Origin: Agelas oroides
Taxonomy: Eukaryota; Porifera; Demospongiae; Agelasida; Agelasidae
NCBI GenBank assembly: GCA_949130485.1
Contig: OX422183.1
Location: 1,237,001 to 1,301,000 of the forward strand
Direction: 5' to 3'
DNA: 64,000 bases
Part shown: one piece after another, positions 1 to 64,000 of the stretch
How positions within the stretch are numbered: the stretch's first letter is position 1
Layout: each line of letters starts with the position of its first letter
Translations under genes and position numbers: made by a program
Notes under the pieces: model-generated
Databases searched by the model: none
The model's input: only the letters and a program-made list of their open reading frames with translations
Told to the model about the DNA's origin: nothing

Positions 1-120
1 AATTTCAATTGAACGAAAATGAAAAACAGCAGGTACTAGAGCCAACTACTCTTGGACGACACACAGTTTTTCGCAAAGAGCAGCCAATGGGACATCGTTT
101 GATGTGCGTTGGTCGCTTGT
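1..120 (+). CDS. possible 3' end of an unidentified coding exon
   Basis: The third forward frame is open from the window edge to a TAG at 118-120, giving about 39 residues with a mixed, protein-like composition (ending MGHRLMCVGRL). I do not recognise it and it does not resemble the fibrillarin region expected upstream of the next gene. A 39-codon open frame can occur by chance, so this is only a candidate for the end of a gene that begins outside the window. Confidence 0.18.
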
Positions 121-250
121 AGTGCAAGCCATTCCTGAGAACGAGCTGTTTCTTTCAAAAATGTCAATCTTCCGGAATCACTAGTATTGGACAGGGTTTC
201 AGGCAGGAAATGTACATGCGTGCAAAGGGTTCACCCGCTGGGGTCTTATA

Positions 251-490
251 GAAATTGTGGACATCTTTAAGTACAAGTATCGTCAGATTCAGCTATAGTG
301 CATTAGGCATATACTTATGCTGTACTTTGTTATTGTGTTGTATACCCTATTGTATATAGCTATTAAGGGGGAAATTGTGGACATCTTTAAGTACAAGTAT
401 CGTCAGATTCAGCTATAGTGCATTAGGCATATACTTATGTTGTACTTTGTTATTGTGTTGTATACCCTATTGTATATAGCTATTAAGGGG
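251..490 (+). repeat. 120-bp tandem duplication
   Basis: Two direct copies of a 120-bp segment lie head to tail, 251-370 and 371-490, differing by one visible base (gct versus gtt). No coding content is recognised. The near identity points to a recent duplication. Confidence 0.9.
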
Positions 491-502
491 GAAATCCCAG
501 TG

Positions 503-523
503 CCCCCCCCCCCCCCCCCCCCC
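503..523 (+). repeat. 21-base poly-C run
   Basis: An uninterrupted run of 21 C is followed by TCCCCC. It can form a poly-proline or poly-glycine stretch in short open frames on either strand, but I see no gene here. Its length is likely unreliable in sequencing. Confidence 0.9.
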
Positions 524-707
524 TCCCCCTTCTGTATGAAACCCTGCTGGAGTTTTGCTTGCGAGAGTTCATCTCCTTTTTCTCTCTGCATCCACCCCAA
601 CGATGTTATGAGACATGATATCACACACGTGTGCCACAGAAGAGTATTGCATTCCTGAGTGTTACAGAATACGCTAGCTCAGATTTCAACACACACTGCA
701 TTATCAC

Positions 708-1600
708 TAGTCTCGTCCCCAGACCCCACCCTCTCACGAGGAAAAGGGTCTGGTGACTATTGAGCGCTTTCTTGGTTGTGCCGAGTCAGCAGTATCAATT
801 TTTGAATAAGTGATTGTTATATCTTTATGACGTTGCGCTACTTCATTGGCTAGCGTCAACGTTTGTAAGACGTTGCGCTACTTCATTGGCTAGCGTCAAC
901 GTTTGTAAGACGTTGCGCTACTTCATTGGCTAGCGTCAACGTTTGTAAGACGTTGCGCTACTTCATTGGCTAGCGTCAACGTTTGTAAGGCGTTGCGCTA
1001 CTTCATTGGCTAGCGTCAACGTTTGTAAGGCGTTGCGCTACTTCATTGGCTAGCGTCAACGTTTGTAAGGCGTTGCGCTACTTCATTGGCTAGCGTCAAC
1101 GTTTGTAAGACGCTGCGCTACTTCATTGGCTAGCGTCAACGTTTGTAAGACGCTGCGCTACTTCATTGGCTAGCGTCAACGTTTGTAAGGCGTTGCGCTA
1201 CTTCATTGGCTAGCGTCAACGTTTGTACATTATGTAAGACGCTGCGCTACTTCATTGGCTAGCGTCAGCGTTTGTAAGACGCTGCGCTACTTCATTGGCT
1301 AGCGTCAACGTTTGTAAGACGTTGCGCTACTTCATTGGCTAGCGTCAACGTTTGTAAGACGTTGCGCTACTTCATTGGCTAGCGTCAACGTTTGTAAGAC
1401 GTTGCGCTACTTCATTGGCTAGCGTCAACGTTTGTAAGACGTTGCGCTACTTCATTGGCTAGCGTCAACGTTTGTAAGACGTTGCGCTATTTCATTGGCT
1501 TGTTCAGAATCGATACTACTGATTCGGCACAACCAAGAAAGCACTCAATGGTCGCCAGACCCTTTTCCTCGTGAGAGGGTGGGGTCTGGGCACAAGACTA
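708..1600. mobile_element. foldback MITE with a satellite core
   Basis: The ends are inverted repeats of roughly 90 bp, starting TAGTCTCGTCCCCAGACC on the left and matched in reverse complement on the right up to AGACTA at 1600. The ends belong to the TAGYCTCGTYCCCAGG family seen throughout the window. The core is a 40-bp tandem array. Nine-base flanks are only partly alike (cattatcac / cgttattaa), so any target duplication has decayed. Units 2-4 lack the element because they start inside the neighbouring intron. Confidence 0.85.
829..1500. repeat. 40-bp satellite, about 17 copies, each unit a hairpin
   Basis: The unit begins GACGTTGCGCTACTTCATTG and repeats every 40 bp. Ten units run from 829 to about 1228, a 10-bp interruption (cattatgtaa) follows, and about six and a half more units end near 1500. 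Inside each unit ACGTTGCGCTA and TAGCGTCAACGT are inverted with a single bulged T, so each monomer could fold into a stem of about 11 bp with a 10-base loop. Units differ by a few transitions (gacgtt, ggcgtt, gacgct). Confidence 0.92.
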
Positions 1601-1707
1601 CGTTATTAAGTGCCTCGCTTCCCACTTGGCAACTACACTACTCATTTTTGTGGTTGTAGCCATTTTCTCTTTATCCCACATTATGGACTTTGTCCCTATT
1701 GTTGCAG

Positions 1708-4700
1708 AACGAAGGAGAAGAGGGTAAGACCGAGTACCGTGTGTGGAACCCTTTCAGAAGTAAGCTGGCGGCGGCCATTTTGGGGGGAGTGGACAAGATC
1801 CATATAAAACCTGGCTCCAAGGTGCTGTACTTGGGAGCAGCATCTGGAACAACCGTCTCCCATGTGGCAGATATTGTTGGACCAGTAAGTGCACTCGTAT
1901 GTGCAAATATGTGCTATGAAACTCCATCCCCTGCCTCCTCTCTCCTCCTTGTGTGTAAGAATGTTGCAACCCACCTTGCCTTCTTACTTATCTTCTTCAC
2001 CATTTCAGTTTATAACTTAATGCATCACCATTCACCTCATCACCATTCACCTCATCACCATTCACCTCATCACCATTCACCTCATCACCATTCACCTCAT
2101 CACCATTCACCTCATCACCATTTCACCTCATCACCATTCACCCATCATCATTTCACCCATCACCATTTCACCTCATCACTACTTCACCCCATCACCACCT
2201 CATCACTACTTCACCCCATCAGCACTTCACCCCGTCAGCACTTCATCCCATCACCACTTCACCCCGTCAGCACTTCACCCCATCACCACTTCACCCATCG
2301 CCACTAGAGCTGTAACGATACAATGATTTTACACTATGTTGCGATTCTGCTTTGAGTGATAAGCGAATCAATACAAGTTTTGATGTATTGATCATGTGAT
2401 CATCATGTGATCATCATGTGATCATGTGATCATGTGATCATCATGTGGGCAAGTGCTGCATTCGTGATAAACAACTGTGAGAGAGATGACAAGTGTCTTG
2501 GTCAACTAAAAGAGCAAAATGTGTAGCCTCATTCGTGGGCCAGTGGGAAAGTGACAAGCAGCTCGTCCTCAAACAGTAAACAGGTGGCATTGGAAGCCGT
2601 GGTGCATAGCCAATATGTTGTTGTACAGTGGAACCCCTCTAAGCCACGGACACTGTTGGGCCCAATGATTTTTCCATTATAGTGTGTGTCCTTAACCTCA
2701 ATCTTTGAAATTACGAAAAGCAGAAATAATTTCGATAGTGAACCTTGAAGTTTTCGATTGATGTTGTGTTGGGGGGAAGAAAAACGATCTGTTGCTATAT
2801 TTGATTTCTGGTGGATGGCATCCAGCATTATCCATGAGAAGTGCAATAGAACGACCTTTTGACCTTAGCTGTCGATTCAATTTGGAGATACTCGAGGACC
2901 ATATCCAGAATTTCCCCCGTCATCCATCCTTTCGGCTGACTAAAATATTGCACAGGAACGTTGCTCCTATCTATTCCTTGAATTTTCCGATTTCCAAATG
3001 ACGACAGTTGCTTCATTTCTCCATTTGAAATTAAGGCTGTTTTGCCTTTTTTCCACCTTTGCACTGTGATCCTCTCTTGCCGAAGCCATGATCAGGTAGA
3101 GCCCTCCAAAAATTAGCAGTTCCATCGAGGTTCCAGATTTTCTCACTCGAATATCCCTGTGAAGTTCAGGTACCCTCTCCTTCCATGAATCAACAGTCTT
3201 CCCTCTCACATCTCCTGATTCTCCATTGATTTTCATTCTTTTCACATTGTATCTCTGTCCATTTGATGCTTTGAAGTTGGGAATTCCTAGGTGCTTAGCA
3301 ATTACCTTGGCCTTTTCACAAAGTTGTGGACCAACAGGATAGATGCTTCGCGAGACAGCACGTAAGTACCATCTATTAAGAGCATCATTGACATCAACAA
3401 ATTCAGAAGTGCGTGATCTTTTCCTGGAGTGTGGTTTCACTCGGTAAGTTCGATTCATAAAGCTCCAAAATCGACTCTCTTGTTTTTTTAAGGATAGAGG
3501 CAATCTGTGATTTACAACAAGAGCAAGCTTGCATACACTCATTAGAGGATTCTTTCTAGCCATATCTAGAACTTCATATTTCTTCTGAAGTGTCAAAGCA
3601 TTCTGCTTGTCGCCATTTTTACCAGTAAGATCAGGCTTGACAACTTCGTTGTGCAGGCTACGGGCTGGATATCCCATGTATGTATCATTTCTATGGGTCG
3701 AAGTCCTTTATTGACAAACTGAAGAAACTTGTAGAGGCTGTTCACAGTGATGGACGTTTGTAGCTTGCTCGTAGAGGTTCTTGTGTGAATGTACATCCAT
3801 ACACATGCAGCCAGCCACGTATCTCCGTACAATTATTCAGTGGGTGTGGCTAAACTGTCCATTGCGCGAGGTTATTGTGAGTGAGCAATTGGGGAAGGAT
3901 TAGTGTCTGTTATACGGAGTAGCGGGGTGTCCGCTATTCAGGGGTTTCTAATGTATTGAAGTGAATGGAAGGACAACTTTCAGAATTGTCCGTTTTATCG
4001 TGGGTGTCCACTGTTGAGGGGTGTCCGTTAAGAGGGGTTCCACTATATTGCAATTACATGTACATGTATAATCTGACTGATATATTGATCGGTACTGAAG
4101 TGTATTGTTCTCTAATCACTACCTCCGCCTAAAATTATCAGTTCACCTCTTCACCATGTCACCCATCACCACTTCACTCATCACCATTCATCCCATCCCA
4201 TTCATCCCATCCCATTCACCCCACACCATTCATCCCGTCACCGCTTCACCCCATCACCACTTCACCCATCACCATTCATCCCATCCCATTCATCCCATCC
4301 CATTCACCCCACACCATTCATCCCGTCACCGCTTCACCCCATCACCACTTCACCCATCACCACTTCACCCCATCACTACTTCACCATTTTATCTCCCCCT
4401 CTACACACTCACTCACTCACAGGAGGGTCTGGTGTATGCTGTGGAGTTCTCTCACCGCTCAGGGAGAGACCTGATCAACGTAGCCAAGAAGAGGACCAAC
4501 ATCATCCCCATCATCGAGGATGCCAGACACCCGCACAAGTACAGGATGCTGGTCGGTGAGTCACCATATCATGAATATCTGTTGCGTTTATGAAGTACGT
4601 ATGAGCCATGCCCCAAACAGAAACTTGGTGCTATTGGTGCTGTGCTGTAAATACATGAAGGAATTTCTATCTGGGACACCCACATCTGACTTTTTGTACC

Positions 4701-6845
4701 ACACTCGTGTCATCTTATCTCCCATGTTTGCAGCGATGGTGGATGTAATATTTGCAGACGTGGCTCAACCTGACCAAGCCAGGATTGTGTCCATCAATGC
4801 ACAACACTTCCTCAAGAACCAGGGCAACTTTGTCATATCAATCAAGGTCTGTCTGTCTGTCTGTCTGTCTAACACCACCCTCTTGACATGCATTGTTCCT
4901 TAATTACCCTCCTTCTCTTACCCTTCCCTGCACTCTCTCCCCTTTTCTACCTTCCTCTCTCCTCTCCCCTTTCCTCTCCTCTCTCCCTCCTCTTTTACGT
5001 TATTCTTCCCTCCTCTTCATTTTCCCCCTCTTCCCTTTTCTCTCCTCTCCTCCCCTCCCTTCACCTTCCCTCTCCTCTCCTCACCTCCCTCTCACCTTCC
5101 CTCTCCTCCCCTCCCCCCACCTTCCCTTTTCTCCACTTCTCCACCATACCACTCCAGGCTAATTGCATCGATTCAACAGCTGAACCAGCGAAGGTGTTTG
5201 TCGGGGAGATTAAGAAACTACAAGCAGACAAACTGAAGCCACAGGAGCAAATTACCCTGGAGCCCTATGAGAGAGACCACGCAGTTGTAGTGGGCGTGTA
5301 CAGGTGAGTGTTTCACCAATGGACCAGAATGTGGATGGGAAATACAAGTACATGAAGGTTTTTAAGGCTAGGTACATTGTATAGACCTTATCCATGTACG
5401 ATCATTTTGAGATTACGTCATTAACTTCAAACAGCAAAAGGAAGGAAGAGCGCTCTGTTCTGCAGCTGGATGGCTGTGTACTATGACAAAGGGCGAAGTG
5501 TACAGTGAGTATATCCATGACACAGAAGCCATCCTAGCTCACTATCGAGTAGATAAACCATTCAAACGCTTTTCCCAGCTGTAGCTTCCTTAGGTAGTAC
5601 CATTAGTGAACTGACTTCCACAAATCCTACTATGACAGTATGAGCTTTAGCCTACCATTTGTGTCGTTTGATAGCTTTTTCGTACAACCTCCACAAGTTT
5701 GGGGCCTCGGAGAATCGAAAGAACTGAACGCTACCTCTTCTCGCATACACCCGTACACACAGCAGCTAATGGGCATTCGTGATCTTTAATTTCGTCATCC
5801 GGGAGTGAATGACGTAATCACAAAATGATCGCGCGGATAAGGTCTATATAGTGCTAGGCGAGCAGACACTACATGTGAGTTTGTATGCTCTTTACAAATG
5901 TGGCAGTCCTGGATAGAAATTGAATATTGTTCTGGTGCATATTTCGAGCGCATCACTAAGTTTTGATGTGCTATAATGCTGGGCTTCCAGTAAGGGTGGG
6001 GCTCATATGCGCTTCATAGATATTCTTGTATTTTCTTAGCGAAAGCTCAGCCTATAGTGCGTCAAAGTCAGTGAGCGCTCAAAATATGCGACAGAATAAT
6101 TGGGACAAGCCTGAGCGAGCACCACACTAGCGTGACTGCATTGAGCATGTGTCTGTGTATCTATCTTTCTAGCTAGGTTTGTTTGGACCAACCACTTACC
6201 GTAAATTTCAAATGAACGCATTCAAAATTCTTATTATTTCACAATGATTGAATGTCCATGCTGACGTGTACTTCAGCTAAGCTGTGAGAAAGGACTGCAG
6301 GGTTGGCGTGAAAGAGAGCGAGAACAAAGACAATTCAAGTTGAATGCGTTGGCAGCACGCACGGCAACTTACTTTCTGAACTATATGGTGAGTCTGACAA
6401 TCGTGTGACAAGGCAGGCTACGAGTGACAGGCAATAGGATGTACGCTAGCTTCAGGTATGCGCCTGGCATGACCGCTCATACGTAGGGATGCCCCTGCTA
6501 GCTCATGGTTTGAGTGTGAAGCTTAGCCCATGCCAGTGTAGCCATAGTAGTCCGGCTGTACAAATAGCTGAATGCCTGTGTGGGCATCCCAAATGCAATC
6601 TGCTACTCGCTAAGGCTCGCTGATTCAGTATTCAAGTTCTGTCCAGGACTGCCATGTGTGTGTTCATGTCACTTTTATCAAGAAAGCAAACAGATGTCTT
6701 TTAGTTCTAGCCCTTCTTGGTTCATGGAGACCGGAGGGTCTATTGCAGGATGGTATAATACATCATCTTTGTCCTTCTCCTCTCTCTCATTTCATTTTGT
6801 TCTTCTCTGTCCCTCAGACCTGTGAAGAAGGAGAAATCATCTTAG
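1708..6845 (+). CDS. FBL: fibrillarin catalytic core, copy 1 (3' five exons)
   Basis: Fibrillarin is the S-adenosylmethionine-dependent 2'-O-methyltransferase of box C/D snoRNPs in the nucleolus. Five exons join in frame: 1708-1884, 4423-4555, 4734-4846, 5158-5303, 6818-6845. All introns begin GT and end AG. Recognisable blocks are [17 protein letters not shown], the SAM-binding [67 protein letters not shown] and [16 protein letters not shown], ending PVKKEKSS and a stop. These exons give about 198 residues. A full protein also needs the glycine/arginine-rich N-terminus and the first core exons, which would lie upstream of the window or further 5' than I can recognise. Exon junctions are phase 0, 1, 0 and 2. 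No frameshift is seen. Confidence 0.9.
2023..2305 (+). repeat. CATCACCATTCACCT minisatellite in fibrillarin intron
   Basis: About seven clean 15-bp units grade into degenerate 15-16-bp units (catcaccacttcaccc). Related arrays sit in the same intron in all units but with different lengths and arrangements. The strand is C/A-rich and codes for His/Ser/Pro runs only by chance. Confidence 0.85.
2386..2447. repeat. GATCATGT palindromic microsatellite
   Basis: Repeated atcatgtgatcat motifs form overlapping palindromes over about 60 bp. Units 3 and 4 keep only one or two of these motifs at the equivalent place, so this is a local expansion in unit 1. Confidence 0.7.
2529..3677 (-). pseudogene. broken Tigger-type transposase
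   Basis: The longest open piece (2967-3677, 236 codons) holds the N-terminal DNA-binding half and the start of the catalytic half. The DNAGCHPP motif continues in other frames between about 2700 and 2880, with a third piece to 2529 beyond the left terminal repeat. At least two frameshifts are needed to join them. The family is a cut-and-paste transposase of the Tc1/mariner superfamily acting at TA sites. Confidence 0.82.
2626..4045 (-). mobile_element. Tigger/pogo-type DNA transposon, decayed, copy in unit 1
   Basis: The element has a TA at each end and terminal inverted repeats beginning CAGTGGAACCCCTCT (the right end carries one mutation, ACTA for ACTG). The minus strand carries broken transposase sequence: an N-terminal helix-turn-helix region ([21 protein letters not shown]), a second DNA-binding part ([10 protein letters not shown]), then the catalytic-domain motif [14 protein letters not shown]. 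That motif matches the second aspartate block of DDE_1 (Tigger/pogo/jerky) transposases. Frameshifts separate the parts, so it is not functional. It lies in the fibrillarin intron between the first two recognised exons, in opposite orientation to the gene. Confidence 0.88.
4135..4395 (+). repeat. CACTTCACCCATCAC / CATCCCATCCCATT minisatellite
   Basis: A degenerate C/A-rich array lies just upstream of the acceptor of the second recognised fibrillarin exon. It contains a direct duplication of about 70 bp (near 4180-4250 and 4265-4335). The array supplies the C-rich tract before the AG at 4421-4422. Confidence 0.8.
4847..5157 (+). repeat. CTGT microsatellite and long polypyrimidine intron
   Basis: The fibrillarin intron starts with a short (CTGT)n run (about 4848-4870) directly after the donor, then becomes almost pure C/T from about 4910 to 5150. 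The polypyrimidine tract leads into the acceptor ccactccag. It is an extreme but ordinary 3' splice-site context. Confidence 0.85.
5384..5844. mobile_element. 461-bp MITE with TATA target duplication
   Basis: Terminal inverted repeats of about 38 bp begin GACCTTATCC and include GATCATTTTG and ATTACGTCATT. TATA lies on both sides (5380-5383, 5845-5848). The empty site is seen in units 2-4, where the same intron reads cattgTATATAgtg. No transposase is seen inside. It interrupts the last fibrillarin intron only in unit 1. Confidence 0.85.
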
Positions 6846-6990
6846 CAAAACCCACTCACACTTGTTGCTTCATGTATAAAGTTTTTTTTTCTTTCTGTTG
6901 ATATGTTCTTTAATATGCTTTCTTGCACATGAATTTCTGCACGTCTGTATGCTGTAGCAATAATTAAAGTGTTTTTCTCAGTAACTAAAC
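6846..6990 (+). other. fibrillarin 3' UTR with AATTAAA
   Basis: Sequence after the stop codon is conserved in all four units. It includes AATTAAA at 6962-6968, a plausible weak polyadenylation signal. Unit 2 has AATAAATAAA at the equivalent place (about 20284), which fits transcript ends here. Confidence 0.5.
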
Positions 6991-8008
6991 AGTAAGTTAT
7001 TTTGAAGAGCCCATCTCCCTGCCCGTTTCATGTGATAAGGCCTTCTCCCTTCGTTTTTGCATGATTATACTGTAAGCTATCCAAACTGGGGAGGGCCTCC
7101 AGGGAGCTAGGCTGGCCTCGTTCCCAGACCATTCCTGCCTCCAGTTTTTGTGGGTGGGAATGGCCTGGGCTAGCTAGAACAAGGCGCCATTTTCACATTT
7201 GTATATCTCATGTCCATAATCACACAGTACAGTCTGTGCAAGGTCTGGGACCAAGACCACTTTCACAGTCTCATACCCATACTCCACCCTCTCATGCAGC
7301 ACAGTCTGTGGTCTGGGAACAAGGCCAGCTTTTCAGTAGCTATGATTCACACATCTTGTCAAATGTGTGCAGCTGTATGTAATAATGGCAAGCTTGCTCC
7401 CTCCAATACAGGGAAGGGTGTGTGGTTAATTTGAGCAGGTGGGTGGGGCTGACACTTGAAGTGCACTCTATAGCTTTATCTTTGCATCCAATAACACGCA
7501 GATTGTGCAGCTGCAGATAACCAGCCCCATCCATGCATGCAGGAATGGAGTGTGTGGATAAATACTAGCCATTTTTCCTAGCCTCCTCCCCATGCAGAAG
7601 AACAGGGAGGAGCCTGGGTACGAGGCAACACAAGAGCTAGTCTTGCAAGCCACACCCTCTGCAGAGAGAGAGAGAGAGAGAGGGTGAGTCTGGTTGAAGG
7701 GTATGTGTGCAGCTTGTGCACTATTTCATGTATTTTTTGTAGCCTCGTAGCCACAAACAGCAACTTACACCTTCATTTGCAAAAAAAAAAGCAAAACATG
7801 ATTTTGAGATGGAGGGGGGGGGAACAGGATGGTAGCAGGATGATAGTAGCGTACGAAACGTATGCATGCCTACTAGGGGTCCGGGGGAATGCTCCCCCCA
7901 GGAAATATTTTGAATTTACATCCTCTCAGGTTGCTTAAATTCTGATGCAATCTGGGACAGAATTTCCAAACAACATTTTGATGACACATACTTATGTTCA
8001 GCATGGGA
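6991..8008. other. spacer with repeat fragments, no gene seen
   Basis: It holds a degraded foldback at about 7113-7175 (gcctcgttcccagac ... ggcctgggctag), one and a half copies of the 74-bp repeat (7224-7330), a small foldback at 7577-7625 (tagcctcctcccc ... gggtacgaggc), a (GA)n run at 7663-7682 and a G-rich stretch near 7813. The end (7973-8001) is the left half of a 29-bp direct repeat flanking the next element. Confidence 0.6.
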
Positions 8009-8290
8009 TAGTCACTTATATGTCCTGTGTAGAAGCGTTTGCGACCGGGATCAAAACTGGATCAAGCGATCAAAGCCCTTTTGGGGGGGCCGATCAAGGG
8101 ATCAAGGTGACTTCTGAACTGCTAAAAATCAACAATCAAGAACGCGCGGCTGCAATTTGACCTTTGACCCCTGAAAATCAAGCGATCCAGAGCCTCAGAA
8201 GGGGACGATCAAGCGATCAAGCACACTTTTGCCGATCAAAAAATTTGATCGCGGTCGCAAACGCTTCTACAGGCGACATATAGGTGACTA
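8009..8290. mobile_element. 282-bp MITE rich in GATCAAGCGATCAA
   Basis: Inverted ends of about 45 bp begin TAGTCACYTATATG and contain GTAGAAGCGTTTGCGACCG. The interior repeats GATCAAGCGATCAA-like words in both orientations. A 29-bp direct repeat (7973-8001 and 8305-8333) flanks the element a few bases away, too long for a normal transposon duplication. Present only in unit 1. Confidence 0.8.
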
Positions 8291-8925
8291 CCCCTTGTTC
8301 AGTTACATTTTGATGACACATACTTATGTTCAGTTACATGTAAGTATATAGCTAATATAATAACCATACTCAATTTCAAGATTTCTGGGGGTGGCGAGCG
8401 CGAAGTGCGAGGCACAGGCTCAGATTTTAGACATGCTCCAGACCTGACAGTCAGACCTTAGCCTATAAGTCAAGAAATAGAGGGGGGAAAAGACAGTGAC
8501 TCAGGGAAACCCTGTATGAAACCCTGTACTTGGAAGAGAATTCCAATCAGATTTATGAGCAAAGGACTGGAAAGCTTCCAAGTGAACTTTTGTGCATGTA
8601 ACAGTTGCACCCCATCTGGCATTACATGTAGCTTGTAGGAGAGAATAGTTTATTTGGAATGGTATCTTCATGTCCAACACAACAGTCGTGAATCCGGTCA
8701 AATAGCGAGGTGGGTAGCAAAGAAGCTCCCCAACTCCCAACAGCATGCACAGCCAAAGTGTTCTAATTATCCGTGGCGGATACTGCGCATGCTCGAAAAA
8801 TGTCGTGGCAGGACAAAGACGAGTTGTTGAAATTATGAATGAAGTGTATCCCAGGAATTTTGTAGCGTGTTACGCTAATTTACAGCACTGGTAACAACGG
8901 AGGATAGTTGTAGCAGAACTCGAAA

Positions 8926-9057
8926 ATGGTAAGTGGGACTAAAGGTGGGTATAACGTTGTCTGGGTAGCTACTGTTCTAATTAGTCCCCACCCTCGTGAC
9001 CATGTGTTCGTGTTTAGGTGCTGCTGGCAGCCGCTATATGTACGAAGCAGGGAAAGG
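8926..9057 (+). pseudogene. ARCN1: ARCN1-like (coatomer delta) exons 1 and 2, unit 1
   Basis: An ATG (8926-8928) is followed at once by a donor GTAAGT. The next exon (9018-9057) follows the acceptor tgtttag and reads VLLAAAICTKQGK, ending phase 1 before GTGAGT. Joined, MVLLAAAICTKQGK closely matches the conserved start of coatomer subunit delta, the COPI coat protein of Golgi-to-ER vesicles. I see no exon 3 (expected to begin with an SRQF-like motif) before the TRIM gene, so this is an orphan 5' fragment or the promoter end of a gene cut off by duplication. It could still drive a chimeric transcript. Confidence 0.72.
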
Positions 9058-9775
9058 GTGAGTCAGTAGGATGTGTAGTATTGCAAATGGTAGTATTACA
9101 GATCATGTTCATTTCATACCCAGCATGTCTTTGGGAACTTTCAGTGGCTCCTACATAAATGAAGATAACTAGGTTCTCTGTCGCTAGTTTAGAATCAGAA
9201 ACCTTTTAGGTGACATTTGAACTGAATGCTTCAGTTGTTATCAGGGGAAAGGACTTTTCCTCTGATGACGGCAGAAGAGTCTGGGTAGTAAAGAGACAGG
9301 GATCGGAATGGAACGAAGATTTCTGTTACCAATTTGAAATTGGAGATGATTTTGTCATTGTTTCGGCTGAACTTGATTACTGCAATCAGGGCAAATGTGT
9401 ACACACCATTCGTGTATACGTGTACCCTTGGTGACCTGCATACTACAACTAACAGCCTATGCTTCAATTTCAATTTGAAATTTATGGTAAGTGGTCGGCC
9501 CAAGTAAGCATGCCAACAAGCAAGCACACATTCTGTACACATACAAGTGTACAATGCAGTCATTCTAGTGTGGGGCTCACTCAGACTGACACCAATTATG
9601 GTGCATGATGCACCTAGCCTTGTTCCCAGGTGCTTGAAAAGGATCGGAGGAAGCACCTGGTACATGTGTATATGTACTGTTTGTGCATGTGAAGTTTTTC
9701 TGGGAAGCTTGGAAACTTCTGTAGACTCAGTCGAACCTTTTTCACCAGTTAGAGAAACAATTTTTTAATCCAACG
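9058..9775 (+). other. ARCN1-like intron/spacer, no gene supported
   Basis: Open frames on both strands over 9210-9660 are conserved among units only as much as the surrounding DNA, and the unit 3 copy has a one-base insertion. A fragment with TTGTTCCCAGGTGC ... GCACCTGGTAC at about 9618-9663 looks like a degraded foldback. Confidence 0.5.
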
Positions 9776-9829
9776 TTTCAATTACACTTTGGTAATCTTC
9801 ATCATAAGATTACCAAAGTGTAATTGAAA
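9776..9829. repeat. perfect 24-bp inverted repeat with 6-base loop
   Basis: The arms 9776-9799 and 9806-9829 are exact reverse complements (starting TTTCAATTACACTTTGG) around the loop CATCAT. The same perfect hairpin occurs in all units. Confidence 0.95.
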
Positions 9830-9974
9830 TTTTGGATAAGTTGGTCTCGTTCCCATGCCTCTGGCCAGGTTTACCATGCCGGACTGGGAATGAAACTAGT
9901 CAAGAAAGTCAGTCCAGTGGTACTAAGTACTGCACCGTCCATAACTTCATGATAGCCTTTACAGTCAAAAAATG

Positions 9975-10147
9975 TAGCCTCGTTCCCGGGCCCTCGCCCA
10001 GCTTCCCGTCGCTTGCAGTACGGTAAAGTGGGAGAGGCCTCGTTCCCAGGCCCCGCCCAGCTTTCTGCAAGCGACGGAAAGCTGCGCGGGGCCTGGGTAC
10101 CGTATTGCAAGCAACGGAAAGCTGCGCGGAGCCTGGGAATGAGGCTA
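9975..10147. mobile_element. compound TAGCCTCGTTCCC foldback, unit 1
   Basis: The ends are TAGCCTCGTTCCCGGGCC and the reverse complement GGCCT-GGGAATGAGGCTA type sequence. An internal CCTCGTTCCCAGGCCCCGCCC block shows two foldbacks fused or nested. Flanks (caaaaaatg / caaaaacga) are compatible with a decayed 9-bp duplication. Confidence 0.75.
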
Positions 10148-10288
10148 CAAAAACGACATGCATAGAAACATAACTTCACAATAGCCTACAGGCAAAACCA
10201 CACAAAACAACTTCTAAATATAGCCTACAGCCTATGCAAAACTCTCAAAGTTATCGTGATATAGGCCCCATGTTATCACGATAATCTC

Positions 10289-10381
10289 TAGCCTCGTCCC
10301 CAGGCCACTCCCAGATTTTATCTCGCAGCTGTGGAGAAAACTCGCGAGATAAAATCTGGGAGTGGCCTGGGGACGAGGCTA
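10289..10381. mobile_element. 93-bp hairpin MITE with 9-bp target duplication
   Basis: The whole element is a near-perfect hairpin: TAGCCTCGTCCCCAGGCCAC pairs with the right end through CTCCCAGATTTTATCTCGC. GATAATCTC is duplicated on both sides (10280-10288 and 10382-10390). No coding capacity. Confidence 0.93.
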
Positions 10382-10390
10382 GATAATCTC

Positions 10391-11976
10391 AGCATCACTC
10401 ACATCACTGTAGGCCTCTGTCAACAGCGGTTTGTCCATGAAATAACGTTCGCTACTAGGTTCAGCCATAGAAAAAAGAAAGGGCGGGGGTATATTATCTA
10501 TGGTTCCGCACCACCCACAACAAAAAATAGTACTTGCAACGTTGGTCTAGATTCCGTTCTTGCACTTTATTGCAATCTGTTTTTCAATACGTTTCCTAGT
10601 CCGTTCCGTGTTTTAGTCCTGTCCGTTCCAGATGAATATAAAATTCTCAGATTTAGTGACCACTCACTCAAACTCACACCACAACAATGAATGTTACATT
10701 ATTTCAAACTGCCAATCTCTTTGGCTGAAGACTGAACTTCTGTTACAGTAGTGGGGATCACAGGGAGTCTTCACTGTTCTATTGTTACTTGTGAGGGGTT
10801 AACTCTGTTTAACTCTTTAACAACCGTAGGCTATTTACTGGAAGTGTTTATTAGGCTATGGATACCTTCCATGGTCCGTATTTTCACTTCCGCTTGGAGC
10901 TAGCACTGGAAACTTGACTCAAAGCTTTATTGACACATTCTCTGTAGGTTCATGACCTTGGACACACCCACTCATTAGCGAGCGTTCAATAGTCAGGGCC
11001 CTCCAACCAGAGAACACTCCTCCGGACTAAAAGCTGCCTAAAATGCCAGAAATGGAGTCCCTACAAGGTGAAAGGAGCGTTTTCTACACCCGTTTGTGCA
11101 AGAAAGCAGACAAATGGCCCACCCAGCATTGACCAAGGCTTTTCTACAGGCAGCTGCAACCGCCGCCATGCACTGTCAGCCAGAGCAGTGCACCCACCCA
11201 CCTCCCCCTGTCCCACCCTTTCTGCTAGTACAAAACCTATCTGGATTGCGCCAACTGATAACATGCGGCCAAAACCTGACGACGCCATATGGCGTCATCG
11301 GTTGGTAAAGGGTTAACGGACACCTCTCAGCAGGGGAGATCTACTGTGCAACACTTAGCACTTCAATACTTTGACAACCCCTGAATAGCAAACATCCTGC
11401 TACTCCATGTAACAAACGAACAAACCAACATACACACGCATCTTGCAATGCAGTCCGACTAGTGTGGGGCTCGCTCATCCCAACAAACAATAACCTCCAT
11501 TAGGTGGACGCTTGTCGACATCTTCTGCCAGATTGTTCATCAACACTTTTGGATAGCTACTTTTTATCTTCTCTCAAAAGAACAAGCTGGAAGCCTTTCT
11601 TTCTGGCATCTGTCCAAGTTCCAAACGTTCACAAAGCAAACTTACTGCTCATTGTTCAGGACAAAGAATGCATATGTGAAATGTGATTGGTGACCCCTTC
11701 CCTCTCAGTCTACCTAGGTACGTAGATGTCATTCACATGATTCAATGCACCAGACCTTCCTCCTTTGTTTTTTTGTGCACTGTAAACAAACAAAAACCGG
11801 ACGGTGTGAAGGCCTGGGAATGAGGCTACCTTCTCTCCTTTTATTATCTAACTGACATTTCTTTGTGCCATGGTTTTTCTGTTTTATTTCACCCCTCGTC
11901 CATTCCTCAGCAACGAATAGTGACCTTTGACCTATGAGCATAGTTGTAATAATGTGTAACGGGGCTGTGTCTGCAA
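10391..11976. other. spacer with Tigger-end relic, no gene supported
   Basis: From about 11311 to 11410 the sequence (ttaacggacacctctc ... aacccctgaatagca) matches the outer end of the Tigger element in the fibrillarin introns, in the opposite orientation, so it is a solo transposon end. Open frames at 10331-10690, 11068-11316 and elsewhere are shared by all units simply because the units are young duplicates. A half foldback ending cctgggaatgaggcta closes at about 11828. Relative to units 2-4 this unit lacks about 400 bp after 11406. Confidence 0.55.
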
Positions 11977-12546
11977 TAGCCTCGTTCCCAGGCTCTTGTG
12001 CGGGGGAGGAGGAAAGAGAGCCTGGTACACACTGTTCGCGCATGCGCCAAATTCCCTTGGTAACCTGCATACTACTCCGCTACACTAAAATTACGGTCAA
12101 TTTCTGTTTACCTTCTGAAAGGCTGCACTGCCTGGTTATACTCCCTGTGGGATACATACGGGCGGTTTTGAAGTCAAAAACAATATCGCTTTGACGGTAA
12201 CGGTCTGCACTGCTTCGTTCGAGGCGATCGGTAAACTTCAAAGGGAAAGATTGCATCAGTCACGTGCCGCAGCGTTTAGCTGGAATGGACAAACGTGTGG
12301 ACAATTCCTGCAAGCGAAGAGCTGAGTACCTTCGTCGCTCCCTCGTCATCGTGTACACAGAGCGTGGTCAGTGGCAGGCATCTTTCATACGGGAGAAGTC
12401 GGAGTGCCTTGCGGAGGTTAGTTTAACGGAGCAGATTTTACGGAAATTTCCAAATTCCCAGAAATCCTGGTGGAACTGAGCATGCGCAAACAGTGTGTAC
12501 CAGGCTCTTTTCTCCCCGCCCACGCACGAGCCTGGGAACGAGGCTA
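11977..12546. mobile_element. 570-bp TAGCCTCGTTCCC element with 9-bp duplication
   Basis: Inverted ends of about 70 bp begin TAGCCTCGTTCCCAGGCTC and include GCGCATGCG. TGTCTGCAA is duplicated at 11968-11976 and 12547-12555. The middle is unique sequence with a 71-codon open frame (12264-12479) that I do not recognise; it is too short for a transposase. All four units carry the element at the same site. Confidence 0.92.
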
Positions 12547-13593
12547 TGTCTGCAATTGTGTATCTATGGCTACGATGTTCAAGTCAAACGATAATGCAGC
12601 CTAATGAAAGAATCAAGTTCGTTTCACATCTTTCAGGTATGCAGATGATACTTTAAGTGTTGTTTTCATTGTTTCTCTCATTAAACTGGCCAAGAAATGG
12701 GCAGTTAAGACACACACACACACAACCAGACAATCCTTCTTGCACATGTGTGCACAGGGTAATTACTGTACTGGACACCTTTTCTTTTTGAACCTTTATT
12801 GTGTGTGTATCTATGCTCCTTGCTTGCGGCCATGTACTTCAAATTTCAAATGAGTGTATTCAAATATTTACAAAGATCAATCTCGTGTACCTGAGCATGT
12901 GAAGGCCCTGGTGAAGGCCAATGGAGGGCTACTTGATGCATCATCTCACTGTTATCTACCTGGCCTGTGATGTGTGTTGCTGATTTGTGTAACTCATCTG
13001 CTCCAGTGTAGCTGTTGACTGAAGCACATGACTATGTTATGTTTCAGACCTACTGACCTACTACGTGAACAAATGTACTTATTTACTAGGGGGAATGTAG
13101 AACATTGTGGGGCGAGCGTGAGCAAGCAATGCACTACAGCATTGACTGTTGTGTAGCAGCACACCTAGCCCTGTGAATACCCAGGCCTCGTAGCAGTTGA
13201 TCTCATGCCCAGACCTGGGGCAGGGCACCGCTTAAATAGATCATAGAGATATACGGAATCACGTACGTACTGTACATACATATGTATATATACATATCGA
13301 CAATCCTCCAGCAAACTCGCCAGTGTGGGGCTCGCTCACGCTCACCCCAATTACGCTCTGTGGTCTCATCCCAAACCATTCTCTAAATGAGACTACCTAT
13401 ATGCTATGAGTCTCATTCCAGATCCTTCATTTAGTCTGGGAATGAGTATGCACAAGTACACAGGAGGAATAGCAGTGAACCGAGTCAAGAGCAGACTGTT
13501 CAAGACAGCTGACTTTGCATGCACATCACGTTTTAATTTTTGAGTCTCATTCCTGATCCTTCTTCTAGTCTGGGAATGAGTATGCACAAGTAC
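12547..13593. other. spacer, no gene seen
   Basis: It contains an (AC)n run at about 12711-12724, two short degenerate foldbacks ending gtctgggaatgagta (13406-13449 and 13542-13583), and an inverted pair of tgtggggcgagcgtgag-like words (about 13109 and 13324) that may mark another decayed element. Nothing coding is recognised. Confidence 0.55.
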
Positions 13594-14100
13594 TAGCCTC
13601 GTCCCCAGGCCACTCCCAGATTTTATCTCGCAGTCTAGTCTCGTGCCCAGCCCCTCCCCGCACGTGCGAGAAAGAGGGTCTGGTATTCTGAAGGACTGTT
13701 CTTGTCACATGGGGCAGGGTATTTCCCCGATCTGAGAGCTCGAATCAGATTCTAGAACGCATAATTATATGTGCATGACGTAAGCGATCGTATTTTGAAC
13801 CGAATTGGAGGTAGAAAAACTTACCTCGCAGCTCGTTTTCAGCTTTCCCAAGAAACTTCGCCACCTTATCAAGCCTTTGTAAACCATACCGTGCAGCAGT
13901 CTAAGTTGTCAGAAAAGTCGGAGTCCCGGATGTAAAATGTAGATATGACATTCTTTACGCTGTAGGCCCCACCCCATGTGACAAGAAATGTCGCTCAGAA
14001 CACCAGACCCTCTTTCCGCTTTTCGGGGGAGGGGTCTGGGGACGAGACTACTCACAGCCGTGGAGAGATAAAAGCTGGGAGTGGCCTGGGGAGGAGGCTA
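13594..14100. mobile_element. hairpin MITE split by a second MITE
   Basis: The outer element is the same hairpin type as at 10289, with CACAAGTAC duplicated at 13585-13593 and 14101-14109. Its loop is split by an inner element at 13636-14050. Confidence 0.92.
13636..14050. mobile_element. inner 415-bp MITE nested in the hairpin MITE
   Basis: The ends are TAGTCTCGTGCCCAGCCCC and the matching GGGGACGAGACTA. The flanks ctcgcagtc (13627-13635) and ctcacagcc (14051-14059) are a 9-bp duplication with two differences; units 2-4 read ctcgcagcc on the right, one difference. The interior contains no recognisable gene. Confidence 0.88.
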
Positions 14101-14109
14101 CACAAGTAC

Positions 14110-14404
14110 AACTTACAAACTATATTCACCTATGCACTGATAGGCTGTTGCTAAGCGCTGGTTATTTTATCGCTGGCTAGCCTCATTACCATATATGGTA
14201 AAGTATGCTACCCACACCAATGAATGACAGATGAGGCTTTATCAGATTTGTGATTGAAGTTGCTTCACAGCCATTTGTCAACTTACTAGCTGTCAGCTTT
14301 TGAAATTTTGTCTCAAGAAGAGTGAGTTTGAGTTTGTGGCTCGCTGGCATCTGGTGTGTACCTACAGTTCAGCTTTATAGTTTCCTATCCTCGTTTCAGC
14401 CACA
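14110..14404 (+). promoter_or_regulatory. TRIM-NHL 5' region with a small 5' UTR intron
   Basis: A donor-like AAGAAGAGTGAGT (intron from 14322) and an acceptor tcctcgtttcag (ending 14399) frame a 78-base intron. The ATG then follows five bases into the exon (ccacaATGG), a strong start context with A at -3 and G at +4. The promoter should lie upstream in 14110-14300, but no TATA box is clear. The arrangement is identical in units 2 and 3. Confidence 0.55.
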
Positions 14405-16651
14405 ATGGCCACGCCCCCCACTGTTACTGAACAAGCTCTCAGGAAGCTGGAAGACCAGCTCACTTGTAGTATCTGTCTCGACTCCTACACTGAACCCAAA
14501 CTGCTGCAGTGCTTCCATGTGTTTTGCAAACAGTGTCTGGAGCGACTTGTAGTACGTGATCGCCAGGGGATATCGCTTCACTGCCCCAGCTGCCGTCGAT
14601 CTACCCTTCTTCCTCCGACAAGTGTTTCAGGCCTCCAAACAGCATTTTACCTCAACAATCTCTTTGAGGTTCGTGATGCCATAGAGAAAGTGAAAGAGCC
14701 ACAGAAAACCCAGTGTGAGAAGTGCGAAAAGCGTGTCGCAACCAGTTTCTGCCGCAACTGTGGCCAGTTCATTTGTGCATTGTGCACACAAATCCACCAA
14801 GAGTGGAAAGAATTCTCGTCACACGAGGTTATCACCCTTGACCAACTGGAGGGAGATGTGGCTCGACTTGTTCCTCCCAAGAAAAAGGTCATGTTCTGCT
14901 CCAAACACTCCACCAAAGAGCTAGATCTGTACTGTGAAACATGCGAAGAGTTGGTATGTCGTGATTGCACTGTTCGTATTCACCGAGACCATCAGTACGA
15001 TCTAGTTACCGACGCCTTCCTGAAGCACAAAGATGTGCTTGTTACAAGTCTGCAACCAGTTGAACAGCAGCTAGACACAGTAACAAAATCACTGCGACAG
15101 TTAGACACACAGTGCCAGCAAATCACAGACCAGCGGGAAGCCCTTGTAGGGAACATCCACAAAACCATCCGACAGCTACAGGAAGCACTGGAGGTAAGGA
15201 AAACAAAACTCATTGGCCAGCTAGACCATATCACTCAGCGGAAACTGAAAACCCTAGCTGCCCAGAGAGATCAAATTGAGCTAGTTCAAACCCAGCTGAG
15301 TAGCTGCCTTGATTTCGTGAAGGAGAGCCTACGAACTGGAAGTGAGGGAGAAATCCTGGCCATGAAGAAGCCAGTAGTGAAACAGGTTGAAGAAATCACA
15401 GCCGAGTTCAAGGCAGATGATTTAGCACCACAAGAACGAGCAGACATCAGGTTCTCAGCTAGCACTCCAGAGCTCACCCGAACATGCCAGCATTTCGGCA
15501 AGGTCTACTCCCATCCAGTCTCCCCCGAGAGGTGCTATGCAACAGGTAAGGGTCTGGAGGTAGCAACAGTTGGAGAGCAGGCTACCGCAATCCTGCATGC
15601 CATAGACACAGATGGCAAGGAATGTGAACAGCCACTTGTCAACACCAGTTGTGAACTAGTGTCAGACGCAGGTGGTCCGACCGTCAAAGCTCCAATACAG
15701 AAGAAGGAGAAGAACAAGTACACAATCAGCTACCAGCCCACCCACAGAGGAAGGCATCAGTTACACATCCAAGTCGAGGGAGTACCCATCAGAGGAAGTC
15801 CATTTGGTGTAGTTGCAGTGAAGAGTCTCAGCACCCTCATCAGAACTATTGGTGGTCTTAAATTCCCCTGGGGTGTGGCAGTCAACCAGAGAGGAGAGAT
15901 CATAGCGGCAGAGTATAATGGACACTGTATCTCCATCTTCAGTCCAATTGGAGAGAAAATCAGAACATTTGGGAGTAAGGGCTCTGCTCAGGGACAGTTC
16001 GATGTGCCACGTGGTGTTGCTGTTGATGGTGATGGTAGCATACTGGTTGCGGACGGAGGAAACCACCGCATTCAGAAGTTCACAGCAGGTGGAAAGTTTC
16101 TTACAACAGTAGGTCAGAGAGGGAGTAAGCATCTTGAGTTTTCATACCCAGCTGGTGTTGCTATCAATCACAGAAACAGAAAGGTGTACATTAGTGACAC
16201 AAATAATCACCAAATCCAGATACTGAATGCAGACTTGACATTCTCCAGTAGTTTTGGCAGTCGAGGTAGTGGTGATGGACAGTTCAACTTCCCCTGGGAT
16301 GTAGCATTAGACAGTACTGGGAATGTGTATGTGCCAGACAGTGAAGGCCATCGTATCAAAGTGTTCACAGCAGAGGGAATGTTTCTGAGAAAGTTTGGGA
16401 AGAAGGGCAGTGGTGATGGAGAACTGCACTCCCCCTCCAGTGTTAGCATAGACTCTGATGATATAGTGTACGTGACTGACTCCAACAACCATCGTGTTTC
16501 CATGTTCACCAGTGAAGGTCAATTCCTGAGATCATTTGGCACATGGGGAGCAGGACCAGGACAATTTAAAAACCCTTGTGGAATAGTAGTGGACAGAGAT
16601 GGACTTGTTTATGTTAGTGACACTCCCAACGATCGCATACAAATCTTTTAG
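14405..16651 (+). CDS. TRIM-NHL E3 ubiquitin ligase, paralogue 1
   Basis: An intact single-exon frame encodes 748 residues. Order of domains: C3HC4 RING finger (C21, C24, C36, H38, C41, C44, C60, C63); a B-box 1-like zinc site (C104, C107, C116, C119, C124, C127 and later His); B-box 2 (C165, H168, C177, C180, C185, C188, H193, H196); coiled coil about 205-345; filamin/ABP280 domain about 352-472; six NHL repeats about 473-748 forming a beta-propeller. This is the TRIM2/3/71 architecture. RING and B-boxes act in ubiquitin transfer, the coiled coil in dimerisation and the propeller in target or RNA binding in known relatives. Substrate is unknown. The NHL blades start with LKFPWG, DVPRG, SYPAG, NFPWD, HSPSS and KNPCG; these loops differ most among paralogues. 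Confidence 0.94.
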   Translation: MATPPTVTEQALRKLEDQLTCSICLDSYTEPKLLQCFHVFCKQCLERLVVRDRQGISLHCPSCRRSTLLPPTSVSGLQTAFYLNNLFEVRDAIEKVKEPQKTQCEKCEKRVATSFCRNCGQFICALCTQIHQEWKEFSSHEVITLDQLEGDVARLVPPKKKVMFCSKHSTKELDLYCETCEELVCRDCTVRIHRDHQYDLVTDAFLKHKDVLVTSLQPVEQQLDTVTKSLRQLDTQCQQITDQREALVGNIHKTIRQLQEALEVRKTKLIGQLDHITQRKLKTLAAQRDQIELVQTQLSSCLDFVKESLRTGSEGEILAMKKPVVKQVEEITAEFKADDLAPQERADIRFSASTPELTRTCQHFGKVYSHPVSPERCYATGKGLEVATVGEQATAILHAIDTDGKECEQPLVNTSCELVSDAGGPTVKAPIQKKEKNKYTISYQPTHRGRHQLHIQVEGVPIRGSPFGVVAVKSLSTLIRTIGGLKFPWGVAVNQRGEIIAAEYNGHCISIFSPIGEKIRTFGSKGSAQGQFDVPRGVAVDGDGSILVADGGNHRIQKFTAGGKFLTTVGQRGSKHLEFSYPAGVAINHRNRKVYISDTNNHQIQILNADLTFSSSFGSRGSGDGQFNFPWDVALDSTGNVYVPDSEGHRIKVFTAEGMFLRKFGKKGSGDGELHSPSSVSIDSDDIVYVTDSNNHRVSMFTSEGQFLRSFGTWGAGPGQFKNPCGIVVDRDGLVYVSDTPNDRIQIF

Positions 16652-16901
16652 GATGATGTCATCTGTTGATAGTATTGTGTCTTGTTGACATGTTGTGCAT
16701 GAATGTATTGCCTACAGCTTTGGCCTAAATATCTTCTTCCGAATGTATCACAGGGTATAAAATTCTCAGCTGAAGTAGCACTTGGCAACTAGAGTACTCA
16801 TTTTGTGGGTGTGTATTATTGTGAACGTAAACGGGGGAGGCCTGGGAACGAGACTAATTTCTCTTTATCCCACATTATGGTGTTTGTCTCTATTGTTGTA
16901 G
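16652..16901 (+). other. TRIM 1 3' flank and unit junction
   Basis: About 125 bp of TRIM 3' flank leads into fibrillarin intron sequence at about 16779 (cacttggcaact), which matches 1622 in unit 1. This is the duplication joint. No AATAAA is seen. A block present after TRIM 2 and TRIM 3 (about 140 bp or more with ttataatattttgc) is missing here. A half foldback (gaggcctgggaacgagacta) ends at about 16857. Confidence 0.75.
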
Positions 16902-17204
16902 AACGAGGGAGAAGAGGGTAAGACAGAGTATCGTGTGTGGAACCCTTTCAGAAGCAAGCTGGCGGCGGCCATTTTAGGGGGAGTGGACAAGATCCATATA
17001 AAACCTGGCTCCAAGGGGGGCAGCGTCTGGGACAACCGTCTCCCACGTGTCAGATATTGTCGGACCAGTAAGTGCACTCATGTGTGAAAATGTTGCTATG
17101 AAACTCCAGCCCCCGCTGCCTCCTCTCTCCTTGTGTAAGAATGTTGCACCCTCCCCCCACCTCGCCTTTTTATCTTCTTCACCGTTTCAGTTCATAACTC
17201 AATC

Positions 17205-17322
17205 AATGCATCACTGCTTCACCCCATCACCATTTCACCCTATCACCATCACCATTCATCCCATCACCACTTCACCCATCACATCACTACTTCACCCTAT
17301 TACCACTCACCCATCACAACTA
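17205..17322 (+). repeat. CATCACCACTTCACC minisatellite, unit 2
   Basis: A short degenerate array in the first fibrillarin intron. It is nearly identical to unit 4 (50212-50320) and unlike unit 3, which matters for the history of the copies. Confidence 0.8.
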
Positions 17323-17483
17323 GAGCTGTAACGATATAATGATTTTAAGCTATATTGCGATTCTGCTTTGCGTCATACGTGAATTAATATACAAGATTCG
17401 ATGTATTGATATGTGATCATCACTGCACTCGTAATAAACAGTGCAGCACTTGTGAGAGAGACGGCAGGTGTTCATTCCCAAGC

Positions 17484-17676
17484 GTTCCCATGCACCGTCC
17501 ATTTTTTGATCACTTGCAGTATGCAACTATTCGATCAGGGACCCCTCCCCCCCTCTGTCTACCTAGGTAGACACTGACGTCACTCACGTGATAAAATGGA
17601 CCAGGCCTTCCCCTCCATTATTGCATACTGCTAGCGATCAAAAACTGGACAGTGGGAAGGCCTGGGAACGAGGCTA
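17484..17676. mobile_element. foldback element ending CCTGGGAACGAGGCTA
   Basis: The right end belongs to the TAGCCTCGTTCCC family. Internal words tgatcacttgcagtatgcaa and ttgcatactgctagcgatca are inverted. The left end is unclear (a decayed cattcccaagcgttccc may be it). Units 3 and 4 carry the same element ending at 32356 and 50673; unit 1 lacks it. Confidence 0.65.
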
Positions 17677-17907
17677 CAGAATGTGAGGTGTAGCGCTATT
17701 TTGGTTATCCTGGGAGAGCAATAACTCACCTGTGCACCAACAAGGAGCTTCTGCCTGCAGAGTGTACTCTGGTCACCTGTCGTGGGTACAAAGTTGCATA
17801 GTGGAATTATCTGTGGGCCAGTGGGAAGGTGACAAGTGGCTCGTCCTCAAACAGTGAATAGGTGGCATTCGAAACCATGGTGCATAGCCAATATATTGTT
17901 ATATGCA

Positions 17908-18314
17908 CAGTGGAACAACCCGGACACTGTTGGGCCCAATGATTTGTCCTTTGTAGTGAGGTGTCCTTAACCTTAATCTTTGAAATTACGAAATGCAAAA
18001 TTAGTTTTTGTTAGTGGACCTTGAAGTTCTGGATTATAAGTTGGAGGTTGTGTTGGTGGAAGAAACATGACCTTAAAGTTGCTATATTTGTCCTTGATTT
18101 CTGGTGGATGGCATCCAGCATTATCCATGAGAAGTGCAATAGAACGACCTTGTGACCTTAGCTGTCGATTCAATTTGGAGAGGACTGTATCCAGAATTTC
18201 CCCCGTCATCCATCCTTTCGGCTGACTAAAATATTGCACAGGAACGTTAACTCTATTCCTTGAATTTTCCGATTTCCAAATGACGACAGTTGCTTCATTT
18301 CTCCATTTGCAATT
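17908..18314 (-). mobile_element. truncated Tigger transposon, unit 2
   Basis: The left end (CAGTGGAAC) and the C-terminal part of the transposase remain on the minus strand, including [19 protein letters not shown] and [11 protein letters not shown]. The rest is lost with the fibrillarin exons in one deletion ending at 18314. Confidence 0.88.
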
Positions 18315-18552
18315 TATATGTATTCTCTCCTCTTTTTCCCCTCTCCTTTCTCCATTACCTTCCTTCCCTCCTCTTCCTTTTCCCCCTCTTCTTTCCCTTC
18401 TCCCCTCCTCTTATACCTTCCCTCCCTCATTTTCCCATTCCCCTCCTCTTCTCCTCTCTTCTTTGTCTGTTCTCCCCCCTCTCACCTTCCCTCTCCTCTC
18501 CTCCCCTCCCTCCACTTTCCCTTTTCTCCACTGCTCCACCATACCACTCCAG
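18315..18552 (+). repeat. polypyrimidine tract before fibrillarin exon D, unit 2
   Basis: Nearly pure C/T for about 230 bp, equal to the tract in units 3 and 4 from tatatgtattctctcc onward. Confidence 0.85.
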
Positions 18553-18947
18553 GCTAATTGCATCGATTCGACAGCTGAACCAGCGAAGGTGTTTGTTGGG
18601 GAGATTAAGAAACTACAAGCAGACAAACTGAAGCCACAGGAGCAAATTACCCTGGAGCCCTACGAGAGAGACCACGCAGTTGTAGTGGGCGTGTACAGGT
18701 GAGTGCTTCATCAATGGACGTGGGAAATACACATACATGAAGGTTTTTGAGGCTAGGTACATTGTATATAGTGCTGGGCAGGCAGACACCGCATGTGAGT
18801 TTGCATGCCTTTTACAAATGTGGTAGTCCTGGATAGAAATTGAATATTGTTCTGTCGTGTATTTCAAGTGCATCACCAAGTTTGATGTGCTATAATGCTG
18901 GGCTTCTGATAAGGGTGGGGCTCATATGTGCTTCATAGATATTCTTG

Positions 18948-19162
18948 AGGCGTAGATATTCGTGAGTGAAAAATCTAAGCAATCTTCGAATGCACAAAAC
19001 TTCATCATACTTTTTGCAACGTTTCGACCCCGAGGGATCTTCTTCGGACAATACAAGACTGGAGACAGTCTACATGTATTTTGTAAAGCGTGTCTCTATG
19101 TTCTTGTATTTACAAGGTGTTGTTCCGAGGTCTTGACTACTAGAAACTCATAGATATTCTTG
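18948..19162 (-). mobile_element. 200-bp insertion with 15-bp target duplication
   Basis: TCATAGATATTCTTG is present at 18933-18947 and 19148-19162; unit 1 has a single copy (about 6014-6028), the empty site. The minus strand contains GAAGAAGATCCCTCGGGG followed by TCGAAACGTTG. GATCCC can pair with GGGGTC before GAAAC, like stem II and core of a hammerhead ribozyme found in Penelope-like retroelements, though the expected CUGANGA reads CCGAAGA. A long target duplication fits retrotransposition. Copies sit at 37374-37588 and 55310-55524. Confidence 0.65.
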
Positions 19163-19320
19163 TATTTACATAGCACGTATGAGCCCCGCCCTTAGCAAAA
19201 GCTCAGCGCTATAGTGCGTCAAAGTCGGTGAGCACTCAAATTACGCGACAGAATACTATTCAAGTTCTATCTGGGACTGCCACAGATGTCTTTTTAGTTC
19301 CAGACCTTCTTATGACATAC

Positions 19321-19395
19321 TAGCCTCATCCCCAGGCCACTCCCAGATTCCACGGCTGCGAGATAAAATCTGGGAGTGGCCTGGGGACGAGGCTA
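19321..19395. mobile_element. 75-bp hairpin MITE with 9-bp duplication
   Basis: The ends are TAGCCTCATCCCCAGGCC and GGCCTGGGGACGAGGCTA, with CTCCCAGATT pairing around a short loop. ATGACATAC is duplicated at 19312-19320 and 19396-19404. Shared with units 3 and 4. Confidence 0.93.
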
Positions 19396-19401
19396 ATGAC
19401 A

Positions 19402-20041
19402 TACTGTATAGATGGTTTCCAAATGTCAATTAAGCGTCCTACTTCCGGAGGGCAAACGCGCAACCAAGAGGCAGCTGTACAGCAGACCTTTCACCTTGAG
19501 GGAAGCAGCTTCTTTTATCTTTCGGTACTAATGGTAAGGACTCGATGTAGCGCTTACTAGCCTGTATTTTGCACGCAGCTGCACTAAACTCAGACACCGA
19601 CTTTTGCCCTCCGGAAGTGAAGCCACGCCCCATGAAAACCATCTATAGCGCAAAATTTTCGCGGGTCTTTAATTTCATGCATTTCGTGAATTTTCAACTG
19701 TTCACGAAATTATTTCAACGAAAGTTTTTTTACACGTAAACTACAGTTTTCACGTGCAAGAGTGTCGATGGACAACATACTACCGAATCCACAAGGGACA
19801 CACTCCAAAGAGATACCTTCGAAGTAGGCATTGCTTTGCTGACAGCTGCAAGCTCGAGCGCGGACAACATCGTGACAGTGAGTATTAGATAGAACTTGCT
19901 TGTATGCCACGCCCATACTAAATTACGTGTGCGGCGTGTGCATGGTTTAGACACTGAATTCGCGAAATTATTTCAGCGAAATCTTCAAAAACCACCATTC
20001 GCGAAAATTTAGACCCTCGAAAATTTAGTGCTATACGGTAG
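19402..20041. mobile_element. TACYGTATAGC inverted-repeat element, unit 2
   Basis: The left end tactgtatagc-gcaaaattttcgcgggtct and the right end agaccctcgaaaatttagtgctatacggta are imperfect inverted repeats of about 30 bp. Inside, gcgaaatt and aatttcg words recur. In unit 2 the left repeat is broken by the 19411-19643 insertion; intact versions lie at 37828-38229 and 55764-56165. Confidence 0.75.
19411..19643. mobile_element. 233-bp MITE with TATA duplication, unit 2 only
   Basis: Inverted ends GATGGTTTCC / GAAAACCATC flanked by TATA on both sides (19407-19410, 19644-19647). Units 3 and 4 keep the empty site ctgTATAgcgc. Internal ACTTCCGGAGGGCAAA is also inverted near the right end. Confidence 0.88.
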
Positions 20042-20433
20042 GTCCATGGAGACCAGAGGGTCTATTGCAGGATGGTATAATACATCATCTTTGTCCCTCG
20101 CCTCTCTCCCATCTCATTTTGTTCTTCTCTGTCCCTCAGACCTGTGAAGAAGGAGAAATCATCTTAGCAAAACCCACTCACACTAGTTGCTTCATGTATA
20201 AAGTTTTTTCTTTCTGTTAAATGTGTTCTTTAAATAACTTTCTTGCACATGAATTTCTGCACGTCTGTATGCTCTACATGTAGCAATAAATAAAGAATTT
20301 TTTCTCAATAGCTAAAGAGTAAGTTATTTTAAAGAGCACCTCTCCCTGCCTGTTTCATGTGAACAAGACGTCCTTCGTTTTTGCATGATCATACTATAAG
20401 CAATCCAAACTGGGGAGGGCCTGCAGGGAAGGC

Positions 20434-20545
20434 TAGTCTTGTTCCCAGGCCGTTCCCGCCTCCAGTTTCTGATCACTTCCAGTATGTTTTTGCATACTGC
20501 AAGCGATCAAAAACTGGAGGCGGAAACGGCCTGGGAATGAAGCTA
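20434..20545. mobile_element. 112-bp foldback TAGTCTTGTTCCC element
   Basis: Long inverted arms (CCGTTCCCGCCTCCAGTTT with GATCACTTCCAGTATG) around a short loop. Shared with units 3 (38607-38718) and 4 (56547-56658). Target duplication is not clear. Confidence 0.8.
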
Positions 20546-20582
20546 GAACAAGGCCGTTTTCACATTGTGTATCTCATGTCCA

Positions 20583-21362
20583 TAATCAGCACAGTCTGTG
20601 GTCTGGGAACAAGGCCACTTTCACATAATACACCTCATGCCCATACTCCACCCTCTCATGCAGCACAGTCTGTGGTCTGGGAACAAGGCCAGCTTTCACA
20701 TAATACACCTCATGCCCATACTCCACCCTCTCATGCAGCACAGTCTGTGATCTGGGAGCACAGTCTTAGTGTTGTTTTAGTTACTGTTTTTCTATTTTAG
20801 TTTTAGTTTTAGTTTTTTTCATCCATGAGACTACTTTTAGTTTTAGTTTTAGTTATTTTGCATCTCAGAAACAAGTTTTAGTTTTAGTTTTAGTTATTTT
20901 GCATCTCAGAAACAAGTTTTAGTTTTAGTTTTAGTTGGGCACTTTAGACTTAGTTTTAGTTTTGATTATAGTTATTTGTAGGAAAACAAGAATATCTTGG
21001 ATCTAAAGCAGGTTTTCTGCATATACTAAATACTGTTGTGCGTCGTTCCCAGAATAATACCCACTTTCATGTCTTGGAACAATATTTAGTTTTAGTTATA
21101 GTTATTTTGCATCTCAGAAGCAAGTTTTAGTTTTAGTTTTAGTTATTTTGCATCTCAGAAAGAAGTTTTAGTTTTAGTTTTAGTTCAATTACTAAAAATG
21201 CTAACCTGTTACTAAAATATATTTTAGTTTTAGTTTTAGTTAACTAAAACAACACTACACAGTCTGTGGTCTTGGAGCAAGGCCACTTTCACATAGTACA
21301 CCTCATACCCATACTCCACCCTCTCATGCAGCACAGTCTGTGGTCTGGGAGCAAGGCCAGCC
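20583..21362 (+). repeat. 74-bp tandem repeat, unit 2, interrupted by a transposon
   Basis: The unit contains CACAGTCTGTGGTCTGGGAA and CATACTCCACCCTCTCATGC with period about 74 bp. Just over two units lie before 20766 and a little more than one after 21258. The array continues across the hAT-like insertion. Confidence 0.9.
20767..21257. mobile_element. 491-bp hAT-like MITE with exact 8-bp duplication
   Basis: Perfect 17-bp inverted ends TAGTGTTGTTTTAGTTA / TAACTAAAACAACACTA. CACAGTCT is duplicated exactly (20759-20766 and 21258-21265). The interior is mostly degenerate TTTTAGTT repeats with a 50-bp direct repeat. No transposase. An 8-bp duplication is the hallmark of hAT transposons. Absent from units 1, 3 and 4. 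Confidence 0.92.
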
Positions 21363-22493
21363 TTTCGGTAGCCTCAATTCACATGCCAAATGTAATAATG
21401 GCAAGCTTGCTCCCTCCAATACAGGGGAAGGGTGTGTGGTTAATTTGACTAGGTGGGTGGGGCTGACATTTGAAGTGCACTCTGTGGTTTTGTCTTTGGA
21501 TCCAATAACACTCGGGTTGTGCAGCCGCAGAGAACAAGCTCCATCCATGCATGCAGGAATGGGGTGTGTGGATAAATACCATTTTACCTAGCCTCCTCCC
21601 CATGCATACAGAAAACACAGGGAGGAGCCTGGGTACAAGGCTGGTTAAATACAAAACACAAGTATAGGGTGGAGCTGACGTAGTCTTGTAAGCCACACCC
21701 TCTGCAGAGAGAGAGATGAGTCTGTGCAGCTTGTGAGACTAGAGTTGACTGTTTTGAATTTTCTGTAGCCTCGTAGCCAGGCAATTACAAACAGCAACTT
21801 ACACCTTCATTTGTATATAGCAAAACATAGTTCTAAAAAAATACATGGTGATATTTACGTGGAAGAGAATTCCAGTATGTATTAGGCCAATGAAATTACT
21901 CCAATCAGATTTATGCACCTATCAATGGTATGCCCGGCGTTGCCCGCCTGGGACGGATGTTGGAGAAAGGAAGGGGATTTGCCATCAGAATCTTCCTCAA
22001 GGGTTGGTACTTAGTTGGGATTTCCCAATCCACTCAAATGGCATACATAGTCTCCTTCATTGTGTTAAATGTCATTGGAAAATTCTTTGTGAATTCCACA
22101 AATACCCATATCTCCCTGTCACACACTATGCACAACATGGGGTATTTGTAGGAGATATGTAGGGGATGGTATGTAGGTTTGTACCCCAAGTATGGGGGCT
22201 TATTCCATTGGGATATATCAATTCCCCTCCTACCCCCCCACCAAGCCCCAGGCATACCACTGATAGGCGCATAAACTGGAACTTCCAAGTGAACTTTTAA
22301 CAGTTGCAGTACATCTGAAATTAGGAGAGAATAGTTTATTTGGAATTGTGGTATCTTCATGTCCAATGCAGCAGTCAAATAGCGGATAGCAAATAAGCTC
22401 CCAACAGTGCATGTACGTACAATCAACGAACCACATCTCCCTTATAAAAACAGGCCTAGATGTTATGCAAAGTCACCCACTGCACAGGACACC
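21363..22493. other. spacer, no gene seen, unit 2
   Basis: It contains a small foldback at about 21596-21642 (tagcctcctcccc ... gcctgggtacaaggc), a short (GA)n run, and one copy of the 46-bp repeat (22151-22196) that is expanded in units 3 and 4. Open frames on both strands are not supported by splice or family evidence. Confidence 0.5.
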
Positions 22494-22744
22494 CAGAGGA
22501 GGTCGGACACGGTTGAACTTTACTAATTAAAATGGCTGAGGTCACACTAATTGATTTTTCGTATTTCAACAGACTAGTTCGCTCGACTTTTACTGAGGGG
22601 GGCCCCAGTTTTCAAATCAAGATTCAAGGCTGGGGCAAGTCATAGAAAAAGCTAAAAAGCTTTCTACCTAGCAATATCCAAGATCAATTAGTGTGACCTC
22701 AGCCGTTTTAATTAGTAAAGTTCAACCGTGTCCGACCTCCTCTG
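22494..22744. mobile_element. 251-bp hAT-like MITE CAGAGGAGGTCGG
   Basis: Inverted ends of about 60 bp begin CAGAGGAGGTCGGACACGG and include GGCTGAGGTCACACTAATTG. CAGGACACC flanks both sides (22485-22493, 22745-22753). CAG...CTG ends and an 8-9-bp duplication fit hAT elements. Copies at 40558-40808 and 59243-59493; unit 1 lacks it. Confidence 0.88.
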
Positions 22745-22949
22745 CAGGACACCCTAGCCCTGCACAGGCAAGGTGCTCTAATTATCCGTGTACGTGGGGC
22801 ATACTGCGCATGCTCGAAAAAATGTCGTGGCAGGACAAAGTCAAGGACGAGTTGTTGAATGCATGAAGTGTATCCCAGGAATTTTGTAGCGTGTTACGCT
22901 GATTTACAGCGCCGGTAACAACGGAGGATAGTTTTAACAGAACTCGAAA

Positions 22950-23065
22950 ATGGTGGGTATAACGTTGTCCAGGTAGCTACTGTTCTAATTAGTCCCCACC
23001 CTCATGACCATGTGTTCATGTTTAGGTGCTGCTGGCAGCCGCTATATGCACGAAGCAGGGAAAGG
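22950..23065 (+). pseudogene. ARCN1: ARCN1-like exons 1 and 2, unit 2
   Basis: ATG at 22950-22952 and exon 23026-23065 (VLLAAAICTKQGK). A 16-bp deletion between short direct repeats removed the original donor, leaving ATG followed by GTGGGT, which is a weaker donor. Exon 2 is unchanged. No exon 3 follows. Confidence 0.7.
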
Positions 23066-23783
23066 GTGAGTCAGTAGGATGTGTAGTATTGCAAATGGTA
23101 GTATTACAGATCATGTTCATTTCATACCCAGCATGTCTTTGGGAACTTTCAGTGGCTCCTACATAAATGAAGATAACTAGGTTCTCTGTCGCTAGTTTAG
23201 AATCAGAAACCTTTTAGGTGACATTTGAACTGAATGCTTCAGTTGTTATCAGGGGAAAGGACTTTTCCTCTGATGACGGCAGAAGAGTCTGGGTAGTAAA
23301 GAGACAGGGATCGGAATGGAACGAAGATTTCTGTTACCAATTTGAAATTGGAGATGATTTTGTCATTGTTTCGGCTGAACTTGATTACTGCAATCAGGGC
23401 AAATGTGTACACACCATTCGTGTATGCGTGTACCCTTGGTGACCTGCATACTACAACTAACAGCCTATGCTTGAATTTCAATTTGAAATTTATGGTAAGT
23501 GGTTGGCCCAAGTAAGCATGCCAACAAGCAAGCACACGTTTTGTACACATACAAGTGTACAATGCAGTCATTCTAGTGTGGGGCTCACTCAGACTGACAC
23601 CAATTATGGTGCATGATGCACCTAGCCTTGTTCCCAGGTGCTTGAAAAGGATCGGAGGAAGCACCTGGTACATGTGTATATGTACTGTTTGTGCATGTGA
23701 AGTTTTTCTGGGAAGCTTGGAAACTTCTGTAGACTCAGTTGAACCTTTTTCACCAGTTAGAGAAACAATTTTTTAATCCAACG

Positions 23784-23837
23784 TTTCAATTACACTTTGG
23801 TAATCTTCATCATAAGATTACCAAAGTGTAATTGAAA
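23784..23837. repeat. perfect 24-bp inverted repeat, unit 2
   Basis: Identical to the hairpin in unit 1. Confidence 0.95.
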
Positions 23838-23992
23838 TTTTGGATAAGTTGTTCTCGTTCCCATGCCTCTGGCCAGGTTTACCGTGCTGGACTGGGAATG
23901 AAACTAGTCAAGAAAGTCAGTCCAGTGGTACTAAGTACTGCACCGTCCATAACTTCATGATAGCCTTTACAGTCAAAAAACGTAGCCTCGTT

Positions 23993-24155
23993 CCCGGGCC
24001 CTCGCCCAGCTTCCCGTCGCTTGCAGTACGGTAAAGCGGGAGAGGCCTCGTTCCCAGGCCCCGCCCAGCTTTCTGCAAGCGACGGAAAGCTGCGCGGGGC
24101 CTGGGTACCGTATTGCAAGCAACGGAAAGCTGTGCAGAGCCTGGGAATGAGGCTA
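23993..24155. mobile_element. compound TAGCCTCGTTCCC foldback, unit 2
   Basis: Same element and site as at 9975 in unit 1, with a few substitutions. Confidence 0.75.
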
Positions 24156-24296
24156 CAAAAACGACATGCATAGAAACATAACTTCACAATAGCCTACAGG
24201 CAAAACCACACAAAACAACTTCTAAATATAGCCTACAGCCTATGCAAAACTCTCAAAGTTATCGTGATATAGGCCCCATGTTATCACGATAATCTC

Positions 24297-24389
24297 TAGC
24301 CGCGTCCCCAGGCCACTCCCAGATTTTATTTCGCAGCTGTGGAGAAAACTCACGAGATAAAATCTGGGAGTGGCCTGGGGACGAGGCTA
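24297..24389. mobile_element. 93-bp hairpin MITE, unit 2
   Basis: Same insertion as at 10289; the left end has a mutation (TAGCCGCGTCC). GATAATCTC flanks both sides. Confidence 0.92.
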
Positions 24390-25304
24390 GATAATCTCAG
24401 CATCACTCACATCACTGTAGGCCTCTGTCAACAGCGGTTTGTCCATGAAATAACGTTCGCTACTAGGTTCAGCCATAGAAAAAAGAAAGGGTGGGGGTAT
24501 ATTATCTATGGTTCCGCACCACCCACAACAAAAAATAGTACTTGCAACGTTGGTCTAGATTCCGTTCTTGCACTTTATTGCAATCTGTTTTTCAATACGT
24601 TTCCTAGTCCGTTCCGTGTTTTAGTCCTGTCCGTTCCAGATGAATATAAAATTCTCAGATTTAGTGACCACTCACTCAAACTCACACCACAACAATGAAT
24701 GTTACATTATTTCAAACTGCCAATCTCTTTGGCTGAAGACTGAACTTCTGTTACAGTAGTGGGGATCACAGGGAGTCTTCACTGTTCTATTGTTACTTGT
24801 GAGGGGTTAACTTTGTTTAACTCTTTAACAACCGTAGGCTATTTACTGGAATTGTTTATTAGGCGATGGTCCGTATTTTCACTTCTGCTTGGAGCTAGCA
24901 CTGGAAACTTGACTCAAAGCTTTATTGACACATTCTCTGTAGGTTCATGACCTTGGACACACCCACTCATTAGCGAGCGTTCAATAGTCAGGGCCCTCCA
25001 ACCAGAGAACACTCCTCCGGACTAAAAGCTGCCTAAAATGCCAGAAATGGAGTCCCTACAAGGTGAAAGGAGTGTTTTCTACGCCCGTTTGTGCAAGAAA
25101 GCAGACAAATGGCCCACCCAGCATTGACCAAGGCTTTTCTACAGGCAGCTGCAACCGCCGCCATGCACTGTCAGCCAGAGCAGTGCACCCACCCACCTCC
25201 CCCTGTCCCAACCTTTCTGCTAGTACAAAACCTATCTGGATTGCGCCAACTGATAACATGCGGCCAAAATCTGACGACGCCATATGGCGTCATCGGTTGG
25301 TAAA

Positions 25305-25425
25305 GGGTTAACGGACACCTCTCAGCAGGGGAGATCTACTGTGCAACACTTAGCACTTCAATACTTTAGCAACCCCTGAATAGCAGACATCCTGCTACTC
25401 CATGTAACAGACACTAAACTGTATA
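25305..25425 (+). repeat. solo Tigger transposon end, unit 2
   Basis: The words ttaacggacacctctc, cacttcaatacttt, aacccctgaatagcagacatcctgc and cagacactaaac match the outer right end of the Tigger elements in reverse complement. The rest of the transposon is missing. Confidence 0.75.
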
Positions 25426-25560
25426 CTAGAAAATGTAGAACATTGTGGGGGTGAGCGTGAGCAAGCAGCTACTATGGCTACACATGAATAGACTAAGCTT
25501 CACGCTGAATCATGAGCTGAATTGTTAGCGTTTATGAGTGCCGTTTATGCATGGCCTTAC

Positions 25561-25738
25561 CTGAAACAGTCTCAAACCGGCGTGTCATGATAATTTGTAT
25601 GGTCTGCAAGCAGCTTGCCGTTAATGGTCGCTCCATAGCTGCCGTGACAAACAAGAAGTAAGTTGCGGTATGCGCTTCAACTTGAGGCGTCTCCGCTATG
25701 GTTGCCGACGCTGCACTCTGGCAGTAGTAGCCCAACAT
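25561..25738 (-). CDS. candidate first coding exon on the minus strand, unit 2
   Basis: On the minus strand an ATG (25738) opens a frame of 59 codons (start MLGYYCQSAASATIAETPQV) that ends exactly at CTGTTTCAG followed by GTAAGG, a strong splice donor. Copies at 43656-43833 and 62291-62468 keep the frame and the donor with a few amino-acid changes. Unit 1 lost the region. I do not recognise the protein and see no second exon, so this may be another orphan gene start or a chance frame. Confidence 0.3.
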
Positions 25739-26405
25739 TGCCCTTACCTACTGACTCAGCATTGAAGTGCACGAGGCCAACGTTCAATTTTCGGGAAAAA
25801 TTTATGTGCATTTAGAATTTACGGTATATGGCCACAAATAAACAAACCAACAAACCAACATACACACGCATCTTGCAATGCAGTCCGACTAGTGTGGGGC
25901 TCGCTCATCCCAACAAACAATAACCTCCATTAGGTGGACGCTTGTCGACATCTTCTGCCAGATTGTTCATCAACACTTTTGGATAGCTACTTTTTATCTT
26001 CTCTCAAAAGAACAAGCTGGAAGCCTTTCTTTCTGGCATCTGTCCAAGTTCCAAACGTTCACAAAGCAAACTTACTGCTCGTTGTTCAGGACAAAGAATG
26101 CATATGTGAAATGTGATTGGTGACCCCTTCCCTCTCAGTCTACCTAGGTACGTAGATGTCATTCACATGATTCAATGGACCAGACCTTCCTCCTTTGTTT
26201 TTTGTGCACTGTAAACAAACAAAAACCGGACGGTGTGAAGGCCTGGGAATGAGGCTACCTTCTCTCCTTTTATTATCTAACTGACATTTCTTTGTGCCAT
26301 GGTTTTTCTGTTTTATTTCACCCCTCGTCCATTCCTCAGCAACGAATAGTGACCTTTGACCTATGAGCCTAGTTGTAATAATGTGTAACCGGGCTGTGTC
26401 TGCAA

Positions 26406-26975
26406 TAGCCTCGTTCCCAGGCTCTTGTGCGGGGGAGGAGGAAAGAGAGCCTGGTACACACTGTTCGCGCATGCGCCAAATTCCCTTGGTAACCTGCATA
26501 CTACTCCGCTACACTAAAATTACAGTCAATTTCTGTTTACCTTCTGAAAGGCTGCACTGCCTGGTTATACTCCCTGTGGGATACATACGGGTGGTTTTGA
26601 AGTCAAAAACAATATCGCTTTGACGGTAACGGTCTGCACTGCTTCGTTCGAGGCGATCGGTAAACTTCAAAGGGAAAGATTGCATCAGTCACGTGCCGCA
26701 GCGTTTAGCTGGAATGGACAAACGCGTGGACAATTCCTGCAAGCGAAGAGCTGAGTACCTTCGTCGCTCCCTCGTCATCGTGTACACAGAGCGTGGTCAG
26801 TGGCAGGCATCTTTCATACGGGAGAAGTCGGAGTGCCTTGCGGAGGTTAGTTTAACGGAGCAGATTTTACGGAAATTTCCAAATTCCCAGAAATCCTGGT
26901 GGAACTGAGCATGCGCAAACAGTGTGTACCAGGCTCTTTTCTCCCCGCCCACGCACGAGCCTGGGAACGAGGCTA
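26406..26975. mobile_element. 570-bp TAGCCTCGTTCCC element, unit 2
   Basis: Same insertion as at 11977, with TGTCTGCAA on both sides. The internal 71-codon frame (26693-26908) is kept without amino-acid change relative to unit 1. Confidence 0.92.
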
Positions 26976-28022
26976 TGTCTGCAATTGTGTATCTATGGCT
27001 ACGATGTTCAAGTCAAACGATAATGCAGCCTAATGAAAGAATCAAGTTCGTTTCACATCTTTCAGGTATGCAGATGATACTTTAAGTGTTGTTTTCATTG
27101 TTTCTCTCATTAAACTGGCCAAGAAATGGGCAGTTAAGACACACACACACACAACCAGACAATCCTTCTTGCACATGTGTGCACAGGGTAATTACTGTAC
27201 TGGACACCTTTTCTTTTTGAACCTTTATTGTGTGTGTATCTATGCTCCTTGCTTGCGGCCATGTACTTCAAATTTCAAATGAGTGTATTCAAGTATTTAC
27301 AAAGATCAATCTCGTGAACCTGAGCATGTGAAGGCCCTGGTGAAGGCCAATGGAGGGCTACTTGATGCATCATCTCACTGTTATCTACCTGGCCTGTGAT
27401 GTGTGTTACTGATTTGTGTAACTCATCTGCTCCAGTGTAGCTGTTGACTGAAGCACATGACTATGTTATGTTTCAGACCTACTGACCTACTACGTGAACA
27501 AATGTACTTATTTACTAGGGGGAATGTAGAACATTGTGGGGCAAGCGTGAGCAAGCAATGCACTACAGCATTGACTGTTGTGTAGCAGCACACCTAGCCC
27601 TGTGAATACCCAGGCCTCGTAGCAGTTGATCTCGTGCCCAGACCTGGGGCAGGGCACCGCTTAAATAGATCATAGAGATATACGGAATCACGTACGTACT
27701 GTACATACATATATATATATACATATCGACAATCCTCCAGCAAACTCGCCAGTGTGGGGCTCGCTCACGCTCACCCCAATTACGCTCTGTGGTCTCATCC
27801 CAAACCATTCTCTAAATGAGACTACCTATATGCTATGAGTCTCATTCCAGATCCTTCATTTAGTCTGGGAATGAGTATGCACAAGTACACAGGAGGAATA
27901 GCAGTGAACCGAGTCAAGAGCAGACCGTTCAAGACAGCTGACTTTGCATGCACATCACGTTTTAATTTTTGAGTCTCATTCCTGATCCTTCTTCTAGTCT
28001 GGGAATGAGTATGCACAAGTAC

Positions 28023-28531
28023 TAGCCTCGTCCCCAGGCCACTCCCAGATTTTATCTCGCAGTCTAGTCTCGTGCCCAGCCCCTCCCCGCACGTGCGAGA
28101 AAGAGGGTCTGGTATTCTGAACGACTGTTCTTGTCACATGGGGCAGGGTATTTCCCCGATCTGAGAGCTCGAATCAGATTCTAGAACGCATAAATTATAT
28201 GTGCATGACGTAAGCGATCGTATTTTGAACCGAATTGGAGGTAGAAAAAACTTACCTCGCAGCTCGTTTTCAGCTTTCCCAAGAAACTTCGCCACCTTAT
28301 CAAGCCTTTGTAAACCATACCGTGCAGCAGTCTAAGTTGTCAGAAAACTCGGAGTCCCGGATGTAAAATGTAGATATGACATTCTTTACGCTGTAGGCCC
28401 CGCCCCATGTGACAAGAAATGTCGCTCAGAACACCAGACCCTCTTTCCGCTTTTCGGGGGAGGGGTCTGGGGACGAGACTACTCGCAGCCGTGGAGAGAT
28501 AAAAGCTGGGAGTGGCCTGGGGAGGAGGCTA
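28023..28531. mobile_element. hairpin MITE with nested MITE, unit 2
   Basis: Same nested pair as in unit 1; the inner element is 28065-28481. CACAAGTAC flanks the outer element. Confidence 0.92.
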
Positions 28532-28835
28532 CACAAGTACAACTTACCAACTATATTCACCTATGCACTGATAGGCTGTTGCTAAGTGCTGGTTATTTTA
28601 TAGCTGGCTAGCCTCATTACCATATATGGTAAGGTATGCTACCCACACCAATGAATGACAGATGAGGCTTTATCAGATTTGTGATTGAAGTTGCTTCACA
28701 GCCATTTGTCAACTTACTAGCTGTCAGCTTTTGAAATTTTGTCTCAAGAAGAGTGAGTTTGAGTTTGTGGCTCGCTGGCATCTGGTGTGTACCTACAGTT
28801 CAGCTTTATAGTTTCCTATCCTCGTTTCAGCCACA

Positions 28836-31082
28836 ATGGCCACGCCCCCCACTGTTACTGAACAAGCTCTCAGGAAGCTGGAAGACCAGCTCACTTGTAG
28901 TATCTGTCTTGACTCCTACACTGAACCCAAACTGCTGCAGTGCTTCCATGTGTTTTGCAAACAGTGTCTGGAGCGACTTGTAGTACGTGATCGCCAGGGG
29001 ATATCGCTTCACTGCCCCAGCTGCCGTCGATCTACCCTTCTTCCTCCGACAAGTGTTTCAGGCCTCCAAACAGCATTTTACCTCAACAATCTCTTTGAGG
29101 TTCGTGATGCCATAGAGAAAGTGAAAGAGCCACAGAAGACCCAGTGTGAGAAGTGCAAAAAGCGTGTCACAACCAGTTTCTGCCGCAACTGTGGCCAGTT
29201 CATTTGTACATTGTGCACACAAATCCACCAAGAGTGGAAAGAATTCTCGTCACACGAGGTTATCACCCTTGACCAACTGGAGGGAGACGTGGCTCGACTT
29301 GTTCCTCCCAAGAAGAAGGTAATGTTCTGCTCCAAACATCCCACCAAAGAGTTAGATCTCTACTGTGAAACATGCGAAGAGCTGGTATGTCGTGATTGCA
29401 CTGTTCGTGTTCACCGAGACCACCAGTATGATCTAGTTACCGATGCCTTCCAGAAGCACAAAGATGTACTTGTTACAAGTCTGCAACCAGTTGAACAGCA
29501 GCTAGACACAGTAACAAAATCACTGCAACAGTTGGACACACAGTGCCAGCAAATCACAGACCAGCGAGAAGCTCTTGTAGGGAATATACTCAAAACCATT
29601 CGACAGCTGCAGGAAGCACTGGAGGTAAGGAAAACAGAACTCATTGGCCAGCTAGACCATATCACTCAGCGGAAACTGAAAACCCTAGCTGCCCAGAAAG
29701 ATCAAATTGAGCTAGTTCAAACCCAGCTGAGTAGCTGCCTTGATTTCGTGAAGGAGAGCCTTCGAACTGGAAGTGAGGGAGAAATCCTGGCCATGAAGAA
29801 GCCAGTAGTGAAACAGGTTGAAGAAATCACAGCCGAGTTCAATACAGATGATTTAGCACCACAAGAACGAGCAGACATCAGGTTCTCAGCTAGCACTCCA
29901 GAGCTCACCCGAACATGCCAGCATTTTGGCAAGGTCTACTCCCATCCAGTCTCCCCAGAGAGGTGCTATGCAACAGGTAAGGGTCTGGAGGTAGCAACAG
30001 TTGGAGAGCAGGCCACCGCCATCCTGCATGCTATAGACACAGATGGGGAGGAATGTGAACAGCCACTTGTCAACACCGGTTGTGAACTAGTGTCAGACGC
30101 ATGTGGTCCCACTGTCAAAGCTGCAATACAGAAGAAGGAGAAGAACAAGTACACAATCAGCTACCAGCCCACCCACAGAGGAAGGCATCAGTTACACATG
30201 AAAGTTGAGGGAGTACCCATCAGAGGAAGTCCATTTGGTGTAGTTGCAGTGAAGAGTCTCAGCACCCTCATCAGAACCATTGGTGGTGTCAACAGACCCT
30301 GGGGTGTGGCAGTCAACCAGAGAGGAGAGATCATAGTGGCAGAGAATAGTAGACACTGTATCTCCATCTTCAGTTCAAGTAGAGAGAAGATCAGAACATT
30401 TGGGAGTAAGGGCTCTGCTCAGGGACAGTTCGATGGGCCACGTGGTGTTGCTGTTGATGGTGATGGTAGCATACTGGTTGCGGACGGAAGAAACCACCGC
30501 ATTCAGAAGTTCACAGCAGGTGGAAAGTTTCTTACAACAGTAGGTCAGAATGGGAGTAAGCATCCTGAGTTTACAAACCCAACTGGTGTTGCTGTCAATC
30601 ACAGAAACGGAAAGGTGTACATTTCTGACATACATAATCACCGAATCCAGATACTGAATGCAGACTTGACATTCTCCAGTAGTTTTGGCAGTCATGGTGG
30701 TGGTAATGGACAGTTTAGTTACCCCTGGGATGTAGCATTAGACAGTACTGGGAATGTGTATGTGGCAGACAGTGAAGGCCATCGTATCAAAGTGTTTACA
30801 GCAGAGGGAAAGTTTCTGAGAAAGTTTGGGAAGAATGGCAGTGGTGGTGGAGAACTGAACTGCCCCTCCAGTGTTAGCATAGACTCTGATGATATAGTGT
30901 ACGTGACTGAGTGCAACAACCATCGTGTTTCCATGTTCACCAGTGAAGGTCAATTCCTGAGATCATTTGGCACATGGGGAGCAGGACCAGGACAATTTTA
31001 CAGCCCTTGTGGAATAGTAGTGGACAGAGATGGACTTGTTTATGTTAGTGACTTAAACAATGATCGCATACAAATCTTTTAG
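28836..31082 (+). CDS. TRIM-NHL E3 ubiquitin ligase, paralogue 2
   Basis: Intact, 748 residues, same domains and zinc ligands as paralogue 1. By direct comparison I count about 18 differences in residues 1-472 but about 39 in the 276-residue NHL propeller. The changes fall at equivalent loop places of each blade: VNRPWG, DGPRG, TNPTG, SYPWD, NCPSS and YSPCG before the conserved Pro/Gly, and AENSRH, SDIHNHR, TECNNHR and SDLNNDR before the NHR-like motif. Between residues 485 and 560 I see about twelve replacement changes and about one silent change. The gene is likely expressed from the conserved upstream region with the same small 5' UTR intron (28753-28830). Confidence 0.94.
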   Translation: MATPPTVTEQALRKLEDQLTCSICLDSYTEPKLLQCFHVFCKQCLERLVVRDRQGISLHCPSCRRSTLLPPTSVSGLQTAFYLNNLFEVRDAIEKVKEPQKTQCEKCKKRVTTSFCRNCGQFICTLCTQIHQEWKEFSSHEVITLDQLEGDVARLVPPKKKVMFCSKHPTKELDLYCETCEELVCRDCTVRVHRDHQYDLVTDAFQKHKDVLVTSLQPVEQQLDTVTKSLQQLDTQCQQITDQREALVGNILKTIRQLQEALEVRKTELIGQLDHITQRKLKTLAAQKDQIELVQTQLSSCLDFVKESLRTGSEGEILAMKKPVVKQVEEITAEFNTDDLAPQERADIRFSASTPELTRTCQHFGKVYSHPVSPERCYATGKGLEVATVGEQATAILHAIDTDGEECEQPLVNTGCELVSDACGPTVKAAIQKKEKNKYTISYQPTHRGRHQLHMKVEGVPIRGSPFGVVAVKSLSTLIRTIGGVNRPWGVAVNQRGEIIVAENSRHCISIFSSSREKIRTFGSKGSAQGQFDGPRGVAVDGDGSILVADGRNHRIQKFTAGGKFLTTVGQNGSKHPEFTNPTGVAVNHRNGKVYISDIHNHRIQILNADLTFSSSFGSHGGGNGQFSYPWDVALDSTGNVYVADSEGHRIKVFTAEGKFLRKFGKNGSGGGELNCPSSVSIDSDDIVYVTECNNHRVSMFTSEGQFLRSFGTWGAGPGQFYSPCGIVVDRDGLVYVSDLNNDRIQIF

Positions 31083-31459
31083 GATGATGTCATCTGTTGA
31101 TAGTATTGTGTATTGTTGACGTGTTGTGCATGAATGTATTGCTTACAGCTTTGGCCTAAATATCTATTACCATATGACAGGTCTCAGTAGCAGCAGTGTT
31201 TGTATTGTTATAATATTTTGCTATTTTGCAGAAAAAATATTGCCATTCACAGTCAACAAACCATCCTGGGATTGTAGTTTGTTAGGTGAAGTTCTTCCGA
31301 ATGTATCACAGGGTATAAAATTCTCAGCTGAAGTAGCACTTGGCAACTAGAGTACTCATTTTGTGGGTGTGTATTATTGTGAACGTAAACGGGGGAGGCC
31401 TGGGAACGAGACTAATTTCTCTTTATCCCACATTATGGTGTTTGTCTCTATTGTTGTAG
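31083..31459 (+). other. TRIM 2 3' flank and unit junction
   Basis: It holds a block (ttataatattttgctatt ... caacaaaccatcctgggat) that is missing after TRIM 1 and duplicated after TRIM 3. The joint into the fibrillarin intron is at about 31337. Confidence 0.7.
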
Positions 31460-31764
31460 AACGAGGGAGAAGAGGGTAAGACAGAGTATCGTGTGTGGAA
31501 CCCTTTCAGAAGCAAGCTGGCGGCGGCCATTTTATGGGGAGTGGACAAGATCCATATAAAACCTGGCTCCAAGGGGGGCAGCGTCTGGGACAACCGTCTC
31601 CCACGTGTCAGATATTGTCGGACCAGTAAGTGCACTCATGTGTGAAAATGTTGCTATGAAACTCCAGCCCCCGCTGCCTCCTCTCTCCTTGTGTAAGAAT
31701 GTTGCACCCTCCCCCCACCTCGCCTTTTTATCTTCTTCACCGTTTCAGTTCATAACTCAATCAA

Positions 31765-31990
31765 TGCATCACTACTTCACCATTTCACCTCATCACTGGT
31801 TCACCTCATCACCATTTCTCCTCATCACCATTCACTCCATCACCATTCATCCCATCACCATTCATCCCATCACCACTTCACTCCATCACCATTCATCCCA
31901 TCACCACTTCACTCCATTCACCACTTCACCCATTCACCACTTCACCCATCACCACTTCACTGCACCCCATCACCACTTCACCCATCACAA
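31765..31990 (+). repeat. CATCACCATTCATCC minisatellite, unit 3
   Basis: Degenerate 15-16-bp array in the first fibrillarin intron, with a different order from those in units 2 and 4. Confidence 0.8.
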
Positions 31991-32599
31991 CTAGAGCGGT
32001 AACGATATAATGATTTTAAGCTATATTGCGATTCTGCTTTGAGTCATACGTGAATCAACACAAGATTCGATGTAGTGATATGTGTACATCACATGATCAT
32101 CACTGCACTTGTGATAAACAGTGCAGCACTTGTGAGAGAGACGGCAGGTGTTTATTCCCAAGCGTTCCCATGCACCGTCCATTTTTTGATCACTTGCAGT
32201 ATGCAACTATTCGATCAGGGACCCCTCCCCCCCTCTGTCTACCTAGGTAGACACTGACGTCACTCACGTGATAAAATGGACCAGGCCTTCCCCTCCATTA
32301 TTGCATACTGCTAGCGATCAAAAACTGGACAGTGGGAAGGCCTGGGAACGAGGCTACAGAATGTGAGGTGTAGCGCTATTTTGGTTATCCTGGGAGAGCA
32401 ATAACTCACCTGTGCACCAACAAGGAGCTTCTGCCTGCAGAGTGTACTCTGGTCACCTGTCGTGGGTACGAAGTTGCATAGTGGAATTATCTGTGGGCCA
32501 GTGGGAAAGTGACAAGCAGTAAACAGGTGGCGTTGGAAACCATGGTCAACAGCCAGTATATTGCTATACAGTGGAACTCCTCTAAAACCGTGGTGTATA

Positions 32600-33055
32600 G
32601 CCAATATCAGAGAGTCGGTAGACTCTCTATGTAGGGATGGCGCCGATGCGCAATATATGCAATACTTAAGCAAAAGCCGTATAACTTCACCACAAACACG
32701 CTAAAAGCTTATTTAAGGGCCCAGGCTTCCTCTTTGAGTGCCTTTGTGATCAGCAAGACTCATATAAGTTGCCCAAGCCATGCGAAAGACAGCTAAACGC
32801 AAAAGTGGGCAGTAGCGAAAGTGCCTTCTTGTTACGACCACTATGTTCAACAACGATATCTCGCAAACGGTTGAAGTACTCACTGTCATTTTAGCACGAA
32901 ACTGATCCTTATCACAACACGGAGCTCCACGACCAATCGGCGTCTTCATAGCTTCAAATTCACCCTGGTCAATATAGCCATTCACAACACTCCATGGCTG
33001 CTGTCCGTTGCTTAGGACGCCATTTTCTAATTTTGTACACATGCGCACATGTAGT
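32600..33055. other. about 450 bp of sequence unique to unit 3
   Basis: This stretch has no counterpart in the other units and is bordered by repeated Tigger-side sequence (tgtgggccagtgggaaagtgacaag at 32492 and 33070). A minus-strand frame of 111 codons (32713-33048) is open but unrecognised. It may be an insertion of unknown origin; terminal repeats are not clear. Confidence 0.4.
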
Positions 33056-33178
33056 ATGTTGCATAGTCTGTGGGCCAGTGGGAAAGTGACAAGCAGCTCG
33101 TCCTCAAACAGTGAACAGGTGGCGTTCGAAACCGTGGTGCGTAGCTAAAACCGTGGTGCATAGCCAATATATTGTTAT

Positions 33179-33765
33179 ACAGTGGAACCCCTCTAAAACC
33201 GTGGTCCTATATTGCTATACAGTGGAACCCCTCTAAAACCGTGGTCCTATATTGCTATACAGTGGAACCCCTCTAAAACCGTGGTCCTATATTGCTATAC
33301 AGTGGAACCCCTCTAAAACCGTGGTCCTATATTGCTATACAGTGGAACCCCTCTAAAACCGTGGTCCTATATTGCTATACAGTGGAACCCCTCTAAAACC
33401 GTGGTCCTATATTGCTATACAGTGGAACCCCTCTAAAACCGTGGTCCTATATTGCTATACAGTGGAACCCCTCTAAAACCGTGGTCCTATATTGCTATAC
33501 AGTGGAACCCCTCTAAAACCGTGGTCCTATATTGCTATACAGTGGAACCCCTCTAAAACCGTGGTCCTATATTGCTATACAGTGGAACCCCTCTAAAACC
33601 GTGGTCCTATATTGCTATACAGTGGAACCCCTCTAAAACCGTGGTCCTATATTGCTATACAGTGGAACCCCTCTAAAACCGTGGTCCTATATTGCTATAC
33701 AGTGGAACCCCTCTAAAACCGTGGTCCTATATTGCTATACAGTGGAACCCCTCTAAAACCGTGGT
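33179..33765. repeat. 40-bp satellite made of Tigger ends, 15 copies
   Basis: The unit is ACAGTGGAACCCCTCTAAAA followed by ccgtggtcctatattgctat, repeated every 40 bp (starts at 33181, 33221 and so on to 33741) with almost no variation. The first half is the terminal inverted repeat of the adjacent Tigger transposon. Other units have one end at this place. Confidence 0.95.
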
Positions 33766-33788
33766 GCATAGCCAATATATTGTATGCA

Positions 33789-35270
33789 CAGTGGAAAAGT
33801 CGGACACTGTTGGGACCAATGATTTGTCCTTTGTAGTGAGGTGTCCTTAGCCTCAATCTTTGAAATTACGAAATACAAAAATAATTTCGATAGTGAACCT
33901 TGAAGTTTTCGATAATGCTTAAATCCAGTGGTTGTAACTTGGAGGTTGTGTTGGTGGAAGAAACATGATCTTAAAGTTGCTATATTTGTCCTTGATTTCT
34001 GGTGGATGGCATCCAGCATTATCCATGAGAAGTGCAATAGAACGACCTTTTGACCTTAGCTGTAGATTCAATTTGGAGAGGACTGTATCCAGAATTTCCC
34101 CGTCATCCATCCATTCGGCTGACTAAAATATTGCGCAGGAACGTTGCTAACTCTATTCCCTTGAATTTTTCAGATTTCCAAATGACGACAGCTGCTTCAT
34201 TTCTCCATCCGCAAATGCAATTAAGATAACTGTCACTGTTTTGCCTTTTTTCCACCTTTGAACTGTGATCCTCTCTTGCTGAAGCCATGATCAGGTAGAG
34301 CCCTCCAAGAACAAGCAGTTTCATCGAGGTTCCAGATTTTCTCACTCGAATATCCCTGTAGAAGCTCAGGTACCCTCTCCTTCCACGAATTGACAGTCTC
34401 CTGATTCTCCGCTGATTTTCATTCTTGTATCTCTTCTTCATTCTTTTCACATTGTATCTCTTCTTCCACCTGCCATCTATTTGATGCTTTGAAATTGGGA
34501 ATTCCTAGGTACTTAGCAATTTTTGGGGCTTTTTCACAAAGTTGTGGACCCACAAATAGATGTTTCGTGAGACAGCACATAAGTACCGTCTATTAAGAGC
34601 ATCATTGACATCAGCAAATTCAGAAGTGCGTGATCTTTCCTGGAGTGTGTGGTTTCACTCTGTAAGTTTGATTCATAAAGCTCCAAAATCGACTCTTTTG
34701 TTTTTTAAGGATAGAGGCAATCTGTGATTTACCACAAGAGCAAGCTTGCGTACACTCATTAGAGGATTCTTTCTAGCCATATCTAGAACTTCATATTTCT
34801 TCTGAAGTGTCAGAGCGTTCCTGCTTGTCGCCATTTTCACCAAGTAAGATCAAGCTTGACAACTTCGTGGTGCAGGCTACGGGCTGGAGATCCCATGTAT
34901 GTATCATTTCTACGGGTCGAAGTCCTTTATTGACAAACTGAAGAAACTTGTAGAGGCTGTTCACAGTGATGGACGTTTGTAGCTTGCTCGTAGAGGTTCT
35001 TGTGTGAATGTACATCCATACACATGCAGCCAGCCACGTATCTCCGTACAAGCCATTTATTCAGTGGGTGTGGCTAAACTGTCCATTGCGCGAGGTTATT
35101 GTGAGTGAGCAATTGGGGAAGGATTAGTGTCTGTTATACGGAGTTGCGGGGTGTCCGCTATTCAGGGGTTTCTAATGTATTGAAGTGAATGGAAGGACAG
35201 TTGGAACTTTCAGAATTGTCCGTTTTATCGTGGGTGTCCACTGTTGAGGGGTGTCCGTTAAGAGGGGTAT
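33789..35270 (-). mobile_element. Tigger/pogo-type transposon, decayed, unit 3
   Basis: The minus strand carries broken transposase pieces: an N-terminal part near 34600-34840, a middle part 34103-34450 and the DNAGCHPP block at about 33919-34110. The right terminal repeat lacks its last bases (gtgtccgttaagaggggtatattg). A duplicated cattctt...cacattgtatctct segment lies near 34420-34460. Not functional. Confidence 0.85.
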
Positions 35271-35354
35271 ATTGAAATTACTGTATAATCTGACTGATAT
35301 ATTGATTGGTACTGAAGCGTATTGTTCTCTAATCACTACCTCCGCCTAAAATTA

Positions 35355-35570
35355 TCAGTTCACCTCTTCACCACGTCACCCCATCACCACTTCACTCATC
35401 ACCATTCATCCCATCCCATTCACCCCACACCATTCATCCGTCACTGCTTCACCCCATCACCACTTCACCCATCACCATTCATCCCATCCCATTCATCCCA
35501 TCCCATGTCACCCCATCACCACTTCATCCCATCACCACTTCACCCCATCACTACTTCACCATTTTATCTC
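35355..35570 (+). repeat. C/A-rich minisatellite before exon B, unit 3
   Basis: Degenerate caccccatcaccacttcac units supply the acceptor tract. Confidence 0.75.
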
Positions 35571-35730
35571 CCCCTCTACACACTCACCCACTCACAGGAA
35601 GGTCTGGTATATGCCGTAGAGTTCTCTCACCGCTCAGGGCGAGACCTGATCAATGTAGCCAAGAAGAGAACCAACATCATCCCCATCATCGAGGACGCCA
35701 GACACCCGCACAAGTACAGGATGCTGGTCG

Positions 35731-35870
35731 GTGAGTCAACACATCACACCATCACTCCTTCACACCATCACTACATCACACCATCACTCCATTACTTTGT
35801 CCATTTCATCACCAGCTCACACCATCACTACATCACCAGCTCACACTATCACCAGCACACGTACACGTAC
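35731..35870 (+). repeat. CACACCATCACT repeat after exon B, unit 3
   Basis: About 12-18-bp units (catcactccttcacac) begin just after the donor; unit 4 has a similar array at 53410-53570. Unit 1 lacks it. Confidence 0.75.
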
Positions 35871-36294
35871 ACATAGTACATTTAGCTTGGTGGCTGTCTT
35901 GGATAGAAATATTATTCCGTCGTGTATTTCGAGTGCATCATTGAGTTTGAAGTACTGTAGCGCTGAGCTTCCGCTAAGAGTAGGGCTCGTATGTGAAATA
36001 TCTGGTGCATTTATGAAGCACATATGAGCCTCACCCTTAACAGAAACTTGATGCTACAGTGCATCAAAGTTGGTGCTGTGCTCTAAATACATGAAGGAAA
36101 ATGTTTCAATTTTAACTGGGACTGCCACATCTCATTTTGAACCACACTCGTGTCATTTTACCTCCCATGTTTGCAGCGATGGTGGATGTGATATTTGCAG
36201 ACGTGGCTCAGCCTGACCAAGCCAGGATCGTGTCCATCAATGCACAACACTTCCTCAAGAACCAGGGCAACTTTGTCATATCAATCAAGGTCAG

Positions 36295-36329
36295 TCTGTC
36301 TGTCTGTCAGTCTGTCTGTCTATCTGACC

Positions 36330-36409
<80 letters not shown>

Positions 36410-36411
36410 GA
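36295..36411 (+). repeat. (CTGT)n microsatellite, about 115 bp
   Basis: It begins right after the donor of fibrillarin exon C. The equivalent run is about 23 bp in unit 1 and about 45 bp in unit 4, so the array is length-variable between copies. Confidence 0.92.
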
Positions 36412-36644
36412 CCTTTCTGTGCATGCACAACCCCACATGTTATACATGTACATATAAGGAGTATTCCCATTATCTCTTCACCTCCCTCTCTCTCTTTGCC
36501 TACATTGTTCCTGAGTTCCTGAGAGATGTCCAGGATTGCCATCTTAGTAGTTCCTTTGATCTTTCTTTGTTCTCTAATCACAACCCTAACCCTAACCCCA
36601 CCCCCTAACAATGCATGCAAACCTGGACATGTATAGAGTTCCTC

Positions 36645-36987
36645 TTTCAACTTTACCCTCCTTCTCTTACCCCTCTCTGCACGTTCTCCCCTTTCTACCT
36701 TCCCCCCTCCTCTCCCCTTTTTCCCCTCCTCTTTCCCTCCTCCGCCCTTTTATATGTATTCTCTCCTCTTTTTCCCCTCTCCTTTCTCCATTACCTTCCT
36801 TCCCTCCTCTTCCTTTTCCCCCTCTTCTTTCCCTTCTCCCCTCCTCTTATACCTTCCCTCCCTCATTTTCCCATTCCCCTCCTCTTCTCCTCTCTTCTTT
36901 GTCTGTTCTCCCCCCTCTCACCTTCCTCTCCTCTCCTGCCCTCCCTCCACTTTCCCTTTTCTCCACTGCTCCACCATACCACTCCAG
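36645..36987 (+). repeat. polypyrimidine tract before exon D, unit 3
   Basis: C/T-rich for over 300 bp up to the acceptor ccactccag. Confidence 0.85.
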
Positions 36988-37373
36988 GCTAATTGCATCG
37001 ATTCGACAGCTGAACCAGCGAAGGTGTTTGTTGGGGAGATTAAGAAACTACAAGCAGACAAACTGAAGCCACAGGAGCAAATTACCCTTGAGCCCTACGA
37101 GAGAGACCACGCAGTTGTGGTGGGCGTGTACAGGTGAGTGCTTCATCAATGTAGATGGGAAATACACGTACATGAAGGTTTTTGAGGCTAGGTACATTGT
37201 ATATAGTGCTGGGCAGGCATGTGAGTTTGCATGCCTTTTACAAATGTGGCAGTCCTGGATAGAAATTGAATATTGTTCTGTCGTGTATTTCAAGTGCATC
37301 ACCAAGTTTGATGTGCTATAATGTTGGGCTTCTGCTAAGGGTGGGGCTCATATGCGCTTCATAGATATTCTTG

Positions 37374-37588
37374 AGGTGTAGATATTCGTGAGTGAAAAAT
37401 CTGAGCAATCTTCGAATGCACAAAACTTCATCATACTTTTTGCAACGTTTCGACCCCGTGGGATCTTCTTCGGACAATACAGGACTGGAGACAGTCTACA
37501 TGTATTTTGTAAAGCGTGTCTCTATGTTCTTGTATTTACAAGGTGTTGTTCCGAGGTCTTGACTACTAGAAACTCATAGATATTCTTG
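37374..37588 (-). mobile_element. 200-bp insertion with 15-bp duplication, unit 3
   Basis: Same insertion as at 18948, with TCATAGATATTCTTG at 37359-37373 and 37574-37588. Confidence 0.65.
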
Positions 37589-37746
37589 TATTTACGTAGC
37601 ACGTATGAGCCCCGCCCTTAGCAAAAGCTCAGCGCTATAGTGCGTCAAAGTCGGTGAGCACTCAAAATACGCGACAGAATACTATTCAAGTTCTATCTGG
37701 GACTGCCACAGATGTCTTTTTAGTTCCAGACCTTCTTATGACATAC

Positions 37747-37821
37747 TAGCCTCATCCCCAGGCCACTCCCAGATTCCACGGCTGCGAGATAAAATCTGGG
37801 AGTGGCCTGGGGATGAGGCTA
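37747..37821. mobile_element. 75-bp hairpin MITE, unit 3
   Basis: Same insertion as at 19321, with ATGACATAC on both sides. Confidence 0.92.
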
Positions 37822-37827
37822 ATGACA

Positions 37828-38229
37828 TACTGTATAGCGCAAAATTTTCGCGGGTCTTTAATTTCACGCATTTCGTGAATTTTCAACTGTTCGCGAAATT
37901 ATTTCAACGAAAATTTTTTTACACGTAAACTACAGTTTTCACGTGCAAGAGTGTCGATGGACAACATACTGCCGAATCCACAAGGGACACACTCCAAAGA
38001 GATACCTTCGAAGTAAGCATTGCTTTGCTGACAGCTGCAAGCTCGAGCGCGGACAACGTCGTGACAGTGAGTATTAGATAGAACTTGCTTGTATGCTACG
38101 CCCATACTAAATTACGTGTGCGGCGTGTGCATGGTTTAGACACTGAATTCGCGAAATTATTTCAGCGAAATCTTCAAAAACCACCATTCGCGAAAATTTA
38201 GACCCTCGAAAATTTAGTGCTATACGGTA
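37828..38229. mobile_element. 402-bp TACYGTATAGC inverted-repeat element, unit 3
   Basis: The uninterrupted version of the element split in unit 2. Inverted ends of about 30 bp; the middle has a short minus-strand frame I do not consider real. Confidence 0.75.
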
Positions 38230-38606
38230 GGTCCATGGAGACCGGAGGGTCTATTGCAGGACGGTATAATATATCATCTTTGTCCCTCGCCTCTCTCCCA
38301 TCTCATTTTGTTCTTCTCTGTCCCTCAGACCTGTGAAGAAGGAGAAATCATCTTAGCAAAACCCACTCACACTTGCTTCATGTATAAAGTTTTTTTTTCT
38401 TTCTGTTGATATGTTCTTTAATGTGCTTTCTTGCACATGAATTTCTGCACGTCTGTATGCTCTACATGTAGCAGTAATTAAAGGGTTTTTCTCAATAGCT
38501 AAAGAGTAAGTTATTTTAAAGAGCACCTCTCCCTGCCTGTTTCATGTGAACAAGACGTCCTTCGTTTTTGCATGATCATACTATAAGCAATCCAAACTGG
38601 GAGGGC

Positions 38607-38718
38607 TAGTCTTGTTCCCAGGCCGTTCCCGCCTCCAGTTTTTGATCACTTCCAGTATGTTTTTGCATACTGCAAGCGATCAAAAACTGGAGGCGGAAAC
38701 GGCCTGGGAACGAAGCTA
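38607..38718. mobile_element. 112-bp foldback, unit 3
   Basis: Same as at 20434. Confidence 0.8.
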
Positions 38719-38758
38719 GAACAAGGCCGTTTTCACATTGTGTATCTCATGTCCATAA

Positions 38759-39246
38759 TCAGCACAGTCTGTGGTCTGGGAACAAGGCCACTTTCACATA
38801 ATACACCTCATGCCCATACTCCACCCTCTCATGCAGCACAGTCTGTGGTCTGGGAACAAGGCCAGCGTTCACATAATACACCTCATGCCCATACTCCACC
38901 CTCTCATGCAGCACAGTCTGTGGTCTGGGAACAAGGCCAGCGTTCACATAATACACCTCATGCCCATACTCCACCCTCTCATGCAGCACAGTCTGTGGTC
39001 TGGGAGCAAGGCCACTTTCACATAATACACCTCATGCCCATACTCCACCCTCTCATGCAGCACAGTCTGTGGTCTGGGAACAAGGCCAGCATTCACATAA
39101 TACACCTCATGCCCATACTCCACCCTCTCATGCAGCACAGTCTGTGATCTGGGAGCGCAGGGAGCAAGGCCACTTTCACATAGTACACCTCATACCCATA
39201 CTCCACCCTCTCATGCAGCACAGTCTGTGGTCTGGGAGCAAGGCCA
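38759..39246 (+). repeat. 74-bp tandem repeat, about six copies
   Basis: Clean head-to-tail units containing GTCTGTGGTCTGGGAACAAG. Copy number is higher than in units 1 and 2. Confidence 0.92.
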
Positions 39247-40078
39247 GCCTTTCGGTAGCCTCAATTCACATGCCAAATGTGTGCAGCTGTATGTAATAAT
39301 GGCAAGCTTGCTCCCTCCTATACAGGGGAAGGGTGTGTGGTTAATTTGACTAGGTGGGTGGGGCTGACATTTGAAGTGCACTCTGTGGTTTTGTCTTTGC
39401 ATCCAATAACACTCGGGTTGTGCAGCCGCAGAGAACAAGCTCCATCCATGCATGCAGGAATGGGGTGTGTGGATAAATACCATTTTACCTAGCCTCCTCC
39501 CCATGCGTGCAGAAAACACAGGGAGGAGCCTGGGTACAAGGCTGGTTAAATACAAAACACAAGTATAGGGTGGAGCTGACGTAGTCTTGTAAGCCACACC
39601 CTCTGCAGAGAGAGAGATGAGTCTGTGCAGCTTGTGAGACTAGAGTTGACTGTTTTGAATTTTCTGTAGCCTCGTAGCCAGGCAATTACAAACAGCAACT
39701 TACACCTTCATTTGTAGCAAAACATAGTTCTAAAAAAATACATGGTGATATTTACGTGGAAGAGAATTCCAGTCCTTAGCTCCCAAAAACTCAAATATGC
39801 ATATGTATTAGGCCAATGAAATTACTCCAATCAGATTTATGCGCCTATCAATGGTATGCCCGGCGTTGCCCGCCTGGGACGGATGTTGGAGAAAGGAAGG
39901 GGATTTGCCATCAGAATCTTCCTCAAGGGTTGGTACTTAGTTGGGATTTCCCAATCCACTCAAATGGCATACATAGTCTCCTTCATTGTGTTAAATGTCA
40001 TTGGAAAATTCTTTGTGAATTCCACAAATACCCATATCTCCCTGTCACACACTATGCACAACATGGGGTATTTGTAGG

Positions 40079-40262
40079 AGATATGTAGGGGATGGTATGT
40101 AGGTTTGTACCCCAAGTATGGGGGAGATATGTAGGGGATGGTATGTAGGTTTGTACCCCAAGTATGGGGGAGATATGTAGGGGATGGTATGTAGGTTTGT
40201 ACCCCAAGTATGGGGGAGATATGTAGGGGATGGTATGTAGGTTTGTACCCCAAGTATGGGGG
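40079..40262 (+). repeat. 46-bp tandem repeat, four copies
   Basis: The unit AGATATGTAGGGGATGGTAT plus gtaggtttgtaccccaagtatggggg starts at 40079, 40125, 40171 and 40217 with no visible variation. Confidence 0.95.
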
Positions 40263-40557
40263 CTTATTCCATTGGGATATATCAATTCCCCTCCTACCCC
40301 CCCATCAAGCCCCAGGCATACCACTGATAGGCGCATAAACTGGAACTTCCAAGTGAACTTTTAACAGTTGCAGTACATCTGAAATTAGGAGAGAATAGTT
40401 TATTTGGAATTGTGGTATCTTCATGTCCAACGCAGCAGTCAAATAGCGGATAGCAAATAAGCTCCCAACAGTGCATGTACGTACAATCAACGAACCACAT
40501 CTCCCTTATAAAAACAGGCCTAGATGTTATGCAAAGTCACCCACTGCACAGGACACC

Positions 40558-40808
40558 CAGAGGAGGTCGGACACGGTTGAACTTTACTAATTAAAATGGC
40601 TGAGGTCACACTAATTGATTTTTCGTATTTCAACAGACTAGTTCGCTCGACTTTTACTGAGGGGGGCCCCAGTTTTCAAATCAAGATTCAAGGCTGGGGC
40701 AAGTCATAGAAAAAGCTAAAAAGCTTTCTACCTAGCAATATTCAAGATCAATTAGTGTGACCTCAGCCGTTTTAATTAGTAAAGTTCAACCGTGTCCGAC
40801 CTCCTCTG
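40558..40808. mobile_element. 251-bp hAT-like MITE, unit 3
   Basis: Same insertion as at 22494; the right copy of the target duplication has mutated to catgacacc. Confidence 0.88.
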
Positions 40809-41013
40809 CATGACACCCTAGCCCTGCACAGGCAAGGTGCTCTAATTATCCGTGTACGTGGGGCATACTGCGCATGCTCGAAAAAATGTCGTGGCAGGAC
40901 AAAGTCAAGGACGAGTTGTTGAATGCATGAAGTGTATCCCAGGAATTTTGTAGCGTGTTACGCTGATTTACAGCGCCGGTAACAACGGAGGATAGTTTTA
41001 ACAGAACTCGAAA

Positions 41014-41145
41014 ATGGTAAGTGGGGCTAAAGGTGGGTATAATGTTGTCCAGGTAGCTACTGTTCTAATTAGTCCCCACCCTCATGACCATGTGTTCATG
41101 TTTAGGTGCTGCTGGCAGCCGCTATATGCACGAAGCAGGGAAAGG
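41014..41145 (+). pseudogene. ARCN1: ARCN1-like exons 1 and 2, unit 3
   Basis: ATG at 41014-41016 with donor GTAAGT, and exon 41106-41145. The promoter side and both splice sites are kept. No exon 3 follows before TRIM 3. Confidence 0.7.
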
Positions 41146-41864
41146 GTGAGTCAGTAGGATGTGTAGTATTGCAAATGGTAGTATTACAGATCATGTTCAT
41201 TTCATACCCAGCATGTCTTTGGGAACTTTCAGTGGCTCCTACATAAATGAAGATAACTAGGTTCTCTGTCGCTAGTTTAGAATCAGAAACCTTTTAGGTG
41301 ACATTTGAACTGAATGCTTCAGTTGTTATCAGGGGAAAGGACTTTTCCTCTGATGACGGCAGAAGAGTCTGGGTAGTAAAGAGACAGGGATCGGAATGGA
41401 ATGAAGATTTCTGTTACCAATTTGAAATTGGAGATGATTTTGTCATTGTTTCGGCTGAAACTTGATTACTGCAATCAGGGCAAATGTGTACACACCATTC
41501 GTGTATGCGTGTACCCTTGGTGACCTGCATACTACAACTAACAGCCTATGCTTGAATTTCAATTTGAAATTTATGGTAAGTGGTCGGCCCAAGTAAGCAT
41601 GCCAACAAGCAAGCACACATTTTGTACACATACAAGTGTACAATGCAGTCATTCTAGTGTGGGGCTCACTCAGACTGACACCAATTATGGTGCATGATGC
41701 ACCTAGCCTTGTTCCCAGGTGCTTGAAAAGGATCGGAGGAAGCACCTGGTACATGTGTATATGTACTGTTTGTGCGTGTGAAATTTTTCTGGGAAGCTTG
41801 GAAACTTCTGTAGACTCAGTTGAACCTTTTTCACCAGTTAGAGAAACAATTTTTTAATCCAACG

Positions 41865-41918
41865 TTTCAATTACACTTTGGTAATCTTCATCATAAGATT
41901 ACCAAAGTGTAATTGAAA
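41865..41918. repeat. perfect 24-bp inverted repeat, unit 3
   Basis: Identical to the unit 1 hairpin. Confidence 0.95.
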
Positions 41919-42063
41919 TTTTGGATAAGTTGGTCTCGTTCCCATGCCTCTGGCCAGGTTTACCGTGCCGGACTGGGAATGAAACTAGTCAAGAAAGTCA
42001 GTCCAGTGGTACTAAGTACTGCACCGTCCATAACTTCATGATAGCCTTTACAGTCAAAAAACG

Positions 42064-42236
42064 TAGACTCGTTCCTGGGCCCTCGCCCAGCTTCCCATCG
42101 CTTGCAGTACGGTAAAGCGGGAGAGGCCTCGTTCCCAGGCCCCGCCCAGCTTTCTGCAAGCGACGGAAAGCTGCGCGGGGCCTGGGTACCGTATTGCAAG
42201 CAACGGAAAGCTGCGTGGAGCCTGGGAATGAGGCTA
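42064..42236. mobile_element. compound foldback, unit 3
   Basis: Same as at 9975; the left end has mutated to TAGACTCGTTCC. Confidence 0.72.
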
Positions 42237-42378
42237 CAAAAACGACATGCATAGAAACATAACTTCACAATAGCCTACAGGCAAAACGACACAAAACAAC
42301 TTCTAAATATAGCTTAACAGCCTATGCAAAACTCACAAAGTTATCGTGATATAGGCCCCATGTTATCACGATAATCTC

Positions 42379-42471
42379 TAGCCTCGTCCCCAGGCCACTC
42401 CCAGATTTTATCTCGCAGCTGTGGAGAAAACTCGCGAGATAAAATCTGGGAGTGGCCTGGGGACGAGGCTA
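42379..42471. mobile_element. 93-bp hairpin MITE, unit 3
   Basis: Same insertion as at 10289, with GATAATCTC on both sides. Confidence 0.93.
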
Positions 42472-43399
42472 GATAATCTCAGCATCACTCACATCACTGT
42501 AGGCCTCTGTCAACAGCGGTTTGTCCATGAAATAACGTTCGCTACTAGGTTCAGCCATAGAAAAAAGAAAGGGCGGGGGTATATTATCTATGGTTCCGCA
42601 CCACCCACAACAAAAAATAGTACTTGCAACGTTGGTCTAGATTCCGTTCTTGCACTTTATTGCAATCTGTTTTTCAATACGTTTCCTAGTCCGTTCCGTG
42701 TTTTAGTCCTGTCCGTTCCAGATGAATATAAAATTCTCAGATTTAGTGACCACTCACTCAAACTCACACCACAACAATGAATGTTACATTATTTCAAACT
42801 GCCAATCTCTTTGGCTGAAGACTGAACTTCTGTTACAGTAGTGGGGATCACAGGGAGTCTTCACTGTTCTGTTGTTACTTGTGAGGGGTTAACTTTGTTT
42901 AACTCTTTAACAACCGTAGGCTATTTACTGGAAGTGTTTATTAGGCTATGGATACCTTCCATGGTCCGTATTTTCACTTCCGCTTGGAGCTAGCACTGGA
43001 AAGTTGACTCAAAGCTTTATTGACACATTCTCTGTAGGTTCATGACCTTGGACACACCCACTCATTAGCGAGCGTTCAATAGTCAGGGCCCTCCAACCAG
43101 AGAACACTCCTCCGGACTAAAAGCTGCCTAAAATGCCAGAAATGGAGTCCCTACAAGGTGAAAGGAGCGTTTTCTACGCCCGTTTGTGCAAGAAAGCAAA
43201 CAAATGGCCCACCCAGCATTGACCAAGGCTTTTCTACAGGCAGCTGCAACCGCCGCCATGCACTGTCAGCCAGAGCAGTGCACCCACCCACCTCCCCCTG
43301 TCCCACCCTTTCTGCTAGTACAAAACCTATCTGGATTGCGCCAACTGATAACATGCGGCCAAAATCTGATGACGCCATATGGCGTCATCGGTTGGTAAA

Positions 43400-43515
43400 G
43401 GGTTAACGGACACCTCTCAGCAGGTGAGATCTACTGTGCAACACTTAGCACTTCAATACTTTAGCAACCCCTGAATAGCAAACATCCTGCTACTCCATGT
43501 AACAGACACTAAACT
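43400..43515 (+). repeat. solo Tigger transposon end, unit 3
   Basis: Same relic as at 25305. Confidence 0.75.
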
Positions 43516-43655
43516 GTATACTAGAAAATGTTGAATATTGTGGGGGTGAGCGTGAGCAAGCAGCTACTATGGCTGCACATGAATAGACTAAGCTTCACGC
43601 TGAATCATGAGCTGAATTGTTAGCGTTTACGAGTGCCGTTTATGCATGGCCTTAC

Positions 43656-43833
43656 CTGAAACAGTCTCAAACCGGCGTGTCATGATAATTTGTATGGTCT
43701 GCGAGCAGCTTGCCGTTAATGGTCGCTCCATAGCTGCCGTGACAAACAAGAAGTAAGTTGCGGTATGCGCTTCAACTTGAGGCGTCTCCGCTACGGTTGC
43801 CGACGCTGCACTCTGGCAGTAGTAGCCCAACAT
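43656..43833 (-). CDS. candidate minus-strand first exon, unit 3
   Basis: Same frame and GTAAGG donor as at 25561. Two amino-acid differences from unit 2 (ATV for ATI, CSQ for CLQ). Confidence 0.3.
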
Positions 43834-44499
43834 TGCCCTTACCTACTGACTCAGCATTGAAGTGCACGAGGCCAACGTTCAATTTTCGGGAAAAATTTAT
43901 GCGCATTTAGAATTTACGGTATATGGCCACAAATAAACAAACAAACAAACCAACATACACACGCATCTTGCAATGCAGTCCGACTAGTGTGGGGCTCGCT
44001 CATCCCAACAAACAATAACCTCCATTAGGTGGACGCTTGTCGACATCTTCTGCCAGATTGTTCATCAACACTTTTGGATAGCTACTTTTTATCTTCTCTC
44101 AAAAGAACAAGCTGGAAGCCTTTCTTTCTGGCATCTGTCCAAGTTCCAAACGTTCACAAAGCAAACTTACTGCTCGTTGTTCAGGACAAAGAATGCATAT
44201 GTGAAATGTGATTGGTGACCCCTTCCCTCTCAGATTACCTAGGTACGTAGATGTCATTCACATGATTCAATGGACCAGACCTTCCTCCTTTGTTTTTTGT
44301 GCACTGTAAACAAACAAAAACCGGACGGTGTGAAGGCCTGGGAATGAGACTACCTTCTCTCCTTTTATTATCTAACTGACATTTCTTGTGCCATAGTTTT
44401 TCTGTTTTATTTCACCCCTCGTCCATTCCTCAGCAACGAATAGTGACCTTTGACCTATGAGCCTAGTTGTAATAATGTGTAACCGGGCTGTGTCTGCAA

Positions 44500-45069
44500 T
44501 AGCCTCGTTCCCAGGCTCTTGTGCGTGGGAGGAGGAAAGAGAGCCTTGTACACACTGTTCGCGCATGCGCCAAATTCCCTTGGTAACCTGCATACTACTC
44601 CGCTACACTAAAATTACAGTCAATTTCTGTTTACCTTCTGAAAGGCTGCACTGCCTGGTTATACTCCCTGTGGGATACATACGGGCGGTTTTGAAGTCAA
44701 AAACAATATCACTTTGACGGTAACGGTCTGCACTGCTTCGTTCGAGGCGATCGGTAAACTTCAAAGGGAAAGATTGCATCAGTCACGTGCCACAGCGTTT
44801 AGCTGGAATGGACAAACGCGTGGACAATTCCTGCAAGCGAAGAGCTGAGTACCTTCGTTGCTCCCTCGTCATCGTGTACACAGAGCGTGGTCAGTGGCAG
44901 GCATCTTTCATACGGGAGAAGTCGGAGTGCCTTGCGGAGGTTAGTTTAACGGAGCAGATTTTACGGAAATTTCCAAATTCCCAGAAATCCTGGTGGAACT
45001 GAGCATGCGCAAACAGTGTGTACCAGACTCTTTTCTCCCCACCCACGCACGAGCCTGGGAACGAGGCTA
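44500..45069. mobile_element. 570-bp TAGCCTCGTTCCC element, unit 3
   Basis: Same insertion as at 11977, with the 9-bp TGTCTGCAA flanks. The internal frame has one change (R to C). Confidence 0.92.
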
Positions 45070-46118
45070 TGTCTGCAATTGTGTATCTATGGCTACGATG
45101 TTCAAGTCAAACGATAATGCAGCCTAATGAAAGAATCAAGTTCGTTTCACATCTTTCAGGTATGCAGATGATACTTTAAGTGCTGTTTTCATTGTTTCTC
45201 TCATTAAACTGGCCAAGAAATGGGCAGTTAAGACACACACACACACAACCAGACAATCCTTCTTGCACATGTGTGCACAGGGTAATTACTGTACTGGACA
45301 CCTTTTCTTTTTGAACCTTTATTGTGTGTGTATCTATGCTCCTTGCTTGCGGCCATGTACTTCAAATTTCAAATGAGTGTATTCAATTATTTACAAAGAT
45401 CAATCTCATGAACCTGAGCATGTGAAGGCCCTGGTGAAGGCCAATGGAGGGCTACTTGATGCATCATCTCACTGTTATCTACCTGGCCTGTGATGTGTGT
45501 TGCTGATTTGTGTAACTCATCTGCTCCAGTGTAGCTGTTGACTGAAGCACATGACTATGTTATGTTTCAGACCTACTGACCTACTACGTGAACAAATGTA
45601 CTTATTTACTAGGGGGAATGTAGAACATTGTGGGGCGAGCGTGAGCAAGCAATGCACTACAGCATTGACTGTTGTGTAGCAGCACACCTAGCCCTGTGAA
45701 TACCCAGGCCTCGTAGCAGTTGATCTCGTGCCCAGACCTGGGGCAGGGCACCGCTTAAATAGATCATAGAGATATACGGAATCACGTACGTACTGTACAT
45801 ACATATATATATATATACATATCGACAATCCTCCAGCAAACTCGCCAGTGTGGGGCTCGCTCACGCTCACCCCAATTACGCTCTGTGGTCTCATCCCAAA
45901 CCATTCTCTAAATGAGACTACCTATATGCTATGAGTCTCATTCCAGATCCTTCATTTAGTCTGGGAATGAGTATGTACAAGTACACAGGAGGAATAGCAG
46001 TGAACCGAGTCAAGAGCAGACTGTTCAAGACAGCTGACTTTGCATGCACATCACGTTTTAATTTTTGAGTCTCATTCCTGATCCTTCTTCTAGTCTGGGA
46101 ATGAGTATGCACAAGTAC

Positions 46119-46631
46119 TAGCCTCGTCCCCAGGCCACTCCCAGATTTTATCTCGCAGTCTAGTCTCGTGCCCAGCCCCTCCCCGCACGTGCGAGAAAGA
46201 GGGTCTGGTATTCTGAACGACTGTTCTTGTCACATGGCCGGGGCAGGGTATTTCCCCGACCTGAGAGCTCGAATCAGATTCTAGAACGCATAAATTATAT
46301 GTGCATGACGTAAGCGATCGTATTTTGAACCAAATTGGAGGTAGATAAAACTTACCTCGCAGCTCGTTTTCAGCTTTCCCAAGAAACTTCGCCACCTTAT
46401 CAAGCCTTTGTAAACCATACCGTGCAGCAGTCTAAGTTGTCAGAAAACTCGGAGTCCCGGATGTAAAATGTAGATATGACATTCTTTACGCTGTAGGCCC
46501 CGCCCCATGTGACAAGAAATGTCACTCAGAACACCAGACCCTCTTTCCGCTTTTCGGGGGAGGGGTCTGGGGACGAGACTACTCGCAGCCGTGGAGAGAT
46601 AAAAGCTGGGAGTGGCCTGGGGAGGAGGCTA
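46119..46631. mobile_element. hairpin MITE with nested MITE, unit 3
   Basis: Same nested pair as in unit 1; the inner element is 46161-46581. Confidence 0.92.
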
Positions 46632-46935
46632 CACAAGTACAACTTACAAACTATATTCACCTATGCACTGATAGGCTGTTGCTAAGCGCTGGTTATTTTA
46701 TAGCTGGCTAGCCTCATTACCATATATGGTAAGGTATGCTACCCACACCAATGAATGACAGATGAGGCTTTATCAGATTTGTGATTGAAGTTGCTTCACA
46801 GCCATTTGTCAACTTACTAGCTGTCAGCTTTTGAAATTTTGTCTCAAGAAGAGTGAGTTTGAGTTTGTGGCTCGCTGGCATCTGGTGTGTACCTACAGTT
46901 CAGCTTTATAGTTTCCTATCCTCGTTTCAGCCACA

Positions 46936-49185
46936 ATGGCCACGCCCCCCACTGTTACTGAACAAGCTCTCAGGAAGCTGGAAGACCAGCTCACTTGTAG
47001 TATCTGTCTCGACTCCTACACTGAACCCAAACTGCTGCAGTGCTTCCATGTGTTTTGCAAACAGTGTCTGGAGCGACTTGTAGTACGTGATCGCCAGGGG
47101 ATATCGCTTCACTGCCCCAGCTGCCGTCGATCTACCCTTCTTCCTCCGACAAGTGTTTCAGGCCTCCAAACAGCATTTTACCTCAACAATCTCTTTGAGG
47201 TTCGTGATGCCATAGAGAAAGTCAAAGAGCCACAGAAAACCCAGTGTGAGAAGTGCGAAAAGCGTGTCGCAACCAGTTTCTGCCGCAACTGTGGCCAGTT
47301 CATTTGTGCATTGTGCACACAAATCCACCAAGAGTGGAAAGAATTCTCGTCACACGAGGTTATCACCCTTGACCAACTGGAGGGAGATGTGGCTCGACTT
47401 GTTCCTCCCAAGAAGAAGGTAATGTTCTGCTCCAAACATCCCACCAAAGAGTTAGATCTCTACTGTGAAACATGCGAAGAGCTGGTATGTCGTGATTGCA
47501 CTGTTCGTGTTCACCGAGACCACCAGTATGATCTGGTTACTGATGCCTTCCAGAAGCACAAAGAGGTCCTTGTTACAAGTCTGCAACCAGTTGAAAGGCA
47601 GCTAGACACAGTAACAAAATCACTGCGACAGTTAGACACACAGTGCCAACAAATCACAGACCAGCGGGAAGCTCTTGTAGGGAACATCCACAAAACCATC
47701 CGACAGCTACAGGAAGCACTGGAGGTAAGGAAAACAAAACTCATTGGCCAGCTTGACCATATCACTCAGCGGAAACTGAAAACCCTAGCTGGCCAGAAAG
47801 ATCAAATTGAGCTAGTTCAAACCCAGCTGAGTAGCTGCCTTGATTTCGTGAAGGAGAGCCTTCGAACTGGAAGTGAGGGAGAAATCCTGGCCATGAAGAA
47901 GGCAGTAGTGAAACAGGTTGAAGAAATCACAGCCGAGTTCAAGGCAGATGATTTAGCACCACAAGAACGAGCAGACATCAGGTTCTCAGCTAGCACTCCA
48001 GAGCTCACCCAAACATGCCAACAGTTTGGCAAGGTCTATTCTTGTCCAGCTTCTCCCGAGAGGTGCTATGCAACAGGTAAGGGTCTGGAGGTAGCAACAG
48101 TTGGAGAGCAGGCTACCGCAATCCTGTATGCTTTGGATGCAGATGGCAAGGAATGTGAACAGCCACTTGTCAACACCAGTTGTGAACTAGTGTCAGACGC
48201 AGGTGGTCCCACTGTCAAAGCTGCAATACAGAAGAAGGAGAAGAACAAATACGCAATCATCTACCAGCCTACCCACAGAGGAAGGCACCAGTTGCACATC
48301 AAAGTGGAGGGAGTGTCCATCAGAGGAAGTCCCTTTGGTGTAGTTGCAAGGCTTCCCACTCAAAAACTTGGTACCCCTGTCAAGACCATTGGTGGTTTCA
48401 ATCAACCCTGGGATGTGGCAGTCAACCAGAGAGGAGAGATCATAGTAGCAGAGTATAACGGACACTGTATCTCCATCTTCAGTCCAATTGGAGAGAAAAT
48501 CAGAACATTTGGGAGTAAGGGCTCTGCTCAGGGACAGTTTAGTGGGCCACGTGGTGTTGCTGTTGATGGTGATGGTAACATACTGGTTGCGGACGCACAG
48601 AACCATCGCATTCAGAAGTTCACAGCAGGTGGAAAGTTTCTTACAACAGTAGGTCAGAGAGGGAGTAAGCATCTTGAGTTTTCACACCCAATGGGTGTTG
48701 CTGTCAATCACAGAAACAGAAAGGTGTACATTTGTGACAGAGGGAATCACCGCATCCAGATACTGAATGCAGACTTGACATTCTCCAGTAGTTTTGGCAG
48801 TCATGGTGGTGGTAATGGACAGTTCAACTGTCCCTGGGATGTAGCATTAGACAGTACTGGGAATGTGTATGTGGCAGACAGTGAAGGCCATTGTATCCAA
48901 GTGTTCACAGACGAGGGAAAGTTCCTGAGAAAGTTTGGGAAGAAGGGCAGTGGTGATGGAGAACTGAACTTCCCCTCCAGTGTTAGCATAGACTCTGATG
49001 ATATAGTGTATGTGACTGAGTACTACAACCATCGTGTTTCCATGTTCACCAGTGAATGTCAGTTCCTAAGATCATTCGGCACAAAGGGAGAAAGACCAGG
49101 ACAATTCAGCTACCCTCGTGGAATAGTAGTGGACAGAGATGGACTTGTTTTTGTTAGTGACAGCCATCGCATACAAATCTTTTAG
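46936..49185 (+). CDS. TRIM-NHL E3 ubiquitin ligase, paralogue 3
   Basis: Intact, 749 residues. RING and B-box ligands are all kept. It differs from paralogues 1 and 2 in the filamin domain (TCQQFGKVYSCPASPERC, LYALDADG) and in the filamin-to-NHL linker, which is three residues longer (RLPTQKLGTPVKTIGG). Blade loops are again distinct: FNQPWD, SGPRG, SHPMG, NCPWD, NFPSS, SYPRG, with ADAQNHR, CDRGNHR, TEYYNHR and a shortened final SDSHRIQIF. The 5' UTR intron is at 46853-46930. Like its sisters it lies between ARCN1-like exons and the next fibrillarin copy. Confidence 0.94.
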   Translation: MATPPTVTEQALRKLEDQLTCSICLDSYTEPKLLQCFHVFCKQCLERLVVRDRQGISLHCPSCRRSTLLPPTSVSGLQTAFYLNNLFEVRDAIEKVKEPQKTQCEKCEKRVATSFCRNCGQFICALCTQIHQEWKEFSSHEVITLDQLEGDVARLVPPKKKVMFCSKHPTKELDLYCETCEELVCRDCTVRVHRDHQYDLVTDAFQKHKEVLVTSLQPVERQLDTVTKSLRQLDTQCQQITDQREALVGNIHKTIRQLQEALEVRKTKLIGQLDHITQRKLKTLAGQKDQIELVQTQLSSCLDFVKESLRTGSEGEILAMKKAVVKQVEEITAEFKADDLAPQERADIRFSASTPELTQTCQQFGKVYSCPASPERCYATGKGLEVATVGEQATAILYALDADGKECEQPLVNTSCELVSDAGGPTVKAAIQKKEKNKYAIIYQPTHRGRHQLHIKVEGVSIRGSPFGVVARLPTQKLGTPVKTIGGFNQPWDVAVNQRGEIIVAEYNGHCISIFSPIGEKIRTFGSKGSAQGQFSGPRGVAVDGDGNILVADAQNHRIQKFTAGGKFLTTVGQRGSKHLEFSHPMGVAVNHRNRKVYICDRGNHRIQILNADLTFSSSFGSHGGGNGQFNCPWDVALDSTGNVYVADSEGHCIQVFTDEGKFLRKFGKKGSGDGELNFPSSVSIDSDDIVYVTEYYNHRVSMFTSECQFLRSFGTKGERPGQFSYPRGIVVDRDGLVFVSDSHRIQIF

Positions 49186-49887
49186 GATGATGTCATCTGT
49201 TGATAGTATTGTGTCTTGTTGACATGTTGTGCATGAATGTATTGTTTACAGCTTTGGCCTAAATATCTATTACCATATGACAGGTCTCAGTAGCAGCAGT
49301 GTTTGTATTGTTATAATATTTTGCTATTTTGCGGAAAAGAAATTGCTCTATTTCTGTTCACAGTCAACAAACCATCCTGGGACTGGGGTTTGGTAGCTGA
49401 AGTTGTTCCTCCACTCTTAATAAAGAAGGTATCCTCCCAGGCCCTGGACTTTACAGGGTACCTGTGGACAATTGGCCCCCATTTCTGTACTTCTGCCAAA
49501 CCACACAGATCACCTGCTAAGATCTGTGGCCAACACTGCACGTGTTCACGCCAAGGCAGCTGCGTTCCCAGGCTCTTCCCGCTTGGGAATGAGGCTAACG
49601 AAAGTAACTGGTAGGCGGTACCGAACAATATTAATTGGTATTCTTATAATATTTTGCAGAAAAAAGATTGCCATTCACAGTCAACAAACCATCCTGGGAT
49701 TGGAGTTTGGTAGCTGAAGTTCTTCCGAATGTATCACAGGGTATAAAATTCTCAGCTGAAGTAGCACTTGGCAACTAGAGTACTCATTTTGTGGGTGTGT
49801 ATTATTGTGAACGTAAACGGGGGAGGCCTGGGAACGAGACTAATTTCTCTTTATCCCACATTATGGTGTTTGTCTCTATTGTTGTAG
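49186..49887 (+). other. TRIM 3 3' flank with internal duplication
   Basis: The block ttataatattttgc ... tggtagctgaagtt appears twice (about 49310-49410 and 49641-49730). Between the copies lie an AATAAA (49419-49424), the best polyadenylation signal near any TRIM gene, and a half foldback (about 49560-49593). The unit joint is at about 49765. Confidence 0.7.
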
Positions 49888-52800
49888 AACGAGGGAGAAG
49901 AGGGTAAGACAGAGTATCGTGTGTGGAACCCTTTCAGAAGCAAGCTGGCGGCGGCCATTTTAGGGGGAGTGGACAAGATCCATATAAAACCTGGCTCCAA
50001 GGTGCTGTACTTGGGGGCAGCGTCTGGGACAACCGTCTCCCACGTGTCAGATATTGTCGGACCAGTAAGTGCACTCATGTGTGAAAATGTTGCTATGAAA
50101 CTCCAGCCCCCGCTGCCTCCTCTCTCCTTGTGTAAGAATGTTGCACCCTCCCCCCACCTCGCCTTTTTATCTTCTTCACCGTTTCAGTTCATAACTCAAT
50201 CAATGCATCACTGCTTCACCCCATCACCATTTCACCCTATCACCATCACCATTCATCCCATCACCACTTCACCCATCACATCACTACTTCACCCTATTAC
50301 CACTCACCCATCACAACTAGAGCTGTAACGATATAATGATTTTAAGCTATATTGCGATTCTGCTTTGCGTCATACGTGAATTAATATACAAGATTCGATG
50401 TATTGATATGTGATCATCACTGCACTCGTAATAAACAGTGCAGCACTTGTGAGAGAGACGGCAGGTGTTCATTCCCAAGCGTTCCCATGCACCGTCCATT
50501 TTTTGATCACTTGCAGTATGCAACTATTCGATCAGGGACCCCTCCCCCCCTCTGTCTACCTAGGTAGACACTGACGTCACTCATGTGATAAAATGGACCA
50601 GGCCTTCCCCTCCATTATTGCATACTGCAAGTGATCAAAAACTGGACAGTGGGAAGGCCTGGGAACGAGGCTACAGAATGTGAGGTGTAGCGCTATTTTG
50701 GTTATCCTGGGAGAGCAATAACTCACCTGTGCACCAACAAGGAGGTTCTGCCTGCAGAGTGTACTCTGGTCACCTGTCGTGGGTACGAAGTTGCATAGTG
50801 GAATTATCTGTGGGCCAGTGGGAAGGTGACAAGTGGCTTGTCCTCAAACAGTGAATAGGTGGCATTCGAAACCATGGTGCATAGCCAATATATTGTTATA
50901 TGCACAGTGGAACAACCCGGACACTGTTGGGCCCAATGATTTGTCCTTTGTAGTGAGGTGTCCTTAACCTTAATCTTTGAAATTACGAAATGCAAAATTA
51001 GTTTTTGTTAGTGGACCTTGAAGTTCTGGATTATAAGTTGGAGGTTGTGTTGGTGGAAGAAACATGATCTTAAAGTTGCTATATTTGTCCTTGATTTCTG
51101 GTGGATGGCATCCAGCATTATCCGTGAGAAGCGCAATAGAATGACCTTTTGACCTTAGCTGTCGATTCAATTTGGAGAGGACTGTATCCAGAATTTCCCC
51201 CGTCATCCATCCTTCGGCTGACTTAAATATTGCACAGGAACGTTGTTAACTCTATTCCTTGAATTTTCCGATTTCCAAATGACGACAGTTGCTTCATTTC
51301 TCCATTTGCAATTAAGGCTGTTTTGCAATTGTCACCCGCTGTTTTGCCTTTTTACGACGTTTGCACTGTGATCCTCTCTTGCCGAAGCCATGATCAGGTA
51401 GAGCCCTCCAAAAATTAGCAGTTCCATCGAGGTTCCAGGTTTTCTCACTCGAATATCCCTGTGAAGCTCAGGTACCCTCTCCTTCCATGAATCGACAGTC
51501 TCCCCTCTCATGTCTCCTGATTCTCCATTGATTTTCATTCTTTTCACATTGTATCTCTGTCCAGCCATCCATTTGATGCTTTGAAATTGGGAATTCCTAG
51601 GTGCTTAGCAAATTTCCTTAGCCTTTTCACAAAGTTGTGGACCAACAGGATAGATGTTTCGCGAGACAGCACGTAAGTACCATCCATTAAGAGCCTCATT
51701 GACATCAGCAAATTCAGAAGTGCGTGATCTTTTCCTGGAGTGTGGTTTCACTTGGTAAGTTCGATTCATAAAGCTCCAAAATCGACTCTTTGTTTTTAAG
51801 GCAATCTGTGGTTTACCATAAGAGAAATGCTCAGCAAGCTTGCGTACACTCATTAGAGGATTCTTTCTAGCCACATCTAGAACTTCATATTTCTTCTGAA
51901 GTGTCAGAGTGTTCCTGCTTGTCGCCATTTTCACAAAGTAAGATCAGGCTTGACAACTACATGATCCCTGCCCCTCACAGCTGACAGGTTGACTTGCCTT
52001 GAGTGCAGCAGCTGCTAATGAGATAGTGGCACATGCGCATAATCCACTACAGTGGAACCTCTCTTAAAGGAAAGGACACCACTGAAATAAGGACACCTGC
52101 TTAAACAGGACACTTGACTGAGTCCCAACTTTATATAAATACATATTATTCTCCCCCTGAAATAAGGACACCTCACTAATCAGCTAGGACAAATATTTTG
52201 GTCCCAAGGGTGTCCGTATTAGAGAGGTTCCACTGTAGCTCATTTGCAGTTGCTGTGCTCATGGTAAGTCAACCTGAGGAGAAGGGAAGATAAAACCACC
52301 TCCCTGGAAGTTCATTCTTATGTGAGAGGTTATCATGTTTGCGTGATGAGGGGTGTCCGTTAAGTGGGATTCCACAGTAGTGCAATTACATGTACATGTA
52401 CATGTTAGCCTCGTTCCCAGGCTCTCCCCGCACGCGAACAAAAAATCGAAAGGAAAGGGGAGAGCCTGGTAAAATTTATCACGTGAGAAACATCATAGGT
52501 AGAGAGAACTTAATTACAAGTGGGCGAACGAATGAACTCACCCACGCTTTATGTACAGAATATACTCGCTCCGCTGCAAAAGCTTTATGGCCGACAGAAC
52601 GGGACTAAGCAGCACTACGCTACATTACCTGGCAGTACGGCAGGCTATGGTGAGCGTATTCAGAGCGTACATTTGAAAATCACGCTAACTTACTCGCTTA
52701 CCTAGGCAAACTGACCGCTGTATACCCCGAAGAATGGCTTTCAAGGCGCTATTAAACGCCAAGGCGGCCCTTTCCTAGGGCTTGCTCAAGTCTTCTCTGC

Positions 52801-55800
52801 TGTTGTTGTTAGATAAAAAACTGCCAGAATGGGCTCCTACTAAAACGCGGCAATGTGTACTGTCGATTATCGATCAATACGCAATTACGTGGGCACATCG
52901 ACAATCTGCCTACGCTCAATTAAGTCCTCTCTACCTTCTCTCTACGCTTACGTCAGTCACGTGATAAATTATTCCAGGCCCTCTCCCGCTTTTCCGTACT
53001 GCAAGCAACGGAAAGCTGGGCGGGGCCTGGGAACGAGGCTATATACATGTATAATCTGACTGATATATCGATACAGTACTAAAGTGTATTGTTGCAGCTC
53101 TAATCACCACTTCACCCCATCACCACTTCACCCCATCACCACTTCACCTCATCACCACTTCACCCCATCACCACTTCACCCCATCACCGTTTCACCCCAT
53201 CACCATTGTACGTACCCCATCACCACTTCACCTTTATCTAATCACCCTTCCCCCTCCTCACACTCACAGGAGGGTCTGGTATATGCCGTGGAGTTCTCTC
53301 ACCGCTCAGGGCGAGACCTGATCAACGTAGCAAAGAAGAGAACCAACATCATCCCTATCATCGAGGATGCCAGACACCCGCACAAGTACAGGATGCTGGT
53401 CGGTGAGTCAACACATCACACCATCACTCCTTCACACCATCACTCCATCACACCATCACTCCTTCACACCTTCACCAACTCACACCATCACTCCTTCACT
53501 TTGTCCATTTCATCACCAGCTCACACCGTCACTACATCACCAGCTCACACTATCACCAGCACACATACACATAGTACATTTTTGCATGTATGTGTGTGGC
53601 TGTCTTTGATAGAAATCAATTATTATTCTGTCGTGTATTTCGAGTGCATCATCGAAGTGCTGTAGCCTGCTAAAGTTCCTATGTAGCCTCGTTCCCAGGC
53701 CGTTCCCGCCTCCAGTTTTTGATCGCTTCCAGTATAAAAACAGAGGGGGAAGGCCTGGGAGAAAGAGTCACGTGCGTGACGTCAGGTAGACGTGAGGGTA
53801 GACGTGAGGGTAGACGTGAGGGGGGCGGTGCCCGATTGTTGTAATTCACAAACTTTGCGTTGATCAGCCTCGAGTCTACCATACAACGAGCTGTATTGAC
53901 GCTGTCTTTCGAATGTTACAGTCTCAAGTTCTTGGACAAGATATTACAAGAAGGATCTCAAGATTCTTTGTCGGGCACCGCCCCCCCTCACGTCTACCCT
54001 CACGTCTACCTGACGTCACGCACGTGACTCTTTCTCCCAGGCCTTCCCCCTCTGTTTTTATACTGGAAGCGATCAAAAATTGGAGGCGGGAATGGCCTGG
54101 GAACGAGGCTAGTTCCTATGTGCTTTGTAGCTACATATTTGCGTTCCGGAGCAGGAAAGCCTGGGAACGAGGCTACTACAGTGCACCAAACTTGGTGATG
54201 CACTCTAAATACATGAAGGACAATTTTAACTGGGACAGCCACATCTGGTTTTGTACCACACTCACGTTCTTGTTTCATTTTACCTCCCGTGTTTGCAGCG
54301 ATGGTGGATGTGATATTTGCAGACGTGGCTCAGCCTGACCAAGCCAGGATCGTGTCCATCAATGCTCAACACTTCCTCAAGAACCAGGGCAACTTTGTCA
54401 TATCAATCAAGGTCAGTCTGCCTGTCTGACTGTCTGTCTGTCAGTCTGTCTGTCTGTCTGATCTTTCTGTGCATACATGACCCCACGTTATACATATAAG
54501 GTGTGTTCCCATTATCTCTTCACCTCCCTCTCTCTTTACCTACATTGTTCCTGAGAGAGTTCCTCTTTCAACATGCCCTCCTTCTGTTACCCCTCTCTGC
54601 ACTTTCTCCCCTTTCTACCTTCCTCCCTCCTCTCCCCTTTTCCCCCTCCTCTTTTATATGTATTCTCTCCTCTTTTTCCCCTCTCCTTTCTCCATTACCT
54701 TCCTTCCCTCCTCTTCCTTTTCCCCCTCTTCTTTCCCTTCTCCCCTCCTCTTATACCTTCCCTCCCTCATTTTCCCATTCCCCTCCTCTTCTCCTCTCTT
54801 CTTTGTCTGTTCTCCCCCCTCTCACCTTCCCTCTCCTCTCCTCCCCTCCCTCCACTTTCCCTTTTCTCCACTGCTCCACCATACCACTCCAGGCTAATTG
54901 CATCGATTCGACAGCTGAACCAGCGAAGGTGTTTGTTGGGGAGATTAAGAAACTACAAGCAGACAAACTGAAGCCACAGGAGCAAATTACCCTGGAGCCC
55001 TACGAGAGAGACCACGCAGTTGTGGTGGGCGTGTACAGGTGAGTGCTTCATCAATGTAGATGGGAAATACACATACATGAAGTTTTGTGAGGCTAGGTAC
55101 ATTGTATATAGTGCTTTTGAGGCTAGGTACATTGTATATAGTGCTGGGCGGGCAGACACTGAATGTGAGCTCTTTACAAATGTGGCAGTCCTGGATAGAA
55201 ATTGAATATTGTTCTGTCACGTATTTCAAGTACATCACCAAGTTTGATGCGCTATAATGCTGGGCTTCTGCTAAGGGTGGGGCTCATATGCGCTTCATAG
55301 ATATTCTTGAGGCGTAGATATTCGTGAGTGAAAAATCTGAGCAATCTTCGAATGCACAAAACTTCATCATACTTTTTGCAACGTTTTGACCCCGAGGGAT
55401 CTTCTTCGGACAATACAAGACTGGAGACAGTCTACATGTATTTTGTAAAGCGTGTCTCTATGTTCTTGTATTTACAAGGTGTTGTTCCGAGGTCTTGACT
55501 ACCAGAAACTCATAGATATTCTTGTATTTACGTAGCACGTATGAGCCACGCCCTTAGCAAAAGCTCAGCGCTATAGTGCGTCAAAGTCGGTGAGCACTCA
55601 AAATACGCGACGGAATACTATTCAAGTTCTATCTGGGACTGCCACAGATGTCTTTTTAGTTCCAGACCTTCTTATGACATACTAGCCTCATCCCCAGGCC
55701 ACTCCCAGATTCCAAGGCTGTGAGATAAAATCTGGGAGTGGCCTGGGGACGAGGCTAATGACATACTGTATAGCGCAAAATTTTCGCGGGTCTTTAATTT

Positions 55801-56292
55801 CATGCATTTCGTGAATTTTCAACTGTTCGCGAAATTATTTCAACGAAAATTTTTTTACACGTAAACTACAGTTTTCACGTGCAAGAGTGTTGATGGACAT
55901 CATACTGCCGAATCCACAAGGGACACACTCCAAAGAGATACCTTCGAAGTAGGCATTGCTTTGCTGACAGCTGCAAGCTCGAGCGCGGACAACATCGTGA
56001 CAGTGAGTATTAGATAGAACTTGCTTGTATGCCATGCCCATACTAAATTACGTGCGCGGCGTGTGCATAGTTTAGACACTGAATTCGCGAAATTATTTCA
56101 GCGAAATCTTCAAAAACCACCATTCGCAAAAATTTAGACCCTCGAAAATTTAGTGCTATATGGTAGGTCCATGGAGACCGGAGGGTGCATTGCAGGACGG
56201 TATAATACATCATCTTTGTCCCTCGCCTCTCTCTCATCTCTTTTTGTTCTTCTTTGTCTCTCAGACCTGTGAAGAAGGAGAAATCATCTTAG
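49888..56292 (+). CDS. FBL: fibrillarin catalytic core, copy 4 (five open exons)
   Basis: Exons 49888-50064, 53270-53402, 54299-54411, 54893-55038 and 56265-56292 join in frame to the same C-terminus as copy 1. Exon A keeps all 177 bp, including [17 protein letters not shown], with one replacement from copy 1 (S for A). No upstream fibrillarin exon is visible between TRIM 3 and exon A, and only about 120 bp of fibrillarin intron is present before it. Without another promoter it would need to be spliced from a distant exon or be silent. It may be a young gene fragment that has not yet decayed. Confidence 0.8.
50212..50320 (+). repeat. CATCACCACTTCACC minisatellite, unit 4
   Basis: Nearly identical to unit 2. 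Confidence 0.8.
50904..52377 (-). mobile_element. Tigger/pogo-type transposon with inserted MITE, unit 4
   Basis: The left end is CAGTGGAACAACCC; the right end is GTGTCCGTTAAGTGGGATTC ending near 52377. The minus strand has transposase pieces: N-terminal 51605-51934 ([26 protein letters not shown], better kept than in the other units), middle 51332-51568, and the DNAGCHPP block 50970-51206. Beyond 51955 the sequence differs from units 1 and 3 and contains a separate small element. Confidence 0.85.
52050..52235. mobile_element. 186-bp Tigger-type MITE
   Basis: Inverted ends CAGTGGAACCTCTCT / AGAGAGGTTCCACTG with TA on both sides (52048-52049, 52236-52237). Internal repeats of aaataaggacacct. 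No coding capacity. It probably uses the transposase of the larger family. Confidence 0.9.
52409..53041. mobile_element. about 630-bp TAGCCTCGTTCCC element, unit 4 only
   Basis: The left end is TAGCCTCGTTCCCAGGCTC and the right end GGCCTGGGAACGAGGCTA. Flanks tgtacatgt and tatacatgt are a 9-bp duplication with one change. A subterminal pair (aatttatcacgtgag / cacgtgataaatt) is also inverted. The middle has no recognised gene. Confidence 0.85.
53098..53230 (+). repeat. CACCCCATCACCACTT minisatellite, unit 4
   Basis: About eight 16-bp units before the acceptor of exon B. Confidence 0.85.
53684..54111. mobile_element. 428-bp TAGCCTCGTTCCC element with exact 9-bp duplication
   Basis: Inverted ends of about 150 bp; GTTCCTATG at 53675-53683 and 54112-54120. 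Contains three direct copies of GGTAGACGTGAG on the left arm against fewer inverted copies on the right. Present only in unit 4, in the intron between exons B and C. Confidence 0.93.
54415..54465 (+). repeat. (CTGT)n microsatellite, unit 4
   Basis: Short interrupted run after the donor of exon C. Confidence 0.85.
54560..54892 (+). repeat. polypyrimidine tract before exon D, unit 4
   Basis: C/T-rich, matches units 2 and 3. Confidence 0.85.
55310..55524 (-). mobile_element. 200-bp insertion with 15-bp duplication, unit 4
   Basis: Same insertion as at 18948, with TCATAGATATTCTTG at 55295-55309 and 55510-55524. Confidence 0.65.
55683..55757. mobile_element. 75-bp hairpin MITE, unit 4
   Basis: Same insertion as at 19321. 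Confidence 0.92.
55764..56165. mobile_element. 402-bp TACYGTATAGC inverted-repeat element, unit 4
   Basis: Same as at 37828. Confidence 0.75.
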
Positions 56293-56546
56293 CAAAACCC
56301 ACTCACACTTGTTGCTTCATGTATAAAGTTTTTTTCTTTCTGTTAAATGTATTCTTTAAAATAACTTTCTTGCACATGAATTTCTGCACGTCTGTATGCT
56401 CTACATGTAGCAATAATTAAAGGGTTTTTCTCAGTAGCTAAAGAGTAAGTTATTTTAAAGAGCACCTCTCCCTGCCTGTTTCATGTGAACAAGACGTCCT
56501 TCGTTTTTGCATGATCATACTATAAGCAATCCAAACTGGGAGGGCT

Positions 56547-56658
56547 AGTCTTGTTCCCAGGCCGTTCCCGCCTCCAGTTTTTGATCACTTCCAGTATGTT
56601 TTTGCATACTGCAAAGCGATCAAAAACTGGAGGCGGAAACGGCTTGGGAATGAAGCTA
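56547..56658. mobile_element. 112-bp foldback, unit 4
   Basis: Same as at 20434. Confidence 0.8.
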
Positions 56659-56698
56659 GAACAAGGCCGTTTTCACATTGTGTATCTCATGTCCATAA

Positions 56699-57795
56699 TC
56701 AGCACAGTCTGTGGTCTGGGAACAAGGCCACTTTCACATAATACACCTCATGCCCATACTCCACCCTCTCATGCAGTACAGTCTGTGGTCTGGGAGCAAG
56801 GCCACTTTCACATAATACACCTCATGCCCATACTCCACCCTCTCATGCAGCACAGTCTGTGGTCTGGGAACACAGTCTGTGGTCTGGGAGCAAGGCCACT
56901 TTCACATAGTACACCTCATGCCCATACTCCACCCTCTCATGCAGCACAGTCTGTGGTCTGGGAACAAGGCCACTTTCACATAATACACCTCATGCCCATA
57001 CTCCACCCTCTCATGCAGCACAGTCTGTGGTCTGGGAACAAGGCCACTTTCACATAGTACACCTCATACCCATACTCCACCCTCTCATGCAGCACAGTCT
57101 GTGGTCTGGGAGCAAGGCCACTTTCACATAGTACACCTCATGCCCATACTCCACCCTCTCATGCAGCACAGTCTGTGGTCTGGGAACAAGGCCACTTTCA
57201 CATAATACACCTCATGCCCATACTCCACCCTCTCATGCAGCACAGTCTGTGGTCTGGGAACAAGGCCACTTTCACATAGTACACCTCATACCCATACTCC
57301 ACCCTCTCATGCAGCACAGTCTGTGGTCTGGGAACAAGGCCACTTTCACATAATACACCTCATGCCCATACTCCACCCTCTCATGCAGCACAGTCTGTGG
57401 TCTGGGAACACAGTCTGTGGTCTGGGAGCAAGGCCACTTTCACATAGTACACCTCATACCCATACTCCACCCTCTCATGCAGCACAGTCTGTGGTCTGGG
57501 AACACAGTCTGTGGTCTGGGAACAAGGCCACTTTCACATAGTACACCTCATGCCCATACTCCACCCTCTCATGCAGCACAGTCTGTGGTCTGGGAACACA
57601 GTCTGTGGTCTGGGAACAAGGCCACTTTCACATAGTACACCTCATGCCCATACTCCACCCTCTCATGCAGCACAGTCTGTGATCTGGGAGCACAGTCTGT
57701 GGTCTGGGAGCAAGGCCACTTTCACATAGTACACCTCATACCCATACTCCACCCTCTCATGCAGCACAGTCTGTGGTCTGCGAGCAAGGCCAGCC
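56699..57795 (+). repeat. 74-bp tandem repeat, largest array (about 13 or more units)
   Basis: Units of 74 bp alternate with longer variants in which the word cacagtctgtggtctggga is doubled, adding about 20 bp (for example at 56868, 57410, 57503, 57597 and 57690). The result is a higher-order pattern with period 94 bp from about 57323. Confidence 0.92.
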
Positions 57796-58624
57796 TTTCG
57801 GTAGCCTCAATTCACATGCCAAATGTGTGCAGCTTTATGTAATAATGGCAAGCTTGCTCCCTCCTATACAGGGGAAGGGTGTGTGGTTAATTTGACTAGG
57901 TGGGTGGGGCTGACATTTGAAGTGCACTCTGTGGTTTTGTCTTTGCATCCAATAACACTCGGGTTGTGCAGCCGCAGAGAACAAGCTCCATCCATGCATG
58001 CAGGAATGGGGTGTGTGGATAAATACCATTTTACCTAGCCTCCTCCCCATGCATGCAGAAAACACAGGGAGGAGCCTGGGTACAAGGCTGGTTAAATACA
58101 AAACACAAGTATAGGGTGGAGCTGACGTAGTCTTGTAAGCCACACCCTCTGCAGAGAGAGAGATGAGTCTGTGCAGCTTGTGAGACTAGAGTTGACTGTT
58201 TTGAATTTTCTGTAGCCTCGTAGCCAGGCAATTACAAACAGCAACTTACACCTTCATTTGTAGCAAAACATAGTTCTAAAAAAATACATGGTGATATTTA
58301 CGTGGAAGAGAATTCCAGTCCTTAGCTCCCAAAAACTCAAATATGCATATGTATTAGGCCAATGAAATTACTCCAATCAGATTTATGCGCCTATCAATGG
58401 TATGCCCGGCGTTGCCCGCCTGGGACGGATGTTGGAGAAAGGAAGGGGATTTGCCATCAGAATCTTCCTCAAGGGTTGGTACTTAGTTGGGATTTCCCAA
58501 TCCACTCAAATGGCATACATATTCTCCTTCATTGTGTTAAATGTCATTGGAAAATTCTTTGTGAATTCCACAAATACCCATATCTCCCTGTCACACACTA
58601 TGCACAACATGGGGTATTTGTAGG
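57796..58624. other. spacer, no gene seen, unit 4
   Basis: Equivalent to 21363-22150 in unit 2, with a small foldback at about 58037-58090. Shared open frames are not supported. Confidence 0.5.
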
Positions 58625-58946
58625 AGATATGTAGGGGATGGTATGTAGGTTTGTACCCCAAGTATGGGGGAGATATGTAGGGGATGGTATGTAGGTTTGT
58701 ACCCCAAGTATGGGGGAGATATGTAGGGGATGGTATGTAGGTTTGTACCCCAAGTATGGGGGAGATATGTAGGGGATGGTATGTAGGTTTGTACCCCAAG
58801 TATGGGGGAGATATGTAGGGGATGGTATGTAGGTTTGTACCCCAAGTATGGGGGAGATATGTAGGGGATGGTATGTAGGTTTGTACCCCAAGTATGGGGG
58901 AGATATGTAGGGGATGGTATGTAGGTTTGTACCCCAAGTATGGGGG
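58625..58946 (+). repeat. 46-bp tandem repeat, seven copies
   Basis: Same unit as at 40079, starting at 58625 and then every 46 bp to 58901. Units look identical. Confidence 0.95.
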
Positions 58947-59242
58947 CTTATTCCATTGGGATATATCAATTCCCCTCCTACCCCCCCCATCAAGCCCCAG
59001 GCATACCACTGATAGGCGCATAAACTGGAACTTCCAAGTGAACTTTTAACAGTTGCAATACATCTGAAATTAGGAGAGAATAGTTTATTTGGAATTGTGG
59101 TATCTTCATGTCCAACGCAGCAGTCAAATAGCGGATAGCAAATAAGCTCCCAACAGTGCATGTACGTACAATCAACGAACCACATCTCCCTTATAAAAAC
59201 AGGCCTAGATGTTATGCAAAGTCACCCACTGCACAGGACACC

Positions 59243-59493
59243 CAGAGGAGGTCGGACACGGTTGAACTTTACTAATTAAAATGGCTGAGGTCACACTAAT
59301 TGATTTTTCGTATTTCAACAGACTAGTTCGCTCGACTTTTACTGAGGGGGGCCCCAGTTTTCAAATCAAGATTCAAGGCTGGGGCAAGTCATAGAAAAAG
59401 CTAAAAAGCTTTCTACCTAGCAATATCCAAGATCAATTAGTGTGACCTCAGCCGTTTTAATTAGTAAAGTTCAACCGTGTCCGACCTCCTCTG
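59243..59493. mobile_element. 251-bp hAT-like MITE, unit 4
   Basis: Same insertion as at 22494. Confidence 0.88.
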
Positions 59494-59692
59494 CAGGACA
59501 CCCTGCACAGGCAAGGTGCTCTAATTATCCGTGTACGTGGGGCATACTGCGCATGCTCGAAAAAATGTCGTGGCAGGACAAAGTCAAAGACGAGTTGCTG
59601 AATGCATGAAGTGTATCCCAGGAATTTTGTAGCGTGTTACGCTGATTTACAGCGCCGGTAACAACGGAGGATAGTTTTAATAGAACTCGAAA

Positions 59693-59824
59693 ATGGTAAG
59701 TGGGGCTAAAGGTGGGTATGACGTTGTCCAGGTAGCTACTGTTCTAATTAGTCCCCACCCTCATGACCATGTGTTCATGTTTAGGTGCTGCTGGCAGCCG
59801 CTATATGCACGAAGCAGGGAAAGG
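59693..59824 (+). pseudogene. ARCN1: ARCN1-like exons 1 and 2, unit 4
   Basis: ATG at 59693-59695 with donor GTAAGT and exon 59785-59824. This is the last copy in the window; if the original ARCN1 gene survives, its later exons should lie downstream of this array, so this or a later copy could be the real gene start. Confidence 0.7.
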
Positions 59825-60542
59825 GTGAGTCAGTAGGATGTGTAGTATTGCAAATGGTAGTATTACAGATCATGTTCATTTCATACCCAGCATGTCTTTG
59901 GGAACTTTCAGTGGCTCCTACATAAATGAAGATAACTAGGTTCTCTGTCGCTAGTTTAGAATCAGAAACCTTTTAGGTGACATTTCAACTGAATGCTTCA
60001 GTTGTTATCAGGGGAAAGGACTTTTCCTCTGATGACGGCAGAAGAGTCTGGGTAGTAAAGAGACAGGGATCGGAATGGAACGAAGATTTCTGTTACCAAT
60101 TTGAAATTGGAGATGATTTTGTCATTGTTTCGGCTGAACTTGATTACTGCAATCAGGGCAAATGTGTACACACCATTCGTGTATGCGTGTACCCTTGGTG
60201 ACCTGCATACTACAACTAACAGCCTATGCTTGAATTTCAATTTGAAATTTATGGTAAGTGGTCGGCCCAAGTAAGCATGCCAACAAGCAAGCACACATTC
60301 TGTACACATACAAGTGTACAATGCAGTCATTCTAGTGTGGGGCTCACTCAGACTGACACCAATTATGGTGCATGATGCACCTAGCCTTGTTCCCAGGTGC
60401 TTGAAAAGGATCGGAGGAAGCACCTGGTACATGTGTATATGTACTGTTTGTGCATGTGAAGTTTTTCTGGGAAGCTTGGAAACTTCTGTAGACTCAGTTG
60501 AATCTTTTTCACCAGTTAGAGAAACAATTTTTTAATCCAACG

Positions 60543-60596
60543 TTTCAATTACACTTTGGTAATCTTCATCATAAGATTACCAAAGTGTAATTGAAA
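60543..60596. repeat. perfect 24-bp inverted repeat, unit 4
   Basis: Identical to the unit 1 hairpin. Confidence 0.95.
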
Positions 60597-60741
60597 TTTT
60601 GGATAAGTTGGTCTCGTTCCCATGCCTCTGGCCAGGTTTACCGTGCCGGACTGGGAATGAAACTAGTCAAGAAAGTCAGTCCAGTGATACTAAGTACTGC
60701 ACCGTCCATAACTTCATGATAGCCTTTACAGTCAAAAAACG

Positions 60742-60914
60742 TAGCCTCATTCCCGGGCCCTCGCCCAGCTTCCCGTCGCTTGCAGTACGGTAAAGCGGGA
60801 GAGGCCTCGTTCCCAGGCCCCGCCCAGCTTTCTGCAAGCGACGGAAAGCTGCGCGGGGCCTGGGTACCGTATTGCAAGCAACGGAAAGCTGCGCGGAGCC
60901 TGGGAATGAGGCTA
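60742..60914. mobile_element. compound foldback, unit 4
   Basis: Same as at 9975. Confidence 0.72.
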
Positions 60915-61013
60915 CAAAAACGACATGCAAAACAACTTCTAAATATAGCCTACAGCCTATGCAAAACTCTCAAAGTTATCGTGATATAGGCCCCATGTTA
61001 TCACGATAATCTC

Positions 61014-61106
61014 TAGCCTCGTCCCCAGGCCACTCCCAGGTTTTATCTCGCAGCTGTGGAGAAAACTCGCAAGATAAAATCTGGGAGTGGCCTGGGGACG
61101 AGGCTA
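61014..61106. mobile_element. 93-bp hairpin MITE, unit 4
   Basis: Same insertion as at 10289, with GATAATCTC on both sides. Confidence 0.92.
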
Positions 61107-62034
61107 GATAATCTCAGCATCACTCACATCACTGTAGGCCTCTGTCAACAGCGGTTTGTCCATGAAATAACGTTCGCTACAAGGTTCAGCCATAGAAAAA
61201 AGAAAGGGCGGGGGTATATTATCTATGGTTCCGCACCACCCACAACAAAAAATAGTACTTGCAACGTTGGTCTAGATTCCGTTCTTGCACTTTATTGCAA
61301 TCTGTTTTTCAATACGTTTCCTAGTCCGTTCCGTGTTTTAGTCCTGTCCGTTCCAGATGAATATAAAATTCTCAGATTTAGTGACCACTCACTCAAACTC
61401 ACACCACAACAATGAATGTTACATTATTTCAAACTGCCAATCTCTTTGGCTGAAGACTGAACTTCTGTTACAGTAGTGGGGATCACAGGGAGTCTTCACT
61501 GTTCTATTGTTACTTGTGAGGGGTTAACTTTGTTTAACTCTTTAACAACCGTAGGCTATTTACTGGAAGTGTTTATTAGGCTATGGATACCTTCCATGGT
61601 CCGTATTTTCACTTCCGCTTGGAGCTAGCACTGGAAACTTGACTCAAAGCTTTATTGACACATTCTCTGTAGGTTCATGACCTTGGACACACCCACTCAT
61701 TAGCGAGCGTTCAATAGTCAGGGCCCTCCAACCAGAGAACACTCCTCCGGACTAAAAGCTGCCTAAAATGCCAGAAATGGAGTCCCTACAAGGTGAAAGG
61801 AGTGTTTTCTACGCCCGTTTGTGCAAGAAAGCAGACAAATGGCCCACCCGGCATTGACCAAGGCTTTTCTACAGGCAGCTGCAACCGCCGCCATGCACTG
61901 TCAGCCAGAGCAGTGCACCCACCCACCTCCCCCTGTCCCACCCTTTCTGCTAGTACAAAACCTATCTGGATTGCGCCAACTGATAACATGCGGCCAAAAT
62001 CTGACGACGCCATATGGCGTCATCGGTTGGTAAA

Positions 62035-62155
62035 GGGTTAACGGACACCTCTCAGCAGGTGAGATCTACTGTGCAACACTTAACACTTCAATACTTTAGC
62101 AACCCCTGAATAGCAAACATCCTGCTACTCCATGTAACAAACACTAAACTGTATA
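62035..62155 (+). repeat. solo Tigger transposon end, unit 4
   Basis: Same relic as at 25305. Confidence 0.75.
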
Positions 62156-62290
62156 CTAGAAAATGTTGAATATTGTGGGGGGGAGCGTGAGCAAGCAGCT
62201 ACTATGGCTACACATGAATAGACTAAGCTTCACGCTGAATCATGAGCTGAATTATTAGCGTTTATGAGAGCCGTTTATGCATGGCCTTAC

Positions 62291-62468
62291 CTGAAACAGT
62301 CTCAAACCGGCGTGTCATGATAATTTGTATGGTCTGCGAGCAGCTTGCCGTTAATGGTCGCTCCATAGCTGTCGTGACAAACAAGAAGTAAGTTGCGGTA
62401 TGCGCTTCAACTTGAGGTGTCTCCGCTACGGTTGCCGACGCTGCACTCTGGCAGTAGTAGCCCAACAT
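62291..62468 (-). CDS. candidate minus-strand first exon, unit 4
   Basis: Same frame and donor as at 25561, with one more replacement (FVTTAM). Confidence 0.3.
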
Positions 62469-63135
62469 TGCCCTTACCTACTGACTCAGCATTGAAGTGC
62501 ACGAGGCCAACGTTCAATTTTCGGGAAAAATTTATGCGCATTTAGAATTTACGGTATATGGCCACAAATACACAAACAAACAAACCAACATACACACGCA
62601 TCTTGCAATGCAGTCCGACTAGTGTGGGGCTCGCTCATCCCAACAAACAATAACCTCCATTAGGTGGACGCTTGTCGACATCTTCTGCCAGATTGTTCAT
62701 CAACACTTTTGGATAGCTACTTTTTATCTTCTCTCAAAAGAACAAGCTGGAAGCCTTTCTTTCTGGCATCTGTCCAAGTTCCAAACGTTCACAAAGCAAA
62801 CTTACTGCTCGTTGTTCAGGACAAAGAATGCATATGTGAAATGTGATTGGTGACCCCTTCCCTCTCAGTCTACCTAGGTACGTAGATGTCATTCACATGA
62901 TTCAATGCACCAGACCTTCCTCCTTTGTTTTTTGTGCACTGTAAACAAACAAAAACCGGACGGTGTGAAGGCCTGGGAATGAGGCTACCTTCTCTCCTTT
63001 TATTATCTAACTGACATTTCTTTGTGCCATGGTTTTTCTGTTTTATTTCACCCCTCGTCCATTCCTCAGCAACGAATAGTGACCTTTGACCTATGAGCCT
63101 AGTTGTAATAATGTGTAACCGGGCTGTGTCTGCAA

Positions 63136-63705
63136 TAGCCTCGTTCCCAGGCTCTTGTGCGGGGGAGGAGGAAAGAGAGCCTGGTACACACTGTTCGCGC
63201 ATGCGCCAAATTCCCTTGGTAACCTGCATACTACTCCGCTACACTAAAATTACAGTCAATTTCTGTTTACCTTCTGAAAGGCTGCACTGCCTGGTTATAC
63301 TCCCTGTGGGATACATACGGGCGGTTTTGAAGTCAAAAACAATATCGCTTTGATGGTAACGGTCTGCACTGCTTCGTTCGAGGCGATCGGTAAACTTCAA
63401 AGGGAAAGATTGCATCAGTCACGTGCCGCAGCGTTTAGCTGGAATGGACAAACGCGTGGACAATTCCTGCAAGCGAAGAGCTGAGTACCTTCGTCGCTCC
63501 CTCGTCATCGTGTACACAGAGCGTGGTCAGTGGCAGGCATCTTTCATACGGGAGAAGTCGGAGTGCCTTGCGGAGGTTAGTTTAACGGAGCAGATTTTAC
63601 GGAAATTTCCAAATTCCCAGAAATCCTGGTGGAACTGAGCATGCGCAAACAGTGTGTACCAGGCTCTTTTCTCCCCGCCCACGCACGAGCCTGGGAACGA
63701 GGCTA
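63136..63705. mobile_element. 570-bp TAGCCTCGTTCCC element, unit 4
   Basis: Same insertion as at 11977; the right flank has one change (tgtccgcaa). Confidence 0.92.
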
Positions 63706-64000
63706 TGTCCGCAATTGTGTATCTATGGCTACGATGTTCAAGTCAAACGATAATGCAGCCTAATGAAAGAATCAAGTTCGTTTCACATCTTTCAGGTATG
63801 CAGATGATACTTTAAGTGCTGTTTTCATTGTTTCTCTCATTAAACTGGCCAAGAAATGGGCAGTTAAGACACACACACACACACAACCAGACAATCCTTC
63901 TTGCACATGTGTGCACAGGGTAATTACTGTACTGGACACCTTTTCTTTTTGAACCTTTATTGTGTGTGTATCTATGCTCCTTGCTTGCGGCCATGTACTT
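63706..64000. other. spacer at the window edge
   Basis: Matches 12547-12841 of unit 1. The next TRIM gene would be expected about 1.6 kb beyond the edge by analogy with the other units. Confidence 0.5.

Follow-up and report, generated by a model that had tools for sequence, protein, structure and literature searches.

TRIM-NHL proteins have been described as conserved regulators of RNA in development, and a locus of the sponge Agelas oroides raises the question of whether this fold can also carry a variable recognition surface. The stretch of DNA that was analysed (hereafter the window; 64,000 nucleotides, C1:1237001-1301000 of a genome of 259.3 Mb in 141 contigs) holds three TRIM-NHL genes on the + strand, each a single unbroken reading frame of 748-749 codons. 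A sequence-only reading of the window had proposed that these paralogues diversify only on the loops of the NHL propeller, which would make them a fixed ubiquitin-ligase frame with a variable recognition face, possibly in innate or self recognition. Here we ask where these genes and their relatives elsewhere in the genome vary, whether selection accounts for the variation, and what the varying surface might bind.

Domain Organization and Genomic Distribution

The features of the window on which the analysis rests are as follows.

14405..16651, + strand: TRIM-NHL paralogue 1 (L001), 748 aa, single open frame
14465..14593, + strand: RING finger of paralogue 1 (aa 21-63), Pfam zf-C3HC4, 29.1 bits against a cut-off of 21
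14885..15001, + strand: B-box of paralogue 1 (aa 161-199), the higher-scoring of two stretches, Pfam zf-B_box
15518..15805, + strand: filamin domain of paralogue 1 (aa 372-467), Pfam Filamin, 61.7 bits
15857..16648, + strand: NHL propeller of paralogue 1 (aa 485-748), six blades, registers around P488, P535, P582, P630, P677 and P724
28836..31082, + strand: TRIM-NHL paralogue 2 (L005), 748 aa
30288..31079, + strand: NHL propeller of paralogue 2, from Pfam and alignment
46936..49185, + strand: TRIM-NHL paralogue 3 (L011), 749 aa
48397..49182, + strand: NHL propeller of paralogue 3, from Pfam and alignment

All three proteins have Pfam matches above the cut-off to zf-C3HC4 and zf-RING_UBOX, zf-B_box matches in two stretches (57-59 bits), a filamin repeat and six NHL stretches, and an AlphaFold2 model has the propeller fold. 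Between the B-box and the C-terminal domain, a coiled-coil stretch is indicated indirectly by sequence matches to chains of TRIM3 and TIF1-beta. Among the Pfam matches at E<=0.001, B30.2/SPRY, the mark of a finTRIM, was absent, the C-terminal domain being NHL; NACHT and WD40, the marks of the NLR-like HNWD proteins, were absent at the same threshold.

A whole-genome protein search gave at least 61 matches at E<=1e-20, a lower bound based on 60 scored among 369 first-look candidates. The window genes belong to a head-to-tail array of 11 genes that spans C1:1.251-1.433 Mb, successive gene starts being 14.4-21.1 kb apart; the other eight (L002, L006, L007, L008, L009, L003, L010 and L004) lie beyond the window. 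All 11 have open frames, with an altered C-terminus in L003. Unmerged haplotypes were ruled out as the source of this array, as its members stand in tandem on one contig and their NHL domains diverge by about 7-13%. Related groups at C1 2.9-3.65 Mb (hereafter C1b) and C13 0.69-0.80 Mb (hereafter C13) are 75-88% identical, and further groups were found at C13 1.5-1.7 Mb (51-54% identical) and on C10, C7 and C1 (about 34%).

The analysis covered 50 of the 61 matches (L001-L050) and left out the other 11. Excluded from the group statistics were L007 and L008 (duplicates of L006), L027 (truncated, 609 aa), L028 and L030 (stops), the 63% identical outlier L029, and L045 and L050, and the groups then comprise nine distinct members for the array, nine genes for C1b and six for C13. 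Clade D (L031-L044, 14 genes), with an N-terminal part just about 30% identical, and clade E (L046-L049, four genes) were used in addition. The duplicates just mentioned form a triplet, L006/L007/L008 (C1:1319937-1357160), whose members are about 17.5 kb apart, differ by 0-1 nt in the CDS and have near-identical flanks (0-13 differences per 1.5 kb); either a very recent triplication or an effect of the assembly may explain this.

Interleaved Fibrillarin Copies and Other Features

Fibrillarin is usually single-copy. In this genome, 47 of the 48 matches to fibrillarin (PF01269) fall in C1:1236651-1437728, the remaining one being weak (C11, 27.4 bits). Each TRIM-NHL gene of the array is followed by one copy and a further copy precedes the first gene, all on the same strand as the 11 genes. 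The copies in the window are the following.

1723..5304, + strand: fibrillarin copy upstream of paralogue 1, PF01269 matches at 1723-1902, 4420-4557, 4724-4849 and 5146-5304 (model positions 42-226)
16917..18699, + strand: fibrillarin copy of unit 1, exon A frame-disrupted, last matched exon (D) open, middle exons unmatched
31475..37134, + strand: fibrillarin copy of unit 2, frame-disrupting change of exon A shared with unit 1
49903..55039, + strand: fibrillarin copy of unit 3, PF01269 matches spanning model positions 42-226

Matches in the window begin at 1723, 4420, 5146, 16917, 18541, 31475, 35595, 36976, 49903, 53267 and 54881, among others. A frame-disrupting change is common to five of the 12 exon-A copies, and the copy of unit 1 looks like a pseudogene.

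The intergenic spacers contain short-unit tandem repeats (826-1500, 38719-39253, 56659-57799 and 58598-59221), which include a minus-strand open frame of a repeated peptide. At 2967-3707, also on the minus strand, lies an open frame of 246 codons, which by eye we take to resemble a piece of a pogo/Tc-type transposase. Elsewhere in the assembly, the mitochondrial contig C141 carries a cox1 (13976-16550) with TGA as tryptophan, interrupted by an intron whose open frame presumably resembles a homing endonuclease, and also has a match to the ATP synthase c subunit, atp9. Mitochondrial atp9 together with such a cox1 is a demosponge trait, and the contig looks demosponge-like.

Variation Concentrated at Two Places in Each Blade

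In the array (nine distinct members, 36 pairs), pS and pN are 0.079 and 0.019 in the RING-B-box-coiled coil region and 0.085 and 0.080 in the NHL domain; silent divergence is thus about equal and replacement divergence is four-fold up in the NHL domain. The filamin domain of the same nine members has a pS of 0.140 and a pN of 0.037. Similar values of pS/pN were obtained in C1b (0.23/0.059 in the RING-to-coiled-coil region vs. 0.20/0.13 in the NHL domain, nine genes) and in C13 (0.22/0.057 vs. 0.20/0.13, six genes). Because silent change is about equal in the two parts and replacement change is not, the N-terminal part as a whole cannot simply have been homogenised, and homogenisation as the sole cause of the pattern was rejected on this ground; yet array codons 1-94 are nearly uniform, with a pS of just 0.02-0.03 as against 0.07-0.15 in later N-terminal windows. 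The counts made by eye between paralogues 1 and 2 are borne out by alignment, with 18 N-terminal replacements and 86% identity over the last 288 residues.

To place the NHL variation, blade registers were counted from the conserved proline (P488, P535, P582, P630, P677 and P724 in paralogue 1 numbering). Diversity peaks at -10, -2, -1 and +1 around this proline and at +16 and +17, before the N-H-R motif, and these are the six most variable registers in the array, C1b and C13 taken separately, whose register profiles agree with Spearman coefficients of 0.59-0.78. The earlier claim that the same two places vary in each blade is thus upheld. In clade D, the order of the 40 registers begins -1, +16, +17, +19, -2, +1, with -10 tenth; five of the six registers are therefore within the top six, and +19 (0.61) stands above -2 and +1.

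We refer to these positions as the fingerprint, which comprises 35 codons; the register pN/pS and residue-composition analyses used 36, including position 478, which lies ahead of the propeller and was later removed. In the array, amino-acid diversity averages 0.53 over the 35 fingerprint positions vs. 0.07 over the remaining NHL positions, and the highest value among 20,000 random position sets was 0.275; in none of four groups did 20,000 draws of random NHL positions match the fingerprint. When registers were chosen in two groups and tested in the third, fingerprint pN was 0.34-0.44 vs. 0.035-0.082 elsewhere in the NHL domain. The word "only" in the sequence-only reading was too strong: diversification is concentrated on these loops, but the B-box, coiled coil and filamin domain vary too, with a replacement deficit, and there is moderate variation at the non-fingerprint NHL registers +19, -8 and +14.

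The Variable Face of the Propeller

The NHL part of paralogue 1 was modelled with AlphaFold2 from the three window sequences (mean pLDDT 90, with one D-A loop block at 68). Its nearest structures are Thin, TRIM71 and LIN41, with a TM (query) of 0.86-0.90 to TRIM71 and Thin in structure alignment. By a manual reading of the model's strand list, each of the six blades has +16/+17 between its strands B and C, and strand A begins at the proline in all blades but blade 4, which has no assigned strand of three residues there. The D-A and B-C loops share one face of a beta-propeller. In the predicted structure, the fingerprint registers are these loops, on that one face and not in the buried core, in keeping with the proposal of a recognition surface.

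Kumari et al. named 14 residues of zebrafish LIN41 as RNA contacts (PMC5908797, available in part), and by alignment all 14 fall on -2, -1, +1, +16 and +17, with none on -10. The hypergeometric p of 3.6e-14 for this overlap overstates the case, because both position sets are periodic. In paralogue 1, the member that was scored, just one of the 14 contact residues is identical, unlike what is expected of the TRIM71 subfamily, and so the RNA specificity of LIN41 is not conserved. The net charge of the fingerprint is positive in 34 of 38 genes, zero in one and negative in three; that of the rest of the NHL domain is negative in 36 of 38. At the 36 registers, 48 of 858 residues are tryptophan, vs. 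3 of 5,478 elsewhere in the NHL domain (24 genes). It should be noted that NHL domains can bind proteins too.

Selection on the Fingerprint Codons

By the Nei-Gojobori method, fingerprint pN/pS is 1.33, 1.22 and 1.37 in the array, C1b and C13, with bootstrap intervals (0.89-2.12, 0.90-1.71 and 0.94-2.20) that all include 1; clade D has a ratio of 1.18 and clade E, with its four genes, one of 0.85. Outside the fingerprint, the ratio in the three groups is 0.39-0.49 in the rest of the NHL domain and 0.24-0.26 in the N-terminus.

With our own script and on a single tree, we next fitted a codon model that gives each site its own silent (alpha) and replacement (beta) rate. Mean beta/alpha at the fingerprint is 6.26/1.69, 3.41/1.26 and 3.11/1.97 in the array, C1b and C13, compared with 0.38-0.48/1.03-1.18 in the N-terminus. 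Against a model restricted to beta<=alpha, 2 delta lnL is 67.0, 40.7 and 19.8, and 134.5 for all 24 genes; with NHL-only trees, the three groups gave 71.1, 35.4 and 20.7. Sites with a posterior >0.9 in the whole-gene runs number 9, 13 and 1 of 35 in the fingerprint, 4, 1 and 2 of 468 in the N-terminus and 1, 1 and 0 of 229 in the rest of the NHL domain, and for all 24 genes 21 of 35, 13 of 468 and 11 of 229, respectively. C13 alone is weak in these runs, with just one of 35 fingerprint sites flagged vs. two of 468 N-terminal ones. In NHL-only runs, 27, 17 and 6 of the 35 fingerprint sites exceed this posterior, as do 12, 4 and 2 of the other 229; with all 24 genes the numbers are 16 and 3.

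Recombination among paralogues violates the single-tree assumption of this model, and a tree-free count of single-nucleotide steps between distinct codons at each site was therefore added. Replacement and silent steps at the fingerprint number 66:3 in the array, 86:18 in C1b, 59:12 in C13 and 144:28 in clade D, an excess over neutral expectation with p 1.3e-5 in the array and 0.0019 in clade D, and marginal in C1b (0.053) and C13 (0.063). In the same order of groups, the counts are 68:101, 199:213, 101:142 and 301:352 in the N-terminus and 53:30, 130:92, 74:68 and 241:184 in the rest of the NHL domain, where replacements are in deficit (p 0.055, marginal, in the array, 1.7e-5 in C1b, 5e-7 in C13 and 7e-12 in clade D).

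The earlier observation, in which replacement changes far outnumbered silent ones in the stretch compared at DNA level, is confirmed, and the pattern proved stronger than it had first been put. The outcomes named beforehand as refuting the proposal did not arise: the variable sites lie outside the core, dN at them is not below dS and the codon model favours beta>alpha, although the simple ratio is just 1.2-1.4 in the three groups, with bootstrap intervals that include 1.

Controls for Exposure, Mutation and Recombination

The loops of the opposite face are far less variable: pN is 0.021-0.101 in the A-B loop (+6 to +10) and 0.057-0.101 in the C-D loop (+25 to +29), compared with 0.445-0.491 at +16/+17 of the B-C loop. 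Furthermore, exon D of the 12 fibrillarin copies interleaved with the TRIM genes has a pS of 0.082, like that of the TRIM genes, and a pN of 0.011. Neither exposure alone nor local mutation rate accounts for the pattern, and a purely mutational cause was rejected on exon D and the 66:3 steps of the array. In fibrillarin exon A, pS is 0.030 and pN 0.015 over the first 33 codons; this pS is below that of exon D, and silent divergence is hence uneven along the units.

Third codon positions are more divergent at the fingerprint than elsewhere (0.26 vs. 0.05-0.07 in the array), and silent divergence at same-residue codons is 0.14, 0.32 and 0.41 beside the fingerprint vs. 0.03, 0.10 and 0.09 at four to five codons off (array, C1b and C13). 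Four-fold sites in the array (36 of 678 beside the fingerprint, 0 of 127 within it and 594 of 7,210 N-terminal ones) give no rise over the N-terminus. The raised third-position and, by one measure, neighbouring silent divergence means that some of the local signal does not come from selection on individual codons. Adenine-specific (DGR-like) mutagenesis was considered, since some sites vary at codon positions 1-2 with a fixed third base, and was set aside, as a third A is also fixed at places and third positions vary at the fingerprint generally.

Divergence along the array genes rises from 1% in codons 1-94 to about 3-7% in later N-terminal codons and about 7-13% in the NHL domain. The flanks differ by 0.4-2.1% within the 1.5 kb before and the 1 kb after the genes, whereas the 500 bases that follow downstream differ by 18% (with 28 of 36 pairs aligned); elsewhere, the similarity of the window units varies between about 77% and 99%. 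In the array, about 60% of informative site pairs conflict with one tree, and neighbouring sites are more compatible than shuffled ones over the whole gene in the array, C1b and C13 (p 0.0033, the minimum attainable) and over the NHL domain alone in the array and C1b (p 0.0033), with p 0.32 in C13. These results indicate recombination among paralogues. Of the silent N-terminal variants in the array, 62 of 77 minor alleles recur in the other two clusters, where 44 would be expected for a random silent alternative, and they look drawn from an older shared pool; for silent NHL variants (20 of 25 vs. 18 expected) there is no clear excess.

Comparison With Known Systems

TRIM71/LIN-41 (TRIM-NHL, class VII / subfamily C) has the same filamin domain and six-bladed NHL propeller; our NHL model is 37-43% identical to it in structure alignments, with a TM (query) of 0.86-0.89, and its 14 named RNA-contact positions lie among the variable positions of the array. 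TRIM71/LIN-41 is a conserved developmental gene, whereas many clustered copies with diversifying sites are found here. Likewise, Brat of Drosophila is a single conserved gene, unlike these clustered copies. Its NHL domain binds RNA, for which F916 and N933, 17 residues apart, are needed (PMC13245067, in excerpt), and this is the spacing of registers -1 and +16, a match of spacing and not of alignment.

As described in part of PMC2657112, finTRIMs, which were discovered as virus-induced transcripts, and TRIM5alpha share with the present genes a near-identical RING/B-box part, gene clusters and a recognition domain that is positively selected at congruent positions, but that domain is a C-terminal B30.2 there and an NHL propeller here. 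In the fungal HNWD proteins HET-D/HET-E, diversifying selection acts on four codons of each WD repeat, two in the D-A loop and two in the B-C turn, and the members of each pair stand on either side of a conserved residue; concerted evolution is described as well (PMC1805685, in part). Registers -1 and +1 flank the conserved proline similarly, and the same two propeller loops are diversified. Unlike these NACHT/WD40 receptors with near-identical, exchangeable repeats, the NHL blades here are mutually unlike, and any exchange appears to be gene-to-gene. On our best reading, the recognition repertoire would work like finTRIM or fungal HNWD receptors but belong to neither.

Among the top literature matches listed, from a collection lacking most subscription papers, no report of diversifying selection on NHL propellers was found, and the NHL and TRIM passages of PMC8242945 and PMC5094078 make no mention of TRIM-NHL diversification. 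In merulinid corals, orthogroups with NHL repeats and B-boxes are described as expanded in the portion of PMC11639872 that was available.

A Candidate Recognition Repertoire and Its Ligand

Overall, there is good evidence for diversifying selection on the NHL ligand face. A fixed ligase frame with a variable recognition face, as first proposed, agrees with the excess of replacements at the predicted sites, their position on one face and the 14/14 LIN41 contacts; taken as a whole, that interpretation is partly supported, and its suggestion of a role in innate or self recognition is plausible. These genes likely form a recognition repertoire, and we infer RNA as its ligand and an immune or genome-defence role.

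We consider it fairly probable that these are tandem, germline-encoded TRIM-NHL recognisers that combine a constant effector part with a variable ligand-binding face, the ligand most likely being RNA and the driver most likely conflict with parasites or transposons. The RING/B-box/coiled-coil/filamin part would be the effector, held constant as its strong computed replacement deficit suggests, and the about 35 positions on one face of the six-bladed propeller, which by computation diversify in several separate gene clusters, would form the face on which each protein, by homology, binds its ligand. The bound ligand would then be ubiquitinated or silenced via the RING and the rest of the TRIM, an activity predicted from homology. 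RNA of viral, transposon or other selfish origin appears the likeliest ligand because the variable face matches the RNA contacts of LIN41 and, in most genes, carries a net positive charge on a domain that is otherwise net negative. Conflict with parasites or transposons would most likely drive the process, which may serve immunity. A bolder extension, possible but on the doubtful side, is an RNA-level counterpart of KRAB zinc-finger arrays or variable receptors: roughly 30 contact positions per propeller would constitute a combinatorial germline code under continual diversifying selection, its copies recognising different viral or transposon RNAs and marking them or their carriers for silencing or ubiquitination.

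The same repertoire might instead bind protein, either a pathogen protein or a partner in self/allorecognition, as do the B30.2 domain of TRIM5alpha/finTRIM or HNWD. The frequent W, Y, N and S at the fingerprint would suit protein interfaces too, and the D-A and B-C loops that vary in HNWD WD40 propellers are read as a protein contact surface (PMC1805685, in part), but the positive charge of the face in 34 of 38 genes, on a domain otherwise negative in 36 of 38, and its overlap with the LIN41 RNA contacts make a protein ligand rather unlikely. Neofunctionalisation without conflict, in which paralogues would regulate different endogenous mRNAs in the developmental manner of LIN41 and Brat, finds a precedent in the regulation of mRNAs by both (PMC5908797 and PMC13245067, each in part). 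It is improbable in view of the repeated diversification of the same sites in four gene groups, and the near-identical triplet L006-L008 and the signs of recombination point to an open-ended process and not to a few stable roles.

Relaxed constraint, by which exposed loops of a redundant family would drift neutrally, has in its favour that the fingerprint sites are loops and that the simple pN/pS is near 1. It was rejected as very improbable, as the opposite-face loops are far less variable, the array has 66 replacement vs. 3 silent single steps, a codon model without beta>alpha fits worse in three groups, and the N-terminus retains a strong replacement deficit. Least credible of all is a mutational or conversion artefact (local hypermutation, short-tract gene conversion raising all change, or a merely homogenised N-terminus), which could draw on the locally raised third-position and, by one measure, neighbouring silent divergence, the indicated recombination and codons 1-94 nearly as uniform as the flanks, but which is at odds with a pS about equal in the whole RING-to-coiled-coil region and the NHL domain, with a pN of 0.011 at equal pS in fibrillarin exon D of the same units, and with the three silent steps against 66 in the array.

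Diversifying selection on a recognition face, probably one for RNA, thus remains the preferred reading. The TRIM-NHL fold occurs here in clustered copies whose RNA-contact positions have been picked out by selection for change, in parallel across several gene clusters. If this is confirmed, how animals without adaptive immunity build variable recognition would become testable in an early-branching animal, and the genes would offer a natural library from which the code that gives NHL propellers their specificity for RNA (or protein) could be learned.
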